NCBI RefSeq assembly: GCF_000614585.1
Contig: NZ_BAKX01000002.1
Coordinates: forward strand, 186,001 to 250,000
DNA length: 64,000 nucleotides
Direction: 5' to 3'
From: Porphyromonas gingivicanis JCM 15907
GTDB lineage: Bacteria; Bacteroidota; Bacteroidia; Bacteroidales; Porphyromonadaceae
Part shown: piece by piece, positions 1-64,000 of the stretch
How the letters are laid out: each line of letters begins with the position of its first letter
Position numbering within the stretch: the first letter of the stretch is position 1
Notes under the pieces: generated by a model
The model's input: the letters and a program-made list of their open reading frames with translations, nothing else
Databases searched by the model: none
What the model was told of the DNA's origin: nothing
Made by a program: the position numbers and the translations under genes

Positions 1-705
1 TGGGGCAATTGCTATCGAAAAGAAGCACAAGAAGGATTGGAAAAGAACGAACTCTCTGTATATAAAGAAAAAGCTATGTTGGGTCTCTGGCTTTCGGGTA
101 CACGAGCAGAAAACAACTGGCTTACTCCTGCGCAGAAGATGACCGTTTATCACCTCAAATCGGATGTAGAGAATCTTTTCCGACGTATGCACATTGTGCC
201 TGATACCCTTCATCTAACAATTTCTTCCAACGACCTTTTTACGGACTGTTTAGAGTATCGTATAGGCGATGCCTCAGGGGCTTGTATTGCATGGTTGGGT
301 AGGGTTAAGCCTGAGATTACCCACTCTTTTGAGATTGAAGATCCTGTTTTCTATGCCGAGATAGACCGCACACTCCTTATGCAGTGGGGTAGAAAAAGCC
401 CTCTTCAAGCTAAGGAAATTAACAAATACCCCGTAGTGAAGAGGGATTTGGCTCTTCTTTTGGATGAGGCTATACCTTTTATTGAAATTGAAAAGATAGC
501 CTACAAGGCAGAGCGCAAACTACTCCAACGTGTAGAACTCTTTGACGTATATACGGGTAAGAACCTCCCTGAGGGTAAAAAGAGTTATGCCGTGAGCTTC
601 TATCTACAAGACGAAACAGCCACACTTACCGATAAACAGATTGAAAAGAGTATGCTCCGCATCCGTCAGATGCTTGAAAAAGAGTTAGGAGCATCGTTAC
701 GATAA
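1..705 (+). CDS. pheT: Phenylalanine--tRNA ligase beta subunit, C-terminal part (gene starts before the window)
   Basis: The reading frame is open from base 1 with no start codon in context, so this is the last ~234 residues of a protein of about 800. PheT is the beta subunit of the alpha2beta2 enzyme that charges tRNA-Phe in the cytoplasm. The final ~95 residues match the ferredoxin-fold anticodon-binding (FDX-ACB) domain: a KYPVVKRDLALLLDE stretch, then the VELFDVYTGKNLPEGKKS segment, and a SFYLQDETATLTDKQI stretch near the end. The part before it belongs to the catalytic-like core (B6/B7 region). The gene is followed by yebC after 35 bases, a common Bacteroidetes order. Identification is by sequence recognition and is firm; only the truncation by the window edge limits it. 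Confidence 0.95.
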   Translation, partial: WGNCYRKEAQEGLEKNELSVYKEKAMLGLWLSGTRAENNWLTPAQKMTVYHLKSDVENLFRRMHIVPDTLHLTISSNDLFTDCLEYRIGDASGACIAWLGRVKPEITHSFEIEDPVFYAEIDRTLLMQWGRKSPLQAKEINKYPVVKRDLALLLDEAIPFIEIEKIAYKAERKLLQRVELFDVYTGKNLPEGKKSYAVSFYLQDETATLTDKQIEKSMLRIRQMLEKELGASLR

Positions 706-740
706 ATAATAAAAGAATAATATAGAGATACGAAAGATTT

Positions 741-1463
741 ATGGGAAGAGCTTTTGAATATCGCAAAGCACGAAAGATGAAACGCTGGGGCAACATGGCT
801 CGCGTCTTCACAAAGTTAGGTAAAGAGATAACCATGGCGGTAAAAGCTGGTGGTTCGGACCCTGATACCAATCCCCGTTTACGCGTTCTTATACAGACGG
901 CTAAGAAAGAAAATATGCCTAAGGAAAACGTGGAGCGTGCCATCAAAAAGGCGACCGACAAGGACTTTTCTGATTATAAGGAGGTCAACTACGAAGGATA
1001 TGGTCCTAACGGAATAGCCATCTTTGTAGAGACTGCTACAGACAACACTACTCGTACTGTTGCCAATGTGCGTAGTTACTTCAACAAACATGGCGGTAGT
1101 CTTGGTACTACGGGTAGCCTTGAGTTCCTATTCGACCATAAATGTGTCTTCCATCTTCGTAAACGAGAAGACATAGATTTGGAGGAATTTTCGCTTGAGG
1201 TTATCGACTTTGGTGTGGAGGACGAAATTGAAGAGGAGGAGGGCGAACTCATTCTCTATGGAGAGTTTGCTCAAAATGCCGCTTTACAGAGCTACCTCGA
1301 AGAGAATGGTTGGGAAATCCTTTCGGCAGAGTTTGTACGTATCCCCAAAGACTATCGTGACGTAACGCCCGAAGAGGCAGAGCAAGTGAATAAATTAATC
1401 GAAAAGATTGAAGAAGACGAAGATGTACAAAACGTCTTTACCAATATGCGTGAGGCGGAGTAA
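741..1463 (+). CDS. yebC: YebC/PmpR family protein (TACO1-like)
   Basis: A 240-residue cytoplasmic protein of the YebC family, usual length 235-250. The N-terminus has the family signature: GRAFEYRKARKMKRWGNMA, followed by a FTKLGKEITMAVKAGG helix and the DPDTNPRLR turn. The acidic insert EEEEGELILYG and the C-terminal tail are typical. Members are described as transcriptional regulators (PmpR) and, more recently, as ribosome-associated factors that help translate proline-rich stretches. Which role applies here cannot be seen from sequence. It lies 35 bases after pheT and is probably co-transcribed with it; a strong hairpin with T-rich tail follows at 1544-1585. Confidence 0.93.
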   Translation: MGRAFEYRKARKMKRWGNMARVFTKLGKEITMAVKAGGSDPDTNPRLRVLIQTAKKENMPKENVERAIKKATDKDFSDYKEVNYEGYGPNGIAIFVETATDNTTRTVANVRSYFNKHGGSLGTTGSLEFLFDHKCVFHLRKREDIDLEEFSLEVIDFGVEDEIEEEEGELILYGEFAQNAALQSYLEENGWEILSAEFVRIPKDYRDVTPEEAEQVNKLIEKIEEDEDVQNVFTNMREAE

Positions 1464-1543
1464 GTCTCACTACTTGGGGGATTGCCCCTTGAGAGGGAGG
1501 GCGTGATGAACGCTCCCTTTGCTCCCTTTCATTCCCTTAAATT

Positions 1544-1585
1544 AACCCCTCCCTTCTCTCTACGAAGCGGAGGGGTTCTCTTTTT
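1544..1585 (+). terminator. Rho-independent terminator after yebC
   Basis: Perfect 9-bp inverted repeat AACCCCTCC / GGAGGGGTT with a 16-base loop, followed by a T-rich run (ctcttttt). It lies 80 bases after the yebC stop. The right arm runs directly into the first copy of the 46-bp repeat. Confidence 0.75.
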
Positions 1586-1620
1586 CGACTTTGCATAACA
1601 GAGGTTTGGCTTCGTTGTTG
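1575..1620 (+). repeat. 46-bp direct repeat, copy 1
   Basis: Identical over 46 bases to 1752-1797. It starts gttctctttttcgactttgc and ends ggcttcgttgttg. The region after this copy contains the GTAC palindrome. It looks like a dispersed intergenic element rather than coding DNA; that is inference. Confidence 0.8.
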
Positions 1621-1751
1621 TCGGCGTTCTGGGTCAGTCACGTACCTGTGTACGCTCCTTTCCCCCTCATCCTCCACGCCTTGCCCTCCCTCTATTCTCC
1701 AAAGTCTCTGCAAAGGCATCCTTCGTTGCCTTTGGGGCACTTATTGCCAAA

Positions 1752-1797
1752 GTTCTCTTTTTCGACTTTGCATAACAGAGGTTTGGCTTCGTTGTTG
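1752..1797 (+). repeat. 46-bp direct repeat, copy 2
   Basis: Second exact copy of the 46-bp unit at 1575-1620. The 177-bp period is not matched by similarity in the rest of the unit, so this is a pair of short repeats and not a tandem duplication. Confidence 0.8.
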
Positions 1798-1872
1798 TTG
1801 CTCTTCGAGGGGATGCTGGGAGTATCTCCTCTTCATCGCAGAGTGCAAAGAGGGCTTTTTATGATACGCCTA

Positions 1873-1903
1873 TTCGACAGTTTCGATACTTCGTTTACCT
1901 TTG
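1873..1903 (+). promoter_or_regulatory. Bacteroidetes-type promoter upstream of dgt
   Basis: TTCG (one mismatch to the -33 element TTTG), a 19-base spacer, then TACCTTTG, a full match to the -7 element TAnnTTTG of the Bacteroidetes primary sigma factor. The start codon of dgt is about 30 bases downstream. Confidence 0.5.
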
Positions 1904-1935
1904 TAACAATCACAATAAGATAAAAAGGTTACATT

Positions 1936-3287
1936 ATGGCAATGACTTGGAAGAATCTTCTGTCCGATATGCGTTTGGGTAAAGAGGACGAGAGGCGCAA
2001 TATCACCGTCCTCTCCTCTGGGGCAGGGCGCAGTTCCGACTTCGAGAGAGATTTTGACCGTCTGATTTTTTCAGCACCCTTTCGGCGTTTGCAGAACAAA
2101 GCGCAGGTCTTTCCCTTACCAGGCAATGTATTTGTACATAATAGGCTCACACACAGCTTAGAGGTGAGCTGCGTGGGCCGTTCACTGGGCAATAATATCA
2201 CACGCCATTTGCAGCGCAAGTATGGGGCAGAACTCTTTGACCCTTTGGCAATTGCTCCATAGTATCTTCGGCTTGTTTGGCGCACGATATGGGTAATCCG
2301 CCCTTTGGGCACAGTGGCGAGCGGGCTATTTCGAGTTACTTTGCCGATGGACCTGGTAAGCAGTGGGAGGAGCAGGTGCGCCGTGAGGGCGGACGCTGGG
2401 ACGACTTCCTCCACTTCGAGGGCAATGCCAATACGTTCCGTCTGCTCACGCACCAGTTCGAGGGGCGTCGCAAGGGGGGCTTCGGACTCACTTACACTAC
2501 GCTGGCTTCGGTGGTTAAGTATCCTTTTTCCTCCACGGCGGGGCAGAAGAAGGGCAAGTTTGGCTTCTTTGAAACCGAGCAAAATACCTTTCGCACCATT
2601 GCAGACCATTTGGGGTTGATTTGCTTTGAAGAGGAACCTTTGCGCTATGCTCGCCATCCGTTGGTCTTTTTGGTAGAGGCGGCAGACGATATTTGCTACC
2701 AGATAATGGATTTGGAGGATGCCTGCAAACTTCGACTTTTGGGTTATCAAGAGGTGATACAACTGATGTTGGACTTTTTCTCCGAGGAGGAGCAGAATCA
2801 TATCCAAGCTATTGCCGATAGTATCCACGACAAGAATGAGAGCATTGCCTACGTGCGCTCTAAGGTTATCAATCTTTTGGTCGAGGAGTGTTCTGAAGCC
2901 TTCTTGCGCAACGAGGCTGCTATCTTGGAAGGTACCTTTCAAGGGGCTCTAATTAACGCTACTTCTGACCGATGCGCCAAGGCATACGAAAAGTCGAGCA
3001 AGATAGCTCGCCAACACATCTACGTTACTCAAGATGTAGTGGATGTGGAGCTGGCAGGGCATCGCATCTTCGAGGAGATTATAGACCGTATGATGTATGC
3101 ATTGCTCCACCCAGAGAACTCCTATTCGAAGACCTTCCTCAAGCGAGTTAGCAGTCAGTACAACACTAAGGCAGATCGCCTTTATGGCAAGATTCAGTGT
3201 ACGCTGGACTTTCTATCGGGGATGACGGACCTCTATGCACTCGACCTCTACCGCAAGCTAACGGGAATGAACCTCCCCGCTGTCTGA
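1936..3287 (+). CDS. dgt: dGTPase-like deoxynucleoside triphosphate triphosphohydrolase (frame broken at ~2254)
   Basis: HD-domain enzyme of the dGTPase family, which removes triphosphate from dNTPs in the cytoplasm. Visible metal-site motifs are RLTHSLEV (first His) and the HD pair in AHDMGNPPFGHSGE; the family's N-terminal SSAGRSSDFERDFDRLIFS-like region is also present as SSGAGRSSDFERDFDR. The frame stops at 2260 (LAIAP*), and the protein resumes in the next frame as SIVSSACLAHDMGN. One extra G at about 2254 restores LAIGSIVSSACLAHDMGN, giving ~450 residues, the normal family length. I treat it as one gene with a likely sequencing deletion. An actual frameshift would cut off the catalytic HD pair. 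Confidence 0.88.
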
Positions 3288-3539
3288 CTCTCATACCTTT
3301 CCGATTAGTAACGTTATCGGTTGCGAATGAAAGGGTGGGAGGGAGTCGTTAAAAGGATTAACCCTTTCGGAAGTTAGCACAGATGGTTACAAGAGTTTGC
3401 ACAGATGCTTTTGTTCGGAGGGTATATACCCTGCAATGCTACCTTCTTTACCTTTCTTGACGATATAGTTGAGTAGCTCTTTGTAAAGACTTTCTTACTC
3501 TCTTTGTAGAGCTTCTTGAGGATGGGGCAAACGTACTAA

Positions 3540-3570
3540 GGAGTAGGGCAAAACGCCCTGCTCCTTTTTC
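3540..3570 (+). terminator. Rho-independent terminator, 250 bases after dgt
   Basis: GGAGTAGGGC - aaaac - GCCCTGCTCC forms a 10-bp stem with one G-U pair, followed by TTTTTCTTTTTC. It is the first strong stop downstream of dgt. Confidence 0.7.
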
Positions 3571-3866
3571 TTTTTCTTTTTCGACAATCTCTATTATTCC
3601 CCTTTTTGATAGAGAGAAATGCTTCTTTCTTTTCTTAATAGGTGAGCTGTATTTGTTGTGAAAATGGATGGCTATAAGAAGCCGAAAGTAATGTGAGAAG
3701 CCAGTTCTTGCTACTTCTTTTTTTGTTAAAATAGCAAATAAGCCTCTATTCTTTTCTTTTTTTCTAACCCTAAAACCCTCTGTGATCCCATTAAAAAGTA
3801 TGGGTAAAAATCGGACATGAAAAATAAGGGTTTATTTGTTGATTATTAGTTGTTTATGAGGTTTTG

Positions 3867-3888
3867 ATGTCCGAAATTGACAGATTTT
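3867..3888 (+). repeat. 22-bp direct repeat, copy 1 (ATGTCCGAAATTGACAGATT...)
   Basis: Exact 22-base match to 3900-3921, centre-to-centre distance 33 bases with an 11-base spacer. The core ATGTCCGA also occurs inverted (TCGGACAT) at 3811-3818. It lies 240 bases before the LRR gene start. Confidence 0.75.
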
Positions 3889-3899
3889 GTACAGGAAGA

Positions 3900-3921
3900 A
3901 TGTCCGAAATTGACAGATTTT
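3900..3921 (+). repeat. 22-bp direct repeat, copy 2
   Basis: Second exact copy of the 22-base unit. The period of 33 bases is about three helical turns, so both copies would face the same side of DNA if bound by protein; this is inference. Confidence 0.75.
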
Positions 3922-4126
3922 TGGCAGAATTTGATAAGTGGATAATGGAAATAACTCCGAACTTTGCAAAATATAAAAGGAGTAATCTTTATGGATGCTC
4001 CTACGCAATGTCTTCCGATAATATCTTCAAAAGAACCATTGTGAGTGGGTGCTTTTGTGATTTTTGTAAAGGTCTTTTTTTAGACCGATATTTGGTGTGA
4101 AAAAAAGCAATGAAAATATAGTCAAA

Positions 4127-6540
4127 ATGAAAAAAGAAACTACTTTCCGGGGCTTATTTATAGTCCTTATGGTGCTACTCTCCTTTGGAGGAATGGAGGC
4201 GCAAAATCAGATTACGATGACAACAAGCAAGGCTGTCGGTGAAACCCTTGGTTTGAGTATTGAAGCCAATGGAGATTTTACTGTCGAGGGAGCAACCCTT
4301 GACAGTGGCACAGACTACACGCTAACCGCCACTGATGGACGTATTACCATTAAGGGCGATGTAATAGAGCTTTTTTGCAACAATAATACTCTCACACAGC
4401 TTGATGTAACCCAAAGCCCCAACCTCAAAGAATTGCGTTGCTGGAATAATCAACTCTCTGAGCTTGATGTTACCCACAACAAAGTACTTGAGACACTCTC
4501 TTGTCGTGGCAATCTTCTTACCCAACTCGATGTTCGACAAAACTCCAAGCTAAAAAATCTTGACTGTTCTTCCAACCAACTCTCTCAGCTTGATGTGAGC
4601 CAAAACCCTAATCTTACGGCTCTGTTCTGTAATATCAATCAAATTACGGAACTTGATATTAAACAAAATGTAGGGCTTAGCACGCTCTATTGTAATGATA
4701 ATCAACTCTCTCAGTTGGATGTTAGTATCAATACGCAACTTTATGCGCTCGACTGCTCTTTTAATCAACTCACCCAGCTCGATATTAGCAAAAATACGGG
4801 GCTTAGTACTCTCGAATGTTCCAGCAACCAGCTTACCCAGCTTGATGTCGAGAAAAATAAAGCATTAGTAACTCTTAAATGTGCTGGCAATCGACTCGCT
4901 CAGCTCGATATTAGCAAAAATACGAGGCTTAAGCACCTCAACTGCTCTGCCAATCTGCTTACTCAACTTGATATTGATCAGAATACGGAATTGCAGAGTC
5001 TGAAGTGCTCCTCCAACCAGCTTACTCAGCTTGATTTAAGCGCGCACACGGACCTACAGGAGCTTGATTGCTCTACTAATCGGCTGACTCAACTCAATGT
5101 GAGCGAAAGCAAAAATTTGAATGCTCTCTTTTGCTCTCAAAATGCGATTAGAGGGAGCGAAATGAATGCCCTCATAGCTTCTCTTCCTTACCGACATAGT
5201 TCTCTACGACAAGGTTTCTTTGGAGTAGTAAACTTTTCAACCCCAGATATAACCGAGGGGAATATCTGTACGAGAAAGCAGGTAGCTTCGATACGCTCTA
5301 AGAATTGGATAGCCTTGGAGCTTAAGAAAGACAATATAGTAGAATATGCAGGCAGTAAAGAGATAGGTAGTGGGGTCATCACGATGAAGACCAGCAAAGC
5401 TGTAGGAGAGAGTATCGACTTAGCCCTTGAGGTAGATGCAGACTTTGAGGTAGAGGGAGTGGCTGAAGGAGATGATGGCAACTACCTCCTTACAGACGAG
5501 GGTGGACGTATCACGATAAAAGGAGATGTAATCTCGCTCGACTGCTCTCAAAACCAACTTACCGACATTGATTTTAGCAAAAATAGTCGTTTGGAGCTAC
5601 TCCGTTGTAAGCAAAATCTCCTTAAGGGGGCGAAGATGGATGCCCTCATTGCCTCGCTTCCTGACCGAAGTAGTCAGGGTGTAAAGGGAGAGTTCAGGGT
5701 GGTAGATTTTTCAGACCCCGATTATCCAGAGGGCAATGTCTGCACTAAAAAGCAGGTGCAGATGCTTTGGCTCGTGGTTGGATTGCCAAAGAGTGGAAAG
5801 AGGACCTCGGAAGTTGGGTAGACTACACGGGAAGTGAAGAGGTTGGCAGTGGTGTAATTACGATGAAGAGCAACAAAGCCGTAGGTAGTAGTATCTACCT
5901 GTCTGTAGCAGAAGTCAATGGAGCTTTTGAAGTAGAGGGGGCAACTCATAAGAGCGATAGCGAATATACACTTACTAATACGGAGGGGCGCATTACTATC
6001 AAAGGAGATGTAGTTAAGTTCTTTTGTAGTGAAAATGAACTTACTCAGATCGATGTGAGCCAAAATGCAGAGCTCGTGCAACTTTGTTGCTCTGAAAACG
6101 AACTTACTCAGCTTGATGTAAGCAAAAATATAAAGCTCAATGAGTTAGATTGTTCTCAAAACCGCATCAAGGGGGAAAAGATGGATGCTCTTATCGCTTC
6201 GCTTCCTGACCGAAGCAATGAAGAGAAAAAAGGAAAGTTTGAAGTGATAGACTTCTCAGATGTTAGAAGTCCAGAAAGTAATGTTTGCTCTAAGAAGCAG
6301 GTAGCAACCGCCAAGACTCGAGGTTGGATTGCCAAAGAGTGGAATCCCAATGAAAAGAGTTGGAAAGACTACGAGGGTAGCGAAGATGTGTCTATCGACG
6401 ATGTTTTGGCGCAAGAGGAGGCTACTATTGTGGCGATATATAGTGTAGAGGGTCGTCGCCTTGCGGAGTTGCAAGAGGGGGTAAACATCATCCGCCTCAG
6501 CAATGGTAAGACTCGCAAAGTGCTTCACCGCATCAAGTAG
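4127..6540 (+). CDS. InlJ-like leucine-rich-repeat surface protein with T9SS sorting domain (frame broken at ~5758)
   Basis: Secreted protein of about 804 residues. I start at ATG 4127, which gives a clean signal peptide (MKKETTFRGLFIVLMVLLSF...GGMEAQ); an in-frame GTG at 4097 adds ten residues. Three modules each open with an ITMxxxKAVG beta segment and a GRITIKGDVI strand, then carry 21-residue leucine-rich repeats of consensus LxxLxCSxNQLTQLDVSxNxx with a conserved Cys: about 13, 2 and 3 repeats. Each module closes with MDALIASLPDR...VDFS...GNVCTKKQV. The Cys-bearing 21-residue repeat is the InlJ type known from Listeria and P. gingivalis InlJ. The last ~55 residues (IVAIYSVEGRRLAELQ, ending in a basic NGKTRKVLHRIK tail) resemble a type A T9SS sorting domain, so cell-surface attachment is predicted. 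One missing G at 5758 splits module 2 from module 3; restoring it gives KKQVADALARGWIAKEW, matching the module 3 end. Confidence 0.82.
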
Positions 6541-6611
6541 TACTCTATGTATAAAGAATAGTCTCACATAGGAGTCCCTATTTTGAGACTCTTGCACATT
6601 CTTGTCTTTTA

Positions 6612-6660
6612 TTCCGTCCCTTAGAGTCTTCCTATCAGCTCTAAAGGGGCGGAATTTTTT
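6612..6660 (+). terminator. Rho-independent terminator after the LRR gene
   Basis: TTCCGTCCCTTAGAG pairs with CTCTAAAGGGGCGGAA (one G-U, one bulge), followed by TTTTTT. It lies 72 bases after the LRR stop. Confidence 0.85.
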
Positions 6661-6835
6661 AATAGCCTACCAGTGAAGAGGCAAGATAGTTGCAGCCCCT
6701 TTCTTGATTTTAGATAAATATGTATAGATAGAGTCTTTCGTACATCGCTGGGGGAGTAGCGAGGAGTTTAGCGGAAGAATAGATGCATCTTTTGCCACCT
6801 CCTCATTGCCTCGGTGCGCATCTCTACCGCCAGTA

Positions 6836-8656
6836 TCAGGAGTGAGTGGGGCATATGGGTGGTAGAGAGGCTTTACCTTGTAGCACCTCTCGACACCAGC
6901 GGAGCAGTTGCTCTTGTGGGTAGTAGGCTATTTGTTCGCCCGAGGGTGCATACCAAAAGGCTTGTGCCTTGAAACCTTTTTCCCGTTCGTGGCGCAGTAG
7001 CATTTGGGCTATACTGTGTGGGGTGCGGGGCGTGTTGCTCTCCTTTTCGTCAAGGTTGGGTGTTACTTCGGGTGGCGTATTGCATCTGCCAGGCGAGCCG
7101 TACTGTTCATCGCCCCGTACTCTGCGCCAGTTGTCACTGTTGAGTGCCGATTTCCTGAACGAAATACGAGCCCAAGCCATACCTTGATACTGCTCTTTGC
7201 GCTCCTTCTCGGGTGTAGTGTAGAGCATCTCTTCTACGCAGAGGGTATCTGCCAAGCGTACTAAGGCGATTTGCCCATAACGATTCGGTAGGTTGGGTAG
7301 GCGTTGTACCTCTACGATGCTGTCTGTGGGGGTGTGAAACTGCTCTTCTAAACCTCTCTTCCAAGCAGTGATGGCTTTGTATTGCCCTGCTGGAATTTGA
7401 GTGTTACTCCCCTGTATAGGATAGATTTTGCCCAGTCGCCCCTCGGTGCGTAGGGCTATGCCAAAGTGTTTCAAATCGAGCATCTCTCCCGTGGGGTTAA
7501 AGAGTTCTATGTATTCGCTCCCTCCTAATAGAGGGTAGTACATTACCTCGCTTAAGAGCGGATGTGTCTCTGGTTTCGGCTCTTCGGCAGGGAGTGGAGT
7601 GGGGCGTTCTTCTTCTAAGGAGAATATAAACTCCTCTTCGGGTAGAAGGTTGCCTTGTGGGGTGTATAGATTACGTAGCGTAAGCCGATAACGCCCCTCC
7701 GACAATGCCTCGGATAGGTGCAGGTACAGCAGATCGTCTTTAGCTTCGGGGTGTAAAGTGCCCTTATAGGGTTCCAATCGAGCCTCTAAATGGCTTATAT
7801 CTAAAGACTTTTTGCAGTGTAATGTAAGCTGTTGGGGCGTATAACTTATGTCGTCAAAGGGGCTTTCGCCCTCGTTGGGTGTTGGTTCTTCGTTGGGAAG
7901 GGTACTGTTTGTTGTCTTCCAGCGTAGGAGTTGCCACCCTTTGGCTTGCTTTTTAGTATAGCGAATGTATAGCCCCCATGTGGGTTGCTGGGTTATGGGG
8001 CAGAGGGTTGGCTCTATGTCGATAGAGCCTATATGTCTCCACTCCTTTTGCAATGAATTGTGTGTATTGAGCCAAAGAGTACATCTCCCTTGGCTATTCC
8101 ATGAGATGCGCCACGAGAGGTGGTTTGAGCTATTGTCGAAACGGTATAGTATGTGGTCATTGAGTAGAGTAGAGAGCGGTGTGAGGAGCATTTCCTCCCC
8201 TTTCGTATGTCGCTTTTGGAGGGTGATGAGTTGTACCACCTTGTCTCTGCCGATAGAGAGGGCTACGAAATTTTGTTCGTTCCTTTCGGATGTTCCCTTT
8301 GGGTAAGTATAGGGGTAGAGAAGAAGGTAAAAATGATTGTAAGAGGAGGGGGTAAACGAAAAACTAACCTCCCCTTGTAGCTGGTGGGGCAAGGAAGAAG
8401 AGTAGGGTGCGATAAGCCATGCTTCGTTATGCCGAGGGCGAGGTGAAGGGTCGGCAAGGTATAGCCCTCCGTCTCCTATTTGGAACTTCTCTACCGTGCC
8501 TTGCCACTGCTCTGAAGAGAGAGGGATACCCTCCCAAACATTACTTCCCTGTCCATAGAGGGGTGCCGAAGAGCATAGTATGCAGATACCGATGAGTAAG
8601 CAGAGTAGCGCAAGGCTTTTGGAGCGGTGTCGTGGCGAGAAAAAGTTGAGTTGCAT
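6836..8656 (-). CDS. Exported lamin-tail-domain protein
   Basis: 606-residue protein with an N-terminal signal peptide (hydrophobic LALLCLLIGICILCSSA, cleavage probably before GQGSN). The first ~250 residues look like a beta-rich lectin/laminin-G-like region. A segment from about residue 365 to 500 (LLSEVMYYPLLGGSEYIELFNPTG ... LDLKHFGIAL) fits the lamin tail domain (LTD), an Ig-like fold common in secreted Bacteroidetes proteins. The C-terminus is charged and lacks an obvious T9SS sorting domain. Function is unknown; LTDs usually serve as accessory or binding modules. The gene stands alone, convergent with the LRR gene and divergent from asd. Confidence 0.65.
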   Translation of the reverse strand: MQLNFFSPRHRSKSLALLCLLIGICILCSSAPLYGQGSNVWEGIPLSSEQWQGTVEKFQIGDGGLYLADPSPRPRHNEAWLIAPYSSSLPHQLQGEVSFSFTPSSYNHFYLLLYPYTYPKGTSERNEQNFVALSIGRDKVVQLITLQKRHTKGEEMLLTPLSTLLNDHILYRFDNSSNHLSWRISWNSQGRCTLWLNTHNSLQKEWRHIGSIDIEPTLCPITQQPTWGLYIRYTKKQAKGWQLLRWKTTNSTLPNEEPTPNEGESPFDDISYTPQQLTLHCKKSLDISHLEARLEPYKGTLHPEAKDDLLYLHLSEALSEGRYRLTLRNLYTPQGNLLPEEEFIFSLEEERPTPLPAEEPKPETHPLLSEVMYYPLLGGSEYIELFNPTGEMLDLKHFGIALRTEGRLGKIYPIQGSNTQIPAGQYKAITAWKRGLEEQFHTPTDSIVEVQRLPNLPNRYGQIALVRLADTLCVEEMLYTTPEKERKEQYQGMAWARISFRKSALNSDNWRRVRGDEQYGSPGRCNTPPEVTPNLDEKESNTPRTPHSIAQMLLRHEREKGFKAQAFWYAPSGEQIAYYPQEQLLRWCREVLQGKASLPPICPTHS

Positions 8657-8780
8657 AGCAGAGTGTAGGATGGTAATTGGCTTAAAGTGAGTATTTTTGT
8701 GTTCAGCTCTCTTGCAAGAAACCTATGAGGCTTCTTGAAGAGGCGAAATTAGATGTTTTTACTAAAAGAATAGAAAAGGT

Positions 8781-9796
8781 ATGAAAATAGCTATTGTAGG
8801 AGCTTCTGGAGCAGTCGGAGGGGAGTTTATACGTCTTATAGAGGAACGCCACTTTCCCGCAGATGAGATTCGCCTGTTTGGCTCTTCACGAAGTGCAGGG
8901 CGTAGCTACACGATACAGGGCAAAACCTGTGTGGTAGAAGAGTTGTGCGATAATGATGCTTTCAAAGATATAGATATTGCTTTTGTATCGGCAGGGGGAG
9001 ACACTTCCAGAGCCTATGCCTCTACCATTACTCGATATGGCACCTTGATGATAGACAATTCTTCGGCCTTTCGTATGGAGTCAGATGTACCTCTGGTGGT
9101 CCCCGAGGTAAACCCCGAAGATGCTCTTACTACGCCACGCCATATCATAGCCAACCCTAACTGCTCTACCATACAGATGGTGGTGGCACTCCATGCTTTG
9201 AATAAAATTACTCCACTCAAAGAGGTGCATGTAGCTACCTACCAAGCCGCGAGTGGGGCAGGTAATCTTGCTATGGAGGAACTTCGTGAACAGGTCCGTT
9301 CGGCAGCCGAGGGCGCACCTTTAGAGGTGCAGAAGTTTGCCCATCAATTGCTCTACAATGTGATACCGCATATCGATAAGTTTGATCAGGACGACTATAC
9401 CAAAGAGGAGCTTAAAATGCACTACGAGACTCAGAAGATTTTGCACAGCGATATATCGGTCAGTGCTACCTGTGTGCGAGTCCCTGTACTACGTGCCCAC
9501 AGTGAAGCTATTTGGGTACGTGGGGAGCGAGCTATCTCTCCCGAAGAGGCACGTCGAGCCTTTCATTCCCAAGAGGGACTGGTGGTGGTAGACGATCCTA
9601 AGATGTTGGAGTATCCGATGCCTCTCTTTGTGGCAGACAAAGACCCTGTATATGTGGGGCGCATCCGTCGAGATATAGCCCACGATGGAGGTATTACCTT
9701 CTGGTGTGTGGCAGATCAAATCCGTAAGGGGGCAGCCTCAATGCCGTGCAGATAGCCGAGTGGCTCATCGAACACAAAGGGATAACAAAAAAATAA
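8781..9796 (+). CDS. asd: Aspartate-semialdehyde dehydrogenase (frame broken at ~9737)
   Basis: Converts aspartyl phosphate to aspartate semialdehyde with NADPH, feeding lysine/diaminopimelate, threonine and methionine synthesis. The N-terminal Rossmann motif is [11 protein letters not shown]; the catalytic Cys lies in [11 protein letters not shown] and a conserved region [10 protein letters not shown] follows. The frame ends early at 9755 with a non-native SMPCR tail. Adding one C near 9737 restores [20 protein letters not shown] and a natural stop at 9796, giving ~338 residues, the usual length. Because asd is needed for peptidoglycan, a sequence error is the likely cause. DUF5063 and exonuclease genes follow closely. 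Confidence 0.92.
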
Positions 9797-9811
9797 GTAG
9801 GGTTGTAAGTG

Positions 9812-10420
9812 ATGAGTACACAAGAAAAAAACTATCTAACACCTGAAGTGTTGGAGTTTGCCACCGTGGCAGTACCTTTTTGCGCTTTGCTCCACGAAGC
9901 TGCGCAAACGCAACGTGCCGATTTTGTGGAGCGGTTGCTCAAAATACTACCTCTGCTTTATGTGAAGTCTTCTTTGCTCCCCTCTATTGAACAGTCCGAT
10001 GAGGCAGAAGAACTCTTTGCTCTGCTCCCTGAGAGTGTCAGTGAGGAGGAATACACCTATGTGCAGCGTAGTATTGAAGACCTCTTGGATAGAGAAGACC
10101 TTTTTTTAGAGACTCTCTCGGACGATATGCAGTACAGCGATGTTCCTATGACGGCTCGCATATCAGAGTGCTTGGCAGATGTGTATCAGCCTGTTGGTAA
10201 TTTGGTCGGTATCCTAAGAGATGAAAACTTTGTTGCTCTTCCCGCAGCTATTTCTTTTACTCATGCACAGTTTGAGGAGTATTGGGGCGATCGTCTCTTA
10301 GCTGCGTTGAGAGCCTTACATCGTGTACGTTATACGCAAGAGGCAGAGTTGGCAGCCGTTATTCCCACTTTGCCTACCGAAGAAGACTTTGAGGCACATA
10401 TTGATAAAATGTTTGACTAA
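9812..10420 (+). CDS. DUF5063 family protein
   Basis: 202-residue, acidic, mostly helical cytoplasmic protein without signal peptide. It fits the DUF5063 family of Bacteroidetes, recognised by overall pattern: the N-terminal LEFATVAVPFCALLHEA helix, the YVKSSLLP segment, and the acidic C-terminus DFEAHIDKMFD. A GTG three bases before gives a one-residue longer form; I prefer ATG 9812. Its neighbours are asd (15 bases upstream) and an exonuclease gene 4 bases downstream, so it is probably translated from one mRNA with the latter. No catalytic motif is visible and no function is known to me. Confidence 0.75.
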   Translation: MSTQEKNYLTPEVLEFATVAVPFCALLHEAAQTQRADFVERLLKILPLLYVKSSLLPSIEQSDEAEELFALLPESVSEEEYTYVQRSIEDLLDREDLFLETLSDDMQYSDVPMTARISECLADVYQPVGNLVGILRDENFVALPAAISFTHAQFEEYWGDRLLAALRALHRVRYTQEAELAAVIPTLPTEEDFEAHIDKMFD

Positions 10421-10424
10421 AGAG

Positions 10425-11039
10425 ATGAATTTACGCCCATCCATATCGAAAGAGGAGATTAGTGCAATCGAAGAGGTTGCCTCTTTCTCTGGCACTATCC
10501 ACCTCATTGAGACCGAAGAGGAGGCTGTCCGCGCTCTTCAGGCTCTAAGAGACGAGCGAGTAGTAGGCTTTGATACCGAGAGCAAGCCCGTTTTTAGACG
10601 AGACGAGCAGGCAGAGGTTTCCCTCATTCAGATTGCTACGCTTACCGATGCCTATCTATTTCGTATCAACAAAATCGGTTTCACGCAGGAATTGTGCGAC
10701 TTTATCACCAATCCAGATATTTATAAGATAGGGCTTAGTTTGCACGATGATTACAAAGTAATGCGTCGTAAGATGCAACTCACTCCTCAAGGTTTCGTAG
10801 AGTTGCAGAAGCTCTGCCCAGGATACGGTATTAAAGACTCGGGGTTACAGCGTATCTATGCTATCCTTTTCAACGAACGGATTAGTAAAACACAACGGGT
10901 AACGAATTGGGAAGCAAAGCAACTGACCCCAAAACAGATTGGCTACGCCGCTCTTGATGCTTATGCTTGTTTGCGTATTTATAACTTCTTGATGAAGTTG
11001 CCTCGTCCTCATCCGCTATGTTTTGCTCTTATTCAATAG
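10425..11039 (+). CDS. 3'-5' exonuclease domain protein (RNase D/WRN-like, DEDDy)
   Basis: 204 residues forming a single DnaQ-like exonuclease domain. The three acidic motifs are visible: Exo I as VVGFDTESKP (Asp and Glu), Exo II around LSLHDDYKV (Asp), and Exo III as YAALDAYACL (Tyr and Asp), which defines the DEDDy subclass. It lacks the HRDC domain of RNase D. The family acts on RNA or DNA 3' ends; the substrate here is unknown. The start at ATG 10425 is 4 bases after the DUF5063 stop; an upstream in-frame extension overlaps that gene and is not favoured. In Bacteroidetes this gene and DUF5063 are commonly paired. Confidence 0.85.
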   Translation: MNLRPSISKEEISAIEEVASFSGTIHLIETEEEAVRALQALRDERVVGFDTESKPVFRRDEQAEVSLIQIATLTDAYLFRINKIGFTQELCDFITNPDIYKIGLSLHDDYKVMRRKMQLTPQGFVELQKLCPGYGIKDSGLQRIYAILFNERISKTQRVTNWEAKQLTPKQIGYAALDAYACLRIYNFLMKLPRPHPLCFALIQ

Positions 11040-11128
11040 GAAGATAGGAGAAGACCTGCGATAGTCTTTCTTTGAGAGAGTGAGCAACGACCTCTTTTTA
11101 GTACCTTTGCCCCAAATTAGTGAGTGGT

Positions 11129-12647
11129 ATGCAAGAAAAAATATTGATACTTGATTTTGGTTCACAAACTACGCAACTCATTGGCCGTCGTATTCGTGAC
11201 CTCAATACCTATTGTGAGATTGTGCTACAACAAATTACCTGAAAATATCGAGGATGTGCGTGGGGTAATTCTTTCGGGTAGTCCCTACTCGGTCTATGAC
11301 CCTAAGGCTTTTCGCATTACTCTAAACGAGCTACGAGGTCGCTTCCCTCTCTTGGGTATTTGCTATGGTGCACAGAGTTTGGTATATCAAGCTGGTGGTA
11401 AGGTAGAGCCTTCGGAAACGAGAGAGTATGGTTCTTCTCAGCTTAACCTATTGGCCCCAGAAGACCCCCTTCTGAAAGGACTCTCTCCGAGAAGCACTGT
11501 ATGGATGTCGCACGGCGATACCATTACTGAATTACCTCAAGGCTTTACCACAATAGCCTCTACCGATCAGGTAACGCATGCAGCTTACCGCATAGAGGGC
11601 GAGCTAACGTGGGGCGTTCAGTTTCATCCTGAAGCGTTTCATAGTGCAGAGGGGGTACGCCTCTTAGAGAACTTTATCAATATTGTTGGCATTGCAGGCA
11701 ATTGGTCGCCCGATGCTTTCATTGAACGCTCGGTAGTAGAGCTTCGTGAGCAGTTGGGCAACGATAAGGTACTACTGGCACTTAGTGGAGGAGTAGATAG
11801 CTCTGTGGTAGCAGTTTTACTTCACCGTGCTATTGGTAATAATCTCACTTGTATCTTCGTAGACCATGGTTTACTCCGTAAGGGTGAGGCAGAGCAGGTA
11901 CTCGAAGATTATCGTCACTTGGGGCTTAATGTAATTGGGGTAGATGCGCATGAGCAATTCTATACAGCACTTGAGGGTGTTGCAGACCCCGAACAGAAGC
12001 GCAAAATTATCGGTAAAGGCTTTATTGATGTGTTTGAGGCAGAGGCTTCGAAGTTGCAAGGCATCAAATGGCTTGGTCAGGGCACTATCTACCCTGATAT
12101 TATCGAGTCTATCAATATAACAGGCATGGTTATTAAGAGCCACCATAATGTAGGCGGTCTTCCAGAGCGTATGAAGCTCAAGTTGGTAGAGCCTATCCGT
12201 ACTCTTTTCAAAGATGAGGTGCGCCGAGTGGGGAAAGCGCTTGGTATGCAGGCTCATCTTTTGGAGCGTCACCCCTTCCCCGGTCCCGGTTTAGGCATAC
12301 GTATCTTGGGGGCTGTTACGCCCGAAAAGGTGCGCATATTGCAGGAGGCAGACCATATCTATATGAGCGAGATGCGCAAGCAAGGACTCTATAACTCGGT
12401 CTGGCAGGCGGGAGCTATCCTTCTCCCCGTCAAGTCGGTAGGTGTGATGGGAGATGAGCGTACCTATGAGTACACCATTGCTCTCAGAGCAGTAAATAGT
12501 GTAGACGCTATGAGTGCCGACTGGACACGTTTACCTTATGAGTTTTTGGCAAAAGTCTCTAACGAAATTATCAATAAGGTACGTGGTGTGAACCGTGTAG
12601 TGTACGATATTTCCTCTAAACCACCCAGTACAATTGAATGGGAGTGA
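11129..12647 (+). CDS. guaA: GMP synthase (glutamine-hydrolysing) (frame broken at ~11225)
   Basis: Converts XMP to GMP with glutamine and ATP. The glutamine amidotransferase half shows [19 protein letters not shown], the Cys nucleophile in LLGICYGAQ, and the His/Glu pair in QFHPEA. The ATPase half has the PP-loop [11 protein letters not shown], and the dimerisation domain ends with the signature [13 protein letters not shown]. The frame that starts at ATG 11129 stops after [10 protein letters not shown]; two missing C residues near 11225 would restore [19 protein letters not shown] and join the rest, giving ~507 residues. The protein is normally required for growth without guanine, so error is the likelier explanation. 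A TACCTTTG -7-like element lies at 11102-11109. Confidence 0.93.
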
Positions 12648-13001
12648 TAGGGGGAGTTGAACGAACTATCAAACATATTTTTATCCGTATATAAATAGGT
12701 AAAGCATAAGTCGTCCAACGGAAACATTTGTACAGGCTCTCAAAAAGGCTGTGTAAGAGGCCTTTTGAGAGCTTTGCAAAGTGATAGTCGGGGCATTGAG
12801 AGAGGGACGGAAGAGTCGGGTGTTTATTGGTTGTACAACGAAACACAAGTTTTAATTGCCATTTTTCAAGCCTTATAAAAAGCGTTTTGCTTGTAAAGCA
12901 GCTGTTTCTTTGGATGTTTACTCTTTGAGCTTTATCCCATTTCCTTAACTCTTATATAGGTGCTGAAGAGGAGGCACCTTGCAAAAAGCAAAAGAACTAT
13001 T
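12648..13001. other. Gene-free stretch between guaA and panB
   Basis: 354 bases without a gene. It contains one stem-loop (12736-12772) and otherwise nothing I can recognise. Frames crossing it on the minus strand are shadows of guaA. Confidence 0.6.
12736..12772 (+). terminator. Stem-loop after guaA, possible terminator
   Basis: GCTCTCAAAAAGGC pairs with GGCCTTTTGAGAGC with one bulge; the flanking sequence is only weakly T-rich (tttgc), so efficiency is uncertain. Confidence 0.45.
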
Positions 13002-13823
13002 ATGTCTACTTACCAACCCGAAGACTCTCGGAAAGTTACCACCCACCGCCTGCTCGAAATGAAAGGACGTGGCGAGAAAATTGCTATGCTCACTGCTTAT
13101 GATTACACTATGGCAAAGTTGGTCGATAGTGCAGGGATGGATGTTATCTTGGTGGGCGACTCTGCCTCTAACGTGATGGCAGGTAATACCACTACGCTAC
13201 CTATTACGTTAGATCAGATGATTTATCATGGCAAATCGGTCGTTAAGGCAGTACAAAGAGCTTTAGTCGTTGTTGATCTTCCCTTCGGGTCTTATCAGGG
13301 TAACCCTATGTTGGCACTTGACTCTGCCATAAAGGTGATGAAGATAACTCATGCCGATGCTATCAAGGTAGAGGGAGGATGTGAGATTCAAGAGTCGGTA
13401 GAACGCATTCTTTCGGCAGGTATTCCCGTTATGGGACACTTAGGTTTAACCCCCCAATCTATCAATAAATTTGGCTCTTACAATGTACGTGCTCGTGAGG
13501 AAGAGGAGGCTAATAAGTTGGTGCGCGATGCCCATTTGCTCGAAGAGTTGGGCTGTTTTGCCATTGTGTTAGAGAAGATACCTGCCACTCTGGCAGAGCG
13601 AGTGGCAAAGGAACTCACCATTCCAGTTATTGGTATAGGAGCGGGGGGAGCTGTTGATGGTCAGGTGTTGGTTTTACACGATATGGTCGGCTTGAATGAG
13701 GGCTTCCGCCCCCGTTTCTTGCGTCTGTATGCCGAGTTGGGAGAGGTAATGCGTAGGGCATTTACTCAATATATTAGCGATGTAAAGGCACACGATTTTC
13801 CCAATTTGGATGAACAGTATTAA
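13002..13823 (+). CDS. panB: 3-methyl-2-oxobutanoate hydroxymethyltransferase
   Basis: First committed enzyme of pantothenate synthesis: it adds a hydroxymethyl group from methylene-tetrahydrofolate to 2-oxoisovalerate, giving ketopantoate. The 273-residue length is typical. Metal-binding Asp residues are in [10 protein letters not shown] and [10 protein letters not shown], and the catalytic Glu is in [16 protein letters not shown] and [10 protein letters not shown] are also family motifs. I start at ATG 13002 ([17 protein letters not shown]) rather than at the upstream 12960 codon, because the extra residues are not family-like. It appears to be a single-gene unit between guaA and murF; the panC/panD partners are not in the window. 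Confidence 0.93.
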
Positions 13824-13882
13824 GTCTATCCATTTGATGGATAGCTTTTTATCTTTCTAAGAGGTTTTCAAAATCTCCCGGT

Positions 13883-13913
13883 TTTGAGGAAAATCTCTTT
13901 TGCCTTATATTTG
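13883..13913 (+). promoter_or_regulatory. Bacteroidetes-type promoter for murF-rpoN
   Basis: Full match to the consensus: TTTG at 13883-13886, a 19-base spacer, and TATATTTG at 13906-13913. The murF start is 88 bases downstream. Confidence 0.75.
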
Positions 13914-14000
13914 TGCTTTAGGAGTATGTCTTGCGTTCCTCATAGAGAGGGGCAGATGCTCAGAGAGCATTTATTTTTTTGAAAGTAGATACTTGATACA

Positions 14001-15323
14001 ATGATTACTATAGAGCAATTATATAATTTATTTCTCGAAGCGGGGAGCGTTACTATAGATAGTCGTAGTTTCCAGCCCAAGGCTCTTTTCTTTGCATTGA
14101 AAGGAGAGCGTTTTGATGGTAATCAGTTCGCTCTACAGGCTCTGCAACAAGGATGCAGTTATGCCGTGGTAGACGATGCAGAGATAGCTCAGAAGGATGA
14201 CCGTTGTATTCTGGTAGAAGATGTTTGGCAGACACTTGTTGAGCTGGCACGATATCACCGTAGACAACTTGCGATACCTTTGCTTGCCATTACAGGAACC
14301 AATGGAAAGACAACCTCCAAGGAGCTAATTGCGACTGTACTCCGTCAGCGTTATAAGGTGGAAGCTACGGAGGGCAATTTGAACAATCATATTGGTGTTC
14401 CTCTCACGTTACTTCGTTTACAGAAAGAGCACGAGATAGCCGTTGTCGAGATGGGTGCCTCTCATATTGGTGATATTCAAGATCTTGCGGACATAGCGGA
14501 GCCTAATTTTGCCCTGATAACTAATATCGGAAGAGCCCATTTGGAGGGCTTTGGTTCTTATGAGGGAGTTGTTCAAGCCAAAGGAGAGCTTTACGATTAT
14601 ATACACTCGCATGGGGGGCAGATATTTTTACATACCGATGATGAGATATTGGTAAAGTTGGCTGAGGGTTTACCTTCGCTAACTTATGGTCTTGAGGCTA
14701 CAGATGGAGTAAAAGCCACTTTGTTACCTCGCTCAGAAGACTATTGCTTGGCTTTCCAGCTCTCTCATAACGAAACCCTATACGATGTGTATACGCATCT
14801 TGTAGGTGATTATAATCTCCCTAATGCTCTTTCTGCTGTTGCTGTGGGGCTCTTTTTTGAGGTTCCCATAGAGGATATTGTTGTTGCTTTGGAGTCTTAC
14901 ACTCCTTCCAATAATAGGTCGCAATTTATCCCTTCTACTCCTTTGGACAATGAGCTTATTGTAGATGCTTACAATGCCAATCCCACCAGCATGCGTATTG
15001 CTGTGGATAATTTTGTGCAGCTCTCCTCAGCCCGACCCAAAGCCATTGTCTTGGGGGATATGTACGAGTTGGGAGCAGAGGCCGTGCAAGAGCATAGAGC
15101 ATTGGTAGAATACCTCTCTGCCCTGACGACTATTAATACTATTTATTTGGTAGGGGCAGAGTTTTACTCTTTACGTACAGAGCTGCACCCCCCTCACATA
15201 CACTACTTTCCTTCTCGAGAAGCGTTGGTAGTAGAACTCCAACAGCAACCATTCCGAGGTCAACTCATACTCCTAAAAGCATCGAATAGTATGCGTTTTA
15301 GTTCTTTAGTGGAGTTATGTTAG
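14001..15323 (+). CDS. murF: UDP-N-acetylmuramoyl-tripeptide--D-alanyl-D-alanine ligase
   Basis: Adds D-Ala-D-Ala to UDP-MurNAc-tripeptide, the last cytoplasmic step of the peptidoglycan stem. The 440 residues show the Mur ligase layout: an N-terminal substrate domain with TIDSRSFQPKALFFALKG, the ATP P-loop ITGTNGKTTSKEL in the central domain, EMGASHIGDI and NIGRAHLEGF motifs, and a C-terminal domain with the IVDAYNANPTSM segment. It overlaps rpoN by 7 bases, which implies coupled translation, and it is served by the consensus promoter at 13883-13913. Confidence 0.94.
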   Translation: MITIEQLYNLFLEAGSVTIDSRSFQPKALFFALKGERFDGNQFALQALQQGCSYAVVDDAEIAQKDDRCILVEDVWQTLVELARYHRRQLAIPLLAITGTNGKTTSKELIATVLRQRYKVEATEGNLNNHIGVPLTLLRLQKEHEIAVVEMGASHIGDIQDLADIAEPNFALITNIGRAHLEGFGSYEGVVQAKGELYDYIHSHGGQIFLHTDDEILVKLAEGLPSLTYGLEATDGVKATLLPRSEDYCLAFQLSHNETLYDVYTHLVGDYNLPNALSAVAVGLFFEVPIEDIVVALESYTPSNNRSQFIPSTPLDNELIVDAYNANPTSMRIAVDNFVQLSSARPKAIVLGDMYELGAEAVQEHRALVEYLSALTTINTIYLVGAEFYSLRTELHPPHIHYFPSREALVVELQQQPFRGQLILLKASNSMRFSSLVELC

Positions 15324-16843
15324 ATCAATCTTTAGTTCAGAAGCAAAAACAATCTCTCACTACACAGCAGATACAGCAGTTCTTACTGTTGGAGATTCCT
15401 GCCGTGGAGTTGGCAGATCGTATTCAAGAGGAGTTGGCTACCAATCCAGCATTGGAGGTGGACTCTCAGCCTATGGAGGCAAATGCTTTGGAACAAGAGA
15501 ATTCAGAAATAGAGTCTCCGATAGAGGATTCCCTTGAGGATAGTGAGGAACTTTATACCCCATCGGCAACGAGTGAGGATTTCTCCACGGCAGATTATGC
15601 CTCGGAAGATGATATCCCTGAGTATAAACTACGCTTAATACAAGAGGTAGAGGAGCAGAGAGAGGAGATCCCTTTTGCTGGAGATACTAATACACTGGCA
15701 GACTATCTAAGGGAGCAATTCATAACCTTGCCCCTCACAGCCGAAGAGCGTACTGTGGCAGAATACATCGTGGGTAACCTTACCGATGATGGCTACTTTA
15801 GATTGAATTTTAGAGATGTAGAGGACGACCTCCTTTTTAACGAAAACATTACTGTTTCACATACAGTCATTGAGCAGGTACTCCGTAAGATACAGTCATT
15901 AGACCCAGCTGGGGTGGCTGCAAGAGATTTACAAGAGTGTCTCTCTTTACAGTTGCTTCGCCTTAAAGAACAGCATAGAGAAGAGAAGGAACAGCTACAC
16001 CGTCTTGCCTTGGCGACCGAGATTGTAGAGCACCATTTCGATGCTCTTGCCAATAGACGTTATAAGAGTATAATGCAAGCTCTCTCACTCTCGGAAGAAG
16101 AGTTTGCCTCTGTACAGCACCTTATTCGTTCGCTTACGCCTCGGCCTGCCAATGGTTTCGGTAGTGCCGTCGAAGCTGCTGCGGCGCGTATTACCCCCGA
16201 TTTCACGGTACACCTAAGAGATGATAGACTTTTGATCTGGCTCAATGACCCTCCGGGGATACCCTCACTTCGTGTTTCGCCAGAGTACAAGGTGCTTAGT
16301 GAACGCCCCTCTGCTCAAAAGATCAAGGAGGAGCGACCCGAAGAACGTGCTGCAAGAGAATTTGCTCGTCAGAGAGTCCACGAGGCATCATGGTTTATAG
16401 GAGCTATTGCTCGTCGTAGAAGTACTCTTTTGTCAGTGATGCAAATCATCGTAGAGATGCAGGAGCCTTTTTTTCGTCTCGGAGATGTAGCTCTCTTACG
16501 TCCTATGGGACTCAAAGATATTGCAGAGCGTGCAGGCTATGATATAAGTACTGTAAGTCGAATTACTTCACGTAAGTATGTGCAGAGCGACTATGGAATC
16601 TATTCGTTGAAATACTTCTTTAGCGAGGGTACGGAGCGAGAGGAGGGCGATGCTGTATCGACCCGTCAAACCAAAGCCTTAATAGAGTCGTTTATAGAGC
16701 AGGAGGATAAACGCAAACCTCTCTCGGATGCACAGATAGAGTCGATGCTGGCAGAACAAGGACTCTCCGTGGCTCGGCGTACCGTGGCTAAGTACAGAGA
16801 GCAGTTGAACATACCGATAGCCCGACTTCGTAAGGAGCTATAA
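15317..16843 (+). CDS. rpoN: RNA polymerase sigma-54 factor
   Basis: 508-residue alternative sigma factor that directs polymerase to -24/-12 promoters and needs an AAA+ activator. Region I is the Gln/Leu-rich N-terminus (KQKQSLTTQQIQQFLLLEIP); the acidic region II follows; the core-binding and HTH regions are in the middle (MGLKDIAERAGYDISTVSRI). The RpoN box appears as ARRTVAKYRE close to the C-terminus. Overlap with murF by 7 bases places it in the same operon. A candidate activator partner is the receiver-less AAA+ regulator at 44116-45414. Confidence 0.94.
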   Translation: MLDQSLVQKQKQSLTTQQIQQFLLLEIPAVELADRIQEELATNPALEVDSQPMEANALEQENSEIESPIEDSLEDSEELYTPSATSEDFSTADYASEDDIPEYKLRLIQEVEEQREEIPFAGDTNTLADYLREQFITLPLTAEERTVAEYIVGNLTDDGYFRLNFRDVEDDLLFNENITVSHTVIEQVLRKIQSLDPAGVAARDLQECLSLQLLRLKEQHREEKEQLHRLALATEIVEHHFDALANRRYKSIMQALSLSEEEFASVQHLIRSLTPRPANGFGSAVEAAAARITPDFTVHLRDDRLLIWLNDPPGIPSLRVSPEYKVLSERPSAQKIKEERPEERAAREFARQRVHEASWFIGAIARRRSTLLSVMQIIVEMQEPFFRLGDVALLRPMGLKDIAERAGYDISTVSRITSRKYVQSDYGIYSLKYFFSEGTEREEGDAVSTRQTKALIESFIEQEDKRKPLSDAQIESMLAEQGLSVARRTVAKYREQLNIPIARLRKEL

Positions 16844-16875
16844 AGAACATAAAACACCAACATAACACAAACCAA

Positions 16876-19521
16876 ATGAAACGTCTAAAGAATTATTACC
16901 TCCTCCATGGAGGCTTTTCGTCCCTAAAAAGAGGGTGGGTCTCGATACTTTTCCTCCTCATATATACCGCTCCCTCTTGGGCGCAGATTATGGTGCAGGG
17001 ACGTGTGCTGGATAGCATATCGGGAGAACCTCTTGTTGGAGCCTCTATTTACCTTACCAAACATAGAGAGATTGGTGCTATTGCCGATGTAGATGGCAAC
17101 TTCAAACTAACTATTCCTGCCTACTATGCAAAGAATACTCGTTTGACACTCTCGGCTTCGATGGTCGGCTACCGAGTAAGTACTGTACGTTTAGAGCAGA
17201 CTAAGGTTACCAAAGGTTACTACTGGCAGTTTAACCTTCGAGGCGCAGAGTTGCAAACAGTGGTCGTTTCGCCCAAGAAGAAACGCTACCGCAAAAAGGG
17301 TAATCCTGCCGTAACCATAATGGAGCGAGCTATTGCCCGTAAGGAGAAGAATAGAGTGGAGTCGCAGAAAGATTTTAGTTATCAGGTCTATCGTCGTCAA
17401 ATTATCGGACTTACCGACTCTATAGATAAACCCTTTAGTTCTCTATTCGGTATTGATAGCAAGAGATGGCAGGCATGGAGTGATAGTTCTGGCTTCGAGG
17501 GGCTAAAAGTACGCCCTTTCTCAATTCGAGAACGCCATTCTGTACGGGCTAATATAGGTGGTAAGGAACAAGAGGAACTCATCATAGGGCGTCGTTATCA
17601 GGGTATTGAGGAGGCGATAGAAGGACCTCAGGTTATGCTTAACCTTGAGGAACTAATGCCCGAAGTGAACTTCTATAACAACGATTTAGGACTCTTCTTG
17701 AATAGTTTCCCGGGTCCGATGAGCAGTCTTTTCTCCACTTCTTTTTACAAATACTATCTTTTAGATACGGTTATGGTCAATGACCGTCCCTCCTATCAGA
17801 TTGGTGTAGTGCCTTTTAGTATACGTAGTATCGGATTTAAGGGTACGCTTTGGGTCGATACAGCTTCTTATGCTTTGGCAAAGTTGCACCTTGAGCTTCC
17901 TAAAGAGGCGAATATAGACTGGGTACAAGGGTGCTACATAACAGCCGAATATGCTCCACAAGTCTTCGGAGCCGACACGATTTGGTTGCCCCAAAGGCAA
18001 GATTTTCATACACTTTTGTCTCCAACACCTCTGCTTAAACAGAATGCAGAGTTTTTCCAGAGCTTTATCTACACACACTATAAGAGAGGTCCAGAAGCTC
18101 TTGATAGTGTAGCTTTAGACCCTCGTAAAGCTCTATCGAAAGAAGTACGTAAAGAGATCGATAAGCCTCGACGAAGTACATTTGGTATTGTAACCCGTCC
18201 CGAACCTTTGCCCCCCCTTGGCGAGGGTACGCTTGCTATGATGCGCTATGTGCACAGAGACCCCATATACTTAACGCTTGCCAAGGGGGCTCAGCTGCTT
18301 TCGAGGGGTTTCTTGGGCTTACCATTGAATAAGTTGAAACGAGAAGATTATTATGCTGAATTAGGACCTTTGGAGTCGGTTATTGCGTGGAATACGTTGG
18401 AGGGAGTACGTCTACGTTTGGGAGGGATTACCTCTGCAGGTCTTAGTCCCCATTTCTTTGGACAGGGCTATTTGGGCTATGGCTTTGGAGACGAGCGTTG
18501 GAAGTATTACGCACGCCTTATTTACTCACCGATAGAGAAAGATGCTCATGAGAATGAATTCCCCCGACGCAACATATCTCTCACCGTACAGAATGATCTC
18601 TTTGTACCAGGCTATACCGAAGAGGCTCTCTATAAGGACGGCTTAGGTACGCTCTTGGGAACGATGAATATCCGCCAACGTTACTATGAAAAGAGTGCTA
18701 CGCTCTCTTTTCTTGCCGACCTTAATAAGACTTGGGAGATTGGATTGTGGACGAATGTTTTTCAACGGACTTCTACAGGAGACCTCCATTACTATCGCAT
18801 CAATGCTCAAGGTGAGCGAATAGAAGTACCTTCTCTGCAACGAGCTTCAGTGGGAGCTTCTGTAAACTTTACCCCAGGGAGAGAGCCCATTGACAATCGT
18901 CGTCCTAAGCAGATGATGAATTTCAAACGCTTTCACCCGACCATTGGTCTAAGGGCTACCTATTTCCCCGATGGGGTTTTGGGTAATAATGGGCATAAAG
19001 GTACATTGGCTCTCTCTTTTTACAACCGCTTTTATCTTTCGCTTTTTGGATATATAGATGCCTCAGTATTAGGAGGTATTTCTTTGGGAAAAGTAGACGA
19101 AGCCGACTTCTATACTCCGGGGATTAATGCCAGTTGGGTCCTTTCGCGCAACAAGTTTCAGTTGATGCAACCTTTGGAATTTGTGGCAGATAAATATCTG
19201 GAGTTCAATTTGTTTTATCGTATGCGAGGGCTTATACTGAATCGAATACCCTTGATTAACCGCTTAGGTTTGAGAGAAGTATTCTCTCTTCATGGTTACT
19301 GGGGAGATGTCTCTCAAGAGAGAAAAGGACATCGAGAGGGCGAATATGTTTACCCTATGACAGTAAGTCCTATGCACAACCATCTTTATTGGGAGGGTAG
19401 TGCAGGTATAGAGGGTATATTCAACATCTTTGCGGTACACTATTTTCGGCGCTTTACTCCAAGTTTGCTCCCCGATACTCCTATGTGGGGCATCCGTGTC
19501 GGTATGGGGATGTCATTCTAA
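16876..19521 (+). CDS. DUF5686 outer-membrane protein with carboxypeptidase-regulatory-like head
   Basis: 881 residues with a signal peptide ending near PSWAQ. Residues ~40-130 form a CarboxypepD_reg-like beta-sandwich (VQGRVLDSISGEPLVGASIYL ... ADVDGNFKL). The rest fits DUF5686: a periplasmic part (TIMERAIARKEKNR, DFSYQVYRR) and a long beta-rich region that probably forms an outer-membrane barrel, closing with WGIRVGMGMSF, a typical C-terminal barrel strand. Function of the family is not established. It begins 32 bases after rpoN and may be read from the same transcript. Confidence 0.8.
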   Translation: MKRLKNYYLLHGGFSSLKRGWVSILFLLIYTAPSWAQIMVQGRVLDSISGEPLVGASIYLTKHREIGAIADVDGNFKLTIPAYYAKNTRLTLSASMVGYRVSTVRLEQTKVTKGYYWQFNLRGAELQTVVVSPKKKRYRKKGNPAVTIMERAIARKEKNRVESQKDFSYQVYRRQIIGLTDSIDKPFSSLFGIDSKRWQAWSDSSGFEGLKVRPFSIRERHSVRANIGGKEQEELIIGRRYQGIEEAIEGPQVMLNLEELMPEVNFYNNDLGLFLNSFPGPMSSLFSTSFYKYYLLDTVMVNDRPSYQIGVVPFSIRSIGFKGTLWVDTASYALAKLHLELPKEANIDWVQGCYITAEYAPQVFGADTIWLPQRQDFHTLLSPTPLLKQNAEFFQSFIYTHYKRGPEALDSVALDPRKALSKEVRKEIDKPRRSTFGIVTRPEPLPPLGEGTLAMMRYVHRDPIYLTLAKGAQLLSRGFLGLPLNKLKREDYYAELGPLESVIAWNTLEGVRLRLGGITSAGLSPHFFGQGYLGYGFGDERWKYYARLIYSPIEKDAHENEFPRRNISLTVQNDLFVPGYTEEALYKDGLGTLLGTMNIRQRYYEKSATLSFLADLNKTWEIGLWTNVFQRTSTGDLHYYRINAQGERIEVPSLQRASVGASVNFTPGREPIDNRRPKQMMNFKRFHPTIGLRATYFPDGVLGNNGHKGTLALSFYNRFYLSLFGYIDASVLGGISLGKVDEADFYTPGINASWVLSRNKFQLMQPLEFVADKYLEFNLFYRMRGLILNRIPLINRLGLREVFSLHGYWGDVSQERKGHREGEYVYPMTVSPMHNHLYWEGSAGIEGIFNIFAVHYFRRFTPSLLPDTPMWGIRVGMGMSF

Positions 19522-19603
19522 GTACACCCCCATTTTCCCATCTCTACAAAGGGTTTTTGTTGTCCCACAGAGGCTTTGTAAATACCCCTCATCCTAAAAT
19601 GTT

Positions 19604-19643
19604 GCCAACGTAGGATTTAAATCTTGCGTTGGCTTTTCTTTTT
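19604..19643 (+). terminator. Rho-independent terminator after the DUF5686 gene
   Basis: GCCAACG...CGTTGGC with a palindromic GATTTAAATC inside, followed by TTTTCTTTTT. Clear terminator on the plus strand. Confidence 0.8.
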
Positions 19644-19826
19644 GCTAACTCTTGTCTTATAGTTAGTTACGTTGTCTCAAATTAAATGTTTGTTGCTCTC
19701 TCCTTAAATGTAGGGGAGATGGGAGCGTGTTGTATTGCCATCTCTAAAGGTTGGAAGCCTTTTATCGGACACGAGTAGAAGCCTTTGAACGCTCTTGTTG
19801 GGTCGGTAGCATTGTGGGTTGTAGAG

Positions 19827-19865
19827 AAAGGGTTAATCATTTGTTGCCAAATGACTAACCCTTTT
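19827..19865 (-). terminator. Hairpin terminator serving the minus-strand locus
   Basis: AAAGGGTTAATCATTTG / CAAATGACTAACCCTTTT, 16 of 17 paired with a TTGC loop. Nearly symmetrical, so it may act on both strands; on the minus strand it lies 78 bases after the propeller lipoprotein stop. Confidence 0.65.
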
Positions 19866-19942
19866 AAGAAATTGCACGGAGAGTTTTACCTCTTTACTCA
19901 GAGAGTTTCAAAGGTTGAAACAGAGCAAGTAGGAGGCTCCTC

Positions 19943-21109
19943 TTACCGCTTGGGTAAGAAAACGATACCATTGGGAATATCTCCTGTGGGTATTTGGGCT
20001 TTTAGTACTCCCTCTTTGGTGTAGATAAAGAGCGTTCCGCTTGAGGTAAAGTCTCCAGCATCCATTATGAAGATTTCACCCGTGGTGGGGTGTATTGCCA
20101 ATCCATAAGGAGATTTAATTTTCTGTTCAGTACCATCGGAGATAAAGTTTTCCTTGAATAGTTTGCGTGTAGAGATTTTTACTATCCCAAACCTATTTTC
20201 TTGCTTTTTAGTCGTGTTGTCGAAAAGCGAACTGGTAAAGTACAGATAGTCCTTGTCAATAGCCATATTGTTTACAGGGATGTTGAGGTCTTCGACATGC
20301 GGAGAGGCTTGGCTCACAGCATCGTAACGCACGCAGTGCAGATTGCTGGGCACATCTTTATAGTTGCCCCGAGAGCTTATCCACAGAGCGTTGTGTGCAT
20401 CTTTGCGCATACGGTGCATATTAAGAGCTACAGTAAAGTCCTTTTGCTTTACGAAGCTATTGAGGTCTATTACAGAGATAGTTTTATCATAATTAGGTGC
20501 TCTATATCCTCCTGAATTGACGACATACAGAAAATCATTTATAACCTCCATTTCTTCGGGTTGATAACCTACCTCAACTATTCCACGCGTTTGTAGCGAA
20601 GCAGTATCTATACGATATACAACGCCCGGTGCATTGGCATCACTTCCTTGAGGATTGGCATATGAAGATACATAAGCGTATTGTTTATGGAAGTTGATGT
20701 AACGTCCGCTGGGAATATCGATTTGTGCAATATGACGAGCCGTATAGGCATCTAATATCTCTACTTTATGTGAGCCATTTACAACGATGTAGAGTTTAGA
20801 ACCATATATTTTGAGATCGTTACCTGTATCGCCTAACTCCTTCACCTTGTTGGGGTTGCGCAAACCGAAAACGTTATGGATGTAGCGTCCTGTGAGGAAA
20901 TTGGCATAGTCTAAGCTACTTTTATTGCTTTGGAAAGCTCCTTCGTTGAGAAGGTAAAAGCCTTGGAAGGTGTCATCGACACGCTTCAAAGTTGCAACTT
21001 CGATACCTTCTTTGGTTTCTTCTTGAGGCTTGGTAGGTTCTTTGCGACAAGAGACCACACCTACACTTATTAAAAGTAGTAGGGCGAGAATTCTGATTTT
21101 GTAATTCAT
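19943..21109 (-). CDS. Beta-propeller surface lipoprotein, YncE/DUF5074-like (BtuG-like)
   Basis: 388 residues with a lipoprotein signal peptide: hydrophobic core LLLLISVGVVS followed by the lipobox Cys (SCRKEP). The mature part has repeated propeller blades: GFYLLNEGAF, KLYIVVNGSHKVEILDAYT, YAYVSSYAN, FLYVVNSGGY, LYFTSSLFD, GEIFIMDAGDF. In Bacteroides thetaiotaomicron the very similar surface propeller lipoprotein BtuG binds vitamin B12 with extreme affinity and is encoded beside its TonB receptor BtuB. Here the BtuB-like gene lies two genes upstream, so B12 or corrinoid capture is the leading idea; other ligands are possible. A TACCTTTG -7 element at 21237-21244 would give it its own transcript with a ~127-base leader. 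Confidence 0.7.
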   Translation of the reverse strand: MNYKIRILALLLLISVGVVSCRKEPTKPQEETKEGIEVATLKRVDDTFQGFYLLNEGAFQSNKSSLDYANFLTGRYIHNVFGLRNPNKVKELGDTGNDLKIYGSKLYIVVNGSHKVEILDAYTARHIAQIDIPSGRYINFHKQYAYVSSYANPQGSDANAPGVVYRIDTASLQTRGIVEVGYQPEEMEVINDFLYVVNSGGYRAPNYDKTISVIDLNSFVKQKDFTVALNMHRMRKDAHNALWISSRGNYKDVPSNLHCVRYDAVSQASPHVEDLNIPVNNMAIDKDYLYFTSSLFDNTTKKQENRFGIVKISTRKLFKENFISDGTEQKIKSPYGLAIHPTTGEIFIMDAGDFTSSGTLFIYTKEGVLKAQIPTGDIPNGIVFLPKR

Positions 21110-21236
21110 AAGGAAATAGATTAGTGTATTGTTTGTAATAGTCTCTAAATAAAATTGTTCGTTGAGATAGAGAGATGAGTGCAGACTCTTTGCAGACTAC
21201 CGCCATTCTGTTGCTCATACAACTGCCTATCCTGCG

Positions 21237-21244
21237 CAAAGGTA
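21237..21244 (-). promoter_or_regulatory. Possible -7 element (TACCTTTG) before the propeller lipoprotein
   Basis: Full match to TAnnTTTG on the minus strand, but no good TTTG at the -33 distance. It would leave a leader of ~127 bases before the start codon. Confidence 0.35.
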
Positions 21245-21301
21245 ATACTATAATGAGACTTGCTTTCTATCTCATAACACTCCTGAAATGCAGAGCCGAT
21301 G

Positions 21302-21874
21302 TTAGAAATTGTAGGAGATGCCCATAGAGAGGCTCATGAGATCTGGATAGCCAGGTACGAACGAAATAGAAAAATCTATCTGATCTCTCAAGACGACTTT
21401 ATACTCAAACTCTCCTCCATACCACAGAAAGCGATACTGCCAATAGTCGTCCTTGTCGCCTTTGAAATAGTGACTATCTTGATAGCCTTCGAGTCGAAAC
21501 CAGTTGCGACGAAAGATAATCGTAGGGCCTAATCCTCCATAGAGGCTGTGCCTACCAAGACGAAAGATGCGAGCGCGGATACCTATACTTGAAAAGCCTG
21601 CTAATTGTACGGCGCAGTCTGCATAGAGTCCTTGCAAGGCTTTGACCGAGACAATATCTTTATAAAGAAAGTGTTCGTAGGAGAGTATAGCTCCAAGATT
21701 GACTACAAAATGCGCTTGGGGGTCTAACTTATTGGGCATGATAACCTCGTTGCCATTGCCTCCCAAGGGATGGATGCTTAGTCCCATAAATTTGAGTCCG
21801 ACATTGCTACGATACTGTGCCTTCAATGAGAAAGTAGAGTATAGAAGGAAGAAGAGGAGGAGTGTTTTCTTCAT
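21302..21874 (-). CDS. Small outer-membrane beta-barrel protein, unknown function
   Basis: 190 residues, starting at ATG 21874 with a signal peptide (KKTLLLFFLLYSTFSLKAQ). The mature region alternates polar and hydrophobic residues with frequent aromatic pairs and ends in LMSLSMGISYNF, the usual C-terminal barrel strand. That predicts an eight-stranded-type outer-membrane barrel. An upstream frame start at 21955 overlaps the receptor gene and is not favoured. It lies 64 bases after the TonB receptor gene and before the propeller lipoprotein gene, so it is probably part of the same uptake locus. I do not recognise a named family. Confidence 0.6.
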   Translation of the reverse strand: MKKTLLLFFLLYSTFSLKAQYRSNVGLKFMGLSIHPLGGNGNEVIMPNKLDPQAHFVVNLGAILSYEHFLYKDIVSVKALQGLYADCAVQLAGFSSIGIRARIFRLGRHSLYGGLGPTIIFRRNWFRLEGYQDSHYFKGDKDDYWQYRFLWYGGEFEYKVVLRDQIDFSISFVPGYPDLMSLSMGISYNF

Positions 21875-21938
21875 ATTTGTACGTTTGTTATTTCTTGGTG
21901 TGTTATGAATAGACTTTTTAGAATTCTTGTAATGGTTC

Positions 21939-24047
21939 TCATAAAATATGTGCAATTAGGGAGAGCTTATAGCTTCTTAACGGCATCGGATAGTTGTTTA
22001 CTACTTCGTAATCTTCTGCCCAAATATTGTTGCACTCAGCCTGTATTTGTAGGTCTTGTCTGCGCCAAATAGGAAGGGTGTAACTCACGCTAAGGTCATG
22101 AGTCTGCCAAGGGCGCATATAATGTTGTGGAAAGTTTTCGCGCTGATTGTAGCGAGCTCCCGTGTAGAGTATGCTGTATCCTACTTGCCATCTATACCAG
22201 TGTATCCGATGTGTCCATGAGGCTGTGTGTCGAGGGGCATAGGGTATTTGATGAGTATAGTAACGTGTTTCAGGATCGGTTAGGTCTCTGGCAGACTGAT
22301 AAGTATAGCGCAGCGTACTACGCCATTCAACCTCTCTAAGAGGCTTTATAAGACAAGAGAGTTGGGCATCTACTCCCTGTATGCTTACCCTGCCTAAGTT
22401 AATCATGGTCCAACGGAACTGTTGCCCTTTGGGGTAGGCTATAATTTTGTTTTGCACTCTGTTGTAGTATGCCTCAAGTCGGAAATTCAATTCTTGATAC
22501 CACCCTTTCCAGCGAGCTATGCCATCAAGGCTAAGATTAAATTGTTCTGTATCTTCAGGCTCAAGATGTATCTCTCCGATGTCGATGTAGTAGAGGTCGT
22601 TGAAGGAAGGCATCCGAAACGAACGCTTGTAGAGCGCTCCCCAGCGCAGATGGGGTAGTCGTGGGTGTTGATATGAAGCGATAACGGATGGTGTTAGGGT
22701 GTGATAGCGAGGAGGATTGGGTAGTCCCGTTTGGTCGGCTATATAGGTACTGAGTAGGCTGGCTTGTATCCTCCAGTCGGAGGTGTTGTATTGACTCGAA
22801 AGGGCAAGTAAGTGTGTGGAACGACGAGGATTAGGTACATCTTTCCGATACCGCTCCAAAGAGTGGTGCATAAAGTCGTACGCCAAGGAGAGACTCCACG
22901 AGGGGAGAATTTGGTAACTCTGGGCATAGGAGAGATACCACTCACGCTGAAGGTAACGTTCATCAATAGCTTTAGTTCGCCAGTCGTGGTTTACGTAGCG
23001 CAAACGATAATCGGCATACTTTGCTGTGAATAGCCCTTTATAGTTTCCTATTCGGTAGTTCCCAATGCCTTGTATAAAGCTGTTTTGTACCCACATTCGC
23101 TCTCCTCGGCGCCATACATTGCTCACTATGGCTCCCGGTACGCCCTGTTCGTTGCGGTAGAAGTAACCTTTGATATGCATATCTCCGTGCCTCCATTGTC
23201 CAAAAAGGTTACTCTCGGCTCGTAGCGCTTTGATGTCTCCATTGGCACGTACTGCTGTGGTATCGTAGGCGAGTGTGCCGTCAGGAGCAGTACGTCGGTA
23301 GCGAAAGGGATAATTGCCAGTAGCTTGTAACCACTCCCCATTGAACGAAGTGGAGAGGTTCGAGGCGAGGTGTTGCTCCCAAAGTAGGGAACTATTGAAT
23401 AGTCCGAAAGAGCCTCCCCGTATTGTGGCTCGTAGCGACGTGGGGCGATGTGCCGTGTATTGTGGACGACGAGTGTAGAGATAGAGACTACCCGAAGAAG
23501 CAAAATCTCGAGCAGGTTGTAGCTCTTGGCTTTTTTGCCCCACATAGACCTCGATACGCTCTATCGGTTCGAGCGAAAATTCGCCCAGATTTACCATACC
23601 ATGCTGCACGTTCCCTACCTCAACCCCATCGTAAAAGACACCCATGTGAGTACTACCCATGCTTCGAAAATTAATAGTTTTGAGCCCGCCAATACCACCA
23701 TAGTCTTTGATTTGTATGCCGTTAAAGAGACGTAGTGCATCGGCTATACTGAAGAGGGAAAGGGCTTTGAGTTCTTTGCCCTCCAATTTTTGAGGTGGAA
23801 GTGTAGGTGTCTTCGAAGAGATATTATGCTGTATGAGCACCTCTCTAAGGGTTTTCTCTTTGAGAGAATCTTGAGGAGAGGATGTTAGACTGTCTATACA
23901 AGAGACATCCCACTGGTAGCGAGGGGGAGAGAGTAGGCTATTCTTGGCTTCTTGTTCGCTGGAAAATAGAGTAATACCCCACATAGAGAAGGAGCAAAGG
24001 CTCTCCAAGAGGAAGAGGGGGAGAAGATAGGTTAGCGTTCGTTTCAT
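21939..24047 (-). CDS. TonB-dependent outer-membrane receptor, BtuB-like
   Basis: 702 residues from ATG 24047, with a signal peptide. There is no carboxypeptidase-like head domain. The plug contains IADALRLFNGIQIKDYGGIG, LKTINFRSMGS and GVFYDGVEVGNVQ; this KDYGGIGGLKT pattern is what I recall from Bacteroides vitamin B12 receptors (BtuB homologues). The barrel fills the rest and ends with LRSYKLSLIAHIL. It imports a bound ligand through the outer membrane using TonB energy. Downstream are a small barrel gene and a BtuG-like lipoprotein. I could not find a B12 riboswitch in the 290-base leader, which weakens the substrate call. Confidence 0.75.
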   Translation of the reverse strand: MKRTLTYLLPLFLLESLCSFSMWGITLFSSEQEAKNSLLSPPRYQWDVSCIDSLTSSPQDSLKEKTLREVLIQHNISSKTPTLPPQKLEGKELKALSLFSIADALRLFNGIQIKDYGGIGGLKTINFRSMGSTHMGVFYDGVEVGNVQHGMVNLGEFSLEPIERIEVYVGQKSQELQPARDFASSGSLYLYTRRPQYTAHRPTSLRATIRGGSFGLFNSSLLWEQHLASNLSTSFNGEWLQATGNYPFRYRRTAPDGTLAYDTTAVRANGDIKALRAESNLFGQWRHGDMHIKGYFYRNEQGVPGAIVSNVWRRGERMWVQNSFIQGIGNYRIGNYKGLFTAKYADYRLRYVNHDWRTKAIDERYLQREWYLSYAQSYQILPSWSLSLAYDFMHHSLERYRKDVPNPRRSTHLLALSSQYNTSDWRIQASLLSTYIADQTGLPNPPRYHTLTPSVIASYQHPRLPHLRWGALYKRSFRMPSFNDLYYIDIGEIHLEPEDTEQFNLSLDGIARWKGWYQELNFRLEAYYNRVQNKIIAYPKGQQFRWTMINLGRVSIQGVDAQLSCLIKPLREVEWRSTLRYTYQSARDLTDPETRYYTHQIPYAPRHTASWTHRIHWYRWQVGYSILYTGARYNQRENFPQHYMRPWQTHDLSVSYTLPIWRRQDLQIQAECNNIWAEDYEVVNNYPMPLRSYKLSLIAHIL

Positions 24048-24215
24048 CAAATTCAATCGGCAGTCTATGGTGGTTTGTGGAGCAAAGTAGGATCGGAGCG
24101 TGACGATGTAAAATTACTGCTTTTATCTTCGACCTTACTACCTTACCTTATTCTACTCTTTGGGGGATCTCTTAGCTCTTATATTACCCCCCCATCGAAA
24201 GGTATATACCTATTG

Positions 24216-24250
24216 TCCTTAACCCACCGTGTAAACTCTCGAAACCATTA
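24216..24250 (-). repeat. Dispersed intergenic motif, copy at 24.2 kb
   Basis: On the minus strand ATTAATGGTTTCGAGAGTTT followed by ACACGGTGGG, near-identical to 34121-34150. A second, shorter relative (AAGTTTGCACGGAAGG) follows on the same strand at about 24266-24284, overlapping the ruvC promoter region. Confidence 0.55.
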
Positions 24251-24280
24251 ATGGTAACCTCTACAACCTTCCGTGCAAAC

Positions 24281-24313
24281 TTTCCTGTTTTTCTCCCAAA
24301 AGAAGTACTTTTG
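24281..24313 (+). promoter_or_regulatory. Bacteroidetes-type promoter upstream of ruvC
   Basis: TTTC (one mismatch to TTTG), a 21-base spacer, then TACTTTTG, a full -7 match; 25 bases before ruvC. Confidence 0.5.
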
Positions 24314-24337
24314 TGGTGCTGAAAAGAGGAATGGACA

Positions 24338-24916
24338 ATGGAGTATAGTAAAGAGCGGATTATATTAGGCATTGACCCCGGTACCACTGTGATGGGCTAT
24401 GGTCTGCTGCGTATAGAGCAGAGAAAGCCCTCTCTAATTGCTATGGGGGCTATCGAACTCAAAAAGTACCAAGATCATTACCTCCGTTTGAATCGTATCT
24501 TTGAGCGCATAACAGGGCTCATTGAGGAGTTTCTTCCTGATGAAATGGCTCTCGAAGCCCCTTTTTATGGCAAGAATGTACAGACCATGCTCAAGTTGGG
24601 GCGAGCGCAAGGAGCTGCGATGATTGCGGGTTTGCAACGAGGACTTCCTATAACCGAATATGCTCCTATGCGGATTAAGCAGTCTATCACGGGTAACGGA
24701 AATGCCTCTAAGGAGCAGGTGGCAGAGATGTTGCAGAAGATTTTGCGTATTTCCAAAGAGGATATGCCTTATCTGCTTGATGCAACGGACGGCTTAGCTG
24801 TAGCTCTCTGTCACTTTTATCAAACGAGTAATCCATTGGCAGCCACTACAAACGTGGTGCGCAACTGGGCAGACTTTGCTCGAGCTAATCCTCACAAGGT
24901 AAAGGGACTGAGATAG
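24338..24916 (+). CDS. ruvC: Crossover junction endodeoxyribonuclease RuvC
   Basis: 192-residue Holliday-junction resolvase that works with RuvAB to finish homologous recombination. The RNase H-like active site is visible: first Asp in [16 protein letters not shown], Glu in [23 protein letters not shown], and the last acidic pair in [14 protein letters not shown]. Length and motifs are standard. It is divergent from the BtuB-like gene. The C-terminal region is slightly longer than in E. coli. Confidence 0.94.
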
Positions 24917-24999
24917 TCGTATGTTGGTTGCTTGCCCTTTCCTTCAATTCCCTTGCAAGGCAATATAATTCTCCTATTATTCCATAGTTGATACATACA

Positions 25000-25809
25000 A
25001 TGCTAAAGAGTACTTTCTTAATACCTAAGATGGATTGCCCCTGCGAAGAGCGAATGATTAGAATGAAGCTCGATGGAGATAGTACGATAGAGCAACTCTC
25101 ATTCGATCTGTCTCAACGTCGCTTGGAGATAATCCACCGAGAGGCAGTAAAACCTATTGAGGATACTTTGGCTTCGCTTAATTTGGGTAGTCGTTTAGAG
25201 CTTTCTATACCTTTTGACGGTGTTTTACCGGCAAAGCAGCCCGAAAATGCTGTTGAGCGGAGAGAGAAGACCCTCTTGTGGTGGGTGCTTAGCATCAACT
25301 TTTTTTGCTTTGTAGTAGAGGGGGCATGGGGTATTTGGGCTCGTTCAATGGGATTGATGGCAGATAGCCTCGATATGTTGGCAGATGCTTTGGTGTATGG
25401 TTTAGCGTTATGGGCTATAGGGCGTGCTGGGCGAAGTAAGAAGCAGGTTGCTGTTATGGCGGGGCTTTTGCAGTTCTTACTTGCAGGGTGGGGAATTGTT
25501 GAGGTCGTTCAGCGTTTTGTTACTCCCGACCTAACGCCCGATTTTTGGGCAATGATTATTGCCTCTCTTATAGCTTTGTCAGGTAACACCGCCTCTCTTT
25601 GGATACTAAACCGAGCACAAAGTCGTGAGGCGCATATAGAGGCTTCACGTATTTTCACCTCCAACGATGTGTTGGTCAATATAGGGGTGATTGTTTCGGC
25701 TATTGTGGTAGCATTTACCAATTCTCGTTATCCCGATTTGATTGTCGGGAGCATTGTTTTCTTATTAGTACTCAGAGGAGCGATACGTATCTTGCGTTTG
25801 GCTCGCTAA
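25000..25809 (+). CDS. Cation diffusion facilitator-like transporter with N-terminal metal-binding-like domain
   Basis: 269 residues. Residues 1-75 resemble a heavy-metal-associated (HMA) fold with an altered motif, KMDCPCEERMI (CxC instead of CxxC). Then come about five or six membrane segments: LLWWVLSINFFCFVVEGAW, a segment holding GLMADSLDMLADALVYGLAL (CDF-like metal site with two Asp), and later FWAMIIASLIALSGN and LIVGSIVFLLVLRGA. CDF proteins export Zn, Co, Fe or similar ions by proton antiport. The cytoplasmic C-terminal domain is missing. I start at ATG 25000 rather than at TTG 24988. Metal specificity cannot be read from sequence. Confidence 0.78.
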   Translation: MLKSTFLIPKMDCPCEERMIRMKLDGDSTIEQLSFDLSQRRLEIIHREAVKPIEDTLASLNLGSRLELSIPFDGVLPAKQPENAVERREKTLLWWVLSINFFCFVVEGAWGIWARSMGLMADSLDMLADALVYGLALWAIGRAGRSKKQVAVMAGLLQFLLAGWGIVEVVQRFVTPDLTPDFWAMIIASLIALSGNTASLWILNRAQSREAHIEASRIFTSNDVLVNIGVIVSAIVVAFTNSRYPDLIVGSIVFLLVLRGAIRILRLAR

Positions 25810-25860
25810 GCCTGCTCATCTGTGAAGCATTTTGCGTCTCTTTCCCAACCTCTCATTACT

Positions 25861-25897
25861 AAAAAAAGCTACCCTCTCACTGGGGAGAGAGTAGCTT
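25861..25897 (-). terminator. Terminator after mscL
   Basis: AAGCTACCCTCTC pairs with GAGAGAGTAGCTT (one mismatch) around a short loop; on the minus strand it is followed by a run of T (the plus strand shows seven A). Confidence 0.8.
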
Positions 25898-25922
25898 GTG
25901 TTGCTGTAAGAAACGATTGCTC

Positions 25923-26357
25923 TTAAGAGTTGGTTTGCTTTTTCAGAAGTTCCTTGATGTCGCTCAATAGTTTAACTTCTTCAGAAGGAGGAGCTGGTGC
26001 TTCTGGAGCTGGTTCTTCTACTTTCTGACGTTTTAGCTTCATAATGCCTTTAATCATAAGGAAGATAACAAAGGCTATGATAATGAAGTCAATAACAGTT
26101 TGTAAAAAGCCTCCAATGTTCATAACTACTTCGGGTTGAACAACCTCTCCACCCTCGATAATAGCATCGCGAAGCACCCACTTGATCTCTTCGACATTGC
26201 CCGCTCCCGTGAGCAAAGCGATGGGAGGCATAATAACATCTTCTACTAACGAAGAGACAATCTTGCCAAAGGCTGCCCCTATAATTAGACCGACAGCCAT
26301 ATCTATCACGTTGCCTCTAACGGCAAACTCTTTGAAATCTTGAATAAACTTTCCCAT
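25923..26357 (-). CDS. mscL: Large-conductance mechanosensitive channel
   Basis: 144 residues from ATG 26357 ([20 protein letters not shown]). MscL opens under membrane tension to release solutes during osmotic downshock. The first membrane helix is [30 protein letters not shown], which holds the pore constriction; the second is [16 protein letters not shown]. The C-terminal bundle ([11 protein letters not shown]) is standard, preceded here by a Pro/Glu-rich linker. An upstream in-frame codon at 26393 adds 12 atypical residues and is not chosen. A TATCTTTG -7 element lies at 26391-26398 on the minus strand. Confidence 0.93.
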
Positions 26358-26479
26358 AATTGCTTTATAAACTTTTATAACTACCGCAAGCAAAGATATG
26401 AAATATAATCGTTTTTCTTCTGTGTTAAGATAAAAAACATTATACTCGTCAGGGGAAAATCTATTTTAATCTTGATTGA

Positions 26480-27736
26480 TCAGTGAGAGGGTTGAGGCTT
26501 ATAGCGGAAAAGTAGTAAGAAGAGGATACCCGTTATCAGTGCATATCCTGCAAAAATAGCCCAGACAGTACTCCATTGCACACTATTATCTGTAGTGAAG
26601 GCCTGTACCACTTGACCGCTCAACGAAGAGCCTATCACGGCACCCAATCCATTGGTTGCCAAGATAAATAGACCCTGCACGCTGGCTCGCATAGAGGCAG
26701 GTGTTTCTGACTCTACAAACATAGAACCCGATATATTGAAGAAGTCAAACGCCATACCATACACTACCATAGAGAGAAGTAGGGCGATGATGCCAGGGAA
26801 GCCTGGATCTCCAATGCTAAAAAGCCCGAAGCGTAAGAACCATGCGAAGAAGCTCATCAGCATTACGTTCTTGATGCCAAAGCGTTTGAGAAAGAAAGGG
26901 ATAGCAAGAATAAAGAGGGTCTCGGAAATTTGTGATAGCGAAAGCAGAATGTTGGGATAACGTACCGCAAAACTTTCTTTGAAGAGTTCTTGCGTACCAA
27001 AGCTATCTAAGAATAGATTACCATAAGCATTGGTAATCTGAAGGGCAGCCCCTAAGAGGATAGAGAAGAGAAAGAAGATCGCCATCCTCGTATCTTTCAA
27101 AAGCACCAAAGCATCCAACCCGAAGGAGGAGAGTAAACCCTTTTTTTCTCCCTTACCGAGTCCGTGAGGAACCTTGGGTAGCGTTATGCTATAAAATGCT
27201 AAACAAAGTGCTACTCCTGCCCCTAAGAAGAATTGGTTGGGGCTATCCATAAAGCCCAGAAGATTGACCAACCACATCGCTAAGATGAAACCAACTGTTC
27301 CCCATACTCGAATAGGAGGGAAAGCCTTTACTACATCTTCGCCTACTTGATTGAGGGCGCTATACGAAACCGTATAACTCAACGAAAGTGTAGGCATATA
27401 GAAGCAGTTCAGAAGAAGTACTACCAGAAAAACAGTCCCGTAGGGAGTGCCCGCAGGCAATAGACCTAAGAGGATGAGAAGCCCTGCCGAAAGTGCATGA
27501 CAAAGTCCCAAAAGTCGCTCGGCATTGACCCATCGGTCGGCGACGATACCCACCAAAGCAGGCATGATAATAGAGGCAATACCTCCTGTGGCAAAGAGAT
27601 TGCCGATTTGAGCTCCGTCAAAATGCATTACGTTACCAAAGTAACGCCCCATAGATATAAGCCATGCGCCCCACATAAAAAACTGTAAGAAGTTCATTAC
27701 CGTGAGCCTAATCTTGGTATCCTTTGCTGTTATCAT
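26480..27736 (-). CDS. Nucleoside:H+ symporter-type MFS permease (NupG-like)
   Basis: 418 residues with about twelve membrane segments and a central cytoplasmic loop (GLGKGEKKGLLSSFGLDAL). The N-terminus RLTVMNFLQFFMWGAWLISMGRYF and the YTVSYSALNQV segment are typical of the NupG/XapB nucleoside transporter family common in Bacteroidetes. It should import nucleosides across the inner membrane with protons; the exact substrate is inferred from family. It stands between mscL and the DUF4270 gene on the same strand and could be read with the latter. Confidence 0.83.
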   Translation of the reverse strand: MITAKDTKIRLTVMNFLQFFMWGAWLISMGRYFGNVMHFDGAQIGNLFATGGIASIIMPALVGIVADRWVNAERLLGLCHALSAGLLILLGLLPAGTPYGTVFLVVLLLNCFYMPTLSLSYTVSYSALNQVGEDVVKAFPPIRVWGTVGFILAMWLVNLLGFMDSPNQFFLGAGVALCLAFYSITLPKVPHGLGKGEKKGLLSSFGLDALVLLKDTRMAIFFLFSILLGAALQITNAYGNLFLDSFGTQELFKESFAVRYPNILLSLSQISETLFILAIPFFLKRFGIKNVMLMSFFAWFLRFGLFSIGDPGFPGIIALLLSMVVYGMAFDFFNISGSMFVESETPASMRASVQGLFILATNGLGAVIGSSLSGQVVQAFTTDNSVQWSTVWAIFAGYALITGILFLLLFRYKPQPSH

Positions 27737-27811
27737 TATTGTATTGGGATAAAAAACGATGCTTTTTTCTCTTTTGAGACGATTTCCTCACTCCTCCAAA
27801 GAGGGTTAAAG

Positions 27812-29214
27812 CTATTTCTTGTGTTTCTTATGTGAGGAGCTTATTACTCCTATTCTTATGCCTCCAGACTCCAACTGAATGCGGGCGCCTGAGGGGAACA
27901 CATAGTTCATAATATTGGCAGTAAGTTTAGAACCACTCAAAGTCTCCCTACGAACGGGGAGTATCACCATCTCTAATGGTTTTTTTAGTGTGATGGAACC
28001 CGTTTGAGGGTCTTGAGTGCTATGCTGGTCAATATGTTTCGTTATTAGGCGACTTATATTGTTAAAGACATAAGCCTTTGATTGATATTGTATTGGGTAG
28101 AAAGAAAAAAGACATCGGGGTGGGTTAATTCCGTATATCCATTCTGGAAGAAGGAGACAATAGAGTCCTTAGGAATGAGCAGCGTATAGGCGGGTGGATT
28201 CAGTATAGTCTGGGTCTCTGAAGGCACGTTTACAGGCAATTTGAGTTGAGCATCGTTAATAAGGCGTGTTCTGCTGGCATCTCCTAAGGCTTTCCCAAAA
28301 GCCTTTTCCATATCTTTTTGTGAGAGCGTGAGTTGCATGGCTACTCCTTGTGGCGATTTTACATAGGCATATTCGCTACTCGGAGCCAAGAGGTTGTCGA
28401 TATTACTATCTTCAAACTGTTGCAACATATAGAGTTGATTAGTATTTGTAAAGCGAGATGTTGCCACCACGTTCATTACGGTGTCTCGTCCTGCTTTATT
28501 CTTACCTTCATAACGGTAGGTGTAGTAGAGTACAAGGGTTGTGTTATAGATGCTGAGCATACAACCCGAACCCGTAGTGGATTGGATGTAAAGTCCTCTA
28601 AGGAGTTGCTCCTCGAAGTTCTTTTGCGTATCGAAACTGAGAGGAGCGTTTATAGATGCATTATGAATACGTTCGCCAAGCTCGGTCTTTACAGGTATCT
28701 TTAGAGTATGCTCTCCTTTGGCGTTACCTGCCTGATAAGTATGTGTGCCGAGCAGTTCTGCTCCTTTAATGTAGGGAGTTAGGTCTCTTGAATAACGGCT
28801 TTCAGGAAGTGGTTGCTTTACTTCATATACCGCTACTTTAGCCCATGTAGTAGAGTCTCCTACCCAAGAAGAGTAGCTAACCTCCACCGCCACCGAGTCT
28901 ATTTTCCCATTAATAGGGGTATGCTTGAGCTTAAAGCCTGGAGCATGTTGTAGACGAGTAATATAAGAAGAGCGGAAATTGCCGAAGAAAGGATCGCTTA
29001 ATTGCCCTAATAAAGTATAGGTTGAGCGACTATAAATCGAGTCTATAGGTATCGTTTGGGCTTCGAGTAATAGGGTGTCGGAGAGCGTCTGTACGTGCTG
29101 ATCCGAAGGAAGTGTTAAACCTAAATCCGAGAGCTTGTCGTTGCAAGCTGTAAAGAGGAGTGAAATCCAGATAGCAAAGAGTGCTAAGGCTGGCTTGAAT
29201 AGGTTTGTTTTCAT
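27812..29214 (-). CDS. DUF4270 lipoprotein (frame broken at ~28107)
   Basis: Starts at ATG 29214 with a lipoprotein signal peptide (FAIWISLLFTAC, lipobox Cys). The body is a beta-rich domain of the DUF4270 family, exported and of unknown function, with the characteristic NDKLSDLGLTL start and a RLINDAQLKLPV segment. One frame stops at 28054 after SLTI, but the next frame continues coding on to 27812 (FYPIQYQSKAYVFNNISRLIT ... SGARIQLESGGIRIGV). A single missing T in the T-run at 28105-28110 explains the break and gives ~467 residues. The glycogen-synthase-like gene lies just upstream, an arrangement I recognise from other Bacteroidetes. Confidence 0.78.
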
Positions 29215-29342
29215 CTTTTTATTTCTGGATTGAAAGTGGAGCAAGGCTTATGCTCTCTGTCTGCAATAGTAGCAATAGAGCTAACATAAGAGGGTAGAGC
29301 GAAGCACTCCTTGTGTGGTGTTGAATGATGAATAAAAAGGTT

Positions 29343-30151
29343 TTAGTCAACAAGAGAATCGTAGAAATCTTGGAATTTCTGTACATTCTCTTTCAAGTCT
29401 CCAGGGTACTCTAAAATCGGTTTATTGCACTCTTTGGCATACTCCAATAGAGCCGATTGAGCGATCTTTTCGGGCATAACTACACCATCACAGTGAGCTA
29501 TCGCCATACGACGAACAGCCTCTGGCGTATAAGCTCCGTTCATAGGAGCTACAAGCTCATTTTCTATACCATCGAAGTGCAAAGCTCCATGATTTTTTCT
29601 GATAGCTCGCCCTCTTCTTCCTTCTCGAAAGGAGAGTAAACAATCTTAGCTTTACTGAAGCAGGGATCATCCTTGTAGATTGTTTTCAGGTAAGCTGGCG
29701 CAAGTGCCCCAAACCATCCCACGCAGTGAATAACGTCGGGTATCCAGCGGAGCTTCTTGATGGCTTCGAAAACACCATGTACGAAGAAGATAGAGCGGTC
29801 CGCTGTATCGTTGCCATACTTCTCTTCGATGCCAAATTGGGATTTGCGTTTGAAAAACTCATCGTTGTCGATAAAGTAGACTTGTATACGAGACTGTGGT
29901 ACAGAGGCCACTTTAATGATGAGCGGATAGTCGGTGTCATTGACGATAATGTTGATGCCTGAGAGGCGAATAACCTCGTGCAATTGATGACGACGCTCAT
30001 TGATAAGCCCGTAACGTGGCATAAAGATCCGCACATCGCTACCGTTCTCTTGGATGCGTTGAGGTAACCACCGAGAAAAAATCCCCATAGGAGTTTCCTC
30101 CAAATAGGGAGTAATCTCTTGTGATATATATAGAATTCTTTTTTGGCTCAT
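29343..30151 (-). CDS. Glycogen/starch synthase-like protein, catalytic N-terminal domain only (frame broken at ~29587)
   Basis: About 270 residues from ATG 30151. The N-terminus KRILYISQEITPYLEETPMG followed by a Rossmann-like GT5 domain fits the glycogen synthase catalytic family, but the C-terminal nucleotide-binding half (~200 residues) is absent, as in the short form common in Bacteroidales that is often found beside panC. Glycosyltransferase activity is therefore doubtful. The frame breaks after SEKIM; one missing G near 29587 joins it to ALHFDGIENELVAPMNGAYT, which supports a single gene. A full consensus promoter lies just upstream at 30180-30211. Confidence 0.78.
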
Positions 30152-30179
30152 AATGCGCAACTATATTTAGTGATAGAAG

Positions 30180-30211
30180 CAAAGGTACTAAAAAAGAGCT
30201 AACTACGCAAA
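30180..30211 (-). promoter_or_regulatory. Bacteroidetes-type promoter for the glycogen-synthase-like gene
   Basis: Read on the minus strand: TTTG, a 20-base spacer, TACCTTTG. Both elements match the consensus fully, and the start codon is ~29 bases downstream. Confidence 0.75.
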
Positions 30212-30243
30212 AAATGCATATAGCCGAATAGGCCTTCTCTCTA

Positions 30244-30300
30244 TTAGGAGAGTGTTGCATGATAATACCAGTGGAGGCGGTAATATACAACACTCTCTAA
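30244..30300 (-). terminator. Long stem-loop after the metal operon
   Basis: TTAGGAGAGTGTTG pairs with CAACACTCTCTAA (10 contiguous pairs plus a bulge and three more), with a 30-base loop. It sits 32 bases after the HMA stop on the minus strand; no T-run follows, so it may be an RNA-stabilising structure rather than a terminator. Confidence 0.5.
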
Positions 30301-30331
30301 GGTTGGAGGGGATACTTGTACGTTGCCTCTT

Positions 30332-30706
30332 TTAACCTCTTTTGCCCAAGGAGAGGCAGGTAGACTGCTTCTTGTGAGAGCAAGTAGAGTTGGGTGCATC
30401 GTTGGCATCGACTCCGTTAGGTGTATCCAAGATACGGATTTCGTAGCCAATCTTTTCGAGTTTCTTCGCCAGATGTTCCAAAGAAGTCTTGTCTTGGTCG
30501 AAAACCAATAGGATAACATTGTTTTCGATGTCGAACTCTATGTCTTTCATCCCTTTTTCAAACTGCAATGCCTTACGAATCTTTTCTTCGCAACTGGTGC
30601 AGTGCATACGAGGGGTAGGGGCAACGTGTACTCTGACAATGTTTTTGGCCAACAATGCTGTACTACAAAGTAATGTGAAAAGGATAGATACAAATGCTGT
30701 TTTCAT
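30332..30706 (-). CDS. Periplasmic heavy-metal-associated (HMA) domain protein
   Basis: 124 residues with a signal peptide (AFVSILFTLLCSTALLA, cleaved before KNI). The mature part is one ferredoxin-like HMA domain: VRVHVAPTPRMHCTSCEEKI carries the MxCxxC metal site, and the fold continues to EKIGYEIRIL. A His/Cys-containing tail (TCSHKKQSTC) may add ligands. Such proteins carry Cu(I) or other soft metals. It is the last gene of an operon with a TonB receptor and a Cys-rich exported protein, so it probably receives metal in the periplasm; direction (uptake or defence) is inferred only. Confidence 0.8.
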   Translation of the reverse strand: MKTAFVSILFTLLCSTALLAKNIVRVHVAPTPRMHCTSCEEKIRKALQFEKGMKDIEFDIENNVILLVFDQDKTSLEHLAKKLEKIGYEIRILDTPNGVDANDAPNSTCSHKKQSTCLSLGKRG

Positions 30707-30759
30707 ATTGTTATAGAATGAATTGAATGTTTATAGAACGAGAGGAAACAGACCATGAT

Positions 30760-33008
30760 TTAGTTGTCGAATATATTGAAGCGAATACCCATATAGACCA
30801 TAATACCCTCGGTTGGTCCCCACACCATGGAGGCATCGAAGTTAGGTCCCCAAGGATTGTGAGCATCAATAATGGGAGTCGGCTGCTGGAAGTTAGTCAT
30901 ATTTTCTGCTCCTAAATAGATAGACCATTTGGGGAAGAAGCGTGTGATCTGCGCACTAAGCATCGGATAGGTGGGGAAGTGAGGCTTCCATGAGGAAGTG
31001 CCGTCTGCCAAAAGGTAAGGGGTGGGCATACGTCCTCCTCCATTAAGAGAGAGTGTTACATCGCCCTGCCAACGTCTAAGAGGCGTTTTGTACGAGAGTG
31101 AGAGCATACTCTTGAAAAGCGAACTTAGAGGCTCTTGTTGGAGTAGATTGTTGGTGGTGGTACGCACATCGGTATAGCGAAAAGCTGCTGTTATATCCAA
31201 ATCTTTGAGTAGTTTATAGGCAGCATCGATTTGGAATGTGTGTGAAAAGGATAGTCCATCATTGAGCGGATAGAAATGTACTTCATGTGGATTTTTATCC
31301 ATATCCATTACCACTCGATTGTCAAAGCGGGTGTAATAGTACTCCAAATTGAGATCTAACTTTTTCTCCTTCCATAGGGGGATTTCCCAACTGTTGCTCA
31401 AACCAAAGTTCCAAGAGCTTTCTTGTAGTTGGTCAGCCCCCTCCGTAATGATGAGTTGGCGACTGGAGGCGAGTAGGTGATAGTTTTCTGTGAGAACCCT
31501 TTGTGTACGATAGCCTTTACCAACGGAAAAACGCACATTGGTGTACTCTATAGGGCTGTAGCGCACGTGTAAACGAGGCGTTACAAAGAAGCCATGTAGG
31601 TTGCTATAATCGGCACGTATACCTCCCATTAGGTCAAATGTCCATTGGGCGTATAGGTGTATTGTGTATAGACTCCAGGGACAGATTCGAAGAAAGTACT
31701 CTTATGTGGAGTGAGCCCTTTCCGAGACTCTATTTGAGAGGCTTGATGCCAAGCATCGTACTGCCAGCTAAGTCCAGAAGATAGCGCATGTTTGCCCTGC
31801 CACTGTGTTTCGAAGATGAGCGAAGCGTAGAGATTATTTTGCTCGATATCTAATGTTTTGAGCCCATAGAAGGAGTTCATCTTTTGCTTTCCTGCATCGA
31901 GTATGAGGGCTATGTTGCTACCATTTTCATCGTCAAAGGAGTGAGCCACTTTGGTAAATGCCTCTGTGCGGTGATTTTGAATGCCGATTTGGTAACGATC
32001 AAGTGGAGATTTGTGGAGATGACCCAACTGTCCCGAACGCCTATTTTCATAGAGGTAGAGAAAACCCGCTTGGAGCATAGTATGCCCTCCTTTATAGGTC
32101 CAGCGGTTCATTACATTGTACTGCCTTTGCAGGGGCATATCTATGAAAGAATCCTTGTTGCCATCATGAGGTAGAGAACGGTCTTCGATATGCGTCAGAA
32201 GGGCAGTACTCCAATGCTTCCCGAACTGATAATTGCCGATAAGGTTGCCTTCGGCACGCAGTCCCTGATCCAAGTAAAAATTGCCGTCTAAGTAGCGTTC
32301 GGTATTGGGCTTGCGATACTCTACGTTGATTTGTCCCGTCATGGACTCGAAACCATTTTTGACAGAGGCTGCTCCCTTTGATACTTGGATGCTCTCAATC
32401 CAAGTGCCAGGGATATACCCCAAAGCAAAAGGAGATGAAACTCCTCGGAAGTTGGGAATGTTTTCCGTCTGCATCTGCACATACTTACCACTTAATCCAA
32501 GCAATTTAATTTGCTTAGACCCTGTGGCAGCATCGGTTGTAGAGACATCTACCGAGGGGTTTGTAGTAAAGCTCTCGCCCAAACTACAACAGGCAGCACG
32601 AAGTAGTTCGCCCATATTAATGCGTTCTTGATTGCCTGCCGAGAGTTTGGACCGACTTCGTCCACGTTGGAAAGCGACTACTTCTACTTCTTCCATTTCA
32701 AGAGAGTGTAGGGTAACTTTTAGCTCTGCGATGTCAGTAGAGATGGGTATCGTATCGGAGCGGAAGCCCATAGAACTAATGATTACTTTGCTGCTTTTCT
32801 CCGTTCGAGGAAGTGTAAAGATACCCTCTTCGTTGGTGGTTGTGTGGGTAAAAGTACCTAACCAATAGACATTGGCAGAGGGGAGCGGTGCTCCCTCTTC
32901 ATCGACCACGCTACCCTTTATGTGTGTGGCATCTTGTGCTGTTAGAGAGAAGGTTGTGAATGATAGGATTAGGAAAAAGAGGAGCAAGCTCTTGTGTGTA
33001 CGATTCAT
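30760..33008 (-). CDS. TonB-dependent receptor with carboxypeptidase-like head, metal-operon type (frame broken at ~31647)
   Basis: About 750 residues. Signal peptide SLLLFFLILSFTTFSLTAQ; residues ~28-110 form a CarboxypepD_reg-like domain (IKGSVVDEEGAPLPSANVYW). The plug carries an unusual adjacent Cys pair (LLRAACCSLGESF) and the IKLLGLSGKYVQMQTENIP segment; the barrel ends with IMVYMGIRFNIFDN. The frame stops after TYTPNGHLT at ~31629; one missing C at 31647-31649 restores TYTPQWTFDLMGGIRADYSN and joins the halves. The next gene encodes an HMA protein, which points to a metal ion or metal chelate as substrate; copper is a reasonable guess, not shown. Confidence 0.8.
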
Positions 33009-33152
33009 AATAATAATACGTGGTTTCGAATTTGAAATAAATACTTGTTTAATTACTGCATCTTTCGCTGATGCCTGTGCGCAGGAGTCAATAGACAGCA
33101 GCGCATAGGGAAGCCCTTTTTAACGTCTCACGACGCAAAGGGGGACAAGTAT

Positions 33153-33626
33153 TCAAATTCTCAGTACACAACTGTGTGTGAGTATGCTTCTGCCCTCAAG
33201 AGGGGCAGGATGAGTAGGGATTTTTGGGAAAGTAGTACTTGTTCCTGCAAGGGAAGGTGTAATATAATACGTACTAATCTCCGAGAGAGTAATCCATAGG
33301 TAATTGACTCTCTTGAACGATTCTTTTGGAGGGGTATAACTATCTACGTGGAGTACTTCAATCTTGGGGATACAATCCGAACACTCTTCTCCTCCATCAC
33401 AGGTACACTGCTCTTCGGTGGTTGTTGTCTCTTCGTTTGGGAGTGAGGCGAGTAGACGCCCCGCGAAACTCTCCGCATCAAGGCGTTCCAAAGGACACCC
33501 CTTGGGAGCTATCTGAGTACATATACATGCGCAGCAGACCTCAACGCTTTTGAAGCCCACGCTGAACAGCAACATCAATCCTAAAAAGATGGGGATTGTT
33601 ATACTCTTAATGACTCTATTCCACAT
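33153..33626 (-). CDS. Cys-rich exported protein, unknown
   Basis: 157 residues with a signal peptide (ITIPIFLGLMLLFSVGF). The mature protein has two Cys clusters: CCACICTQIAPKGC near the N-terminus and CTCDGGEECSDC in the middle, which could bind metal or form disulphides. The rest is Ser/Thr/Pro-rich. I do not recognise a family. It is the first gene of the putative metal operon, 144 bases before the TonB receptor. A TACATTTG -7-like element lies at 33685-33692 (minus strand) upstream. Confidence 0.6.
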   Translation of the reverse strand: MWNRVIKSITIPIFLGLMLLFSVGFKSVEVCCACICTQIAPKGCPLERLDAESFAGRLLASLPNEETTTTEEQCTCDGGEECSDCIPKIEVLHVDSYTPPKESFKRVNYLWITLSEISTYYITPSLAGTSTTFPKIPTHPAPLEGRSILTHSCVLRI

Positions 33627-33684
33627 AGTCTCAGAAGAGGTTTTCTACCTGGTCAATTGTAGGTGTCTAACCTTTACTCCGAGG

Positions 33685-33692
33685 CAAATGTA
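33685..33692 (-). promoter_or_regulatory. Possible -7 element (TACATTTG) for the metal operon
   Basis: Full TAnnTTTG match on the minus strand ~59 bases before the Cys-rich gene; no matching -33 element. Confidence 0.35.
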
Positions 33693-34120
33693 AGATAAAA
33701 ATCCAATATTTTGCTTGATTGTGTCGGCCTAATTTTAATGTAAATAGTTTGTCTTAATAAGTAATCCTAAGAGTGTGCTCTTTTTGGTTCTTACTTTTGT
33801 CGTTCTTTGTGGTGTTTATTTGTTGATTTATAGTAGTTTGTAGTCTTTTTGTAGACCTTCTTGTTTTTGATTTTAGACCACGTGTAACTGCCTGAATACT
33901 TCGTGCTAAAAAAGAATAAAAAGAAAAAGGAGAGCTGTTTCTTTCGGAGGAAAAGGGCTTATTTCTATATCGAAATCGTTTTATTGTTCCTTCCTTATTG
34001 TGATTGCCATACTCTACAGATGTCTTGTTGGACGTTCGTTGCGATAGATTTTTTTGAATTCTTTCTAACGTGCTCTCTTAGTGTCGAGTTGCAACCATTA
34101 ATCCTTTTGCTCCGAAGGTA

Positions 34121-34150
34121 TAATGGTTTTGAGAGTTTACACGGAGGGTT
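34121..34150 (+). repeat. Dispersed intergenic motif, copy at 34.1 kb
   Basis: TATAATGGTTTTGAGAGTTT followed by ACACGGAGGG. The copy near 24216-24250 (minus strand) differs at few positions (ATTAATGGTTTCGAGAGTTT, ACACGGTGGG). A weaker copy is at 3389-3418. All three are intergenic. Confidence 0.55.
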
Positions 34151-34279
34151 TCAGGAGTTTGTAGGCATGGTTTTGGGACTTCCACAAAAGATTAAAGTCT
34201 ATTCCTTACAAAGTAGTATCAAGTTTGACCGATAACCACTAACTTTACAGACCAAATCATACAGAGATTATACAAGTAG

Positions 34280-35623
34280 ATGGCAAAAGATCACTATAAA
34301 CTTCCTGGCGCAAAACTATCCGCCGACGGATGCAAAGGGTGTGGAAAACGCCCCCTTAGTTCGTTTGACTGGATGGCAGACCTTTCCAAGGATGTGCAGG
34401 ATAACCGATATATAGAAGTTCAATTCAAAAATACCCGTAAGGTAGTCTTTACAAATCCTCTCAACTTGGAGTTACATAAAGACGACATCGTAGCAGTAGA
34501 GGGAGCTCCCGGCTTCGACGTGGGGAGTGTTACCTTGACAGGTACTCTCGCAGCACTCCGTTACAGACGAATGAGCGAAAATGCTCGCGAACAGGTGCGT
34601 CAGATATTCCGCCTTGCTACGCCTAACGATATAGAGCGTTGGGAAGAGGCCAAGCAACGAGAGCATACCACTATGATCAAAGCAAGGCAAATAGCCGAAG
34701 AATTGGGGCTTGATATGAAGATTGGAGATGTGGAGTATCAAGGCGATGGAAGCAAAGCCATATTCTACTACATAGCCGATAGTCGAGTGGACTTTCGTAA
34801 GCTGATACGAGTGCTGGCAGAGACCTTTCATGTACGCATTGAGATGAAGCAGATTGGAGCTCGCCAAGAGGCAGGTCGCATTGGAGGTATTGGTCCTTGT
34901 GGACGCCCTCTTTGTTGCGCCCAATGGATGACCTCTTTTAAGAGTGTCAATACTACGGCTGCACGTTTTCAAGAGCTTACTCTTAACCCTGAGAAACTTA
35001 CTGGGCAGTGTGCCAAACTCAAGTGCTGTACCAACTTTGAGGTCAATACCTATCTCGAAGCGCAGAAAAAGATGCCTTCGAAGAATATCGTCTTGGCAAC
35101 CCAGACAGATAATTATAAGTTTGTCAAGTGGGATTTGCTCCGTTCGCAGCTTACCTATGTCCCCGAAGAGGGCAACCTATCGAATAGTGTAACGCTATCG
35201 CTACGCCGAGTAAGAGAAGTTATCGAAATGAATAAACGAGGAGAAAAGCCAGAGGCTCTACTCGAAGAGGTAGCTACACCGACCAATGGGGTAACAGACA
35301 TCTTGGAAGCCAATTCCCTCACTCGCTTTGATAACGATAAGCGACGCGGACGCAAAAAGCGTCCCAGCGGTAAGTCCAAAGAGGTGGCAGGGCAAGCAAC
35401 GGCAGAAACCGCCAAAGAGGCAGAACAAAAAACAACTATCGAGCATCCCTCTCAGAGCGAAAAGCCTCAACCGAATCGAAGGAGAAACAACCCTCGAAAC
35501 GCTCACCGTGCGCACAATCGAAGTGCAAATAGCGAAAATCACGAGGCAGGCTCTCTAGAAAAAAACTCTCGTCCACAAGGCAAAAGAGGAGAAAAGAGAA
35601 ACGCCGAGAAACCTAACGAATAG
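34280..35623 (+). CDS. ricT: PSP1/RicT-family protein
   Basis: 447 residues. The Cys-bearing PSP1 core is clear: GCKGCGKRPLSSFDW at the N-terminus, IRVLAETFHVRIEMKQIGARQEA, then GIGPCGRPLCCAQWM and KLTGQCAKLKCCTNFE. In Bacillus the homologue (YaaT/RicT) carries an Fe-S cluster and guides RNA processing with RicA/RicF; the Bacteroidetes role is not known to me. The last ~110 residues are a basic, Arg/Lys/Gln-rich disordered tail typical of RNA contacts. It shares one base with the gldH start, so the two genes are translationally linked, an order conserved in Bacteroidetes. Confidence 0.85.
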   Translation: MAKDHYKLPGAKLSADGCKGCGKRPLSSFDWMADLSKDVQDNRYIEVQFKNTRKVVFTNPLNLELHKDDIVAVEGAPGFDVGSVTLTGTLAALRYRRMSENAREQVRQIFRLATPNDIERWEEAKQREHTTMIKARQIAEELGLDMKIGDVEYQGDGSKAIFYYIADSRVDFRKLIRVLAETFHVRIEMKQIGARQEAGRIGGIGPCGRPLCCAQWMTSFKSVNTTAARFQELTLNPEKLTGQCAKLKCCTNFEVNTYLEAQKKMPSKNIVLATQTDNYKFVKWDLLRSQLTYVPEEGNLSNSVTLSLRRVREVIEMNKRGEKPEALLEEVATPTNGVTDILEANSLTRFDNDKRRGRKKRPSGKSKEVAGQATAETAKEAEQKTTIEHPSQSEKPQPNRRRNNPRNAHRAHNRSANSENHEAGSLEKNSRPQGKRGEKRNAEKPNE

Positions 35624-36156
35624 TGATAACGAAAACTCCCGTGAAGGTAAAAAGTACTCCTCTCGCTCTCTTTTTAGGGTTTGTACTGCTATTGCTACTC
35701 GTAACGAACTGCAGACCTTCACAAGAGCTTTCGGTTACCTACTGCACTCTTCCTGCTTCGGGCTGGAAGAAGGAGGCTCCCGTAGAGATCCCTTTTCTCA
35801 TCACCGAGGCGAAACGCCCCTACCGAATCGACGTTTTAATACGTCACAATAACGAGTATGACTATAACAATATCGTGCTACATAGCTCCATTGCTAATCA
35901 ATGGGGCTATGAACGTATAGATACCCTATCAATTCCTCTCGCTATCGAGTCGGGGAGATGGTCAGGGAGAGGGATTACGCTACGTGAAAACAGTTTTGTC
36001 TTTTTCCGAAAAATATCATTCCCTACGAGTGGTATCTATACAATGCGACTCGCTCCTCTTACGCCACTTCCTGCACTTAAAGGAATAGAAAACATAGGCA
36101 TCGTATGCCAACCCTACGATAAACAAAGCGATTTCTTAGAACCAGAAACGTACTAA
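35623..36156 (+). CDS. gldH: GldH-family lipoprotein
   Basis: 177 residues with a lipoprotein signal peptide (TPLALFLGFVLLLLLVTNC, lipobox Cys). GldH is needed for gliding in Flavobacterium, but the gene is also kept in non-gliding Bacteroidales. Family motifs seen: IPFLITEAKRPYRIDVLIRHNNEYDYNNI and FVFFRKISFPTSGIYTMRL. The GTG start overlaps the last base of ricT. Molecular function is not established. Confidence 0.82.
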   Translation: MITKTPVKVKSTPLALFLGFVLLLLLVTNCRPSQELSVTYCTLPASGWKKEAPVEIPFLITEAKRPYRIDVLIRHNNEYDYNNIVLHSSIANQWGYERIDTLSIPLAIESGRWSGRGITLRENSFVFFRKISFPTSGIYTMRLAPLTPLPALKGIENIGIVCQPYDKQSDFLEPETY

Positions 36157-36356
36157 AGAAGAAGTTAAAAACATATTCAAAAAGAAAAAGCTCCCTTTTT
36201 TTGCTTTAAAAACAAGAAATAAAAACAGTATCGTATTAAACCTGTTGTTTTTTTAGTATCTAAAGAGAAAAGTAAAGCCTCATTGTGAAGGCAAAAAGAG
36301 AGTAAAGAGTAGCCCACTCTTCCTCTCTGTAAAACGACGAAAACAAAGCAAGAATT

Positions 36357-37775
36357 ATGACAAAAAATCGATTGCTCCTATTCTTAGGACTCGTGTTAGT
36401 CCTTTGGGGTACTGTTTCGGTACCCAATTATGCCCAAGTTGTTCCCGATAACACTACCATACCCACCAATTCCCCTCCGCATAGTCGAGAGATTTCATTA
36501 GACGAAGCCATTGAGATAGCTCTTGCCGAAAGTAGTTCCGTACAAGTGGGTGAGCTTCTCATCCAAAAGCAAAAGTACTCCTACCGTGAGGCTCTGGGTC
36601 AGCTTTTCCCCTCTGTAAATCTCTCTGGAAATTATAGCTACACCATAAAAAAACAGGTGATGTACTTAGATGGCTTCCCCGGGGCAAGTAGTATGCCTGA
36701 AGAGATGCTTGCTAAAGGTATCGAAGTGGGACGTACTAATAACATACAAGGGGGTGTAAATGTAGCCCTCCCCTTGGTCAATGCTCAATTGTGGAGAAGT
36801 ATTACCATGAGTAAGGAAAATCTTGCCTTAGCGATGGAACAAGCCAACACGACCAAGGTAAATAAGGTAGCCGAGATACGTAAGGCCTTCTTGCAAACTC
36901 TCTTGGCGCGCGATGCCTATGAGGTTTTGTTGGCAAGCTATCGTAATGCACTGAACAACTACCGATTGGTGGAGAGCAACTATAAGCAAGGCTTAGTGGC
37001 TCAGTACGATTTGTTCCGTAGTGAGGTACAAGTCAAAAACCTCGAACCTAACCTTCGACAGGCTCAAGATGCTGCCAATACAGCTAATAGTTCTCTGCTC
37101 GTCCTCATGGGACTACCTCCCCATTTTGCTATTGTTCCCAAAGGAACTCTCAAAGACTATGCTCCAGAAATCATAGACAAATATATTGTAGCCGAACATA
37201 GCACTCTCGACAACAATCCTACCCTTAAAGAATTGGCGCATCAGAAAAAGCTCCTCAACTCCTCTTTGGAACTCTCAAAGGCATCTTTCATCCCAACTCT
37301 TTCGGTGTCGGGAATGTACAATTTCTCCTTTTCGAGCAACAAATTGGACTTAGACAATAGTCGTCTTTGGACACCTTTTTCGTCTATCAATTTCAATCTA
37401 TCGATACCCATCTTCTCGGGAGGTAAACGTTACTACAATGTACAGCAACAAAAAGTTGCATTGTTACAGTTCGAACTCAATCGTAGAGACATCGAACGCC
37501 AGCTCACCATAGCTCAAAAAGATGCTTTGGACAGAGTACGCCGAGCAGTACAAACCTATACTGTAAGCCAAGAGGCTATTAAACTGGCAGAAAAGGGTTA
37601 TAGCATAGCGACTAAACGCTTTGAAACAGGCGAGGGAACTCTTCTTGAAGTGAACGATGCCGACGTAGCTTTGCTCCAAGCACGTCTTAACTATCACCAA
37701 TCCCTCTTCGATTTTATGGTCGCTCAGTCGGAGCTTGAAAAACTTGAGGGCAAAGGGTTACCCGACAAAAAATAA
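36357..37775 (+). CDS. TolC-family outer-membrane efflux protein
   Basis: 472 residues with a signal peptide ending near PNYAQ. Two outer-membrane-efflux repeats are visible; each has long amphipathic helices of the alpha-barrel (for example ALARDAYEVLLASYRNALNNYRLVESNYKQGL and the later TVSQEAIKLAEKGYSIATKRFETGEG) joined by beta strands. TolC proteins form the trimeric outer-membrane duct of a tripartite pump. The membrane-fusion and RND genes follow directly, so it is the outer part of that pump. Confidence 0.9.
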   Translation: MTKNRLLLFLGLVLVLWGTVSVPNYAQVVPDNTTIPTNSPPHSREISLDEAIEIALAESSSVQVGELLIQKQKYSYREALGQLFPSVNLSGNYSYTIKKQVMYLDGFPGASSMPEEMLAKGIEVGRTNNIQGGVNVALPLVNAQLWRSITMSKENLALAMEQANTTKVNKVAEIRKAFLQTLLARDAYEVLLASYRNALNNYRLVESNYKQGLVAQYDLFRSEVQVKNLEPNLRQAQDAANTANSSLLVLMGLPPHFAIVPKGTLKDYAPEIIDKYIVAEHSTLDNNPTLKELAHQKKLLNSSLELSKASFIPTLSVSGMYNFSFSSNKLDLDNSRLWTPFSSINFNLSIPIFSGGKRYYNVQQQKVALLQFELNRRDIERQLTIAQKDALDRVRRAVQTYTVSQEAIKLAEKGYSIATKRFETGEGTLLEVNDADVALLQARLNYHQSLFDFMVAQSELEKLEGKGLPDKK

Positions 37776-37824
37776 ATCACAACGGAATAGAAATAATATC
37801 ATCTTAGATAAAAAGAACTACACT

Positions 37825-38865
37825 ATGAAGCGAACAATCATAAACTACCTCCTCGTCTCTCTATGCTCTATGGGAGGAGCATTCCTACTCTCCTCTTGTG
37901 GTAGCACATCTTCTAAGGGACAAACGGCGACAGAAGATACTACTCGGATAGTGGTTGAAACCTCCGTAGCCTCATATCAAATGGTGCCTCAAACAGAACT
38001 TTTCTCGGCTACTATAGAGGCTAAAACTAAAAACAATATTGCTCCACAAATGGCAGGGCGTATCAAAAGTATCCGTACCGAAGTAGGGGCTTTCGTTAGT
38101 CGTGGACAGGTTTTGGCTGAAATGGATAATAGTCAGCTCAACCAAGTTCAAGTACAGTTGGCAGATGCCCAGCTCGCCTTTAACCGTACCGATGAGCTTT
38201 ACAAAGTGGGAGGGGTGGCTCAAGCCCAATGGGAGGCTCGTCGCAGTGCGCTGGCCATAGCGGAGAATAACTTCAAAAATATTCAAGAGAATACCATACT
38301 TCGTAGCCCTATAAGTGGAATTGTAACTGCCCGCAACTATGATAGTGGCGATATGTGTACCCCCTCGGCACCTATATTTGTAATCCAAGAGATAAATCCT
38401 GTTAAACTTCGCTTCAATGTCTCAGAGCGTTTATACAGTAGGGTAAATAAGGGGATGCCTGCTTCTCTCAAGGTAGATGCTTTGGGCGACGAGGTGTTCA
38501 CTGGAAAGGTATCTCTCATCTATCCAACCATAAATCCAGCTACTCACACTTTCCCAGTAGAGATTGAAGTGAACAATAGCAAAAATGTACTTCGTCCAGG
38601 CATGTTTGCCCGTGCAACGCTCGACTTTGGTACAGAAAAGAAGTTGCTTGTTTCGGATCGTGCCGTGGTTAAACAGAGTGGTAGTGGCGACTATTATGCC
38701 TTTACCCTTGACGGTGATAAGGCAGTGCGTACCGAGCTTAAAATAGGTACAAGACACGATGCTTTTATAGAGGTAATCGAAGGTTTGAAAGAGGGCGATG
38801 TGGTTATTACCGAGGGTTCTCAAAGCCTTCGCAACGGAGTACGTGTACGAGTAGTCAGTAAGTAA
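37825..38865 (+). CDS. Membrane-fusion (HlyD/AcrA-type) efflux adaptor lipoprotein
   Basis: 346 residues from ATG 37825; the earlier frame start at 37735 overlaps tolC and is not favoured. The signal peptide ends at a lipobox (LLSSCGSTSS). Adaptor features: barrel-sandwich halves KNNIAPQMAGRIKSIRTEVG and ILRSPISGIVTARNYDSGD, a helical hairpin between, a beta-barrel domain and a terminal membrane-proximal domain (AFIEVIEGLKEGDVVITEG). It bridges the RND pump and TolC in the periplasm. It is 30 bases upstream of the RND gene. Confidence 0.9.
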   Translation: MKRTIINYLLVSLCSMGGAFLLSSCGSTSSKGQTATEDTTRIVVETSVASYQMVPQTELFSATIEAKTKNNIAPQMAGRIKSIRTEVGAFVSRGQVLAEMDNSQLNQVQVQLADAQLAFNRTDELYKVGGVAQAQWEARRSALAIAENNFKNIQENTILRSPISGIVTARNYDSGDMCTPSAPIFVIQEINPVKLRFNVSERLYSRVNKGMPASLKVDALGDEVFTGKVSLIYPTINPATHTFPVEIEVNNSKNVLRPGMFARATLDFGTEKKLLVSDRAVVKQSGSGDYYAFTLDGDKAVRTELKIGTRHDAFIEVIEGLKEGDVVITEGSQSLRNGVRVRVVSK

Positions 38866-38895
38866 TTATAGCGAGAGTCTCAACAATCGACCATT

Positions 38896-41800
38896 ATGAG
38901 TATATATAGTGCTGCCGTCAAGAAACCCATTACAACGATACTGATATTCGTTGCTGTGGTTATATTAGGGCTCTTCTCTTTGCAGAAGTTGCCGATAGAC
39001 CTCTACCCCAATATAGAGTTTGGGCGTATCATTGTATTTACCTCTTATCCGGGTGCAGGACCAACGGACGTAGAGGCGAACGTAACCAATCCTATCGAAA
39101 ATGTTTTGAATGGGATTGCCAATCAGAAACACATCACCAGTGAGAGCCGAGAAAATGTTTCTATCGTAACCATCGAGTTCAATGAGGGGAGCGATATGGA
39201 CGTAGCTACGAACGATGTACGAGACAAGTTGGGGCTTTTAACCGAATCGCTCCCTGATGGCGTGCGAGACCCAATGCTCTTTAAGTTCAGTGCCGACGAT
39301 ATTCCTATCCAAATACTTGTAGCTACAGCCGAAGAGAGTACCACAGGGTTGGATAAGATATTAGAAGAAAAAGTGGTTAATCCGATTGGTCGTATCGATG
39401 GTGTGGGGAGTGTATCCTCTTCGGGTACTATTAAACGACAGATACAGGTCTACTGTGACCCTACTGCCCTCGAAGCCTACGGACTAAGCATACCGCAGAT
39501 AAGTTCCATTATACGGGCAGAAAATAGCAACACGCCTGCTGGACAAATCACCATTGGTAACCAGACCAATTCTATACGAGTACAGGGAGAGTTTGCCGAC
39601 CCCTCTGAACTCGAAAACATAGTTATAGCCAGTAGAGGAGGACAGAACATATACCTCCGAGACGTAGCACGAGTGGAAGACACCATAGCCGAACAGATGC
39701 AGGAGGCTTACAATAATGGCGAACGCAGCGCTCTGATTATTATCAATAAGCAGAGTGGTGCTAACTCCGTTTCCATATCCAATAAGATTACCGAGCTACT
39801 CCCAAAACTTGAGCAGTCGCTCCCCAGTGATGTAAAGCTCTCTTCGGTAATGAATACTGCCAACTATATTGAAGATACCATTTCGAGCCTTACGAACACT
39901 ATCTTTATCACTTTCGTGGTAGTCATCTTTGTGGTGCTGCTCTTTTTGGGTAGATGGCGAGCTACTTTTATTATTATACTTACCATCCCTATCTCACTTA
40001 TCGGCTCCTTCATCTACCTAATGCTAACGGGTAATACTCTCAACATTATTTCGATGAGTTCGCTCTCTATAGCCATCGGTATGGTGGTAGACGATGCGAT
40101 TGTGGTTTTGGAGAATATTACCACCCATATAGAGCGAGGCAGTTACCCTAAACAAGCTGCCACACATGCTACTAATGAGGTAGCTATCTCGGTTGTAGCC
40201 TCTACTCTTACGATGCTTGCAGTATTCCTCCCTCTCACAATGCTCGGAGGTATGACGGGTATTATGTTTCAGCAGTTAGGGTGGATTGTAAGTATCATTA
40301 TGATTATTTCTACCATCGGAGCACTTACCCTAACTCCTTCGCTCTGTGCACACATATTGCGCCGTAAGCAGAAGAAAGAACGTCAAGAACTCAATCGCAT
40401 ACAACGATCTATTGAATCGGCTCTCTCATGGACCGAAGAGATATATGCTCGCTCTCTTAAGTGGGCATTAGGACACCGCACGCTCACTATCCTTTTGGCG
40501 ATACTCATCTTTGGAGGTTCTATTATATTAGGTTCTACCATTAAGACAGAGTTTATGCCGCAAAATGACAACTCTTCTATGACGATGCGTATAGATCTAC
40601 CTTTGGGTACGAGTATCGACCTGGCACGTGAAAAAGCTTATGCTTACCAAAATGTGGCAAGAAAAGTATCCTGAAATAAAGAATTGTAACCTAACAGTAG
40701 GTACTGCCGATGCGGGCAATGCTTTTGCCACTCTTTCGGGAAGTGGTAATAATGTGCTGCGCTACAACATAGGCTTTGTAGATGCTTCGGAACGAGATAG
40801 GAGTATCTATGCCATAGCTGACTTGATGCGTGAAGACCTTGCCAATACCCCTGGCATTAACACCTATGTGGTTACCCCCGGAGCAGCAGGTAGGAGGGCA
40901 GACGGCTGTAGCGGTGGAAATCTATGGTTACGACTTTGAAAAGACCAATCAAACAGCAGCTAAGGTACAAGAGGCTCTCAAGAAACGTCCTTCTTGCTCG
41001 GAAGTCAATAACGACCGTAGCAAAGATATGCCTGAATATCGTATGGAATTTGACCGCAAAAAACTGGCTGAACATGGACTCAACATCTCCACTGCTGCCT
41101 TGATGCTCAATAATAGCGTTATGGGTAACCTTGCCTCCTATTATAGAGAGGCAGGTAATGAATATGAGATACGTGTGCGTTTGGCTCCCGAATATCGCCG
41201 TTCGCTCGAAGATATGAACAATATTTTGGTAGCCACCCCCACAGGGGCTGCAGTACGCTTGGGCGATTTGGGAACGCTGAAAGAGTACTTTACTCCCCCT
41301 TCTATCAAGCGTAAGGATAGAGAGCGCGTGGTAACTCTTGCTATGGTAGCGGCAGAGGGAGTGCCTCTCTCCGATTTGGTGAAGGATGCCAACGAAGTGC
41401 TCAAGAATACCGAAATGCCTGCTGGAGTAACCTATAAGATTTCGGGAAGCTATGAACAGCAACAAGAGGCTTTTGGCGATCTGACGATACTCTTACTCCT
41501 TATTTTGGTTTTAGTATATATCGTTATGGCGGCGCAGTTTGAAAGTATGTTCGACCCCTTTGTGATAATGTTTTCCGTACCCTTTGCTTTTACAGGTGTT
41601 ATTATAGGGTTAGCTCTCACTCGCGTACCATTGAGTATTATAGCCTTTATTGGAGCTATTATGTTGGTAGGTATTGTGGTGAAAAATGGTATTGTACTCA
41701 TCGACTACGCTCGCTTGGGTAGAGAGCGTGGATTGGGTGTGCGTCGAGCCATTATGCAGTCTGGCAAATCTCGCTTGCGTCCAGTACTTATGACCACACT

Positions 41801-42002
41801 GACCACCGTACTCGGTATGGTACCTATGGCTATCGGTATTGGCGAAGGAAGCGAAACGTGGCAACCTATGGGAGTTACCGTTGCATTTGGTCTCTCTATT
41901 TCTACGGGAGTTACGTTGATTTTAATTCCTACCATTTATGCATCTCTCTTGGGTAGACGTGTCAGACGTGCTCGAAGAGCCTTCCAAAGACGGAGAGTGT
42001 AA
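38896..42002 (+). CDS. RND-family efflux permease (frame broken at ~40631-40650 and ~40890)
   Basis: Inner-membrane proton-driven exporter of about 1,035 residues, the usual size. N-terminal helix ITTILIFVAVVILGLFSLQKLPIDLYPNIE, porter domain, then a helix bundle with the proton-relay motif GMVVDDAIVVLENI (Asp pair), and a second half with TLTTVLGMVPMAIGIGEG and the LVGIVVKNGIVLIDYAR segment. Two breaks split it: near 40631-40650 (one extra A in an A-run or two missing; homologous text resumes as MWQEKYPEIKNC) and near 40890 (two bases missing; resumes as GGQTAVAVEIYGYDFEKT). A real double frameshift that restored the frame this way would be unlikely, so it is treated as one gene. It could pump drugs, bile salts or metals. 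Confidence 0.9.
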
Positions 42003-42033
42003 AAAACTTTTGAACCCCTAATAGCTACGAGTT

Positions 42034-42335
42034 ATGGAATCACAAAAGATAGTTTTCATTAGTTTCAATCAGGCCCTTCATGGACTTGTCATCAAGGCTT
42101 TGAGCCGTCTCAATCTAAAGGGATACACCAATGGGAGGAAATTCAAGGGGCGGGGTCTCACACGGGTAATCCCCATTTGGGCACCCACGCATGGCCTACT
42201 CTCAATGGGGCTCTCTTGGTAGCATGCTCCGAAGAGCGTGCACATAAGCTCTTAGATGCTTTAGCAGAGATTGATAGGGAAAATCCGTTGCAGGGTTTGC
42301 GAGCTTTCCTGTGGAGTGTGGAGCGAAGCATATAA
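42034..42335 (+). CDS. Small PII-like protein encoded after the RND pump (frame broken at ~42128)
   Basis: About 100 residues. The first part, MESQKIVFISFNQALHGLVIKALSRLNLKGYT, is clear; one missing C near 42128 restores QWEEIQGAGSHTGNPHLGTHAWPTLNGALLVACSEERAHKLLDAL and a natural end at LRAFLWSVERSI. The beta-alpha-beta fold and the SHTGNPHLGTHAWP loop recall PII/CutA-like proteins seen next to RND genes in Bacteroidetes. It may sense a ligand and modulate the pump, but that is speculation. It is 31 bases after the permease stop and belongs to the same operon. Confidence 0.7.
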
Positions 42336-42655
42336 GTTCCAAAAGTAAGGACGGTGTTTTATAGTACGCAAATTGCTGTACTGCTTGCCACTTTCAGCTT
42401 TTGTCTCGTACTTCGGCACGCTCTTTTCAGCCACGATCTTCGTGCTTTGTACTTTGCATATTCTGACCTACCTTAACGAGGGATATGTCTAAAATGAACT
42501 TTGGCACTCCCTCGTTGTTCGCTTCTCGCTCTATCAATAGCACCTTGCACAGCAATCTTATGCATGATGTCTAATGGGCTTCGTTTGTGCTTGAATGATT
42601 ATTTTTGTAGCTTAGTTGTCTGTATAGGGCTTTTGTCCTATTGTAAAATAGAATT
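42336..42655. other. Gene-free stretch before queF
   Basis: 320 bases, no gene and no clear hairpin. A TATTTTTG -7-like octamer is at 42600-42607, about 50 bases before queF, without a -33 match. No preQ1-type riboswitch was recognised. Confidence 0.5.
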
Positions 42656-43117
42656 ATGCAAGATAGAGGTGAAGAATTGACCCTCCTCGGAGGGAAAACA
42701 GTATATAAGCAGGACTACGCCCCCGAAGTGTTAGAGTCTTTTGTTAATAAGCATCCTGAGCGAGATTATTGGGTGCGCTTCGTCTGCCCAGAGTTTACAG
42801 CACTCTGCCCCATAACAAGCCAGCCAGACTTTGCCACCCTTTATATAGACTATATACCTGATGTACAGATGGTCGAGAGCAAGAGTTTGAAACTCTATCT
42901 CTTTAGCTTTCGTTCGCATGGAGCTTTTCATGAAGATTGCGTCAATATCATAATGAATGATTTGATTGCTCTTATGAATCCTAAGTATATAGAAGTAACG
43001 GGAGATTTCCTCCCCCGTGGAGGCATTAGCATCCATCCCTACTGTAACTATGGACGTCCTGGTACTAAGTACGAAACCTTGGCAGAGGAGCGATTGGCAC
43101 AACACAATAGAAGATAA
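42656..43117 (+). CDS. queF: NADPH-dependent 7-cyano-7-deazaguanine reductase
   Basis: 153 residues, the short unimodular form. QueF reduces preQ0 to preQ1 in queuosine synthesis. The catalytic Cys is in [15 protein letters not shown], the QueF motif is [22 protein letters not shown] and the C-terminal [12 protein letters not shown] is typical. It is 20 bases upstream of the lipid-kinase-like gene and may be co-transcribed. Confidence 0.93.
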
Positions 43118-43137
43118 ATAGAACATCTATAAAGAGT

Positions 43138-44046
43138 GTGAAAAAGAGGGTTATAGCTATCATTAATCCGATATCGGGCATCGCATCTAAACACAAAGTG
43201 CCTGCTTTGCTTGCAGCCGCCTATCAGGATAGAGAGGAGGAGCTCTTCTTGACCTATACTAAGGGAGAAGGGCATGCCGCTGAGGTGATTAAAGAGGCTA
43301 TGGTTCATGGGTTAGACTCGGTTATCGCTGTGGGAGGCGATGGTACTATTAACGAGATAGCAAGTGCTTTGAGTGGCTCAGAGGTCAAGTTAGGTATCAT
43401 ACCTCGAGGGAGTGGCAATGGCTTAGCCCGAGCGTTGGGTATCCCTATGCAAAACGATGCAGAAGCAGTACGTATTATAACCGAGGGTAAGTTGGTTTCT
43501 ATTGATATGGGATTGGCGAATGGCTTGCCTTTTTTCTGTACTTTCGGTGTAGGATTTGATGCGCAGATTACTAAACGCTACGATGATGCCTCGACTCGTG
43601 GACTTCTTACCTATATAAAGTCTGCCATTGATGAATATATTTCTTTCAAACCTCAGGAGTATAAAATCTCCATAGATAATCATGACATAGGGGGAGAAGC
43701 ATTCCTGATAACGTGTGCCAACATAGAGCAATATGGCAATAATGCTTACATTGCACCCAATGCCTCGCCCTCGGACGGACTTTTGGACTTGGTGATAATC
43801 CGCCCCTTAGAGGGTATTCATGCCGCACAGGTGGCATTGCAACTTTTTACAAAGACGATAGACAAAAATGCCCGCATCGAGTCGTATAGGGGCTCTCACA
43901 TAGTGATAGAACGCAGTGCCTTTGGACCTGCTCAGATAGATGGAGAGTCGGTGCAGATGGGAAAAAAAATAGAAATAGGAGTTCGTCAGCAAGACCTTTT
44001 AGTATATGCTCCTCTCAGTTTTGGAGAAGCTATTCAGCCCTTCTGA
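43138..44046 (+). CDS. Diacylglycerol/sphingosine kinase-like lipid kinase
   Basis: 302 residues with GTG start. DAGK catalytic fold: IAIINPISGIASK at the start, the GGDGTINEIASAL glycine loop for ATP, and PRGSGNGLARAL; the second domain follows (TFGVGFDAQITKR, PNASPSDGLLDLVIIRPLEG). Members phosphorylate diacylglycerol, ceramide or sphingosine; the exact lipid is not clear, although this organism also encodes sphingolipid synthesis (see 60950-62140). Probably cytoplasmic, membrane-associated. Confidence 0.85.
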   Translation: MKKRVIAIINPISGIASKHKVPALLAAAYQDREEELFLTYTKGEGHAAEVIKEAMVHGLDSVIAVGGDGTINEIASALSGSEVKLGIIPRGSGNGLARALGIPMQNDAEAVRIITEGKLVSIDMGLANGLPFFCTFGVGFDAQITKRYDDASTRGLLTYIKSAIDEYISFKPQEYKISIDNHDIGGEAFLITCANIEQYGNNAYIAPNASPSDGLLDLVIIRPLEGIHAAQVALQLFTKTIDKNARIESYRGSHIVIERSAFGPAQIDGESVQMGKKIEIGVRQQDLLVYAPLSFGEAIQPF

Positions 44047-44115
44047 TAGAGTTGTGATTAAGGATAAAGAACCTTTCTATCAAGACAGTTTACTAATACA
44101 ACCATTCAAAAAAGT

Positions 44116-45414
44116 ATGGATATAGATGTTCAGCAGATTAAGCAACGCTTCGGGATTATAGGCAATGCGCCTCTTTTCTTACAAGCACTGCGTACAGCAG
44201 CACAAGTAGCCACTACTGATATGTCTGTATTGGTTGTGGGTGAGAGTGGTGTAGGAAAGGAGTTTTTCCCTCAGATTATACATCAGTACTCTCGGCGCAA
44301 ACACAGTAAGTATATAGCGATAAACTGTGGAGCTATTCCAGAAGGAACCATAGATTCTGAGCTTTTTGGACATCGGAAGGGGTCTTTTACAGGTGCTTTG
44401 GGAGACCGTAAGGGCTATTTTGAAGAGGCTAATGGAGGGACTATTTTTCTTGATGAAGTGGGAGAATTGCCTCTTGCTACCCAAGCTCGCCTTTTGCGTG
44501 TCTTGGAGAATGGCGAGTTTATACCCGTTGGAGCAAGTCAGCCCGTAAAAACGGATGTACGGGTGGTGGCAGCTACCAATGTCAATTTGGGCGAGGCTAT
44601 TCGCAAAGGACGTTTTCGTGAAGATCTCTTCTATCGACTCAATACCGTACCCATCGAAGTACCTCCTTTGAGAAAGCGTCCCGAAGATATCCCTCTGCTA
44701 TTCCGTCGCTTCGCCTCCGATTTTGCTCGCCTTTATCAAATACCTCCATTGGATTTGGACGATGCAGCCAAGGAGATGTTACAAGCCTATCGCTGGCCAG
44801 GCAATATACGTGAGCTGAGAAATATTACTGACCGTATGAGCGTACTCGAAGAGTCTCGCTTAATAGGAATTACTACGCTACGTAATTATCTCCAGCAAGA
44901 GGGGTTGCAAGATTTACACCCCGTACTCGTAGCTTCGGCAGATGAGGGAGCTAAGGGAGGGCAAAGTTTTGCTAACGAACGGGAGATTTTATACCAAGTA
45001 CTTTTCGATTTGCGTCGCGAACTCAATGAAGTTAAGGCGAAAGTTAACGAATTACTCCCTCAAAAAGGGCGTCCCGAAGAATGCCCTCCGCAAATATTTA
45101 CTCCCTCTTCTGCGGGAGGGAAAGGAGCAGACCTTCCGACGGTAGAGACTACTCCACACTTTTTACCACTTTCTTCTACACCTATAACCTCTGCACGAAC
45201 AGCAGATGAAACGGTGATTATAGACAGCGAAGAGATGCCCGAAGAGGAGTTGGCTACTGATGGCTCTATTGTAACCCTTCTCGATGGGGAGCGTTTTCTT
45301 ATTAAGAGGGCCATGGCGAGGAATAAAAATGCTACTCGCCAAGAGATAGCCGACCAGTTGGGAATATCGGTACGCACACTACATCGTAAATTGAAAGAAT
45401 ATGGCTTGGAATAG
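44116..45414 (+). CDS. Sigma-54-dependent activator, AAA+ type without receiver domain
   Basis: 432 residues. It starts almost directly with the AAA+ module: Walker A GESGVGKE, the sigma-54 contact loop as GSFTGA (Ser in place of the usual Ala), Walker B GGTIFLDEVGELP, and the arginine-containing FREDLFYRLNTVPIEVPPLRKR segment. A low-complexity linker follows, then a Fis-type HTH (TRQEIADQLGISVRTLHRKLKEYG). No sensory receiver or GAF domain is present, so control must come through its level or a partner protein. It is overlapped by lptE, an order conserved in Bacteroidetes. It probably works with RpoN (15317-16843). Confidence 0.88.
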   Translation: MDIDVQQIKQRFGIIGNAPLFLQALRTAAQVATTDMSVLVVGESGVGKEFFPQIIHQYSRRKHSKYIAINCGAIPEGTIDSELFGHRKGSFTGALGDRKGYFEEANGGTIFLDEVGELPLATQARLLRVLENGEFIPVGASQPVKTDVRVVAATNVNLGEAIRKGRFREDLFYRLNTVPIEVPPLRKRPEDIPLLFRRFASDFARLYQIPPLDLDDAAKEMLQAYRWPGNIRELRNITDRMSVLEESRLIGITTLRNYLQQEGLQDLHPVLVASADEGAKGGQSFANEREILYQVLFDLRRELNEVKAKVNELLPQKGRPEECPPQIFTPSSAGGKGADLPTVETTPHFLPLSSTPITSARTADETVIIDSEEMPEEELATDGSIVTLLDGERFLIKRAMARNKNATRQEIADQLGISVRTLHRKLKEYGLE

Positions 45415-45931
45415 TTGTAAGAAACAGGGGGTCGGTTGGTACAGTCTCTTTCTATTGACTCTCTTTATAACAGGGTGTAGTATATCGTATAAGTTTTCGG
45501 GGGCTTCGATAGACTATGCCTCTACGAAGACCTTCTCTATATCGCTCTTTAACAACCAAGCTCCACTTGTTTATCCGCCATTGAGTCAGTCATTTACGGA
45601 AGCTCTTAGAGAGTTGTTTCGACGTCAAACTCGTTTAGAAGAGGTGTCTCAAGGGGGCGACTTTACTCTCGAAGGAGCCATTGTAGGCTATGATTTAGCT
45701 CCCGTGGCGGTGCAGGAGAACTCCTATGCTTTATTGACACGCTTTACGATGACCGTTTCGGTGCATTTTGAAAATAATGCCAATCCAAAGAAAAACTTCG
45801 ACCGAGCTTTTTCTGCCTACACCGATTTTGAAAGTAGCTCTCTCTTTTCCGATGTGCAGGACGATTTGGTTCGACAGCTTACAGAAGATATTACCAAGCA
45901 GATATTTAACGCCACGGCAGAAGACTGGTAA
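45401..45931 (+). CDS. lptE: LPS-assembly lipoprotein LptE
   Basis: 176 residues starting inside the activator gene (14-base overlap). Lipoprotein signal WYSLFLLTLFITGC with lipobox Cys; mature part SISYKFSGASIDYASTKTFSI and beta-rich fold. LptE plugs the LptD barrel for LPS delivery to the outer leaflet; the Bacteroidetes form is short and diverged, so recognition relies partly on the SYKFSGASI pattern and gene order before secG. Confidence 0.8.
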   Translation: MAWNSCKKQGVGWYSLFLLTLFITGCSISYKFSGASIDYASTKTFSISLFNNQAPLVYPPLSQSFTEALRELFRRQTRLEEVSQGGDFTLEGAIVGYDLAPVAVQENSYALLTRFTMTVSVHFENNANPKKNFDRAFSAYTDFESSSLFSDVQDDLVRQLTEDITKQIFNATAEDW

Positions 45932-45933
45932 GG

Positions 45934-46629
45934 ATGACAGCAGAAGATTTGAATGCCTATCTCAATGACCCTACGTTGCTCCATAAGGGTACTTTGGAAG
46001 ACCTTAGATATATGGTCGATAGCTACCCCTATGCCCATACGTTTGTCTTTTTGTACCTTTACAACTTAGCTCTGGTAGAGGATATTCGTTACTTTTCCGA
46101 GTTGCAGCGTTTAGCTCCTTTCTTGGCAGACCGCAACAAACTCTACGTTATGGTAGAGAAAAGATATATTGCCCCCTCGTATTCAAATCACGAATACCTT
46201 GACACAGATAGTTTTGCTTCGGTAGAACGTTTCCTAGACCAGATGGAAGAAAATGAAGTTGCGCCAGTGGCACTCTCTTCGGACTATACTTCTACTTCAG
46301 GCGACTATTTCTCTCTACATGGGATATCTTCCGAGAAGTCTTCTTCTACAGAAAGAGATTCGACTTTTGCTCCTGTTTTTGAAGAGCCTACAACCGTTTT
46401 GCCTAAAGAAATATCGCCTCTCGAAGAGCCCTTTAGTGCTTCTCTTACTGCGGATGAGGTTGAAGCACCAATATTTACCGAAACACTCGCCCGACTCTAT
46501 ATCGAACAGCATTGTTACGACAAAGCTCTCAATATAATTCTCTCTATAAAAGACAAAAATCCAGAAAAAAGTAGTTACTTTGCAGATCAGATACGTTTCT
46601 TAGAACGATTGATAGAAATCAGTAAATAA
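45934..46629 (+). CDS. Bacteroidetes conserved protein with C-terminal TPR-like helices
   Basis: 231 residues, cytoplasmic by lack of signal. The N-terminal half is helical (DLRYMVDSYPYAHTFVFLYLYNLAL), the middle is Ser/Thr/Glu-rich and likely disordered, and the C-terminal LARLYIEQHCYDKALNIILSIKDKNPEKSSYFADQIRFLERLI is the conserved end of this family, resembling one TPR repeat. The gene starts 2 bases after lptE. Function unknown; conserved position between lptE and secG suggests envelope or secretion support. Confidence 0.7.
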   Translation: MTAEDLNAYLNDPTLLHKGTLEDLRYMVDSYPYAHTFVFLYLYNLALVEDIRYFSELQRLAPFLADRNKLYVMVEKRYIAPSYSNHEYLDTDSFASVERFLDQMEENEVAPVALSSDYTSTSGDYFSLHGISSEKSSSTERDSTFAPVFEEPTTVLPKEISPLEEPFSASLTADEVEAPIFTETLARLYIEQHCYDKALNIILSIKDKNPEKSSYFADQIRFLERLIEISK

Positions 46630-46649
46630 ATTAGATACATATAAAGGCA

Positions 46650-46988
46650 ATGTTTATATTTTTGACTATTTTGATTTTGTTGGCAGCGATCTTACTTATA
46701 TTGCTCGTTGTTATTCAGAACTCCAAGGGTGGAGGTTTGGCCTCAGGCTTCTCTTCAAGCAATCAGATTATGGGTGTGCGTAAGACTACCGATTTTTTGG
46801 AAAAAGGTACTTGGTGGTTGGCTTGTACAATAGCCGTTTTAAGTATCGTGTCTACTCACTTTTTGCATTCATCCGTTAACGAAGAAAAGCAAGTACTGGA
46901 AGTTATTGAGCAGACTACTAAGGAACAGCCTGCTCCTCAATTGCCTAACTTGGGCGAAACACCTACCCTCCCCACTACTCCTCAATGA
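46650..46988 (+). CDS. secG: Protein translocase subunit SecG
   Basis: 112 residues. Two membrane helices (LTILILLAAILLILLVVIQ and WWLACTIAVLSIVSTHF) flank the family loop NSKGGGLASGFSSSNQIMGVRKTTDFLEK. SecG is the small accessory subunit of SecYEG. A Pro/Thr-rich C-terminal tail follows, as in other Bacteroidetes. It is the last gene of the activator-lptE-TPR-secG unit. Confidence 0.93.
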   Translation: MFIFLTILILLAAILLILLVVIQNSKGGGLASGFSSSNQIMGVRKTTDFLEKGTWWLACTIAVLSIVSTHFLHSSVNEEKQVLEVIEQTTKEQPAPQLPNLGETPTLPTTPQ

Positions 46989-47359
46989 GGTAGTAAGTAG
47001 AGGGTGGTAAATAGTCTCGTAATAGCATCGAAAGTTCGGCTCTCTCGGATAGAGGGGGGCGGGTTTTTGGTTGTGTCACAGAAGGGTAAAGGACATCCTT
47101 TATAACTATCCCCAAAGAGGGGTGAAAGAACTCTTTTACTACTACCCCTGTTATAGAATAGTACTCCTTCGTTTTGGAGATTTTGTACTATACAGTAATG
47201 TCGTTACATTTGTGTCAGCAAAAGAGAGTTAAACTGCTATTATTGTATAGCACAAGTTTGCTAAAAGGTTCCTTGACACTCTTTGAGGGTATGGACCTGC
47301 TCTTTTTGGCAGTAGAAAAGTGTTTTGTGAGTTAATACACCAACATAAAAAGAAAAACT
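46989..47359. other. Gene-free stretch with promoter for the 47.4 kb lipoprotein
   Basis: 371 bases with no gene. A full-consensus promoter is at 47182-47212. Otherwise nothing is recognised. Confidence 0.6.
47182..47212 (+). promoter_or_regulatory. Bacteroidetes-type promoter
   Basis: TTTG at 47182-47185, a 19-base spacer, and TACATTTG at 47205-47212: full match to both elements. The lipoprotein start codon is ~147 bases downstream, so the leader is long. Confidence 0.75.
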
Positions 47360-47859
47360 ATGAAGAAGATTATTTCTATCTCTTTGGGGCTTGTTGCCTC
47401 ATCACACTTTTAACTCTAACAAGCTGTGAGAAGAAAAAGCAAGAACCTATGTTGCCCAATCAAAAAATTGATCTTATGGGCACTGTTTGGGACGGAGAGT
47501 ATAAGCAGTACGATGGGGAGTTGAAAGATTATCGAAAGCTTAATGTAAGAGTGGTATTCTATGATAGTGACACCACCCAAAATAGGGAGGATTACTTAGC
47601 AACCTTTAGAGTATTTGGAGGAGATGTTAAGGACGGAGAGGATAAAATCGTGGATGTCCTTATCAAAAAGAGCAGAAATGTTATAGTCGTTACTCACAAA
47701 AAGAGTGCAAATTCTTCTGTTTTTGAAGGGCGATGGATAATACATACTCAGAACTCTGAACAGATATCTATGCAGAAAGAGCCAGAGTATTTCGATAAAA
47801 CAGACTTCTTTGATCTCAAGAGAGTTACCAGAGGAGATATCGAAGGCACCCTCTTCTAA
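47360..47859 (+). CDS. Lipoprotein of unknown function (frame broken at ~47397)
   Basis: About 166 residues. ATG 47360 gives MKKIISISLGLVA, then the frame is lost; one missing C near 47397 restores MKKIISISLGLVALITLLTLTSC, a perfect lipoprotein signal peptide, followed by EKKKQEPMLPNQ and a lipocalin-like small domain (MGTVWDGEYKQYDGEL ... FEGRWIIHTQNSEQISMQ). Without the fix the frame lacks any sensible start. It has its own consensus promoter and terminator, so it is a single-gene unit. I do not recognise a family name. Confidence 0.7.
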
Positions 47860-47895
47860 AGAAGTAACCCTATAGACTAAGTATCAAATTACATG

Positions 47896-47935
47896 GCACC
47901 CCAAAGGTTTTTAACTATAACTTTTGGGGTGCTTT
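47896..47935 (+). terminator. Terminator after the lipoprotein gene
   Basis: GCACCCCAAAGGTT / AACTTTTGGGGTGC with a 9-base A+T loop, followed by TTTG. Stem of about 12-14 pairs. Confidence 0.75.
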
Positions 47936-48072
47936 GTGTATGGACTCATCTGTTGTAGCCTCTCTTAAGGGGGATAAAAGGCTTTACTTGGGAGGGTCAT
48001 GGCATAGAGACTATTGGTCAGAAGTTTTATTTAGTGTACTATTGCAGGCGCAAAGAAAAACATCTAACCGAT

Positions 48073-49196
48073 ATGCCTACCCGTTTGATAGCCGATGCCT
48101 CACTCCCCTACATAAAAGGGGTGTTAGAGTCCGTGGCAGATATTATCTATTTGCCCTCGCAAGAGATAACTCGAGCAAGGATTATAGCCGAGAGAGCCGA
48201 AGGCTTGCTCATTCGTAGTATTACCCGATGCGATTCGCTCTTTTGGAAGAAACCCCTATTCGATTTATAGCTACAGCAACGGCAGGTTTTGACCACATAG
48301 ATGCTTCCTACTGCTCAGCACACGGGATAGAGTGGCACAATGCTCCTGGATGTAATGCTCGAGGTGTAGCACATTGGGTGCTATGCGCACTCTCTTGGAT
48401 GGCGATACAACAGGGCCGTCCCCTTAGAGAGGAGCGTTTGGGTATCGTAGGGGTGGGTAACGTGGGGCGAAACCTCTTGCAGATGGCGGAGGTGGTCGTA
48501 GGTGAAATCTTATTGTGTGATCCCCCAAGAGCAGAGCGAGAGGGAGAGGCAGACTTTCACTCTTTGGAGCATTTGGCGGAGCATTGTTCTCTTCTCTCTT
48601 TCCACACACCACTAACCCGAGAGAAGCGTTATGCAACGCATCATCTCATCAATTCAGAATTACTCGCACGCTGTTCTCCACGAACTATTGTTCTCAACGC
48701 TGCCCGAGGGGGAGTAGCGACAGTCAAGCCCTTCTCGAAGCTCTAAAAATGGGAAGAGTGGGGAGCGCAATGATAGACTGTTGGGAGGGAGAGCCCTATA
48801 TAAAAGAAGAGTTATTGCCCTTTGTAAGTTATGCAACACCGCATATTGCGGGTTTTTCAGCCGAGGGAAAAGCTCGTGGTTCTCGTAGTGTATTGGAGGA
48901 TACTCTCCGCTTTTTTGGTTGGGAGGGGGTTGATTTATCAAGAATCAAAGTGCCTGAATTGGAGCATCCTTTCATTACCATTCCTTCAGAACACCCTTTT
49001 TGGCTAGAAGAAGTATTCTTACAAACTTCCCACACTATTCGTCAAACCGAAGTTTTTTGCGCAAAATCCTTCAGATTTCGAGTTGCATCGAGTAAACTAC
49101 CCCTTTCACAGAGAACCCGAGGCATATATCGCCATAGGGGGAAATGCTTATCAACGAGAAGTCTTACAGCGGATAGGATTTCGCATCCCAACATAA
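48073..49196 (+). CDS. pdxB: Erythronate-4-phosphate dehydrogenase (frame broken at ~48237, ~48719 and ~49053-49066)
   Basis: Oxidises 4-phosphoerythronate with NAD in pyridoxal phosphate synthesis. Restored protein is ~374 residues, typical of PdxB. It starts MPTRLIADASLPYIKG, continues as FIATATAGFDHID and the Rossmann motif LGIVGVGNVGRNL, the LNAARGGV ... AMIDCWEGEP catalytic segment, and the PdxB-specific C-terminal dimer domain (NPSDFELHRVNYPFHREPEAY ... LQRIGFRIPT*). Three breaks separate these parts: one G missing near 48237, one G near 48719, and two bases (T-run 49053-49058 and A-run 49063-49066) near 49060. So many breaks in one gene could be decay, but each is a simple homopolymer loss and the codons between look intact; sequencing error is favoured, pseudogene possible. 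Confidence 0.78.
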
Positions 49197-49407
49197 CTCA
49201 ATGTCTATCGTTTCTTTTTTGAACTTTTGTGAGTTTTTTCTATTTATCAATGGGTAGCAGTGTCGTCGCTTTTTAGTACTTTAGTGGACTGAATAAACTA
49301 CTTCTCGTGGAGAGCCTGTACTGTGTTTTCTTAGAGGGAGAGCAATATGCTTTTCGCCCTCTAAAAAGAAGAGGTAGCAACGTACTGCTTAGTAGTAAAA
49401 AAGAGGT

Positions 49408-49845
49408 ATGCAGATTCCTATTATCAATAAGTCGAACAATCCCTTGCCTCGCTATGCGACTCCTCTCTCGGCAGGAGTAGATCTTGCTGCTTTTTTGGAG
49501 GAGCCTGTGCTCCTTAAGCCTGGAGAGCGCAAGCTCATACCTACGGGTATTTCAATAGCTTTGCCAGCAGGTTACGAGGCACAGATACGCCCTCGTAGTG
49601 GCTTAGCTCTAAAGAAAGGTATCACACTGCTTAATACTCCCGGTACAATCGATGCAGATTATCGAGGTGAGATAGGGGTTATTCTTATCAATCTTTCCCA
49701 AGAGGAGGTCGAAATAGTTTCGGGAGACCGCATCGCTCAGATGGTTATAGCGCGGTATGAAACGGTAGAATGGAAATCCGTAGATACGCTTGACGAGACC
49801 GAACGAGGTACAGGTGGTTTTGGTCATTCGGGTGTTAAGAATTAG
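49408..49845 (+). CDS. dut: Deoxyuridine 5'-triphosphate nucleotidohydrolase
   Basis: 145 residues, trimeric dUTPase that keeps uracil out of DNA and makes dUMP for thymidylate. The five motifs are visible: [48 protein letters not shown] as [10 protein letters not shown], and C-terminal [10 protein letters not shown]. It heads the conserved Bacteroidetes cluster dut-TPR-DUF4292-EnvC-like. Confidence 0.95.
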
Positions 49846-49871
49846 TAGGGTAGTTGTGTAGTGGTTGTTCT

Positions 49872-51614
49872 ATGAGATGTTTACCTTTTAAGCACCTATC
49901 GATAAGTCTTGTTGGATTATGGGTTAGCCTCTTTTCGCTCTGTGCTCAGGGGGTGGATGTTAAGGCGACAGATAGCCTTCGTGCGCAATTTCTTTTTGAG
50001 CAAGGTATGATGGCACTCCATACCGACAAACCTTCTTTAGCTTATCACTTGCTTTCTAATTCCTTTTTTTACTCACCCTCTGCAGCCGCAGCACATGCTT
50101 TGGCAGAGCTTACACAAGGGCGCATATCGGCTCGTTCATATGCGTGGGCTCAAAAGGCATTTGAACTTTTGCCTTCTGAACAACGCTACATGCATACTTA
50201 TGTAAATGCTTTGCTTCAAAAACAGGAGTGGAGAGAGGCAATAGAGGCACTTGAACGCTATCGGCTCTACGCTCCTACAGAGGTAGAGGCTGCAATGCTT
50301 CTTACCGAAATCTACATTGTGGCAGGTAAGGTCGACAAGGCGGAACAACTCTTCGAAAAAATGTCTCCCCACATGCAAGACACTCCCTACGAGGAGGTAA
50401 TGCATCAGATACGTTTCAAGCTCTTGCAAGCTAAGGGGGCAGATCGTAAGGAGGTGCGTCTCTATGCAGAAGAGCTTTTGAAAAGTCAGATTAAAGAAAA
50501 CCCCGAAAAATCTATTGAAGGACTGTCGCAACTTTTATCGCTTGGAGATACAGAGGGCGTAAGAGAGATTTTGAATCGTCTATCCGAAGAAGAGCGTTTT
50601 CTGCCTCCTTGTGCTTTGATAGCTACTTCTGCCTATATGATAGAGGGTCGCCGTACAGAGGCTTGTAATGAACTCTTACGCTTGATAGGTTCGAGGCAAT
50701 TGTCGCCCGATGAGTTGCTTGCAGCCATTTTGCCCCTATTGCAGCAAGAGACATCAAAGGGAGTGCTTTTCAAAGAGTATAATCCTGTTTACGAAACTCT
50801 CCTAAGCCTTCATCCCGACAAGTATGATTTCCACGCTTCCTACGTACCACAGCTTTATGCGCAGGGCGATACAGAAGGGGCGGTGAAGTATCTTTATAAA
50901 TTGACACAATTATTCCCTAAAGATCATCCAGAGATTTGGGGGGCACTTGTTGAGGAACGTCTTATGAAAGACGATATAGCAGGTGCTGAACATCTTATTG
51001 AAGAGGGATTACAACAGTACCCCAATGACCCTTCGCTCATTGTGTATAGGGGCTTGATTAGAACAGCAGAGGAGAAATATGATTTGGCAGAGCAGCTTTT
51101 CCAAAAAGCTCTTCAACTGACGCCCCCAGAGGAGCGTAGCACACGAGCAGAGATACTCTCGCATTTGGGAGATTTGTACTATGCGCAAGAAAGGGAAGAA
51201 CAGGCTTTTGAGCATTACGAACAAGCTCTTGTCGAAGACCCCAAACAGGTTAATGTGTTGAACAACTATGCCTACTATTTAGCAATTAAAGGTATTGAAC
51301 TCGAAAAGGCAGCACGTATGGCAGCACAAGCTGTAGCTCTCCAGCCCGAGGCTCCTTACATATTGGATACTTATGGGTATATTCTTTACCTTCAAAAAAA
51401 TTATACATTGGCGGAAATTTACCTCCGCAAAGCGATAGAAAACAGTGCCGATAATCCCCAAAGTCGTTTTACCTATCTTATGCACCACTCGGTAGTACTG
51501 GAAGAGATGGGTAAGGTAGACGAAGCAATAGAGTGGCTTGAAAAAGAGTTGACTACTGCACCGAATGAAGAGATTAGGGTACGTATAGAGCATCTCAAAA
51601 AGTTACAAAGGTGA
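49872..51614 (+). CDS. Exported TPR-repeat protein
   Basis: About 580 residues from ATG 49872 with signal peptide (LSISLVGLWVSLFSLCAQ). The mature protein is a stack of tetratricopeptide repeats, most regular in the C-terminal half (AEHLIEEGLQQYPNDPSLIVYRGLIRTAEEKYDLAEQLFQKALQ and similar). TPRs mediate protein contacts; a periplasmic or outer-membrane scaffold is likely. It overlaps the DUF4292 gene start by 4 bases. Its conserved position between dut and DUF4292 suggests a role in outer-membrane assembly, unproven. Confidence 0.8.
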   Translation: MRCLPFKHLSISLVGLWVSLFSLCAQGVDVKATDSLRAQFLFEQGMMALHTDKPSLAYHLLSNSFFYSPSAAAAHALAELTQGRISARSYAWAQKAFELLPSEQRYMHTYVNALLQKQEWREAIEALERYRLYAPTEVEAAMLLTEIYIVAGKVDKAEQLFEKMSPHMQDTPYEEVMHQIRFKLLQAKGADRKEVRLYAEELLKSQIKENPEKSIEGLSQLLSLGDTEGVREILNRLSEEERFLPPCALIATSAYMIEGRRTEACNELLRLIGSRQLSPDELLAAILPLLQQETSKGVLFKEYNPVYETLLSLHPDKYDFHASYVPQLYAQGDTEGAVKYLYKLTQLFPKDHPEIWGALVEERLMKDDIAGAEHLIEEGLQQYPNDPSLIVYRGLIRTAEEKYDLAEQLFQKALQLTPPEERSTRAEILSHLGDLYYAQEREEQAFEHYEQALVEDPKQVNVLNNYAYYLAIKGIELEKAARMAAQAVALQPEAPYILDTYGYILYLQKNYTLAEIYLRKAIENSADNPQSRFTYLMHHSVVLEEMGKVDEAIEWLEKELTTAPNEEIRVRIEHLKKLQR

Positions 51615-52435
51615 AAATAAAAGGAGCTTTACTATGCAGTCTTCTGCTCTTTGGGAGCTTTCTCTTAATGCTCTCTTCTTGTGGCACACGTCAAGAAGCC
51701 TTAGAGGCATCAGCTACGATAGCGGTACGTCCGAAGGAGTATTTGCGACAGTTTTCCGAAACTCGTGTAGAGCCTGTACCTTGGCAAGCCTCGGGTTCTT
51801 TGGCAATAGAAATTCCCAGTTTCTCAATAGATGTTCGCACGGATATATCATTTCATCCAGGATATGGCTTCTATTTTTCTTTCCGTCCCTTACTGTTTGC
51901 TGAAGTAGCGCGTATCTACATTTTGCCCGAAGAACTGATTGTTATAGACCGCTACAACGAGCGTTATTTCAGAACTTCTTATGATTATTTAAGTCAGCAA
52001 CTTACCTTTCCCCTATCCTATTCTATTCTTGAGAGTTTGCTCTTGGGAGAAGCAGTACGTCCTTTTGAAAAGATAGGTTTTGCCGAAGAAGGAGAGGTTG
52101 AAGTGCATCCCTCCGATTGGCCTATATACCTACATTATCGCTTAAACGATCTTATCCGTCCACATCGAGCCGTAACAATGCCCCTTTACCGAGGAGTGCA
52201 TGCCGTTATAGATTATGCTTCGTATGCCAGTCGTACACCCGGAGCATTGCCGACCGATGTTAAGATTCAGGTTTTTCGCCAAGGACATCGACAGGTAGCA
52301 TTGCACTATGTGAGCCGTTCATTGCATCGAGAGGTTTCTGCAGCTGAACGTTTACGCCCCAACATTCCATTTGAGTACCGAGAGATGAGAACGGATGAGG
52401 TGGTTCGTTTACTTCGTAGTTTGTTTCAAGATTAG
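51611..52435 (+). CDS. DUF4292 outer-membrane-type lipoprotein
   Basis: 274 residues with GTG start overlapping the TPR gene by 4 bases. Lipoprotein signal LLCSLLLFGSFLLMLSSC. The mature part fits DUF4292, a LolA/LolB-like beta sheet fold (SGSLAIEIPSFSIDVRTDISF ... FYFSFRPLLFAEVARIYILPEELIVIDRYNERYF). Such folds bind lipids or lipoproteins; a role in lipoprotein handling is guessed from fold only. Confidence 0.78.
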   Translation: MKIKGALLCSLLLFGSFLLMLSSCGTRQEALEASATIAVRPKEYLRQFSETRVEPVPWQASGSLAIEIPSFSIDVRTDISFHPGYGFYFSFRPLLFAEVARIYILPEELIVIDRYNERYFRTSYDYLSQQLTFPLSYSILESLLLGEAVRPFEKIGFAEEGEVEVHPSDWPIYLHYRLNDLIRPHRAVTMPLYRGVHAVIDYASYASRTPGALPTDVKIQVFRQGHRQVALHYVSRSLHREVSAAERLRPNIPFEYREMRTDEVVRLLRSLFQD

Positions 52436-52447
52436 ACCCTAAGTAGC

Positions 52448-53740
52448 ATGAAATCTATTCTATATATCTTTCTCGCCATGATTTTGGCGTTATCTTCTAT
52501 AACTTTATCAGCACAAACTAAGTCGAAAAAGGTGCAAAATCTCGAACGTCAGCGCAAGGCTGCTATGGAAGAGATACAGAAGACCAATAAGGAACTGAAC
52601 AAGATTAGCAAGGATAAGTCCAAGAAGCAGAAAGAGGTCAATTTATTGAAGAAAAAGGTCGGTCAGCGTCAGAAAGTAATAAACCTCTTGGATGCCGAGA
52701 TTAAAGCCCTCAATGGAGATATAGATTCGCTTCAACGGCAGGAAAAATACCTAAAAGGAGAAGAAGAGCTACGTAAAGAGGCTTATGCTCGCTCGGTAGT
52801 AGCATTACAACATAGGAAATCTACCACCGACCCTATGCTTTTTGTGCTTTCGTCAGAGGCCTTTGATCAGGCGGTAAGGCGAATGCGTTTTGTATCGCAA
52901 TATGCGTTGGCTCATCAGCAGGCTTCCGCTCAATTGAAAGAGACTCGTTTGGCTTTAGAACAAACTCGTTTTTCTATCGAAGCGAACAGAAACAACAAAT
53001 CGACCCTTTTGGTGCAACGAGAAAAGGAGTGCAATCTCTTACAACAAGAGCAGAAACAGCGCATCTCTGAGGTGCAACAGCTTCAAGGAAAGGAAAAAGA
53101 CCTCAAAGCCCTTCGTCGTAAACAACAGCAACAAATAGCCACACTAAACAAAAAGATCGAGCAACAAATTGCTTTTGAAATAGCCGAAGCAGAGCGCAAG
53201 GCTCGTGAAGAACAAGAAAGACGGGCTCGAGAGGCTGCCGCACGAGGTGAGAAAGCCCCAATTGTCGAAGAGCGTAAGGCGGCTACCAAGGGAGGTTATC
53301 CAATGACCGCAGAGGAGCGCAAATTGGGAGGTAGTTTTGCACAAAACAAAGGTAACCTACCTGCTCCTGTTAATAACAATTACCAAATAGTTGGACGCTT
53401 CGGTGTGCAGCAACACAATCAATTAAGTAAAGTGCAGACCAACAATAATGGAATTGATTTAGAAGTCCCCAATGGCACCAGTGCGCGGGCTGTCTTTGAT
53501 GGTGTTGTTACCTCTGTTTTTGTGATAGAAGGAGCTAAAGTGGCTGTCATTATTCGCCATGGTAACTACCTTACCGTTTATTCAAACATAACTAATGTGG
53601 TCGTAAAGAAGGGGCAGAAGGTCAAGGCGCACCAACCTTTGGGACGTGTAGCTGTAGACAGCTTTTCCAACAAAGCGATTCTAAACTTCCAAGTGTGGCA
53701 CGAGCGCACCAAGCAAAACCCAAGTTCATGGATACGATAA
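52448..53740 (+). CDS. EnvC-like murein hydrolase activator
   Basis: 430 residues: signal peptide (LAMILALSSITLSAQ), a long coiled coil (residues ~25-270, rich in Lys/Gln/Glu) and a C-terminal LytM/M23-like domain (~residues 310-425). The zinc ligands of active M23 peptidases are missing: the first His motif is NNGIDLEVP and the HxH is FQVWH, so the domain is probably inactive and acts, like EnvC, by activating amidases during septal splitting. It shares 13 bases with ribF and lies 12 bases after DUF4292. Confidence 0.87.
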   Translation: MKSILYIFLAMILALSSITLSAQTKSKKVQNLERQRKAAMEEIQKTNKELNKISKDKSKKQKEVNLLKKKVGQRQKVINLLDAEIKALNGDIDSLQRQEKYLKGEEELRKEAYARSVVALQHRKSTTDPMLFVLSSEAFDQAVRRMRFVSQYALAHQQASAQLKETRLALEQTRFSIEANRNNKSTLLVQREKECNLLQQEQKQRISEVQQLQGKEKDLKALRRKQQQQIATLNKKIEQQIAFEIAEAERKAREEQERRAREAAARGEKAPIVEERKAATKGGYPMTAEERKLGGSFAQNKGNLPAPVNNNYQIVGRFGVQQHNQLSKVQTNNNGIDLEVPNGTSARAVFDGVVTSVFVIEGAKVAVIIRHGNYLTVYSNITNVVVKKGQKVKAHQPLGRVAVDSFSNKAILNFQVWHERTKQNPSSWIR

Positions 53741-54704
53741 AATTGATTCGCACCGAAGAGGGTATCTCTTTACCCAAAGGTGTGGCACTCGCAGGCCCCG
53801 TAGTTGCGACTATGGGAGTGTTTGATGGGGTGCACTTAGGACATAAATATCTAATCAATTGCCTTAAAAACGAGGCAAAAAAAGCAGGTCTTCATTCTGC
53901 TATTATTACTTTTGATCAACCCCCAATTGCGGTGGTTCGCCCCGATGTACCCTACGAAAAGCTCCATTCAGAAATAGAAAAATTGGAGCATCTTATGGCT
54001 ACAGGGGTCGATTATGTTGTTGTTTTACCTTTCGATCCTCCTTTGGCAGCTCTCTCAGCAGAGGAGTTTTGCTCCAGTATATTGGCAAAGGTACTGAGGG
54101 TAAAAAAGCTTCTCATGGGGTATGATCATAATTTCGGACGTCCGCCACAAAAGGGAGCTCCTCGCACGGACTATCACACCATCGGTGCATGCTATGGTAT
54201 AGAAATACTCCCCCAAGATCCTATCTATGACAAAGAGTTAGGATTGCCTTATAGTTCCAGTTCTGTGCGCAAGTTGTTGCGAGAAGGCTCTTTAACTACT
54301 GCCAATCGTTTCTTGGGATACCCTTACTGCCTAAGAGGTTCTGTAGTAGGAGGGTTGGGTTTAGGACGTAAGTTCGGCTATCCAACTGCCAATATCTCTT
54401 TAGAAGATAGTCACAAACTTATCCCTCCCCATGGTGTGTATGCTGTTTGGGTAACTATCGAGGGGCAACGCTATGGTGGTATGCTTTACATTGGCAGACG
54501 CCCCACTATTGCAGATGGACTTGAGGAGAGTATCGAGGTAAATATATTTGATTTTATGGGCAATCTTTATGATGCTAAACTTTCGATCGATTGATAGCCC
54601 ATACAAGAGGAGAGATGCGTTTCGATACACACCAAGAATTAGTAGCTCAAATCGATAGAGACTTCGAGGAAGTACACATGATATTGACAACAGCAACCTG
54701 TTAA
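53728..54704 (+). CDS. ribF: Riboflavin biosynthesis protein RibF (FAD synthetase/riboflavin kinase; frame broken at ~54591)
   Basis: Bifunctional enzyme making FMN and FAD from riboflavin, ~325 residues. The N-terminal nucleotidyltransferase has VATMGVFDGVHLGHKYL and MGYDHNFG; the kinase domain has GLGLGRKFGYPTANIS. ATG 53728 is chosen; a codon upstream lies deeper in the EnvC-like gene. The frame ends at 54594 after AKLSID. One missing T near 54591 restores LIAHTRGEMRFDTHQELVAQIDRDFEEV and a stop at 54704, the normal C-terminus. Confidence 0.93.
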
Positions 54705-54764
54705 AAGAAAAGGAGAGTACAGTCTCAATAGATTTATCGGACATATTTTTTCAATCATACAGAT

Positions 54765-54797
54765 AACGCCTACATTCGTGTGGGCGTTTTTCTTTAG
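54765..54797 (+). terminator. Terminator after ribF
   Basis: AACGCCTAC / GTGGGCGTT stem (one G-U) with a small loop and a following TTTTCTTT. It separates ribF from the convergent birA gene. Confidence 0.8.
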
Positions 54798-54883
54798 AGG
54801 AGTTGTGAAAATTTCTTCTTAAACCTGACGTATATATGCCAAATTCATTGCATTGTTATCGACACTCAGGCACTCTCCGTTGC

Positions 54884-55657
54884 TTAGTGTAAGTAGGCAA
54901 TTTCTTTGAAGGCAAAAGAGCGTTGTTCTCCTTTTTTGTCTCTCACTTGTAAGAATCCTTCTTCCGATACGGTCTCTATCTTTCCAAGAAACTCACCACC
55001 TAACTTCAAATCCTCGTAGATGTGCCAAGTCCCTTTTCGGTAGAGCAGTGAGCAGTACTCCGATAGTATTTCGCTCTTCCAATATTTCCCTTCCGCCCAA
55101 GGGAGTCTATCACTCAATCGTTTTAATAATTCCTCCCGAACTTCTTTTAGCGGGATCTCTTCTTTATTAATAAGTCGTAACGAAGTGGGGTTTGGGAGTA
55201 TACTGGGGAAGCTATATTCATTGACATTCAATCCAATGCCAATTACCGAAAAGCGGACATAAAGCCCCTCAATGGAATGCCCGATGAGAATACCTGCAAT
55301 TTTACAGTCGTTATAGTAGATATCGTTAGGCCATTTAATGAAAAGATTTTGGGGATAAGGAACATAATTTTGTAGCGTATCGATAATGCCCAATGCCGTT
55401 AGGATAGAGATGCGAAAACTTTGGTGAGGGCAGAGATAAGGATAGCGTACCAAGATGGAAGGGAGTAAATTTAAGCCTCTGGAGGAGTACCACGAATTAC
55501 CACGTTGCCCTCGCCCTTGCGTTTGAAAGTCCGCGTCTATAAATGCACCTGATGGCAGAGTTTCATCACTCTCTGCCAGAGCAAAAAGGTGGGTATAGGT
55601 ACTCTCTATAGAGGGCGAAGATGGTTGAATAGGATTAAAAATCAATGGCTTCATCAT
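54884..55657 (-). CDS. birA: Biotin--[acetyl-CoA-carboxylase] ligase
   Basis: 257 residues, without the N-terminal DNA-binding domain of E. coli BirA, so it is a monofunctional ligase. It attaches biotin to carboxylase carrier domains. Motifs: ADFQTQGRGQRGNSWYS (biotinyl-AMP loop), IKWPNDIYY with the catalytic Lys, and KIAGILIG; a C-terminal SH3-like domain (GTWHIYEDLKLGGEFLGKI). It overlaps the end of the YjbR gene by ~23 bases, a pair conserved in Bacteroidetes. Confidence 0.93.
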   Translation of the reverse strand: MMKPLIFNPIQPSSPSIESTYTHLFALAESDETLPSGAFIDADFQTQGRGQRGNSWYSSRGLNLLPSILVRYPYLCPHQSFRISILTALGIIDTLQNYVPYPQNLFIKWPNDIYYNDCKIAGILIGHSIEGLYVRFSVIGIGLNVNEYSFPSILPNPTSLRLINKEEIPLKEVREELLKRLSDRLPWAEGKYWKSEILSEYCSLLYRKGTWHIYEDLKLGGEFLGKIETVSEEGFLQVRDKKGEQRSFAFKEIAYLH

Positions 55658-56027
55658 CTACGGATAAAAGCTGAGGATACTCTTTGATTAGATATTTGGG
55701 TAACTTCTTTACTACACAACAGTAGGAGTGCTTTATCAATTGCTCTACCAAAGCGGAGGGAATCTCTCTTTTTAGACGGATCCTGCTCCAATACTTCTTA
55801 TTCAGATGAGGGGCTGGTATTACATTACTATCGTACCGCTCACGGATTTTTCTGGCTACCTCTTCTGTACTTTTCAAAGCGACACTTTCTTTTTCTTCAT
55901 CTAACGGTATAATGGCAAATATCTTGCCCACTACCTTAAAAACGAGCGTTTGATCGTCAAAGGGAAAAGACTCTGTTGCTTCTGGGAGTGAGAGGCAAAA
56001 CTCTCGTACTTGGATTATATCGGTCAT
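55635..56027 (-). CDS. MmcQ/YjbR family DNA-binding-type protein
   Basis: 130 residues from ATG 56027; an upstream in-frame codon at 56069 overlaps the rdgB promoter region and is not chosen. YjbR fold: REFCLSLPEATESFPFDD, VGKIFAIIPLDEEKESVALKS and the YWSRIRLKREIPSALVEQLIKHSY segment. Proteins of this family have a double-wing-like fold and unknown function. Its gene is divergent from rdgB, with only 47 bases between. Confidence 0.82.
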   Translation of the reverse strand: MTDIIQVREFCLSLPEATESFPFDDQTLVFKVVGKIFAIIPLDEEKESVALKSTEEVARKIRERYDSNVIPAPHLNKKYWSRIRLKREIPSALVEQLIKHSYCCVVKKLPKYLIKEYPQLLSVDDEAIDF

Positions 56028-56074
56028 CTTGCTAAATTTGCAGGAAAGTCTTACTACAATACATAGCAAAAGTA

Positions 56075-56674
56075 ATGCAAAAACTCATCTTTGCTTCCAA
56101 CAATGCTCATAAGATAGAGGAGGTAAGAAGTATCCTTTCTTCTCCATACGTTGTTGTTTCGCCCAAAGAAATAGGTGTAACGAGCGAGCCCGAAGAGAGT
56201 GCCGATACACTTGAGGGTAATGCTCTTATAAAAGTACGAGCACTCTACAAAATAGTGCAAGCCCCCTGCTTTGCTGATGATACGGGGTTGGAGGTAGAAG
56301 CGTTGAATGGTGCTCCCGGTGTGCGCTCAGCTCGCTATGCCTCTGCAGAGCATGATGATAAAGCAAATAGAAGATTGCTTCTCAAAGAATTGTCTTCTAC
56401 TCCTTGTCCCCGTAAAGCTCGCTTTCGGACTGTAATTGCTTACATTGATGAGGCAGGGCAAGAACATCTTTTTGAGGGGGTTGTCAAGGGAGAAATCATA
56501 AAAGAAGAAAGAGGTAACTGTGGCTTTGGTTACGACTCTATTTTCGTGCCAATGGGAGCAACACAAACCTTTGCCGAAATGTGTGAGAGCGAGAAAAATA
56601 GCATAAGCCATCGGTATAAAGCAGTAGTGGCCCTCAAAGAGTTTTTAGATTCAAATACGGCGTCTGAAGTATGA
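56075..56674 (+). CDS. rdgB: Non-canonical purine NTP pyrophosphatase (RdgB/HAM1)
   Basis: 199 residues. Hydrolyses ITP, dITP and XTP to keep damaged purines out of nucleic acids. Motifs: LIFASNNAHKIEEV (substrate loop), PCFADDTGLEVEALNGAPGVRSARYA (metal and catalytic Asp), GNCGFGYDSIFVP and SHRYKAV near the end. The stop overlaps the porZ start (ATGA), so the two are translationally coupled. Confidence 0.94.
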   Translation: MQKLIFASNNAHKIEEVRSILSSPYVVVSPKEIGVTSEPEESADTLEGNALIKVRALYKIVQAPCFADDTGLEVEALNGAPGVRSARYASAEHDDKANRRLLLKELSSTPCPRKARFRTVIAYIDEAGQEHLFEGVVKGEIIKEERGNCGFGYDSIFVPMGATQTFAEMCESEKNSISHRYKAVVALKEFLDSNTASEV

Positions 56675-59037
56675 AAAAGAGCTTTTTATTGCTGTCCCTC
56701 TTCTGTCTTGCGATAGCTTTTCGTCTTGAGGGGCAAAATTATCTATGGCAGTCCATTCTTTCCAAGAGTAGCTACTCACAAATCGAAGATACTCCCGAAG
56801 GGATTTTTGTAGTAGGCGATGGCTCTCTCTTTTTTGTGGATAAGAAGAACTACCCTAACAAAAATAAAGAACTTACTGAGGTCTCTTCCCTACTAATAGA
56901 TCGTAAGATGGGGCTTTCAGACAGCCAAATCGCCTCGATACGTTATAGTAGAACCACATCTTCTCTCATTATTTACTACCTATCAGGCAATATTGACATC
57001 CTTAATTTGCAGGGTGAAGTGCGTAACGTGCCAGCTATCTATGAGAACTTGCGCCTTACGGACAAAACCATTTCTCATATCCTTCCCAATGAAGAAAAGA
57101 CCTATCTGGTAGGAGGATTTGGGATATCCAAAATGGATCTTGCCCGTGGAGTCATCGATGCTACCTATTTCATCGGGAAAAAAGTACTTAACATAGCCTT
57201 TCGAGATACTTCGATATATGCCCTCCTTCCTGACAATAAACTCTATATAGGTAGTGAGAAAAATAACTTGCAAGACCCCTCTAATTGGAGATTGATAACA
57301 CTCCCCACATCGGGAGCAGACTTTATTTCCTTGGCTCTTAACGGAGAGGAGTTGCTTTTGTTGGATAGCAAAGGAAGGCTTTACACCCTTGCCCTATCCT
57401 CCTTGGAGAGTGCCAATCTTCAACCTCTTTTCATCAAAGAAAAAGTAACCTCTATTGTTTCTACCTCTAATGCTCTTCTCATCATCGCAGAGCAAGAGCT
57501 TTCTCTAAGAGATAGAGAACAAAACAATCGAGTTTTAGTCTCCGAAGAAGCTCCTATTCTTAACCTTTCTAATAATGTAGAAGTAGAAACTTTTTGGTAC
57601 AGCACCTCTCATTTTATCGCTGCTCTCTCTACAACAGGAGGTGCAGCAACGACGGTGCAAAAGTTACATCTCGACAAAAATGCTCCATGGGACAATAATT
57701 ATTTCTACTCTCTCTTTGAAAACAATCGATTCTATACCGTCGGAGGAGGACGTGGCTCCGATAGACACTGGTTACCTGGAACGATTAAAATATTTGAAGA
57801 CTCTCGTTGGACCAACATTACTCCACAAGATGTCTCTCCACAGAGTAATTCTTTCTTCAACGATATGGTATGTATAGCCATAGATCCAACAGATAAAAAT
57901 CATTATATGGTTTCCTCTTGGGGCGAAGGTCTTTTCGAGTTTCGTAATAATGCCTACGTGGCGCATTATTCTATGCACAACTCTCCGCTCCATTCTGCCG
58001 CTCCCGACAAAGACTTCGCAGACCATCTTGTACGTGTGAGTAGTTTAGCTTTCGACAAGAAAGGGGGGCTTTGGATGGCACAAGGCTCAGTGAGAGAAAA
58101 TATCCTCTATCGTACCAAAGAAGGGGAGTGGTACAAATATTATCACCCTACTCTTATTAATGTTAACTCCTTCGGAGAAACACATCTTATGAGCAATGGA
58201 GATGTATGGATTACCATTGCTCGTCGTGGCGATGCTCAAAAAGGAATACTCGTACTAAACAATGGAGGAACTCTCGATAATACGGGAGATGACAAGATGC
58301 TCTATATCCCTCAATTTATGGATAGAACTGGTAAAAGCATTGCCACGCAAACCATCTTCACACTGCAACAAGACCGCAATGGAATGCTTTGGTTAGGAAC
58401 AGACAAAGGACCTTTGGTTGTTTCTAATCCTTTAGGCATACTACGTAATCCAAACGCTTCTCCTATTGCTTCTCGTCCAGTGGGTGGTAAAGAGCCCAAC
58501 CTCTTCTATGTTTTGGATAATATCCCTATTGTAACTATTGCCGTAGACAACATTAACAATAAATGGATGGGAACTGACGGAGGGGGGCTTTATCTTCTAA
58601 GTGCCGATGGTACAGAGATTTTAGAACACTTCACCACCAGCAATAGTCCATTGCTTTCAGACAAAATCCGCACACTTAACCTTGACCCCAATTCGGGGCT
58701 TCTCTACATCACAACTCCCGTAGGACTCATGACCTACCAGACAGGTAATAGAGCATCTACCAAAGAGAGTATGTCTGCTATCCACGTATATCCTAATCCT
58801 GTACGCCCCGAAGACACCGACAAAGTTTCGATAACCGGGCTTACAGTGGGTATGGAGATAAAAGTAACGGACAGCTATGGCAACCTGCTACACTCCTCTA
58901 TGGCTACGGGAACTGAGGTTTCTTTCCCTGCCCGACGCGCTTCTGGAGAGCGCTTTTCTTCTGGGATCTATGTCGTAATGATCTACGACCCCAAAACTAA
59001 GAATAGCGAATTGGTACGCTTTGCTGTAATTGAGTAA
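56671..59037 (+). CDS. porZ: Type IX secretion system protein PorZ
   Basis: 788 residues with a signal peptide ending near RLEGQ. Residues ~20-690 form two seven-bladed beta-propellers (blades such as GMLWLGTDKGPLVVSNPLG and NKWMGTDGGGLYLLSADG). Residues ~705-788 are a T9SS-type sorting domain (VYPNPVRPEDTDKVSITG ... FSSGIYVVMIYD). PorZ is itself a T9SS cargo that stays on the surface and, with PorU, PorQ and PorV, forms the attachment complex that joins cargo to A-LPS. Length and domain order match P. gingivalis PorZ (PG1604), which is also beside an aminopeptidase C gene. It is coupled to rdgB by a 4-base overlap. Confidence 0.9.
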   Translation: MKKSFLLLSLFCLAIAFRLEGQNYLWQSILSKSSYSQIEDTPEGIFVVGDGSLFFVDKKNYPNKNKELTEVSSLLIDRKMGLSDSQIASIRYSRTTSSLIIYYLSGNIDILNLQGEVRNVPAIYENLRLTDKTISHILPNEEKTYLVGGFGISKMDLARGVIDATYFIGKKVLNIAFRDTSIYALLPDNKLYIGSEKNNLQDPSNWRLITLPTSGADFISLALNGEELLLLDSKGRLYTLALSSLESANLQPLFIKEKVTSIVSTSNALLIIAEQELSLRDREQNNRVLVSEEAPILNLSNNVEVETFWYSTSHFIAALSTTGGAATTVQKLHLDKNAPWDNNYFYSLFENNRFYTVGGGRGSDRHWLPGTIKIFEDSRWTNITPQDVSPQSNSFFNDMVCIAIDPTDKNHYMVSSWGEGLFEFRNNAYVAHYSMHNSPLHSAAPDKDFADHLVRVSSLAFDKKGGLWMAQGSVRENILYRTKEGEWYKYYHPTLINVNSFGETHLMSNGDVWITIARRGDAQKGILVLNNGGTLDNTGDDKMLYIPQFMDRTGKSIATQTIFTLQQDRNGMLWLGTDKGPLVVSNPLGILRNPNASPIASRPVGGKEPNLFYVLDNIPIVTIAVDNINNKWMGTDGGGLYLLSADGTEILEHFTTSNSPLLSDKIRTLNLDPNSGLLYITTPVGLMTYQTGNRASTKESMSAIHVYPNPVRPEDTDKVSITGLTVGMEIKVTDSYGNLLHSSMATGTEVSFPARRASGERFSSGIYVVMIYDPKTKNSELVRFAVIE

Positions 59038-59066
59038 TAACAAAACTTAGTATAAACCATTTTTTT

Positions 59067-60473
59067 ATGAAGAAACAAACGATTGCCATTGCCTTGGCAC
59101 TCTTTTCGTCTATGGCAACTTCCTCTTTGTGGGGACAAACAGCAGGCAAAGGAGGTTTAGATGAAAAAGCCCTTCAAACAATCCGTCAAGGATTTCAAAA
59201 CACTCCTTCTGAAAGAGCCTTGCGCAATGCTATCTTGGTAAATGGAATGACTTTTACCAATGGAAGCAACACTATCAAACCCGATGGACGTTTTTCTCAT
59301 CGTGTAAAGAGTAAGGGAGTTACAGACCAACAGAAGAGCGGTCGTTGCTGGCTCTTTACAGGGCTAAATGTCTTAAGAGCCGACCTTATCAACCAGCACA
59401 AAACAGGAGAGTTCTTCTTCTCACATAACTACTCCTTCTTTTGGGATCAGTTAGAGAAATCAAACCTCTTTCTACAAGGTATTATAGATACACGAAGTAA
59501 GGCTATCGACGAGCGTACTGTAGCATGGCTCTTTGCTCATCCAATAAATGATGGAGGGCAGTTTACAGGTGTTTCGGATAACCTTATTAAGTATGGAGTA
59601 GTACCTGCTGAAGTAATGCCTGAGACAGTTAATAGTAATAATACTAACAAACTTTCTGCTACTATCGCTAAGTTATTGCGCCAGGCTGGTATACGTTTGC
59701 GCGAAGCAGCTGCTAAGGGAGCTTCTGAGAAGCAGTTGGAAAAGCAAAAAATAGAGGTTTTACAGTCTATCTATCGCCTATTAGTACTTAATTTGGGAGA
59801 GCCTCCTACGAAGTTTACCTATACATTGAAAGATGCAGAAGGTAACCCTATCAGTACCAAAGAATACACGCCCCAAAGTTTTTACCAAGAGTTTGTGGGT
59901 AGAGACCTTAGAGATGAGTATGTAATGCTTATGAATGACCCTTCTCGTCCTTTCTACAAAACTTATCAAATCGAGTATGACCGCCATCTTTACGATGGTA
60001 AGAATTGGACATATATAAACCTCCCTATAGAAGACCTCAAAGCTATGGCCATAGCCTCCATTAAGGATAATACTATGATGTACTATTCTTGTGATGTGGG
60101 TAAAGAGTTGGACAGTAAGAATGGTATCCTTAGTCTCAACTACAATGACTATGAAGCAGTATTAGGAGTACCTTTTACAATGAGTAAAAAGGAGCGTATA
60201 CAGTCTGGTGACAGTGGCTCTACGCATGCTATGACACTTGTAGCTGTAGACTTGGATGCTAACGGAAAGCCTCTAAAATGGTTGGTAGAAAATAGTTGGG
60301 GTAGCACCTCTGGATACCAAGGACACTTGATTATTACCGATGAGTGGTTTGATGCTTACACTTTCCGCATTGTAGTAGAAAAGAAATATCTCAATGATAC
60401 AGCTAAGGGACTTTTGAATCAAAAGGCTACCATGTTGCCACCTTGGGATCCTATGTTCCGTTCAGAGGAGTAA
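59067..60473 (+). CDS. Secreted C1B cysteine aminopeptidase (bleomycin hydrolase type)
   Basis: 468 residues with a signal peptide (IAIALALFSSMATSSLWGQ), unlike the cytoplasmic PepC of Gram-positives. The papain-like catalytic triad is complete: Cys in QQKSGRCWLFTGLN, His in GSTHAMTLVAVD, Asn in WLVENSWG. Such enzymes act as hexameric aminopeptidases in a closed cage. The export signal suggests periplasmic peptide trimming. It follows porZ by 29 bases, the same arrangement as PG1604/PG1605 in P. gingivalis, so it may be read together with it. Confidence 0.9.
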   Translation: MKKQTIAIALALFSSMATSSLWGQTAGKGGLDEKALQTIRQGFQNTPSERALRNAILVNGMTFTNGSNTIKPDGRFSHRVKSKGVTDQQKSGRCWLFTGLNVLRADLINQHKTGEFFFSHNYSFFWDQLEKSNLFLQGIIDTRSKAIDERTVAWLFAHPINDGGQFTGVSDNLIKYGVVPAEVMPETVNSNNTNKLSATIAKLLRQAGIRLREAAAKGASEKQLEKQKIEVLQSIYRLLVLNLGEPPTKFTYTLKDAEGNPISTKEYTPQSFYQEFVGRDLRDEYVMLMNDPSRPFYKTYQIEYDRHLYDGKNWTYINLPIEDLKAMAIASIKDNTMMYYSCDVGKELDSKNGILSLNYNDYEAVLGVPFTMSKKERIQSGDSGSTHAMTLVAVDLDANGKPLKWLVENSWGSTSGYQGHLIITDEWFDAYTFRIVVEKKYLNDTAKGLLNQKATMLPPWDPMFRSEE

Positions 60474-60531
60474 TTTTCTTCCACGAACATAATACAAAAA
60501 TGCCTTAAAGAAAGCAATTGAATAATTTATT

Positions 60532-60587
60532 AGATGTTAGCAAGAGTACTTCCTAAGAGGGAAAAATCTTTTGCTAACATCTTTTTT
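60532..60587 (+). terminator. Terminator after the C1B peptidase gene
   Basis: AGATGTTAGCAA / TTGCTAACATCT (12 pairs) with a 26-base loop, followed by TTTTT; 58 bases after the stop. Confidence 0.85.
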
Positions 60588-60659
60588 GAATTCATAATGT
60601 ATGTCTTTTGACTAAGAAAAAGAGAGTTAATCCTCTCTTTCTAAAAAGAATAATAATCA

Positions 60660-60699
60660 AAAACTCCCTTCCAAACTTTTGTCTGAAAGGGAGTTTTTC
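60660..60699 (-). terminator. Terminator after the SRP RNA-tRNA-Thr unit
   Basis: AAAACTCCCTTC / GAAAGGGAGTTTTT inverted repeat; on the minus strand the right arm ends with a T-run (AGTTTTTG). It is 11 bases after the tRNA 3' end. The arms also give a T-run on the plus strand, so it may be bidirectional. Confidence 0.8.
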
Positions 60700-60709
60700 A
60701 CTCTTTTGA

Positions 60710-60782
60710 GCCTCTTGTCGGATTCGAACCAACGACCCCGAGATTACAAATCACGTGCTCTGGCCAACTGAGCTAAAGAGGC
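60710..60782 (-). tRNA. tRNA-Thr (anticodon TGT)
   Basis: 73 nucleotides that fold into a standard cloverleaf: acceptor GCCTCTT / AAGAGGC, D-loop with AGCTCAGTTGG, anticodon loop TTTGTAA (anticodon TGT reads ACA), and T-arm GGTTCGAATCC. The CCA end is not encoded. It is read directly after the SRP RNA (5 bases between) on the minus strand. Confidence 0.96.
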
Positions 60783-60787
60783 ATACA

Positions 60788-60882
60788 GGTGAGCAACCTA
60801 CATCGCACCGCTACGACCTACTACCCTTGCTGCGATCAAGCCCTGGGGGATTCACAGGGAGCTGGTCGTGTAGGACTCACCC
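60788..60882 (-). ncRNA. ffs: Signal recognition particle RNA, small bacterial (4.5S) type
   Basis: About 95 nucleotides. The ends pair (GGGTGAG with CTCACC), inner helices CCTAC/GTAGG and ACGACC/GGTCGT follow, and the domain IV core shows CAGG on one side and AGCA on the other, the symmetric loop that binds Ffh. The apical loop between them (GC-TTGATC-GC) is not the usual GGAA tetraloop. Preceded by TACTTTTG, a -7 element, 6 bases before the 5' end. Confidence 0.85.
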
Positions 60883-60887
60883 GAGTG

Positions 60888-60918
60888 CAAAAGTACTACT
60901 TTTTTTGATATCTGCAAT
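60888..60918 (-). promoter_or_regulatory. Promoter for SRP RNA and tRNA-Thr
   Basis: On the minus strand: ATTG (one mismatch to TTTG), 19 bases, TACTTTTG (full match). The RNA begins about 6 bases after the -7 element. Confidence 0.6.
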
Positions 60919-60949
60919 ATCTTCTTTCAAAAAAGGCTCTCTTTTTTAT

Positions 60950-62140
60950 TTATGAACGGATAATACCATTGGCTACAAAGACTTTATGTAACGCATTTAT
61001 AGCGAAGTCCAACTGTTCCTTGGTGTGGGTAGCCATCAGACTGAAGCGAATGAGCGTATCTTCGGGGGGAACTGCAGGAGAAACTACAGGGTTTACAAAG
61101 ACCCCCTCTTGGAAAAGATCGCGCGTTATGCAGAAAGTAGCCTCATTGTTTCGGATGAAAAGGGGGATAATAGGCGTAGAAGTATTGCCTATTTCGAATC
61201 CTAATGAACGGAAGCGGTCAAGGGCATAATGGGTAAGTTCCCAAAGACGTTCGAAACGTTCAGGTTCAGAAAGCATAATATCCAAAGCTGCATTGGCAGC
61301 TGCTGTAGAAGCAGGTGTACAACTGGCACTAAAGATATAACTGCGAGCATGGTGACGAAGGTAGTTGATAAGCACTTTGTCGCCTGCCACGAAACCTCCA
61401 AGTGAAGCAAACGATTTGCTGAATGTACCCATAATAAGGTCTACATCTTGACTAAGTCCATAGTGATGGCAAACCCCTCGTCCACAGTCGCCCAGCACTC
61501 CTATACCATGTGCCTCATCGACCATCAAAGTTGCTTTGTATTTCTTAGCCAAACGTACTATTTCGGGTAGATTACAAATATCTCCCTCCATAGAAAAGAC
61601 GCCATCTACAACAATGAGGATTATTTTACCTGGAGTACATTGCTTTAATCGACGCTCCAAAGAAGCCATATCATTGTGTTTATACTTGAGCTTAGTACTA
61701 TAAGTCAAACGCATTCCCTCAATGATAGAAGCGTGGTTAAGCTCATCCCAAATGATATAATCCTCTCTCCCCGTAAGGATAGAAACCACCCCTAAGTTTA
61801 CCTGAAAACCTGTCGAGAAGATAATTGCATCGTCTTTACCTAAAAACTCAGCCAATCTTTTCTCTAAAGCGATATGACTGTCTAAAGTTCCATTTAAGAA
61901 ACGGCTACCAGCACATCCAGTACCATATTTTTCGGTAGCCTCGATGGCTGCTTTCTTAAGAATAGGATGGTTTGTAAGCCCTAAATAGGAGTTAGAGCCA
62001 AACATAAGCACCTTACGCCCATCAATAATCACTTCCGTGTCTTGTTCGGACTCTATCTTACGGAAATAGGGGTATATCCCCATAGCTTGAGCTTCTTGAG
62101 GGGCCGTATAGGAGGCCAATTTTTCTTGGAGTATTTTCAT
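60950..62140 (-). CDS. spt: Serine palmitoyltransferase (alpha-oxoamine synthase family)
   Basis: 396 residues from ATG 62140 (MKILQEKLASYT). PLP-dependent enzyme condensing serine with a long-chain acyl-CoA to 3-ketodihydrosphingosine, first step of sphingolipid synthesis. The family motifs are present: FGSNSYLGLTNHP, GTGCAGSRFLNGT, the Asp of the PLP pocket in LMVDEAHGIGVLG, and the PLP Lys in GTFSKSFASLGGFVAG. Bacterial relatives are often annotated as 8-amino-7-oxononanoate synthase or glycine C-acetyltransferase (Kbl); the pattern and the lineage favour SPT, as in P. gingivalis PG1780. It starts 52 bases after rnc. Confidence 0.85.
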   Translation of the reverse strand: MKILQEKLASYTAPQEAQAMGIYPYFRKIESEQDTEVIIDGRKVLMFGSNSYLGLTNHPILKKAAIEATEKYGTGCAGSRFLNGTLDSHIALEKRLAEFLGKDDAIIFSTGFQVNLGVVSILTGREDYIIWDELNHASIIEGMRLTYSTKLKYKHNDMASLERRLKQCTPGKIILIVVDGVFSMEGDICNLPEIVRLAKKYKATLMVDEAHGIGVLGDCGRGVCHHYGLSQDVDLIMGTFSKSFASLGGFVAGDKVLINYLRHHARSYIFSASCTPASTAAANAALDIMLSEPERFERLWELTHYALDRFRSLGFEIGNTSTPIIPLFIRNNEATFCITRDLFQEGVFVNPVVSPAVPPEDTLIRFSLMATHTKEQLDFAINALHKVFVANGIIRS

Positions 62141-62191
62141 ATTACTATTATTACACTGTAAGAAGTTACTACTTCTTAAGTACAATTTGGG

Positions 62192-62973
62192 TTAATTGGT
62201 CGAAGAGGGAGGGGCAGATTTTTTACGAAGAACTGCCAGCGCATGCTTAGCAGCCACCTGCTCAGAACCTTTTTTAGTAGAACTTTTTCCTTCCCCTAAA
62301 GCAACGCCATCTACATACACTCGGGAGACAAAAGTACAATGAGGACCTGGATTGTGGTGTACGAGACGGAAATCTATCTCTATCTTTTCTTTAAGTCCCC
62401 ACTCAAGTAACTTATTTTTAAAGTTGATACCTAAGTCGGGGTTTTCCTGATTGATTTCTTCAAAAATAGAAATCATCTTTTGGCGAACAAACCTCTCTGC
62501 TTGCTCAAAACCCTTGTCCAAAAAGATAGCTCCTACAATAGCTTCTAAAGCATTGCCCAAAGCATCTTTTGCCAAAGGGTTGTTTTTATTCTTAATAAGT
62601 ACTTTATCTATACCTATTCGCTTGGCAATGGAGTCTCCAATCTCTCGAGACACAATGCGTGCTTTCTTCTCAGACATTGGCCCTACGAGCTGTCGGGATA
62701 CTTCAAATAGAGATATTTGGAAACAATAGCCCCAATGACACTGTCTCCCAAAAACTCTAAACGGTCGTTATCCTTTTGATTAGAATGCCTTTGCGCTCCT
62801 GTTTGATGGCAAGAAGGGTCTATAAGAGCCAAGCGATAGTATTCCTTATTGCGAATACTAAAATCCAGAATACTCTCCAACACAGCCCAATTTGGCTCGT
62901 TCTTCTTCTTCCTAAATTTACCAAAATAGTTAGAGGAAAAAAAGTTCAAAACCGTCGCCCAATTCATAGACAA
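62192..62973 (-). CDS. rnc: Ribonuclease III (frame broken at ~62696)
   Basis: Double-strand-specific endoribonuclease, ~260 residues when joined. The catalytic domain carries the signature NDRLEFLGDSVIGAIV and later the acidic NALEAIVGAIFLDKG; the C-terminal dsRNA-binding domain is visible (FKNKLLEWG ... ALGEGKSSTKKGSEQVAAKHAL). The frame stops after KYPDSS; one missing C near 62696 restores KYPRQLVGPMSEKKARIVSREIG and joins the two domains. fabF lies upstream on the same strand, the common acpP-fabF-rnc order. A hairpin with a 10-bp perfect stem (63015-63056) precedes it. Confidence 0.92.
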
Positions 62974-63014
62974 TGTAATGATTGTGTATTGAGAGTTATA
63001 CTATCAAACAAAGA

Positions 63015-63056
63015 GTAAGGGACACCCTTTACATATATCAAGGAGATGTCCCTTAC
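63015..63056 (-). promoter_or_regulatory. Strong stem-loop between fabF and rnc
   Basis: GTAAGGGACA pairs perfectly with TGTCCCTTAC (10 bp) around a 22-base loop that can form a further short CCTT/AAGG stem. It lies 42 bases before the rnc start and has only a weak T-rich tail, so it could be an attenuator, an RNA-processing site or a partial terminator. Confidence 0.55.
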
Positions 63057-63101
63057 TTCATTTAGCCAATTTTATACAGCATTGAGCCTATCACAAAATA
63101 C

Positions 63102-64000
63102 TTATTGGTATTTCTTAAAGAGTACGGAAGCATTATGACCACCAAAACCAAAAGTATTGGATATAGCTACCCGTACATCTCTCTTACAAGGCTTGTTGTA
63201 CGTATAATTCAACGATGGATCTACTTCTGGATCGTCATCATCGTCTGAGTGATTAATCGTGGGAGGAATAATATTTTCTGCCACAGACTTCACGGCAACG
63301 AATGCCTCCAAAGCCCCAGCAGCCCCCAACAGGTGTCCCGTCATTGATTTCGTCGAGCTAATGTTCAAGCGAGTAGCATGCTCTCCAAAGACAGCTTTTA
63401 TGGCTTTAACCTCGCTAACATCTCCTACTGGAGTACTCGTACCGTGAACGTTGATATAATCCACATCGGCAGGAGTCATACCTGAGTCTTCCAGCACACG
63501 CTTCATAACGAGCTGTGCGCCCAATCCCTCGGGATGACTTGCTGTAAGATGGTGAGCATCGGCAGAAAGACCGAAGCCTCCAAACTCGGCATATATCTTT
63601 GCCCCACGAGCAAGAGCATGCTCTAACTCTTCCAAGATAAGCACACAACTACCCTCTCCCAATACAAAGCCGTCACGACTCTTACTGAAAGGACGACTTG
63701 CCGTCTGAGGACTATCATTGCGTGTTGAAAGAGCGTTCATCGCTGTAAAACCACCAATACCAGCAGCAGTAACAGATGCCTCACTACCACCTGCAAGCAT
63801 CATATCTGCCTTACCTAAACGGATCATAATGGCAGCATCGATAATTGCGTTAGTAGATGAAGCACAAGCAGAAGCTACAGAATAGTTAGGGCCATTGAAT
63901 CCATACTCGATAGATACTAACCCTGCAGCGATGTCTGAAATCATCTTAGGAATAAAGAACGGATTGAAACGAGGTCCCACTTCGGGAGAGTATTGCATTA
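63102..64000 (-). CDS. fabF: 3-oxoacyl-[acyl-carrier-protein] synthase II (gene continues past the window)
   Basis: The C-terminal ~298 residues are present; the start lies beyond base 64000. FabF elongates acyl-ACP by condensing malonyl-ACP. Catalytic residues: Cys in SVASACASSTNA, His in INVHGTSTPVGDV and His in SMTGHLLGAAGA; the C-terminal ISNTFGFGGHNA is standard. The acidic run DDDDDPEVDPSLNY is slightly unusual but found in Bacteroidetes. fabF is followed by rnc on the same strand. Confidence 0.95.
   Translation of the reverse strand, partial: MQYSPEVGPRFNPFFIPKMISDIAAGLVSIEYGFNGPNYSVASACASSTNAIIDAAIMIRLGKADMMLAGGSEASVTAAGIGGFTAMNALSTRNDSPQTASRPFSKSRDGFVLGEGSCVLILEELEHALARGAKIYAEFGGFGLSADAHHLTASHPEGLGAQLVMKRVLEDSGMTPADVDYINVHGTSTPVGDVSEVKAIKAVFGEHATRLNISSTKSMTGHLLGAAGALEAFVAVKSVAENIIPPTINHSDDDDDPEVDPSLNYTYNKPCKRDVRVAISNTFGFGGHNASVLFKKYQ

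What the first reader, a model, noticed from the sequence alone, without database searches (positions are those of the whole stretch)
1936..62973. About 16 reading-frame breaks in 13 otherwise intact genes
dgt (~2254), the LRR gene (~5758), asd (~9737), guaA (~11225), DUF4270 (~28107), the glycogen-synthase-like gene (~29587), the metal TonB receptor (~31647), the RND permease (~40640, ~40890), the PII-like gene (~42128), the 47.4 kb lipoprotein (~47397), pdxB (~48237, ~48719, ~49060), ribF (~54591) and rnc (~62696) each split into frames that rejoin when one or two bases are added, mostly in short G, C, T or A runs. The codons on both sides stay protein-like. Several genes are normally essential. 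That points to consensus error in the data (for example long-read data without polishing); other explanations are mass gene decay or programmed frameshifting.
Basis: partly seen in the sequence, partly recalled or inferred. Interest (0 to 1): 0.7.

Follow-up and report, generated by a model that had tools for sequence, protein, structure and literature searches.

The report
Missing-base errors in a draft assembly
The broken genes in this stretch of a Porphyromonas draft genome are most likely errors of the sequence data, not real damage: nearly one in four of the genes compared is broken, conserved genes no less than others, and near-identical unbroken versions of two of them exist elsewhere in public data.

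Summary
The breaks are in the sequence. Proteins of the nearest held relative (Porphyromonas circumdentaria by inference) confirm 14 of the 16 listed breaks in 11 of the 13 genes; the LRR break has indirect support and the 47.4 kb break stays open. The window is not special: in 49 stretches (1.0 of 2.05 Mb) of its own assembly, 93 of 405 compared genes carry 112 breaks. The reverse comparison gives 2 breaks in 245 genes, apparently mirror images of forward ones. Breaks fall on genes like a Poisson process, spare no conserved genes, and broken genes are not under weaker constraint. Of 104 placed breaks, 95 lack one base, 7 lack two, 2 have one extra. Near-identical unbroken ribF and dgt proteins exist elsewhere. 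This is selection-blind base loss, most likely long-read consensus error. A GCY/RGC context is stronger: 58 of 102, 28.3 expected. An artefact, useful mainly as a caution.

The parts
1936..3287 (+). dgt (dGTP triphosphohydrolase), frame break near 2241-2256
   Evidence: Relative's 450-aa protein matches in two pieces, frames 1 and 3; NCBIfam TIGR01353 on the second piece; unbroken near-identical 450-aa protein P0202 elsewhere
4097..6540 (+). LRR (internalin-J-like) gene, probable break near 5758-5824
   Evidence: LRR paralogues match frame 2 before and frame 1 after; LRR_4 on the first piece; no orthologue found in the relative's fetched stretches
8781..9790 (+). asd (aspartate-semialdehyde dehydrogenase), break near 9734-9737
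   Evidence: aa 1-319 in frame 3, aa 319-end in frame 2 with 16 of 19 identical; TIGR01296
11120..12647 (+). guaA (GMP synthase), break near 11224-11226
   Evidence: Relative's 509-aa protein in two pieces, 97% and 96% identity, two frames; NF000848
27815..29244 (-). DUF4270 gene (NCBIfam match to the BamH family), break near 28075-28105
   Evidence: Two pieces in two frames; PF14092; NF053687 below its cut-off
29346..30160 (-). glycogen/starch-synthase-like gene, break near 29585
   Evidence: Relative's 272-aa protein in two pieces, aa 1-192 and 193-272, in different frames; PF08323
30760..33008 (-). TonB-dependent outer-membrane receptor, break near 31632-31653
   Evidence: Relative's 749-aa protein in two pieces in two frames; Plug on one piece and barrel on the other
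38896..42002 (+). RND efflux permease, two breaks near 40631-40638 and 40845-40906
   Evidence: Relative's 1036-aa protein in three pieces in three frames; PF00873 on the first piece, NF033617 on two pieces, below its cut-off
42034..42332 (+). PII-like / PG0541-family gene, break near 42117-42174
   Evidence: Relative's 100-aa protein in two pieces in two frames; NF045581 below cut-off on a piece
47287..47859 (+). 47.4 kb gene (weak BSAP-5i immunity family match), break claimed near 47397
   Evidence: Not confirmed: open frame with a lipobox-like stretch before any in-frame ATG; weak NF053773 match; no match in the relative
48031..49222 (+). pdxB (4-phosphoerythronate dehydrogenase), three breaks near 48237-48240, 48710-48719, 49062-49069
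   Evidence: Relative's 389-aa protein in four pieces over three frames; NF001309 on two pieces, below its cut-off
53695..54701 (+). ribF (riboflavin kinase/FAD synthetase), break at about 54591
   Evidence: Relative's 336-aa protein in two pieces; unbroken near-identical 336-aa protein P0082 matches them at 99.3% and 100%
62192..62973 (-). rnc (ribonuclease III), break near 62662-62689
   Evidence: Relative's protein in two pieces in two frames; TIGR02191 on both pieces, below its cut-off

Best explanation
The frame breaks are most likely consensus errors of a draft long-read assembly that dropped single bases, so the living cells likely carry these genes unbroken. Shown: the breaks exist, occur across the sampled half of the genome at about one per 4 kb of compared coding sequence, are almost all base losses, fall on genes at random, and are nearly absent when this genome's reading frames are laid on the related species; near-identical unbroken ribF and dgt proteins exist in other public data. 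Inferred: that the bases were lost in base calling or consensus building (not by mutation), that the data are nanopore-type long reads, and that a short GCC/GCY context is where the caller or a modified base causes the loss.
For: Genome sample: 112 breaks in 93 of 405 genes over 451,677 aligned bases, 0.248 per kb; the window's share is 11 in 46,509. Reverse control: 2 breaks in 245 genes, both apparently mirror images of forward events by their coordinates. Random over genes: 312/75/17/1 genes with 0/1/2/3 breaks, Poisson expectation 310.8/78.9/13.2/1.9; most conserved quartile (90-100% identity) 0.286 per kb, least conserved 0.155. Constraint: median ratio of amino-acid to four-fold-site divergence 0.256 in 93 broken and 0.314 in 311 unbroken genes, 404 of 405 usable. 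Loss bias: 102 of 104 placed breaks. Unbroken near-identical proteins: P0082 (336 aa; pieces 99.3% and 100%; longest contig 26,773) and P0202 (450 aa; pieces 98.0% and 100%; longest contig 29,023). Genes normally essential (guaA, asd, ribF, as recalled) are broken together. GCY/RGC within 4 bases of a loss in 58 of 102, expected 28.3, p=7e-10. Published example long-read assemblies had 23.3% pseudogenes, falling to 5.6% after correction, with false deletions the majority of indels (PMC12007338, abstract and section 6); here 93 of 405 is 23.0%.
Against: No reads are available, so the errors are inferred. Homopolymers, the usual site of long-read errors, are at most mildly favoured, and the tests disagree: lost base in a run of 2+, 3+, 4+, 5+ in the relative 56, 27, 7, 1 of 95, expected 43.4, 18.4, 7.2, 2.6; a run of 4 or more in the junction interval 17 of 53, expected 11.4; runs of 3 or more left in the assembly within 4 bases of a placed loss 16 of 102, expected 33.9 (a loss itself shortens a run, so this count leans low). 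Runs of 6 or more are only mildly rarer than in the relative. 18 in-frame stops inside pieces in 12 of 405 genes, 11 of them in genes without a break, were not all resolved.
Confidence: 0.95

Rival explanations
1. Mass gene decay: the lineage is losing genes, and the breaks are real inactivating mutations.
For: Nearly a quarter of the compared genes are broken, as in a decaying genome; 18 in-frame stops were also seen.
Against: Breaks are no rarer in the most conserved genes and are Poisson over genes; broken genes show no relaxed constraint; near-identical unbroken ribF and dgt proteins exist elsewhere; guaA, asd, ribF and rnc would all be lost together; in-frame stops are few (18) beside 112 breaks, and the two window genes that show one look like a shadow ORF and an over-extended start (inference).
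Confidence: 0.02
2. Programmed ribosomal frameshifting or transcriptional slippage: the breaks are real and are bypassed during expression.
For: Coding potential continues on both sides of each confirmed break; the lost base lies somewhat more often than expected in a run of 2 or 3.
Against: The relative has the confirmed genes in one frame; near-identical proteins are unbroken for ribF and dgt; no excess of runs of 4 or more at the lost base, 7 of 95 against 7.2 expected; pdxB would need three events and 93 of 405 genes at least one.
Confidence: 0.01
3. Strain mixing in a metagenome bin: reads of several strains were merged and indel differences between them became broken frames.
For: The assembly has 35 contigs, those fetched running from 500 bases to 475 kb, and 5.39% contamination.
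Against: Real strains rarely differ by frame-breaking indels in conserved genes (established knowledge); 102 of 104 placed changes are losses with a preferred short sequence context, which mixing would not give.
Confidence: 0.02

Closest known systems
Gene-fragmenting indel errors in nanopore assemblies (Kastor, PMC12007338; abstract and section 6 read)
   Same: Similar share of broken genes (23.3% pseudogenes there, 93 of 405 = 23.0% here); false deletions the majority of indels; broken frames dispersed among normal genes
   Different: There deletions sit mostly in homopolymers of 2-8, commonest at 4-5; here runs of 4 or more show no excess at the lost base and a short GCC/GCY context stands out
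Modification-mediated nanopore errors (PMC10687267; matching passages read)
   Same: Systematic errors with a short sequence context, not homopolymers
   Different: There the errors are mainly mismatches at defined five-base motifs (GCAGC, GCTGG); here they are deletions, and no motif longer than about GCCYY emerged

Membership tests
Long-read consensus indel artefact | Breaks spread over the whole assembly at an even rate, not confined to some genes | tested here: met
   38 of 44 stretches with compared genes have a break; chi2 50.2 over 41 stretches; Poisson over genes. About half the genome sampled
Long-read consensus indel artefact | Strong bias to single-base loss | tested here: met
   95 of 104 placed breaks one base lost, 7 two lost, 2 one gained
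Long-read consensus indel artefact | Independent copies of the same species are unbroken | tested here: met
   Both genes searched for, ribF and dgt; 11 other genes of the window not tested this way; same species inferred from identity
Long-read consensus indel artefact | Enrichment in homopolymer runs | tested here: inconclusive
   Mild excess of runs of 2-3 at the lost base, none of 4 or more; 17 of 53 junctions with a run of 4+, 11.4 expected; below expectation next to placed losses. Context errors without runs are also known (PMC10687267)
Long-read consensus indel artefact | Reads disagree with the consensus | not testable with these tools
   No reads held
Pseudogene decay | Relaxed constraint in broken genes | tested here: not met
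   Ratio 0.256 broken (93) vs 0.314 unbroken (311), p=0.01 in the opposite direction
Pseudogene decay | Conserved genes spared | tested here: not met
   0.286 per kb in the most conserved quartile, 0.155 in the least
Programmed frameshifting | Break conserved in relatives at a slippery site | tested here: not met
   The one relative compared has the confirmed genes in one frame; no excess of runs of 4 or more at the lost base

The most novel reading that the evidence does not exclude
The missing bases are a footprint of an uncatalogued DNA modification in this Porphyromonas: bases at GCC/GCY contexts disturb the base caller, so the error map of the assembly is a crude methylome.
Probability: 0.15. 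Interest if true: 0.35.

Novelty: not a real feature. Interest (0 to 1): 0.1.

Why it matters
Gene content, pseudogene counts and absence calls from this genome should not be trusted: if the sampled rate holds, several hundred genes would look broken (inference). The context result suggests that homopolymer-only polishing would not remove these errors. It has no bearing on the biology of the 13 genes.

Tried and rejected
Homopolymer explanation: tested at junctions, at placed losses and against the relative's run lengths; at most a mild part. Known methylation sites GATC, CCWGG, GGCC and GCNGC near placed losses: 1, 1, 0 and 0 of 102, no excess; AGCT 10 against 2.3 expected is taken as part of the GCY excess. 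Longer motif around GCC in the relative: nothing beyond one weak position. Plasmid records: no match for the first 24 kb. Papers: four searches on long-read errors and Porphyromonas long-read assemblies (1 of 1, 10 of 18, 9 of 9 and 12 of 80 papers listed) showed none that seemed to be about this assembly; the search on BSAP immunity (5 of 17 listed) was seen as a listing only; PMC8575027 as an outline with abstract only.

Limits of the counts: the 889 query ORFs come from 1.2 Mb of the relative's 2.0 Mb; 405 had a match of at least 60% identity and 100 bits in the sampled half of the window's genome, the other 484 were dropped. The reverse control used only the first sample. The pipeline undercounts: in the window it finds 11 breaks because ORFs under 120 aa, short tails and one shadowed ORF are left out. 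For placement 2 of 112 breaks (RND permease) were left out and 6 were ambiguous. One search failed on masked letters and was rerun. That the two reverse-control breaks mirror forward ones is read off their coordinates. Two annotation scans used selected pieces only (10 per call).
Full report
Setting. The window is bases 186001-250000 of contig C34 of an unnamed 2.05 Mb, 35-contig genome (completeness 88.5%, contamination 5.4%). A Bacteroidales small SRP RNA lies at 60783-60889.

Observation. Proteins of the relative were compared with the window by tblastn without joining any pieces. dgt, guaA, DUF4270, the glycogen-synthase-like gene, the TonB receptor, the RND permease (two), the PII-like gene, pdxB (three), ribF and rnc each match in consecutive pieces in different frames. 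The asd tail lies in another frame, 16 of 19 residues identical. That makes 14 of 16 breaks in 11 of 13 genes. The LRR gene has only paralogues in the relative's fetched stretches, matching frame 2 before and frame 1 after the claimed site. The 47.4 kb gene has no match in the relative and one distant match among 40 other genomes, so that break is open.

The window is ordinary for its genome. In a first sample, 228 genes gave 63 breaks in 50 genes. With more stretches, 405 genes (451,677 aligned bases, 49 stretches including the window, 1.0 Mb) gave 112 breaks in 93 genes, 0.248 per kb; 38 of the 44 stretches that hold compared genes have at least one. The reverse direction, ORFs of this genome (first sample) against the relative, gave 2 breaks in 245 genes; by their coordinates both are the mirror of forward events. 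The relative's genes are therefore essentially unbroken.

Selection does not see the breaks. Genes with 0, 1, 2 and 3 breaks number 312, 75, 17 and 1, against Poisson expectations of 310.8, 78.9, 13.2 and 1.9. The identity quartiles from least to most conserved have 0.155, 0.288, 0.260 and 0.286 breaks per kb. The ratio of amino-acid to four-fold-site divergence is lower in broken genes (0.256, n=93) than in unbroken ones (0.314, n=311; 404 of 405 genes usable). Real mutations in genes such as guaA, asd and ribF (normally essential, as recalled) would be purged.

Near-identical unbroken proteins exist elsewhere. A 336-aa RibF (P0082, a cluster of 33 member sequences, longest contig 26,773 bases) matches the window's two ribF pieces at 99.3% and 100%. 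A 450-aa dGTPase (P0202, 21 member sequences, longest contig 29,023) matches the two dgt pieces at 100% and 98.0%. An unbroken neighbour gene behaves the same way (P0001, 99.8%), which suggests the same species. The sources of these three are not shown; their contigs are shorter than the window's own contig (366,703 bases).

Nature of the change. Of 112 breaks, 2 (RND permease) were left out and 6 were ambiguous; of the 104 placed, 95 are one base lost, 7 two lost and 2 one gained. All four bases are lost (C 28, T 26, G 24, A 17). Homopolymers explain little, and the tests are mixed. In the relative the lost base lies in a run of 2 or more at 56 of 95 sites (43.4 expected, p=0.006), 3 or more at 27 (18.4, p=0.02), 4 or more at 7 (7.2), 5 or more at 1 (2.6). 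Junction intervals hold a run of 4 or more in 17 of 53 cases (11.4 expected, p=0.05). In the assembly itself runs of 3 or more within 4 bases of a placed loss are below expectation, 16 of 102 against 33.9, partly because a loss shortens a run. The context signal is stronger: GCY/RGC lies within 4 bases in 58 of 102 against 28.3 expected (p=7e-10), and in 51 of 86 against 25.6 where no run of 3 is near. In the relative's own sequence the strongest context is GCCYY, 25 of 95 against 5.5 expected, the best of 1032 patterns ranked. No longer recognition motif was found. The compared genes hold 25,808 GCY plus RGC sites, so only a small share is hit.

Reading. Even, selection-blind base loss with a base-calling-like short context and unbroken near-identical proteins elsewhere is most likely consensus error of long-read data. 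Published example long-read assemblies show the same scale, 23.3% pseudogenes before correction and 5.6% after, with false deletions the majority of indels (PMC12007338, abstract and section 6), but there homopolymers dominate. Modified bases are known to cause nanopore errors at short motifs (PMC10687267, passages), mostly mismatches. The platform of this assembly is not known to me. The low completeness and raised contamination would fit split marker genes (inference).

Against. No reads could be examined. 18 in-frame stops inside pieces lie in 12 of 405 genes, 11 of the stops in genes without a detected break. Two of these genes are in the window and are probably a shadow ORF and an over-extended start (inference); the rest were not resolved. 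Mass decay and programmed frameshifting are contradicted by the tests above.

Noticed in passing
47287-47859: Gene with a weak match to the BSAP-5i immunity family (24.2 bits, cut-off 150), not found in the relative G024 and found, distantly, in 1 of 40 other genomes.
   Followed up: partly
27815-29244: The DUF4270 gene matches NCBIfam's BamH beta-barrel-assembly family (99.7 bits on one piece, below the cut-off of 670).
   Followed up: no
19943-24056: A TonB-receptor-like gene, an unnamed gene and a DUF5074 gene with no DNA match in the relative, where one of its contigs ends.
   Followed up: partly
placed losses across the sampled G000 stretches: Single-base losses favour a short GCC/GCY context more than homopolymer runs; the cause is open.
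   Followed up: partly
G000 contigs C1-C10, C12, C15 (L088-L099): 12 of the small contigs fetched (500-1353 bases) read entirely as N.
   Followed up: no
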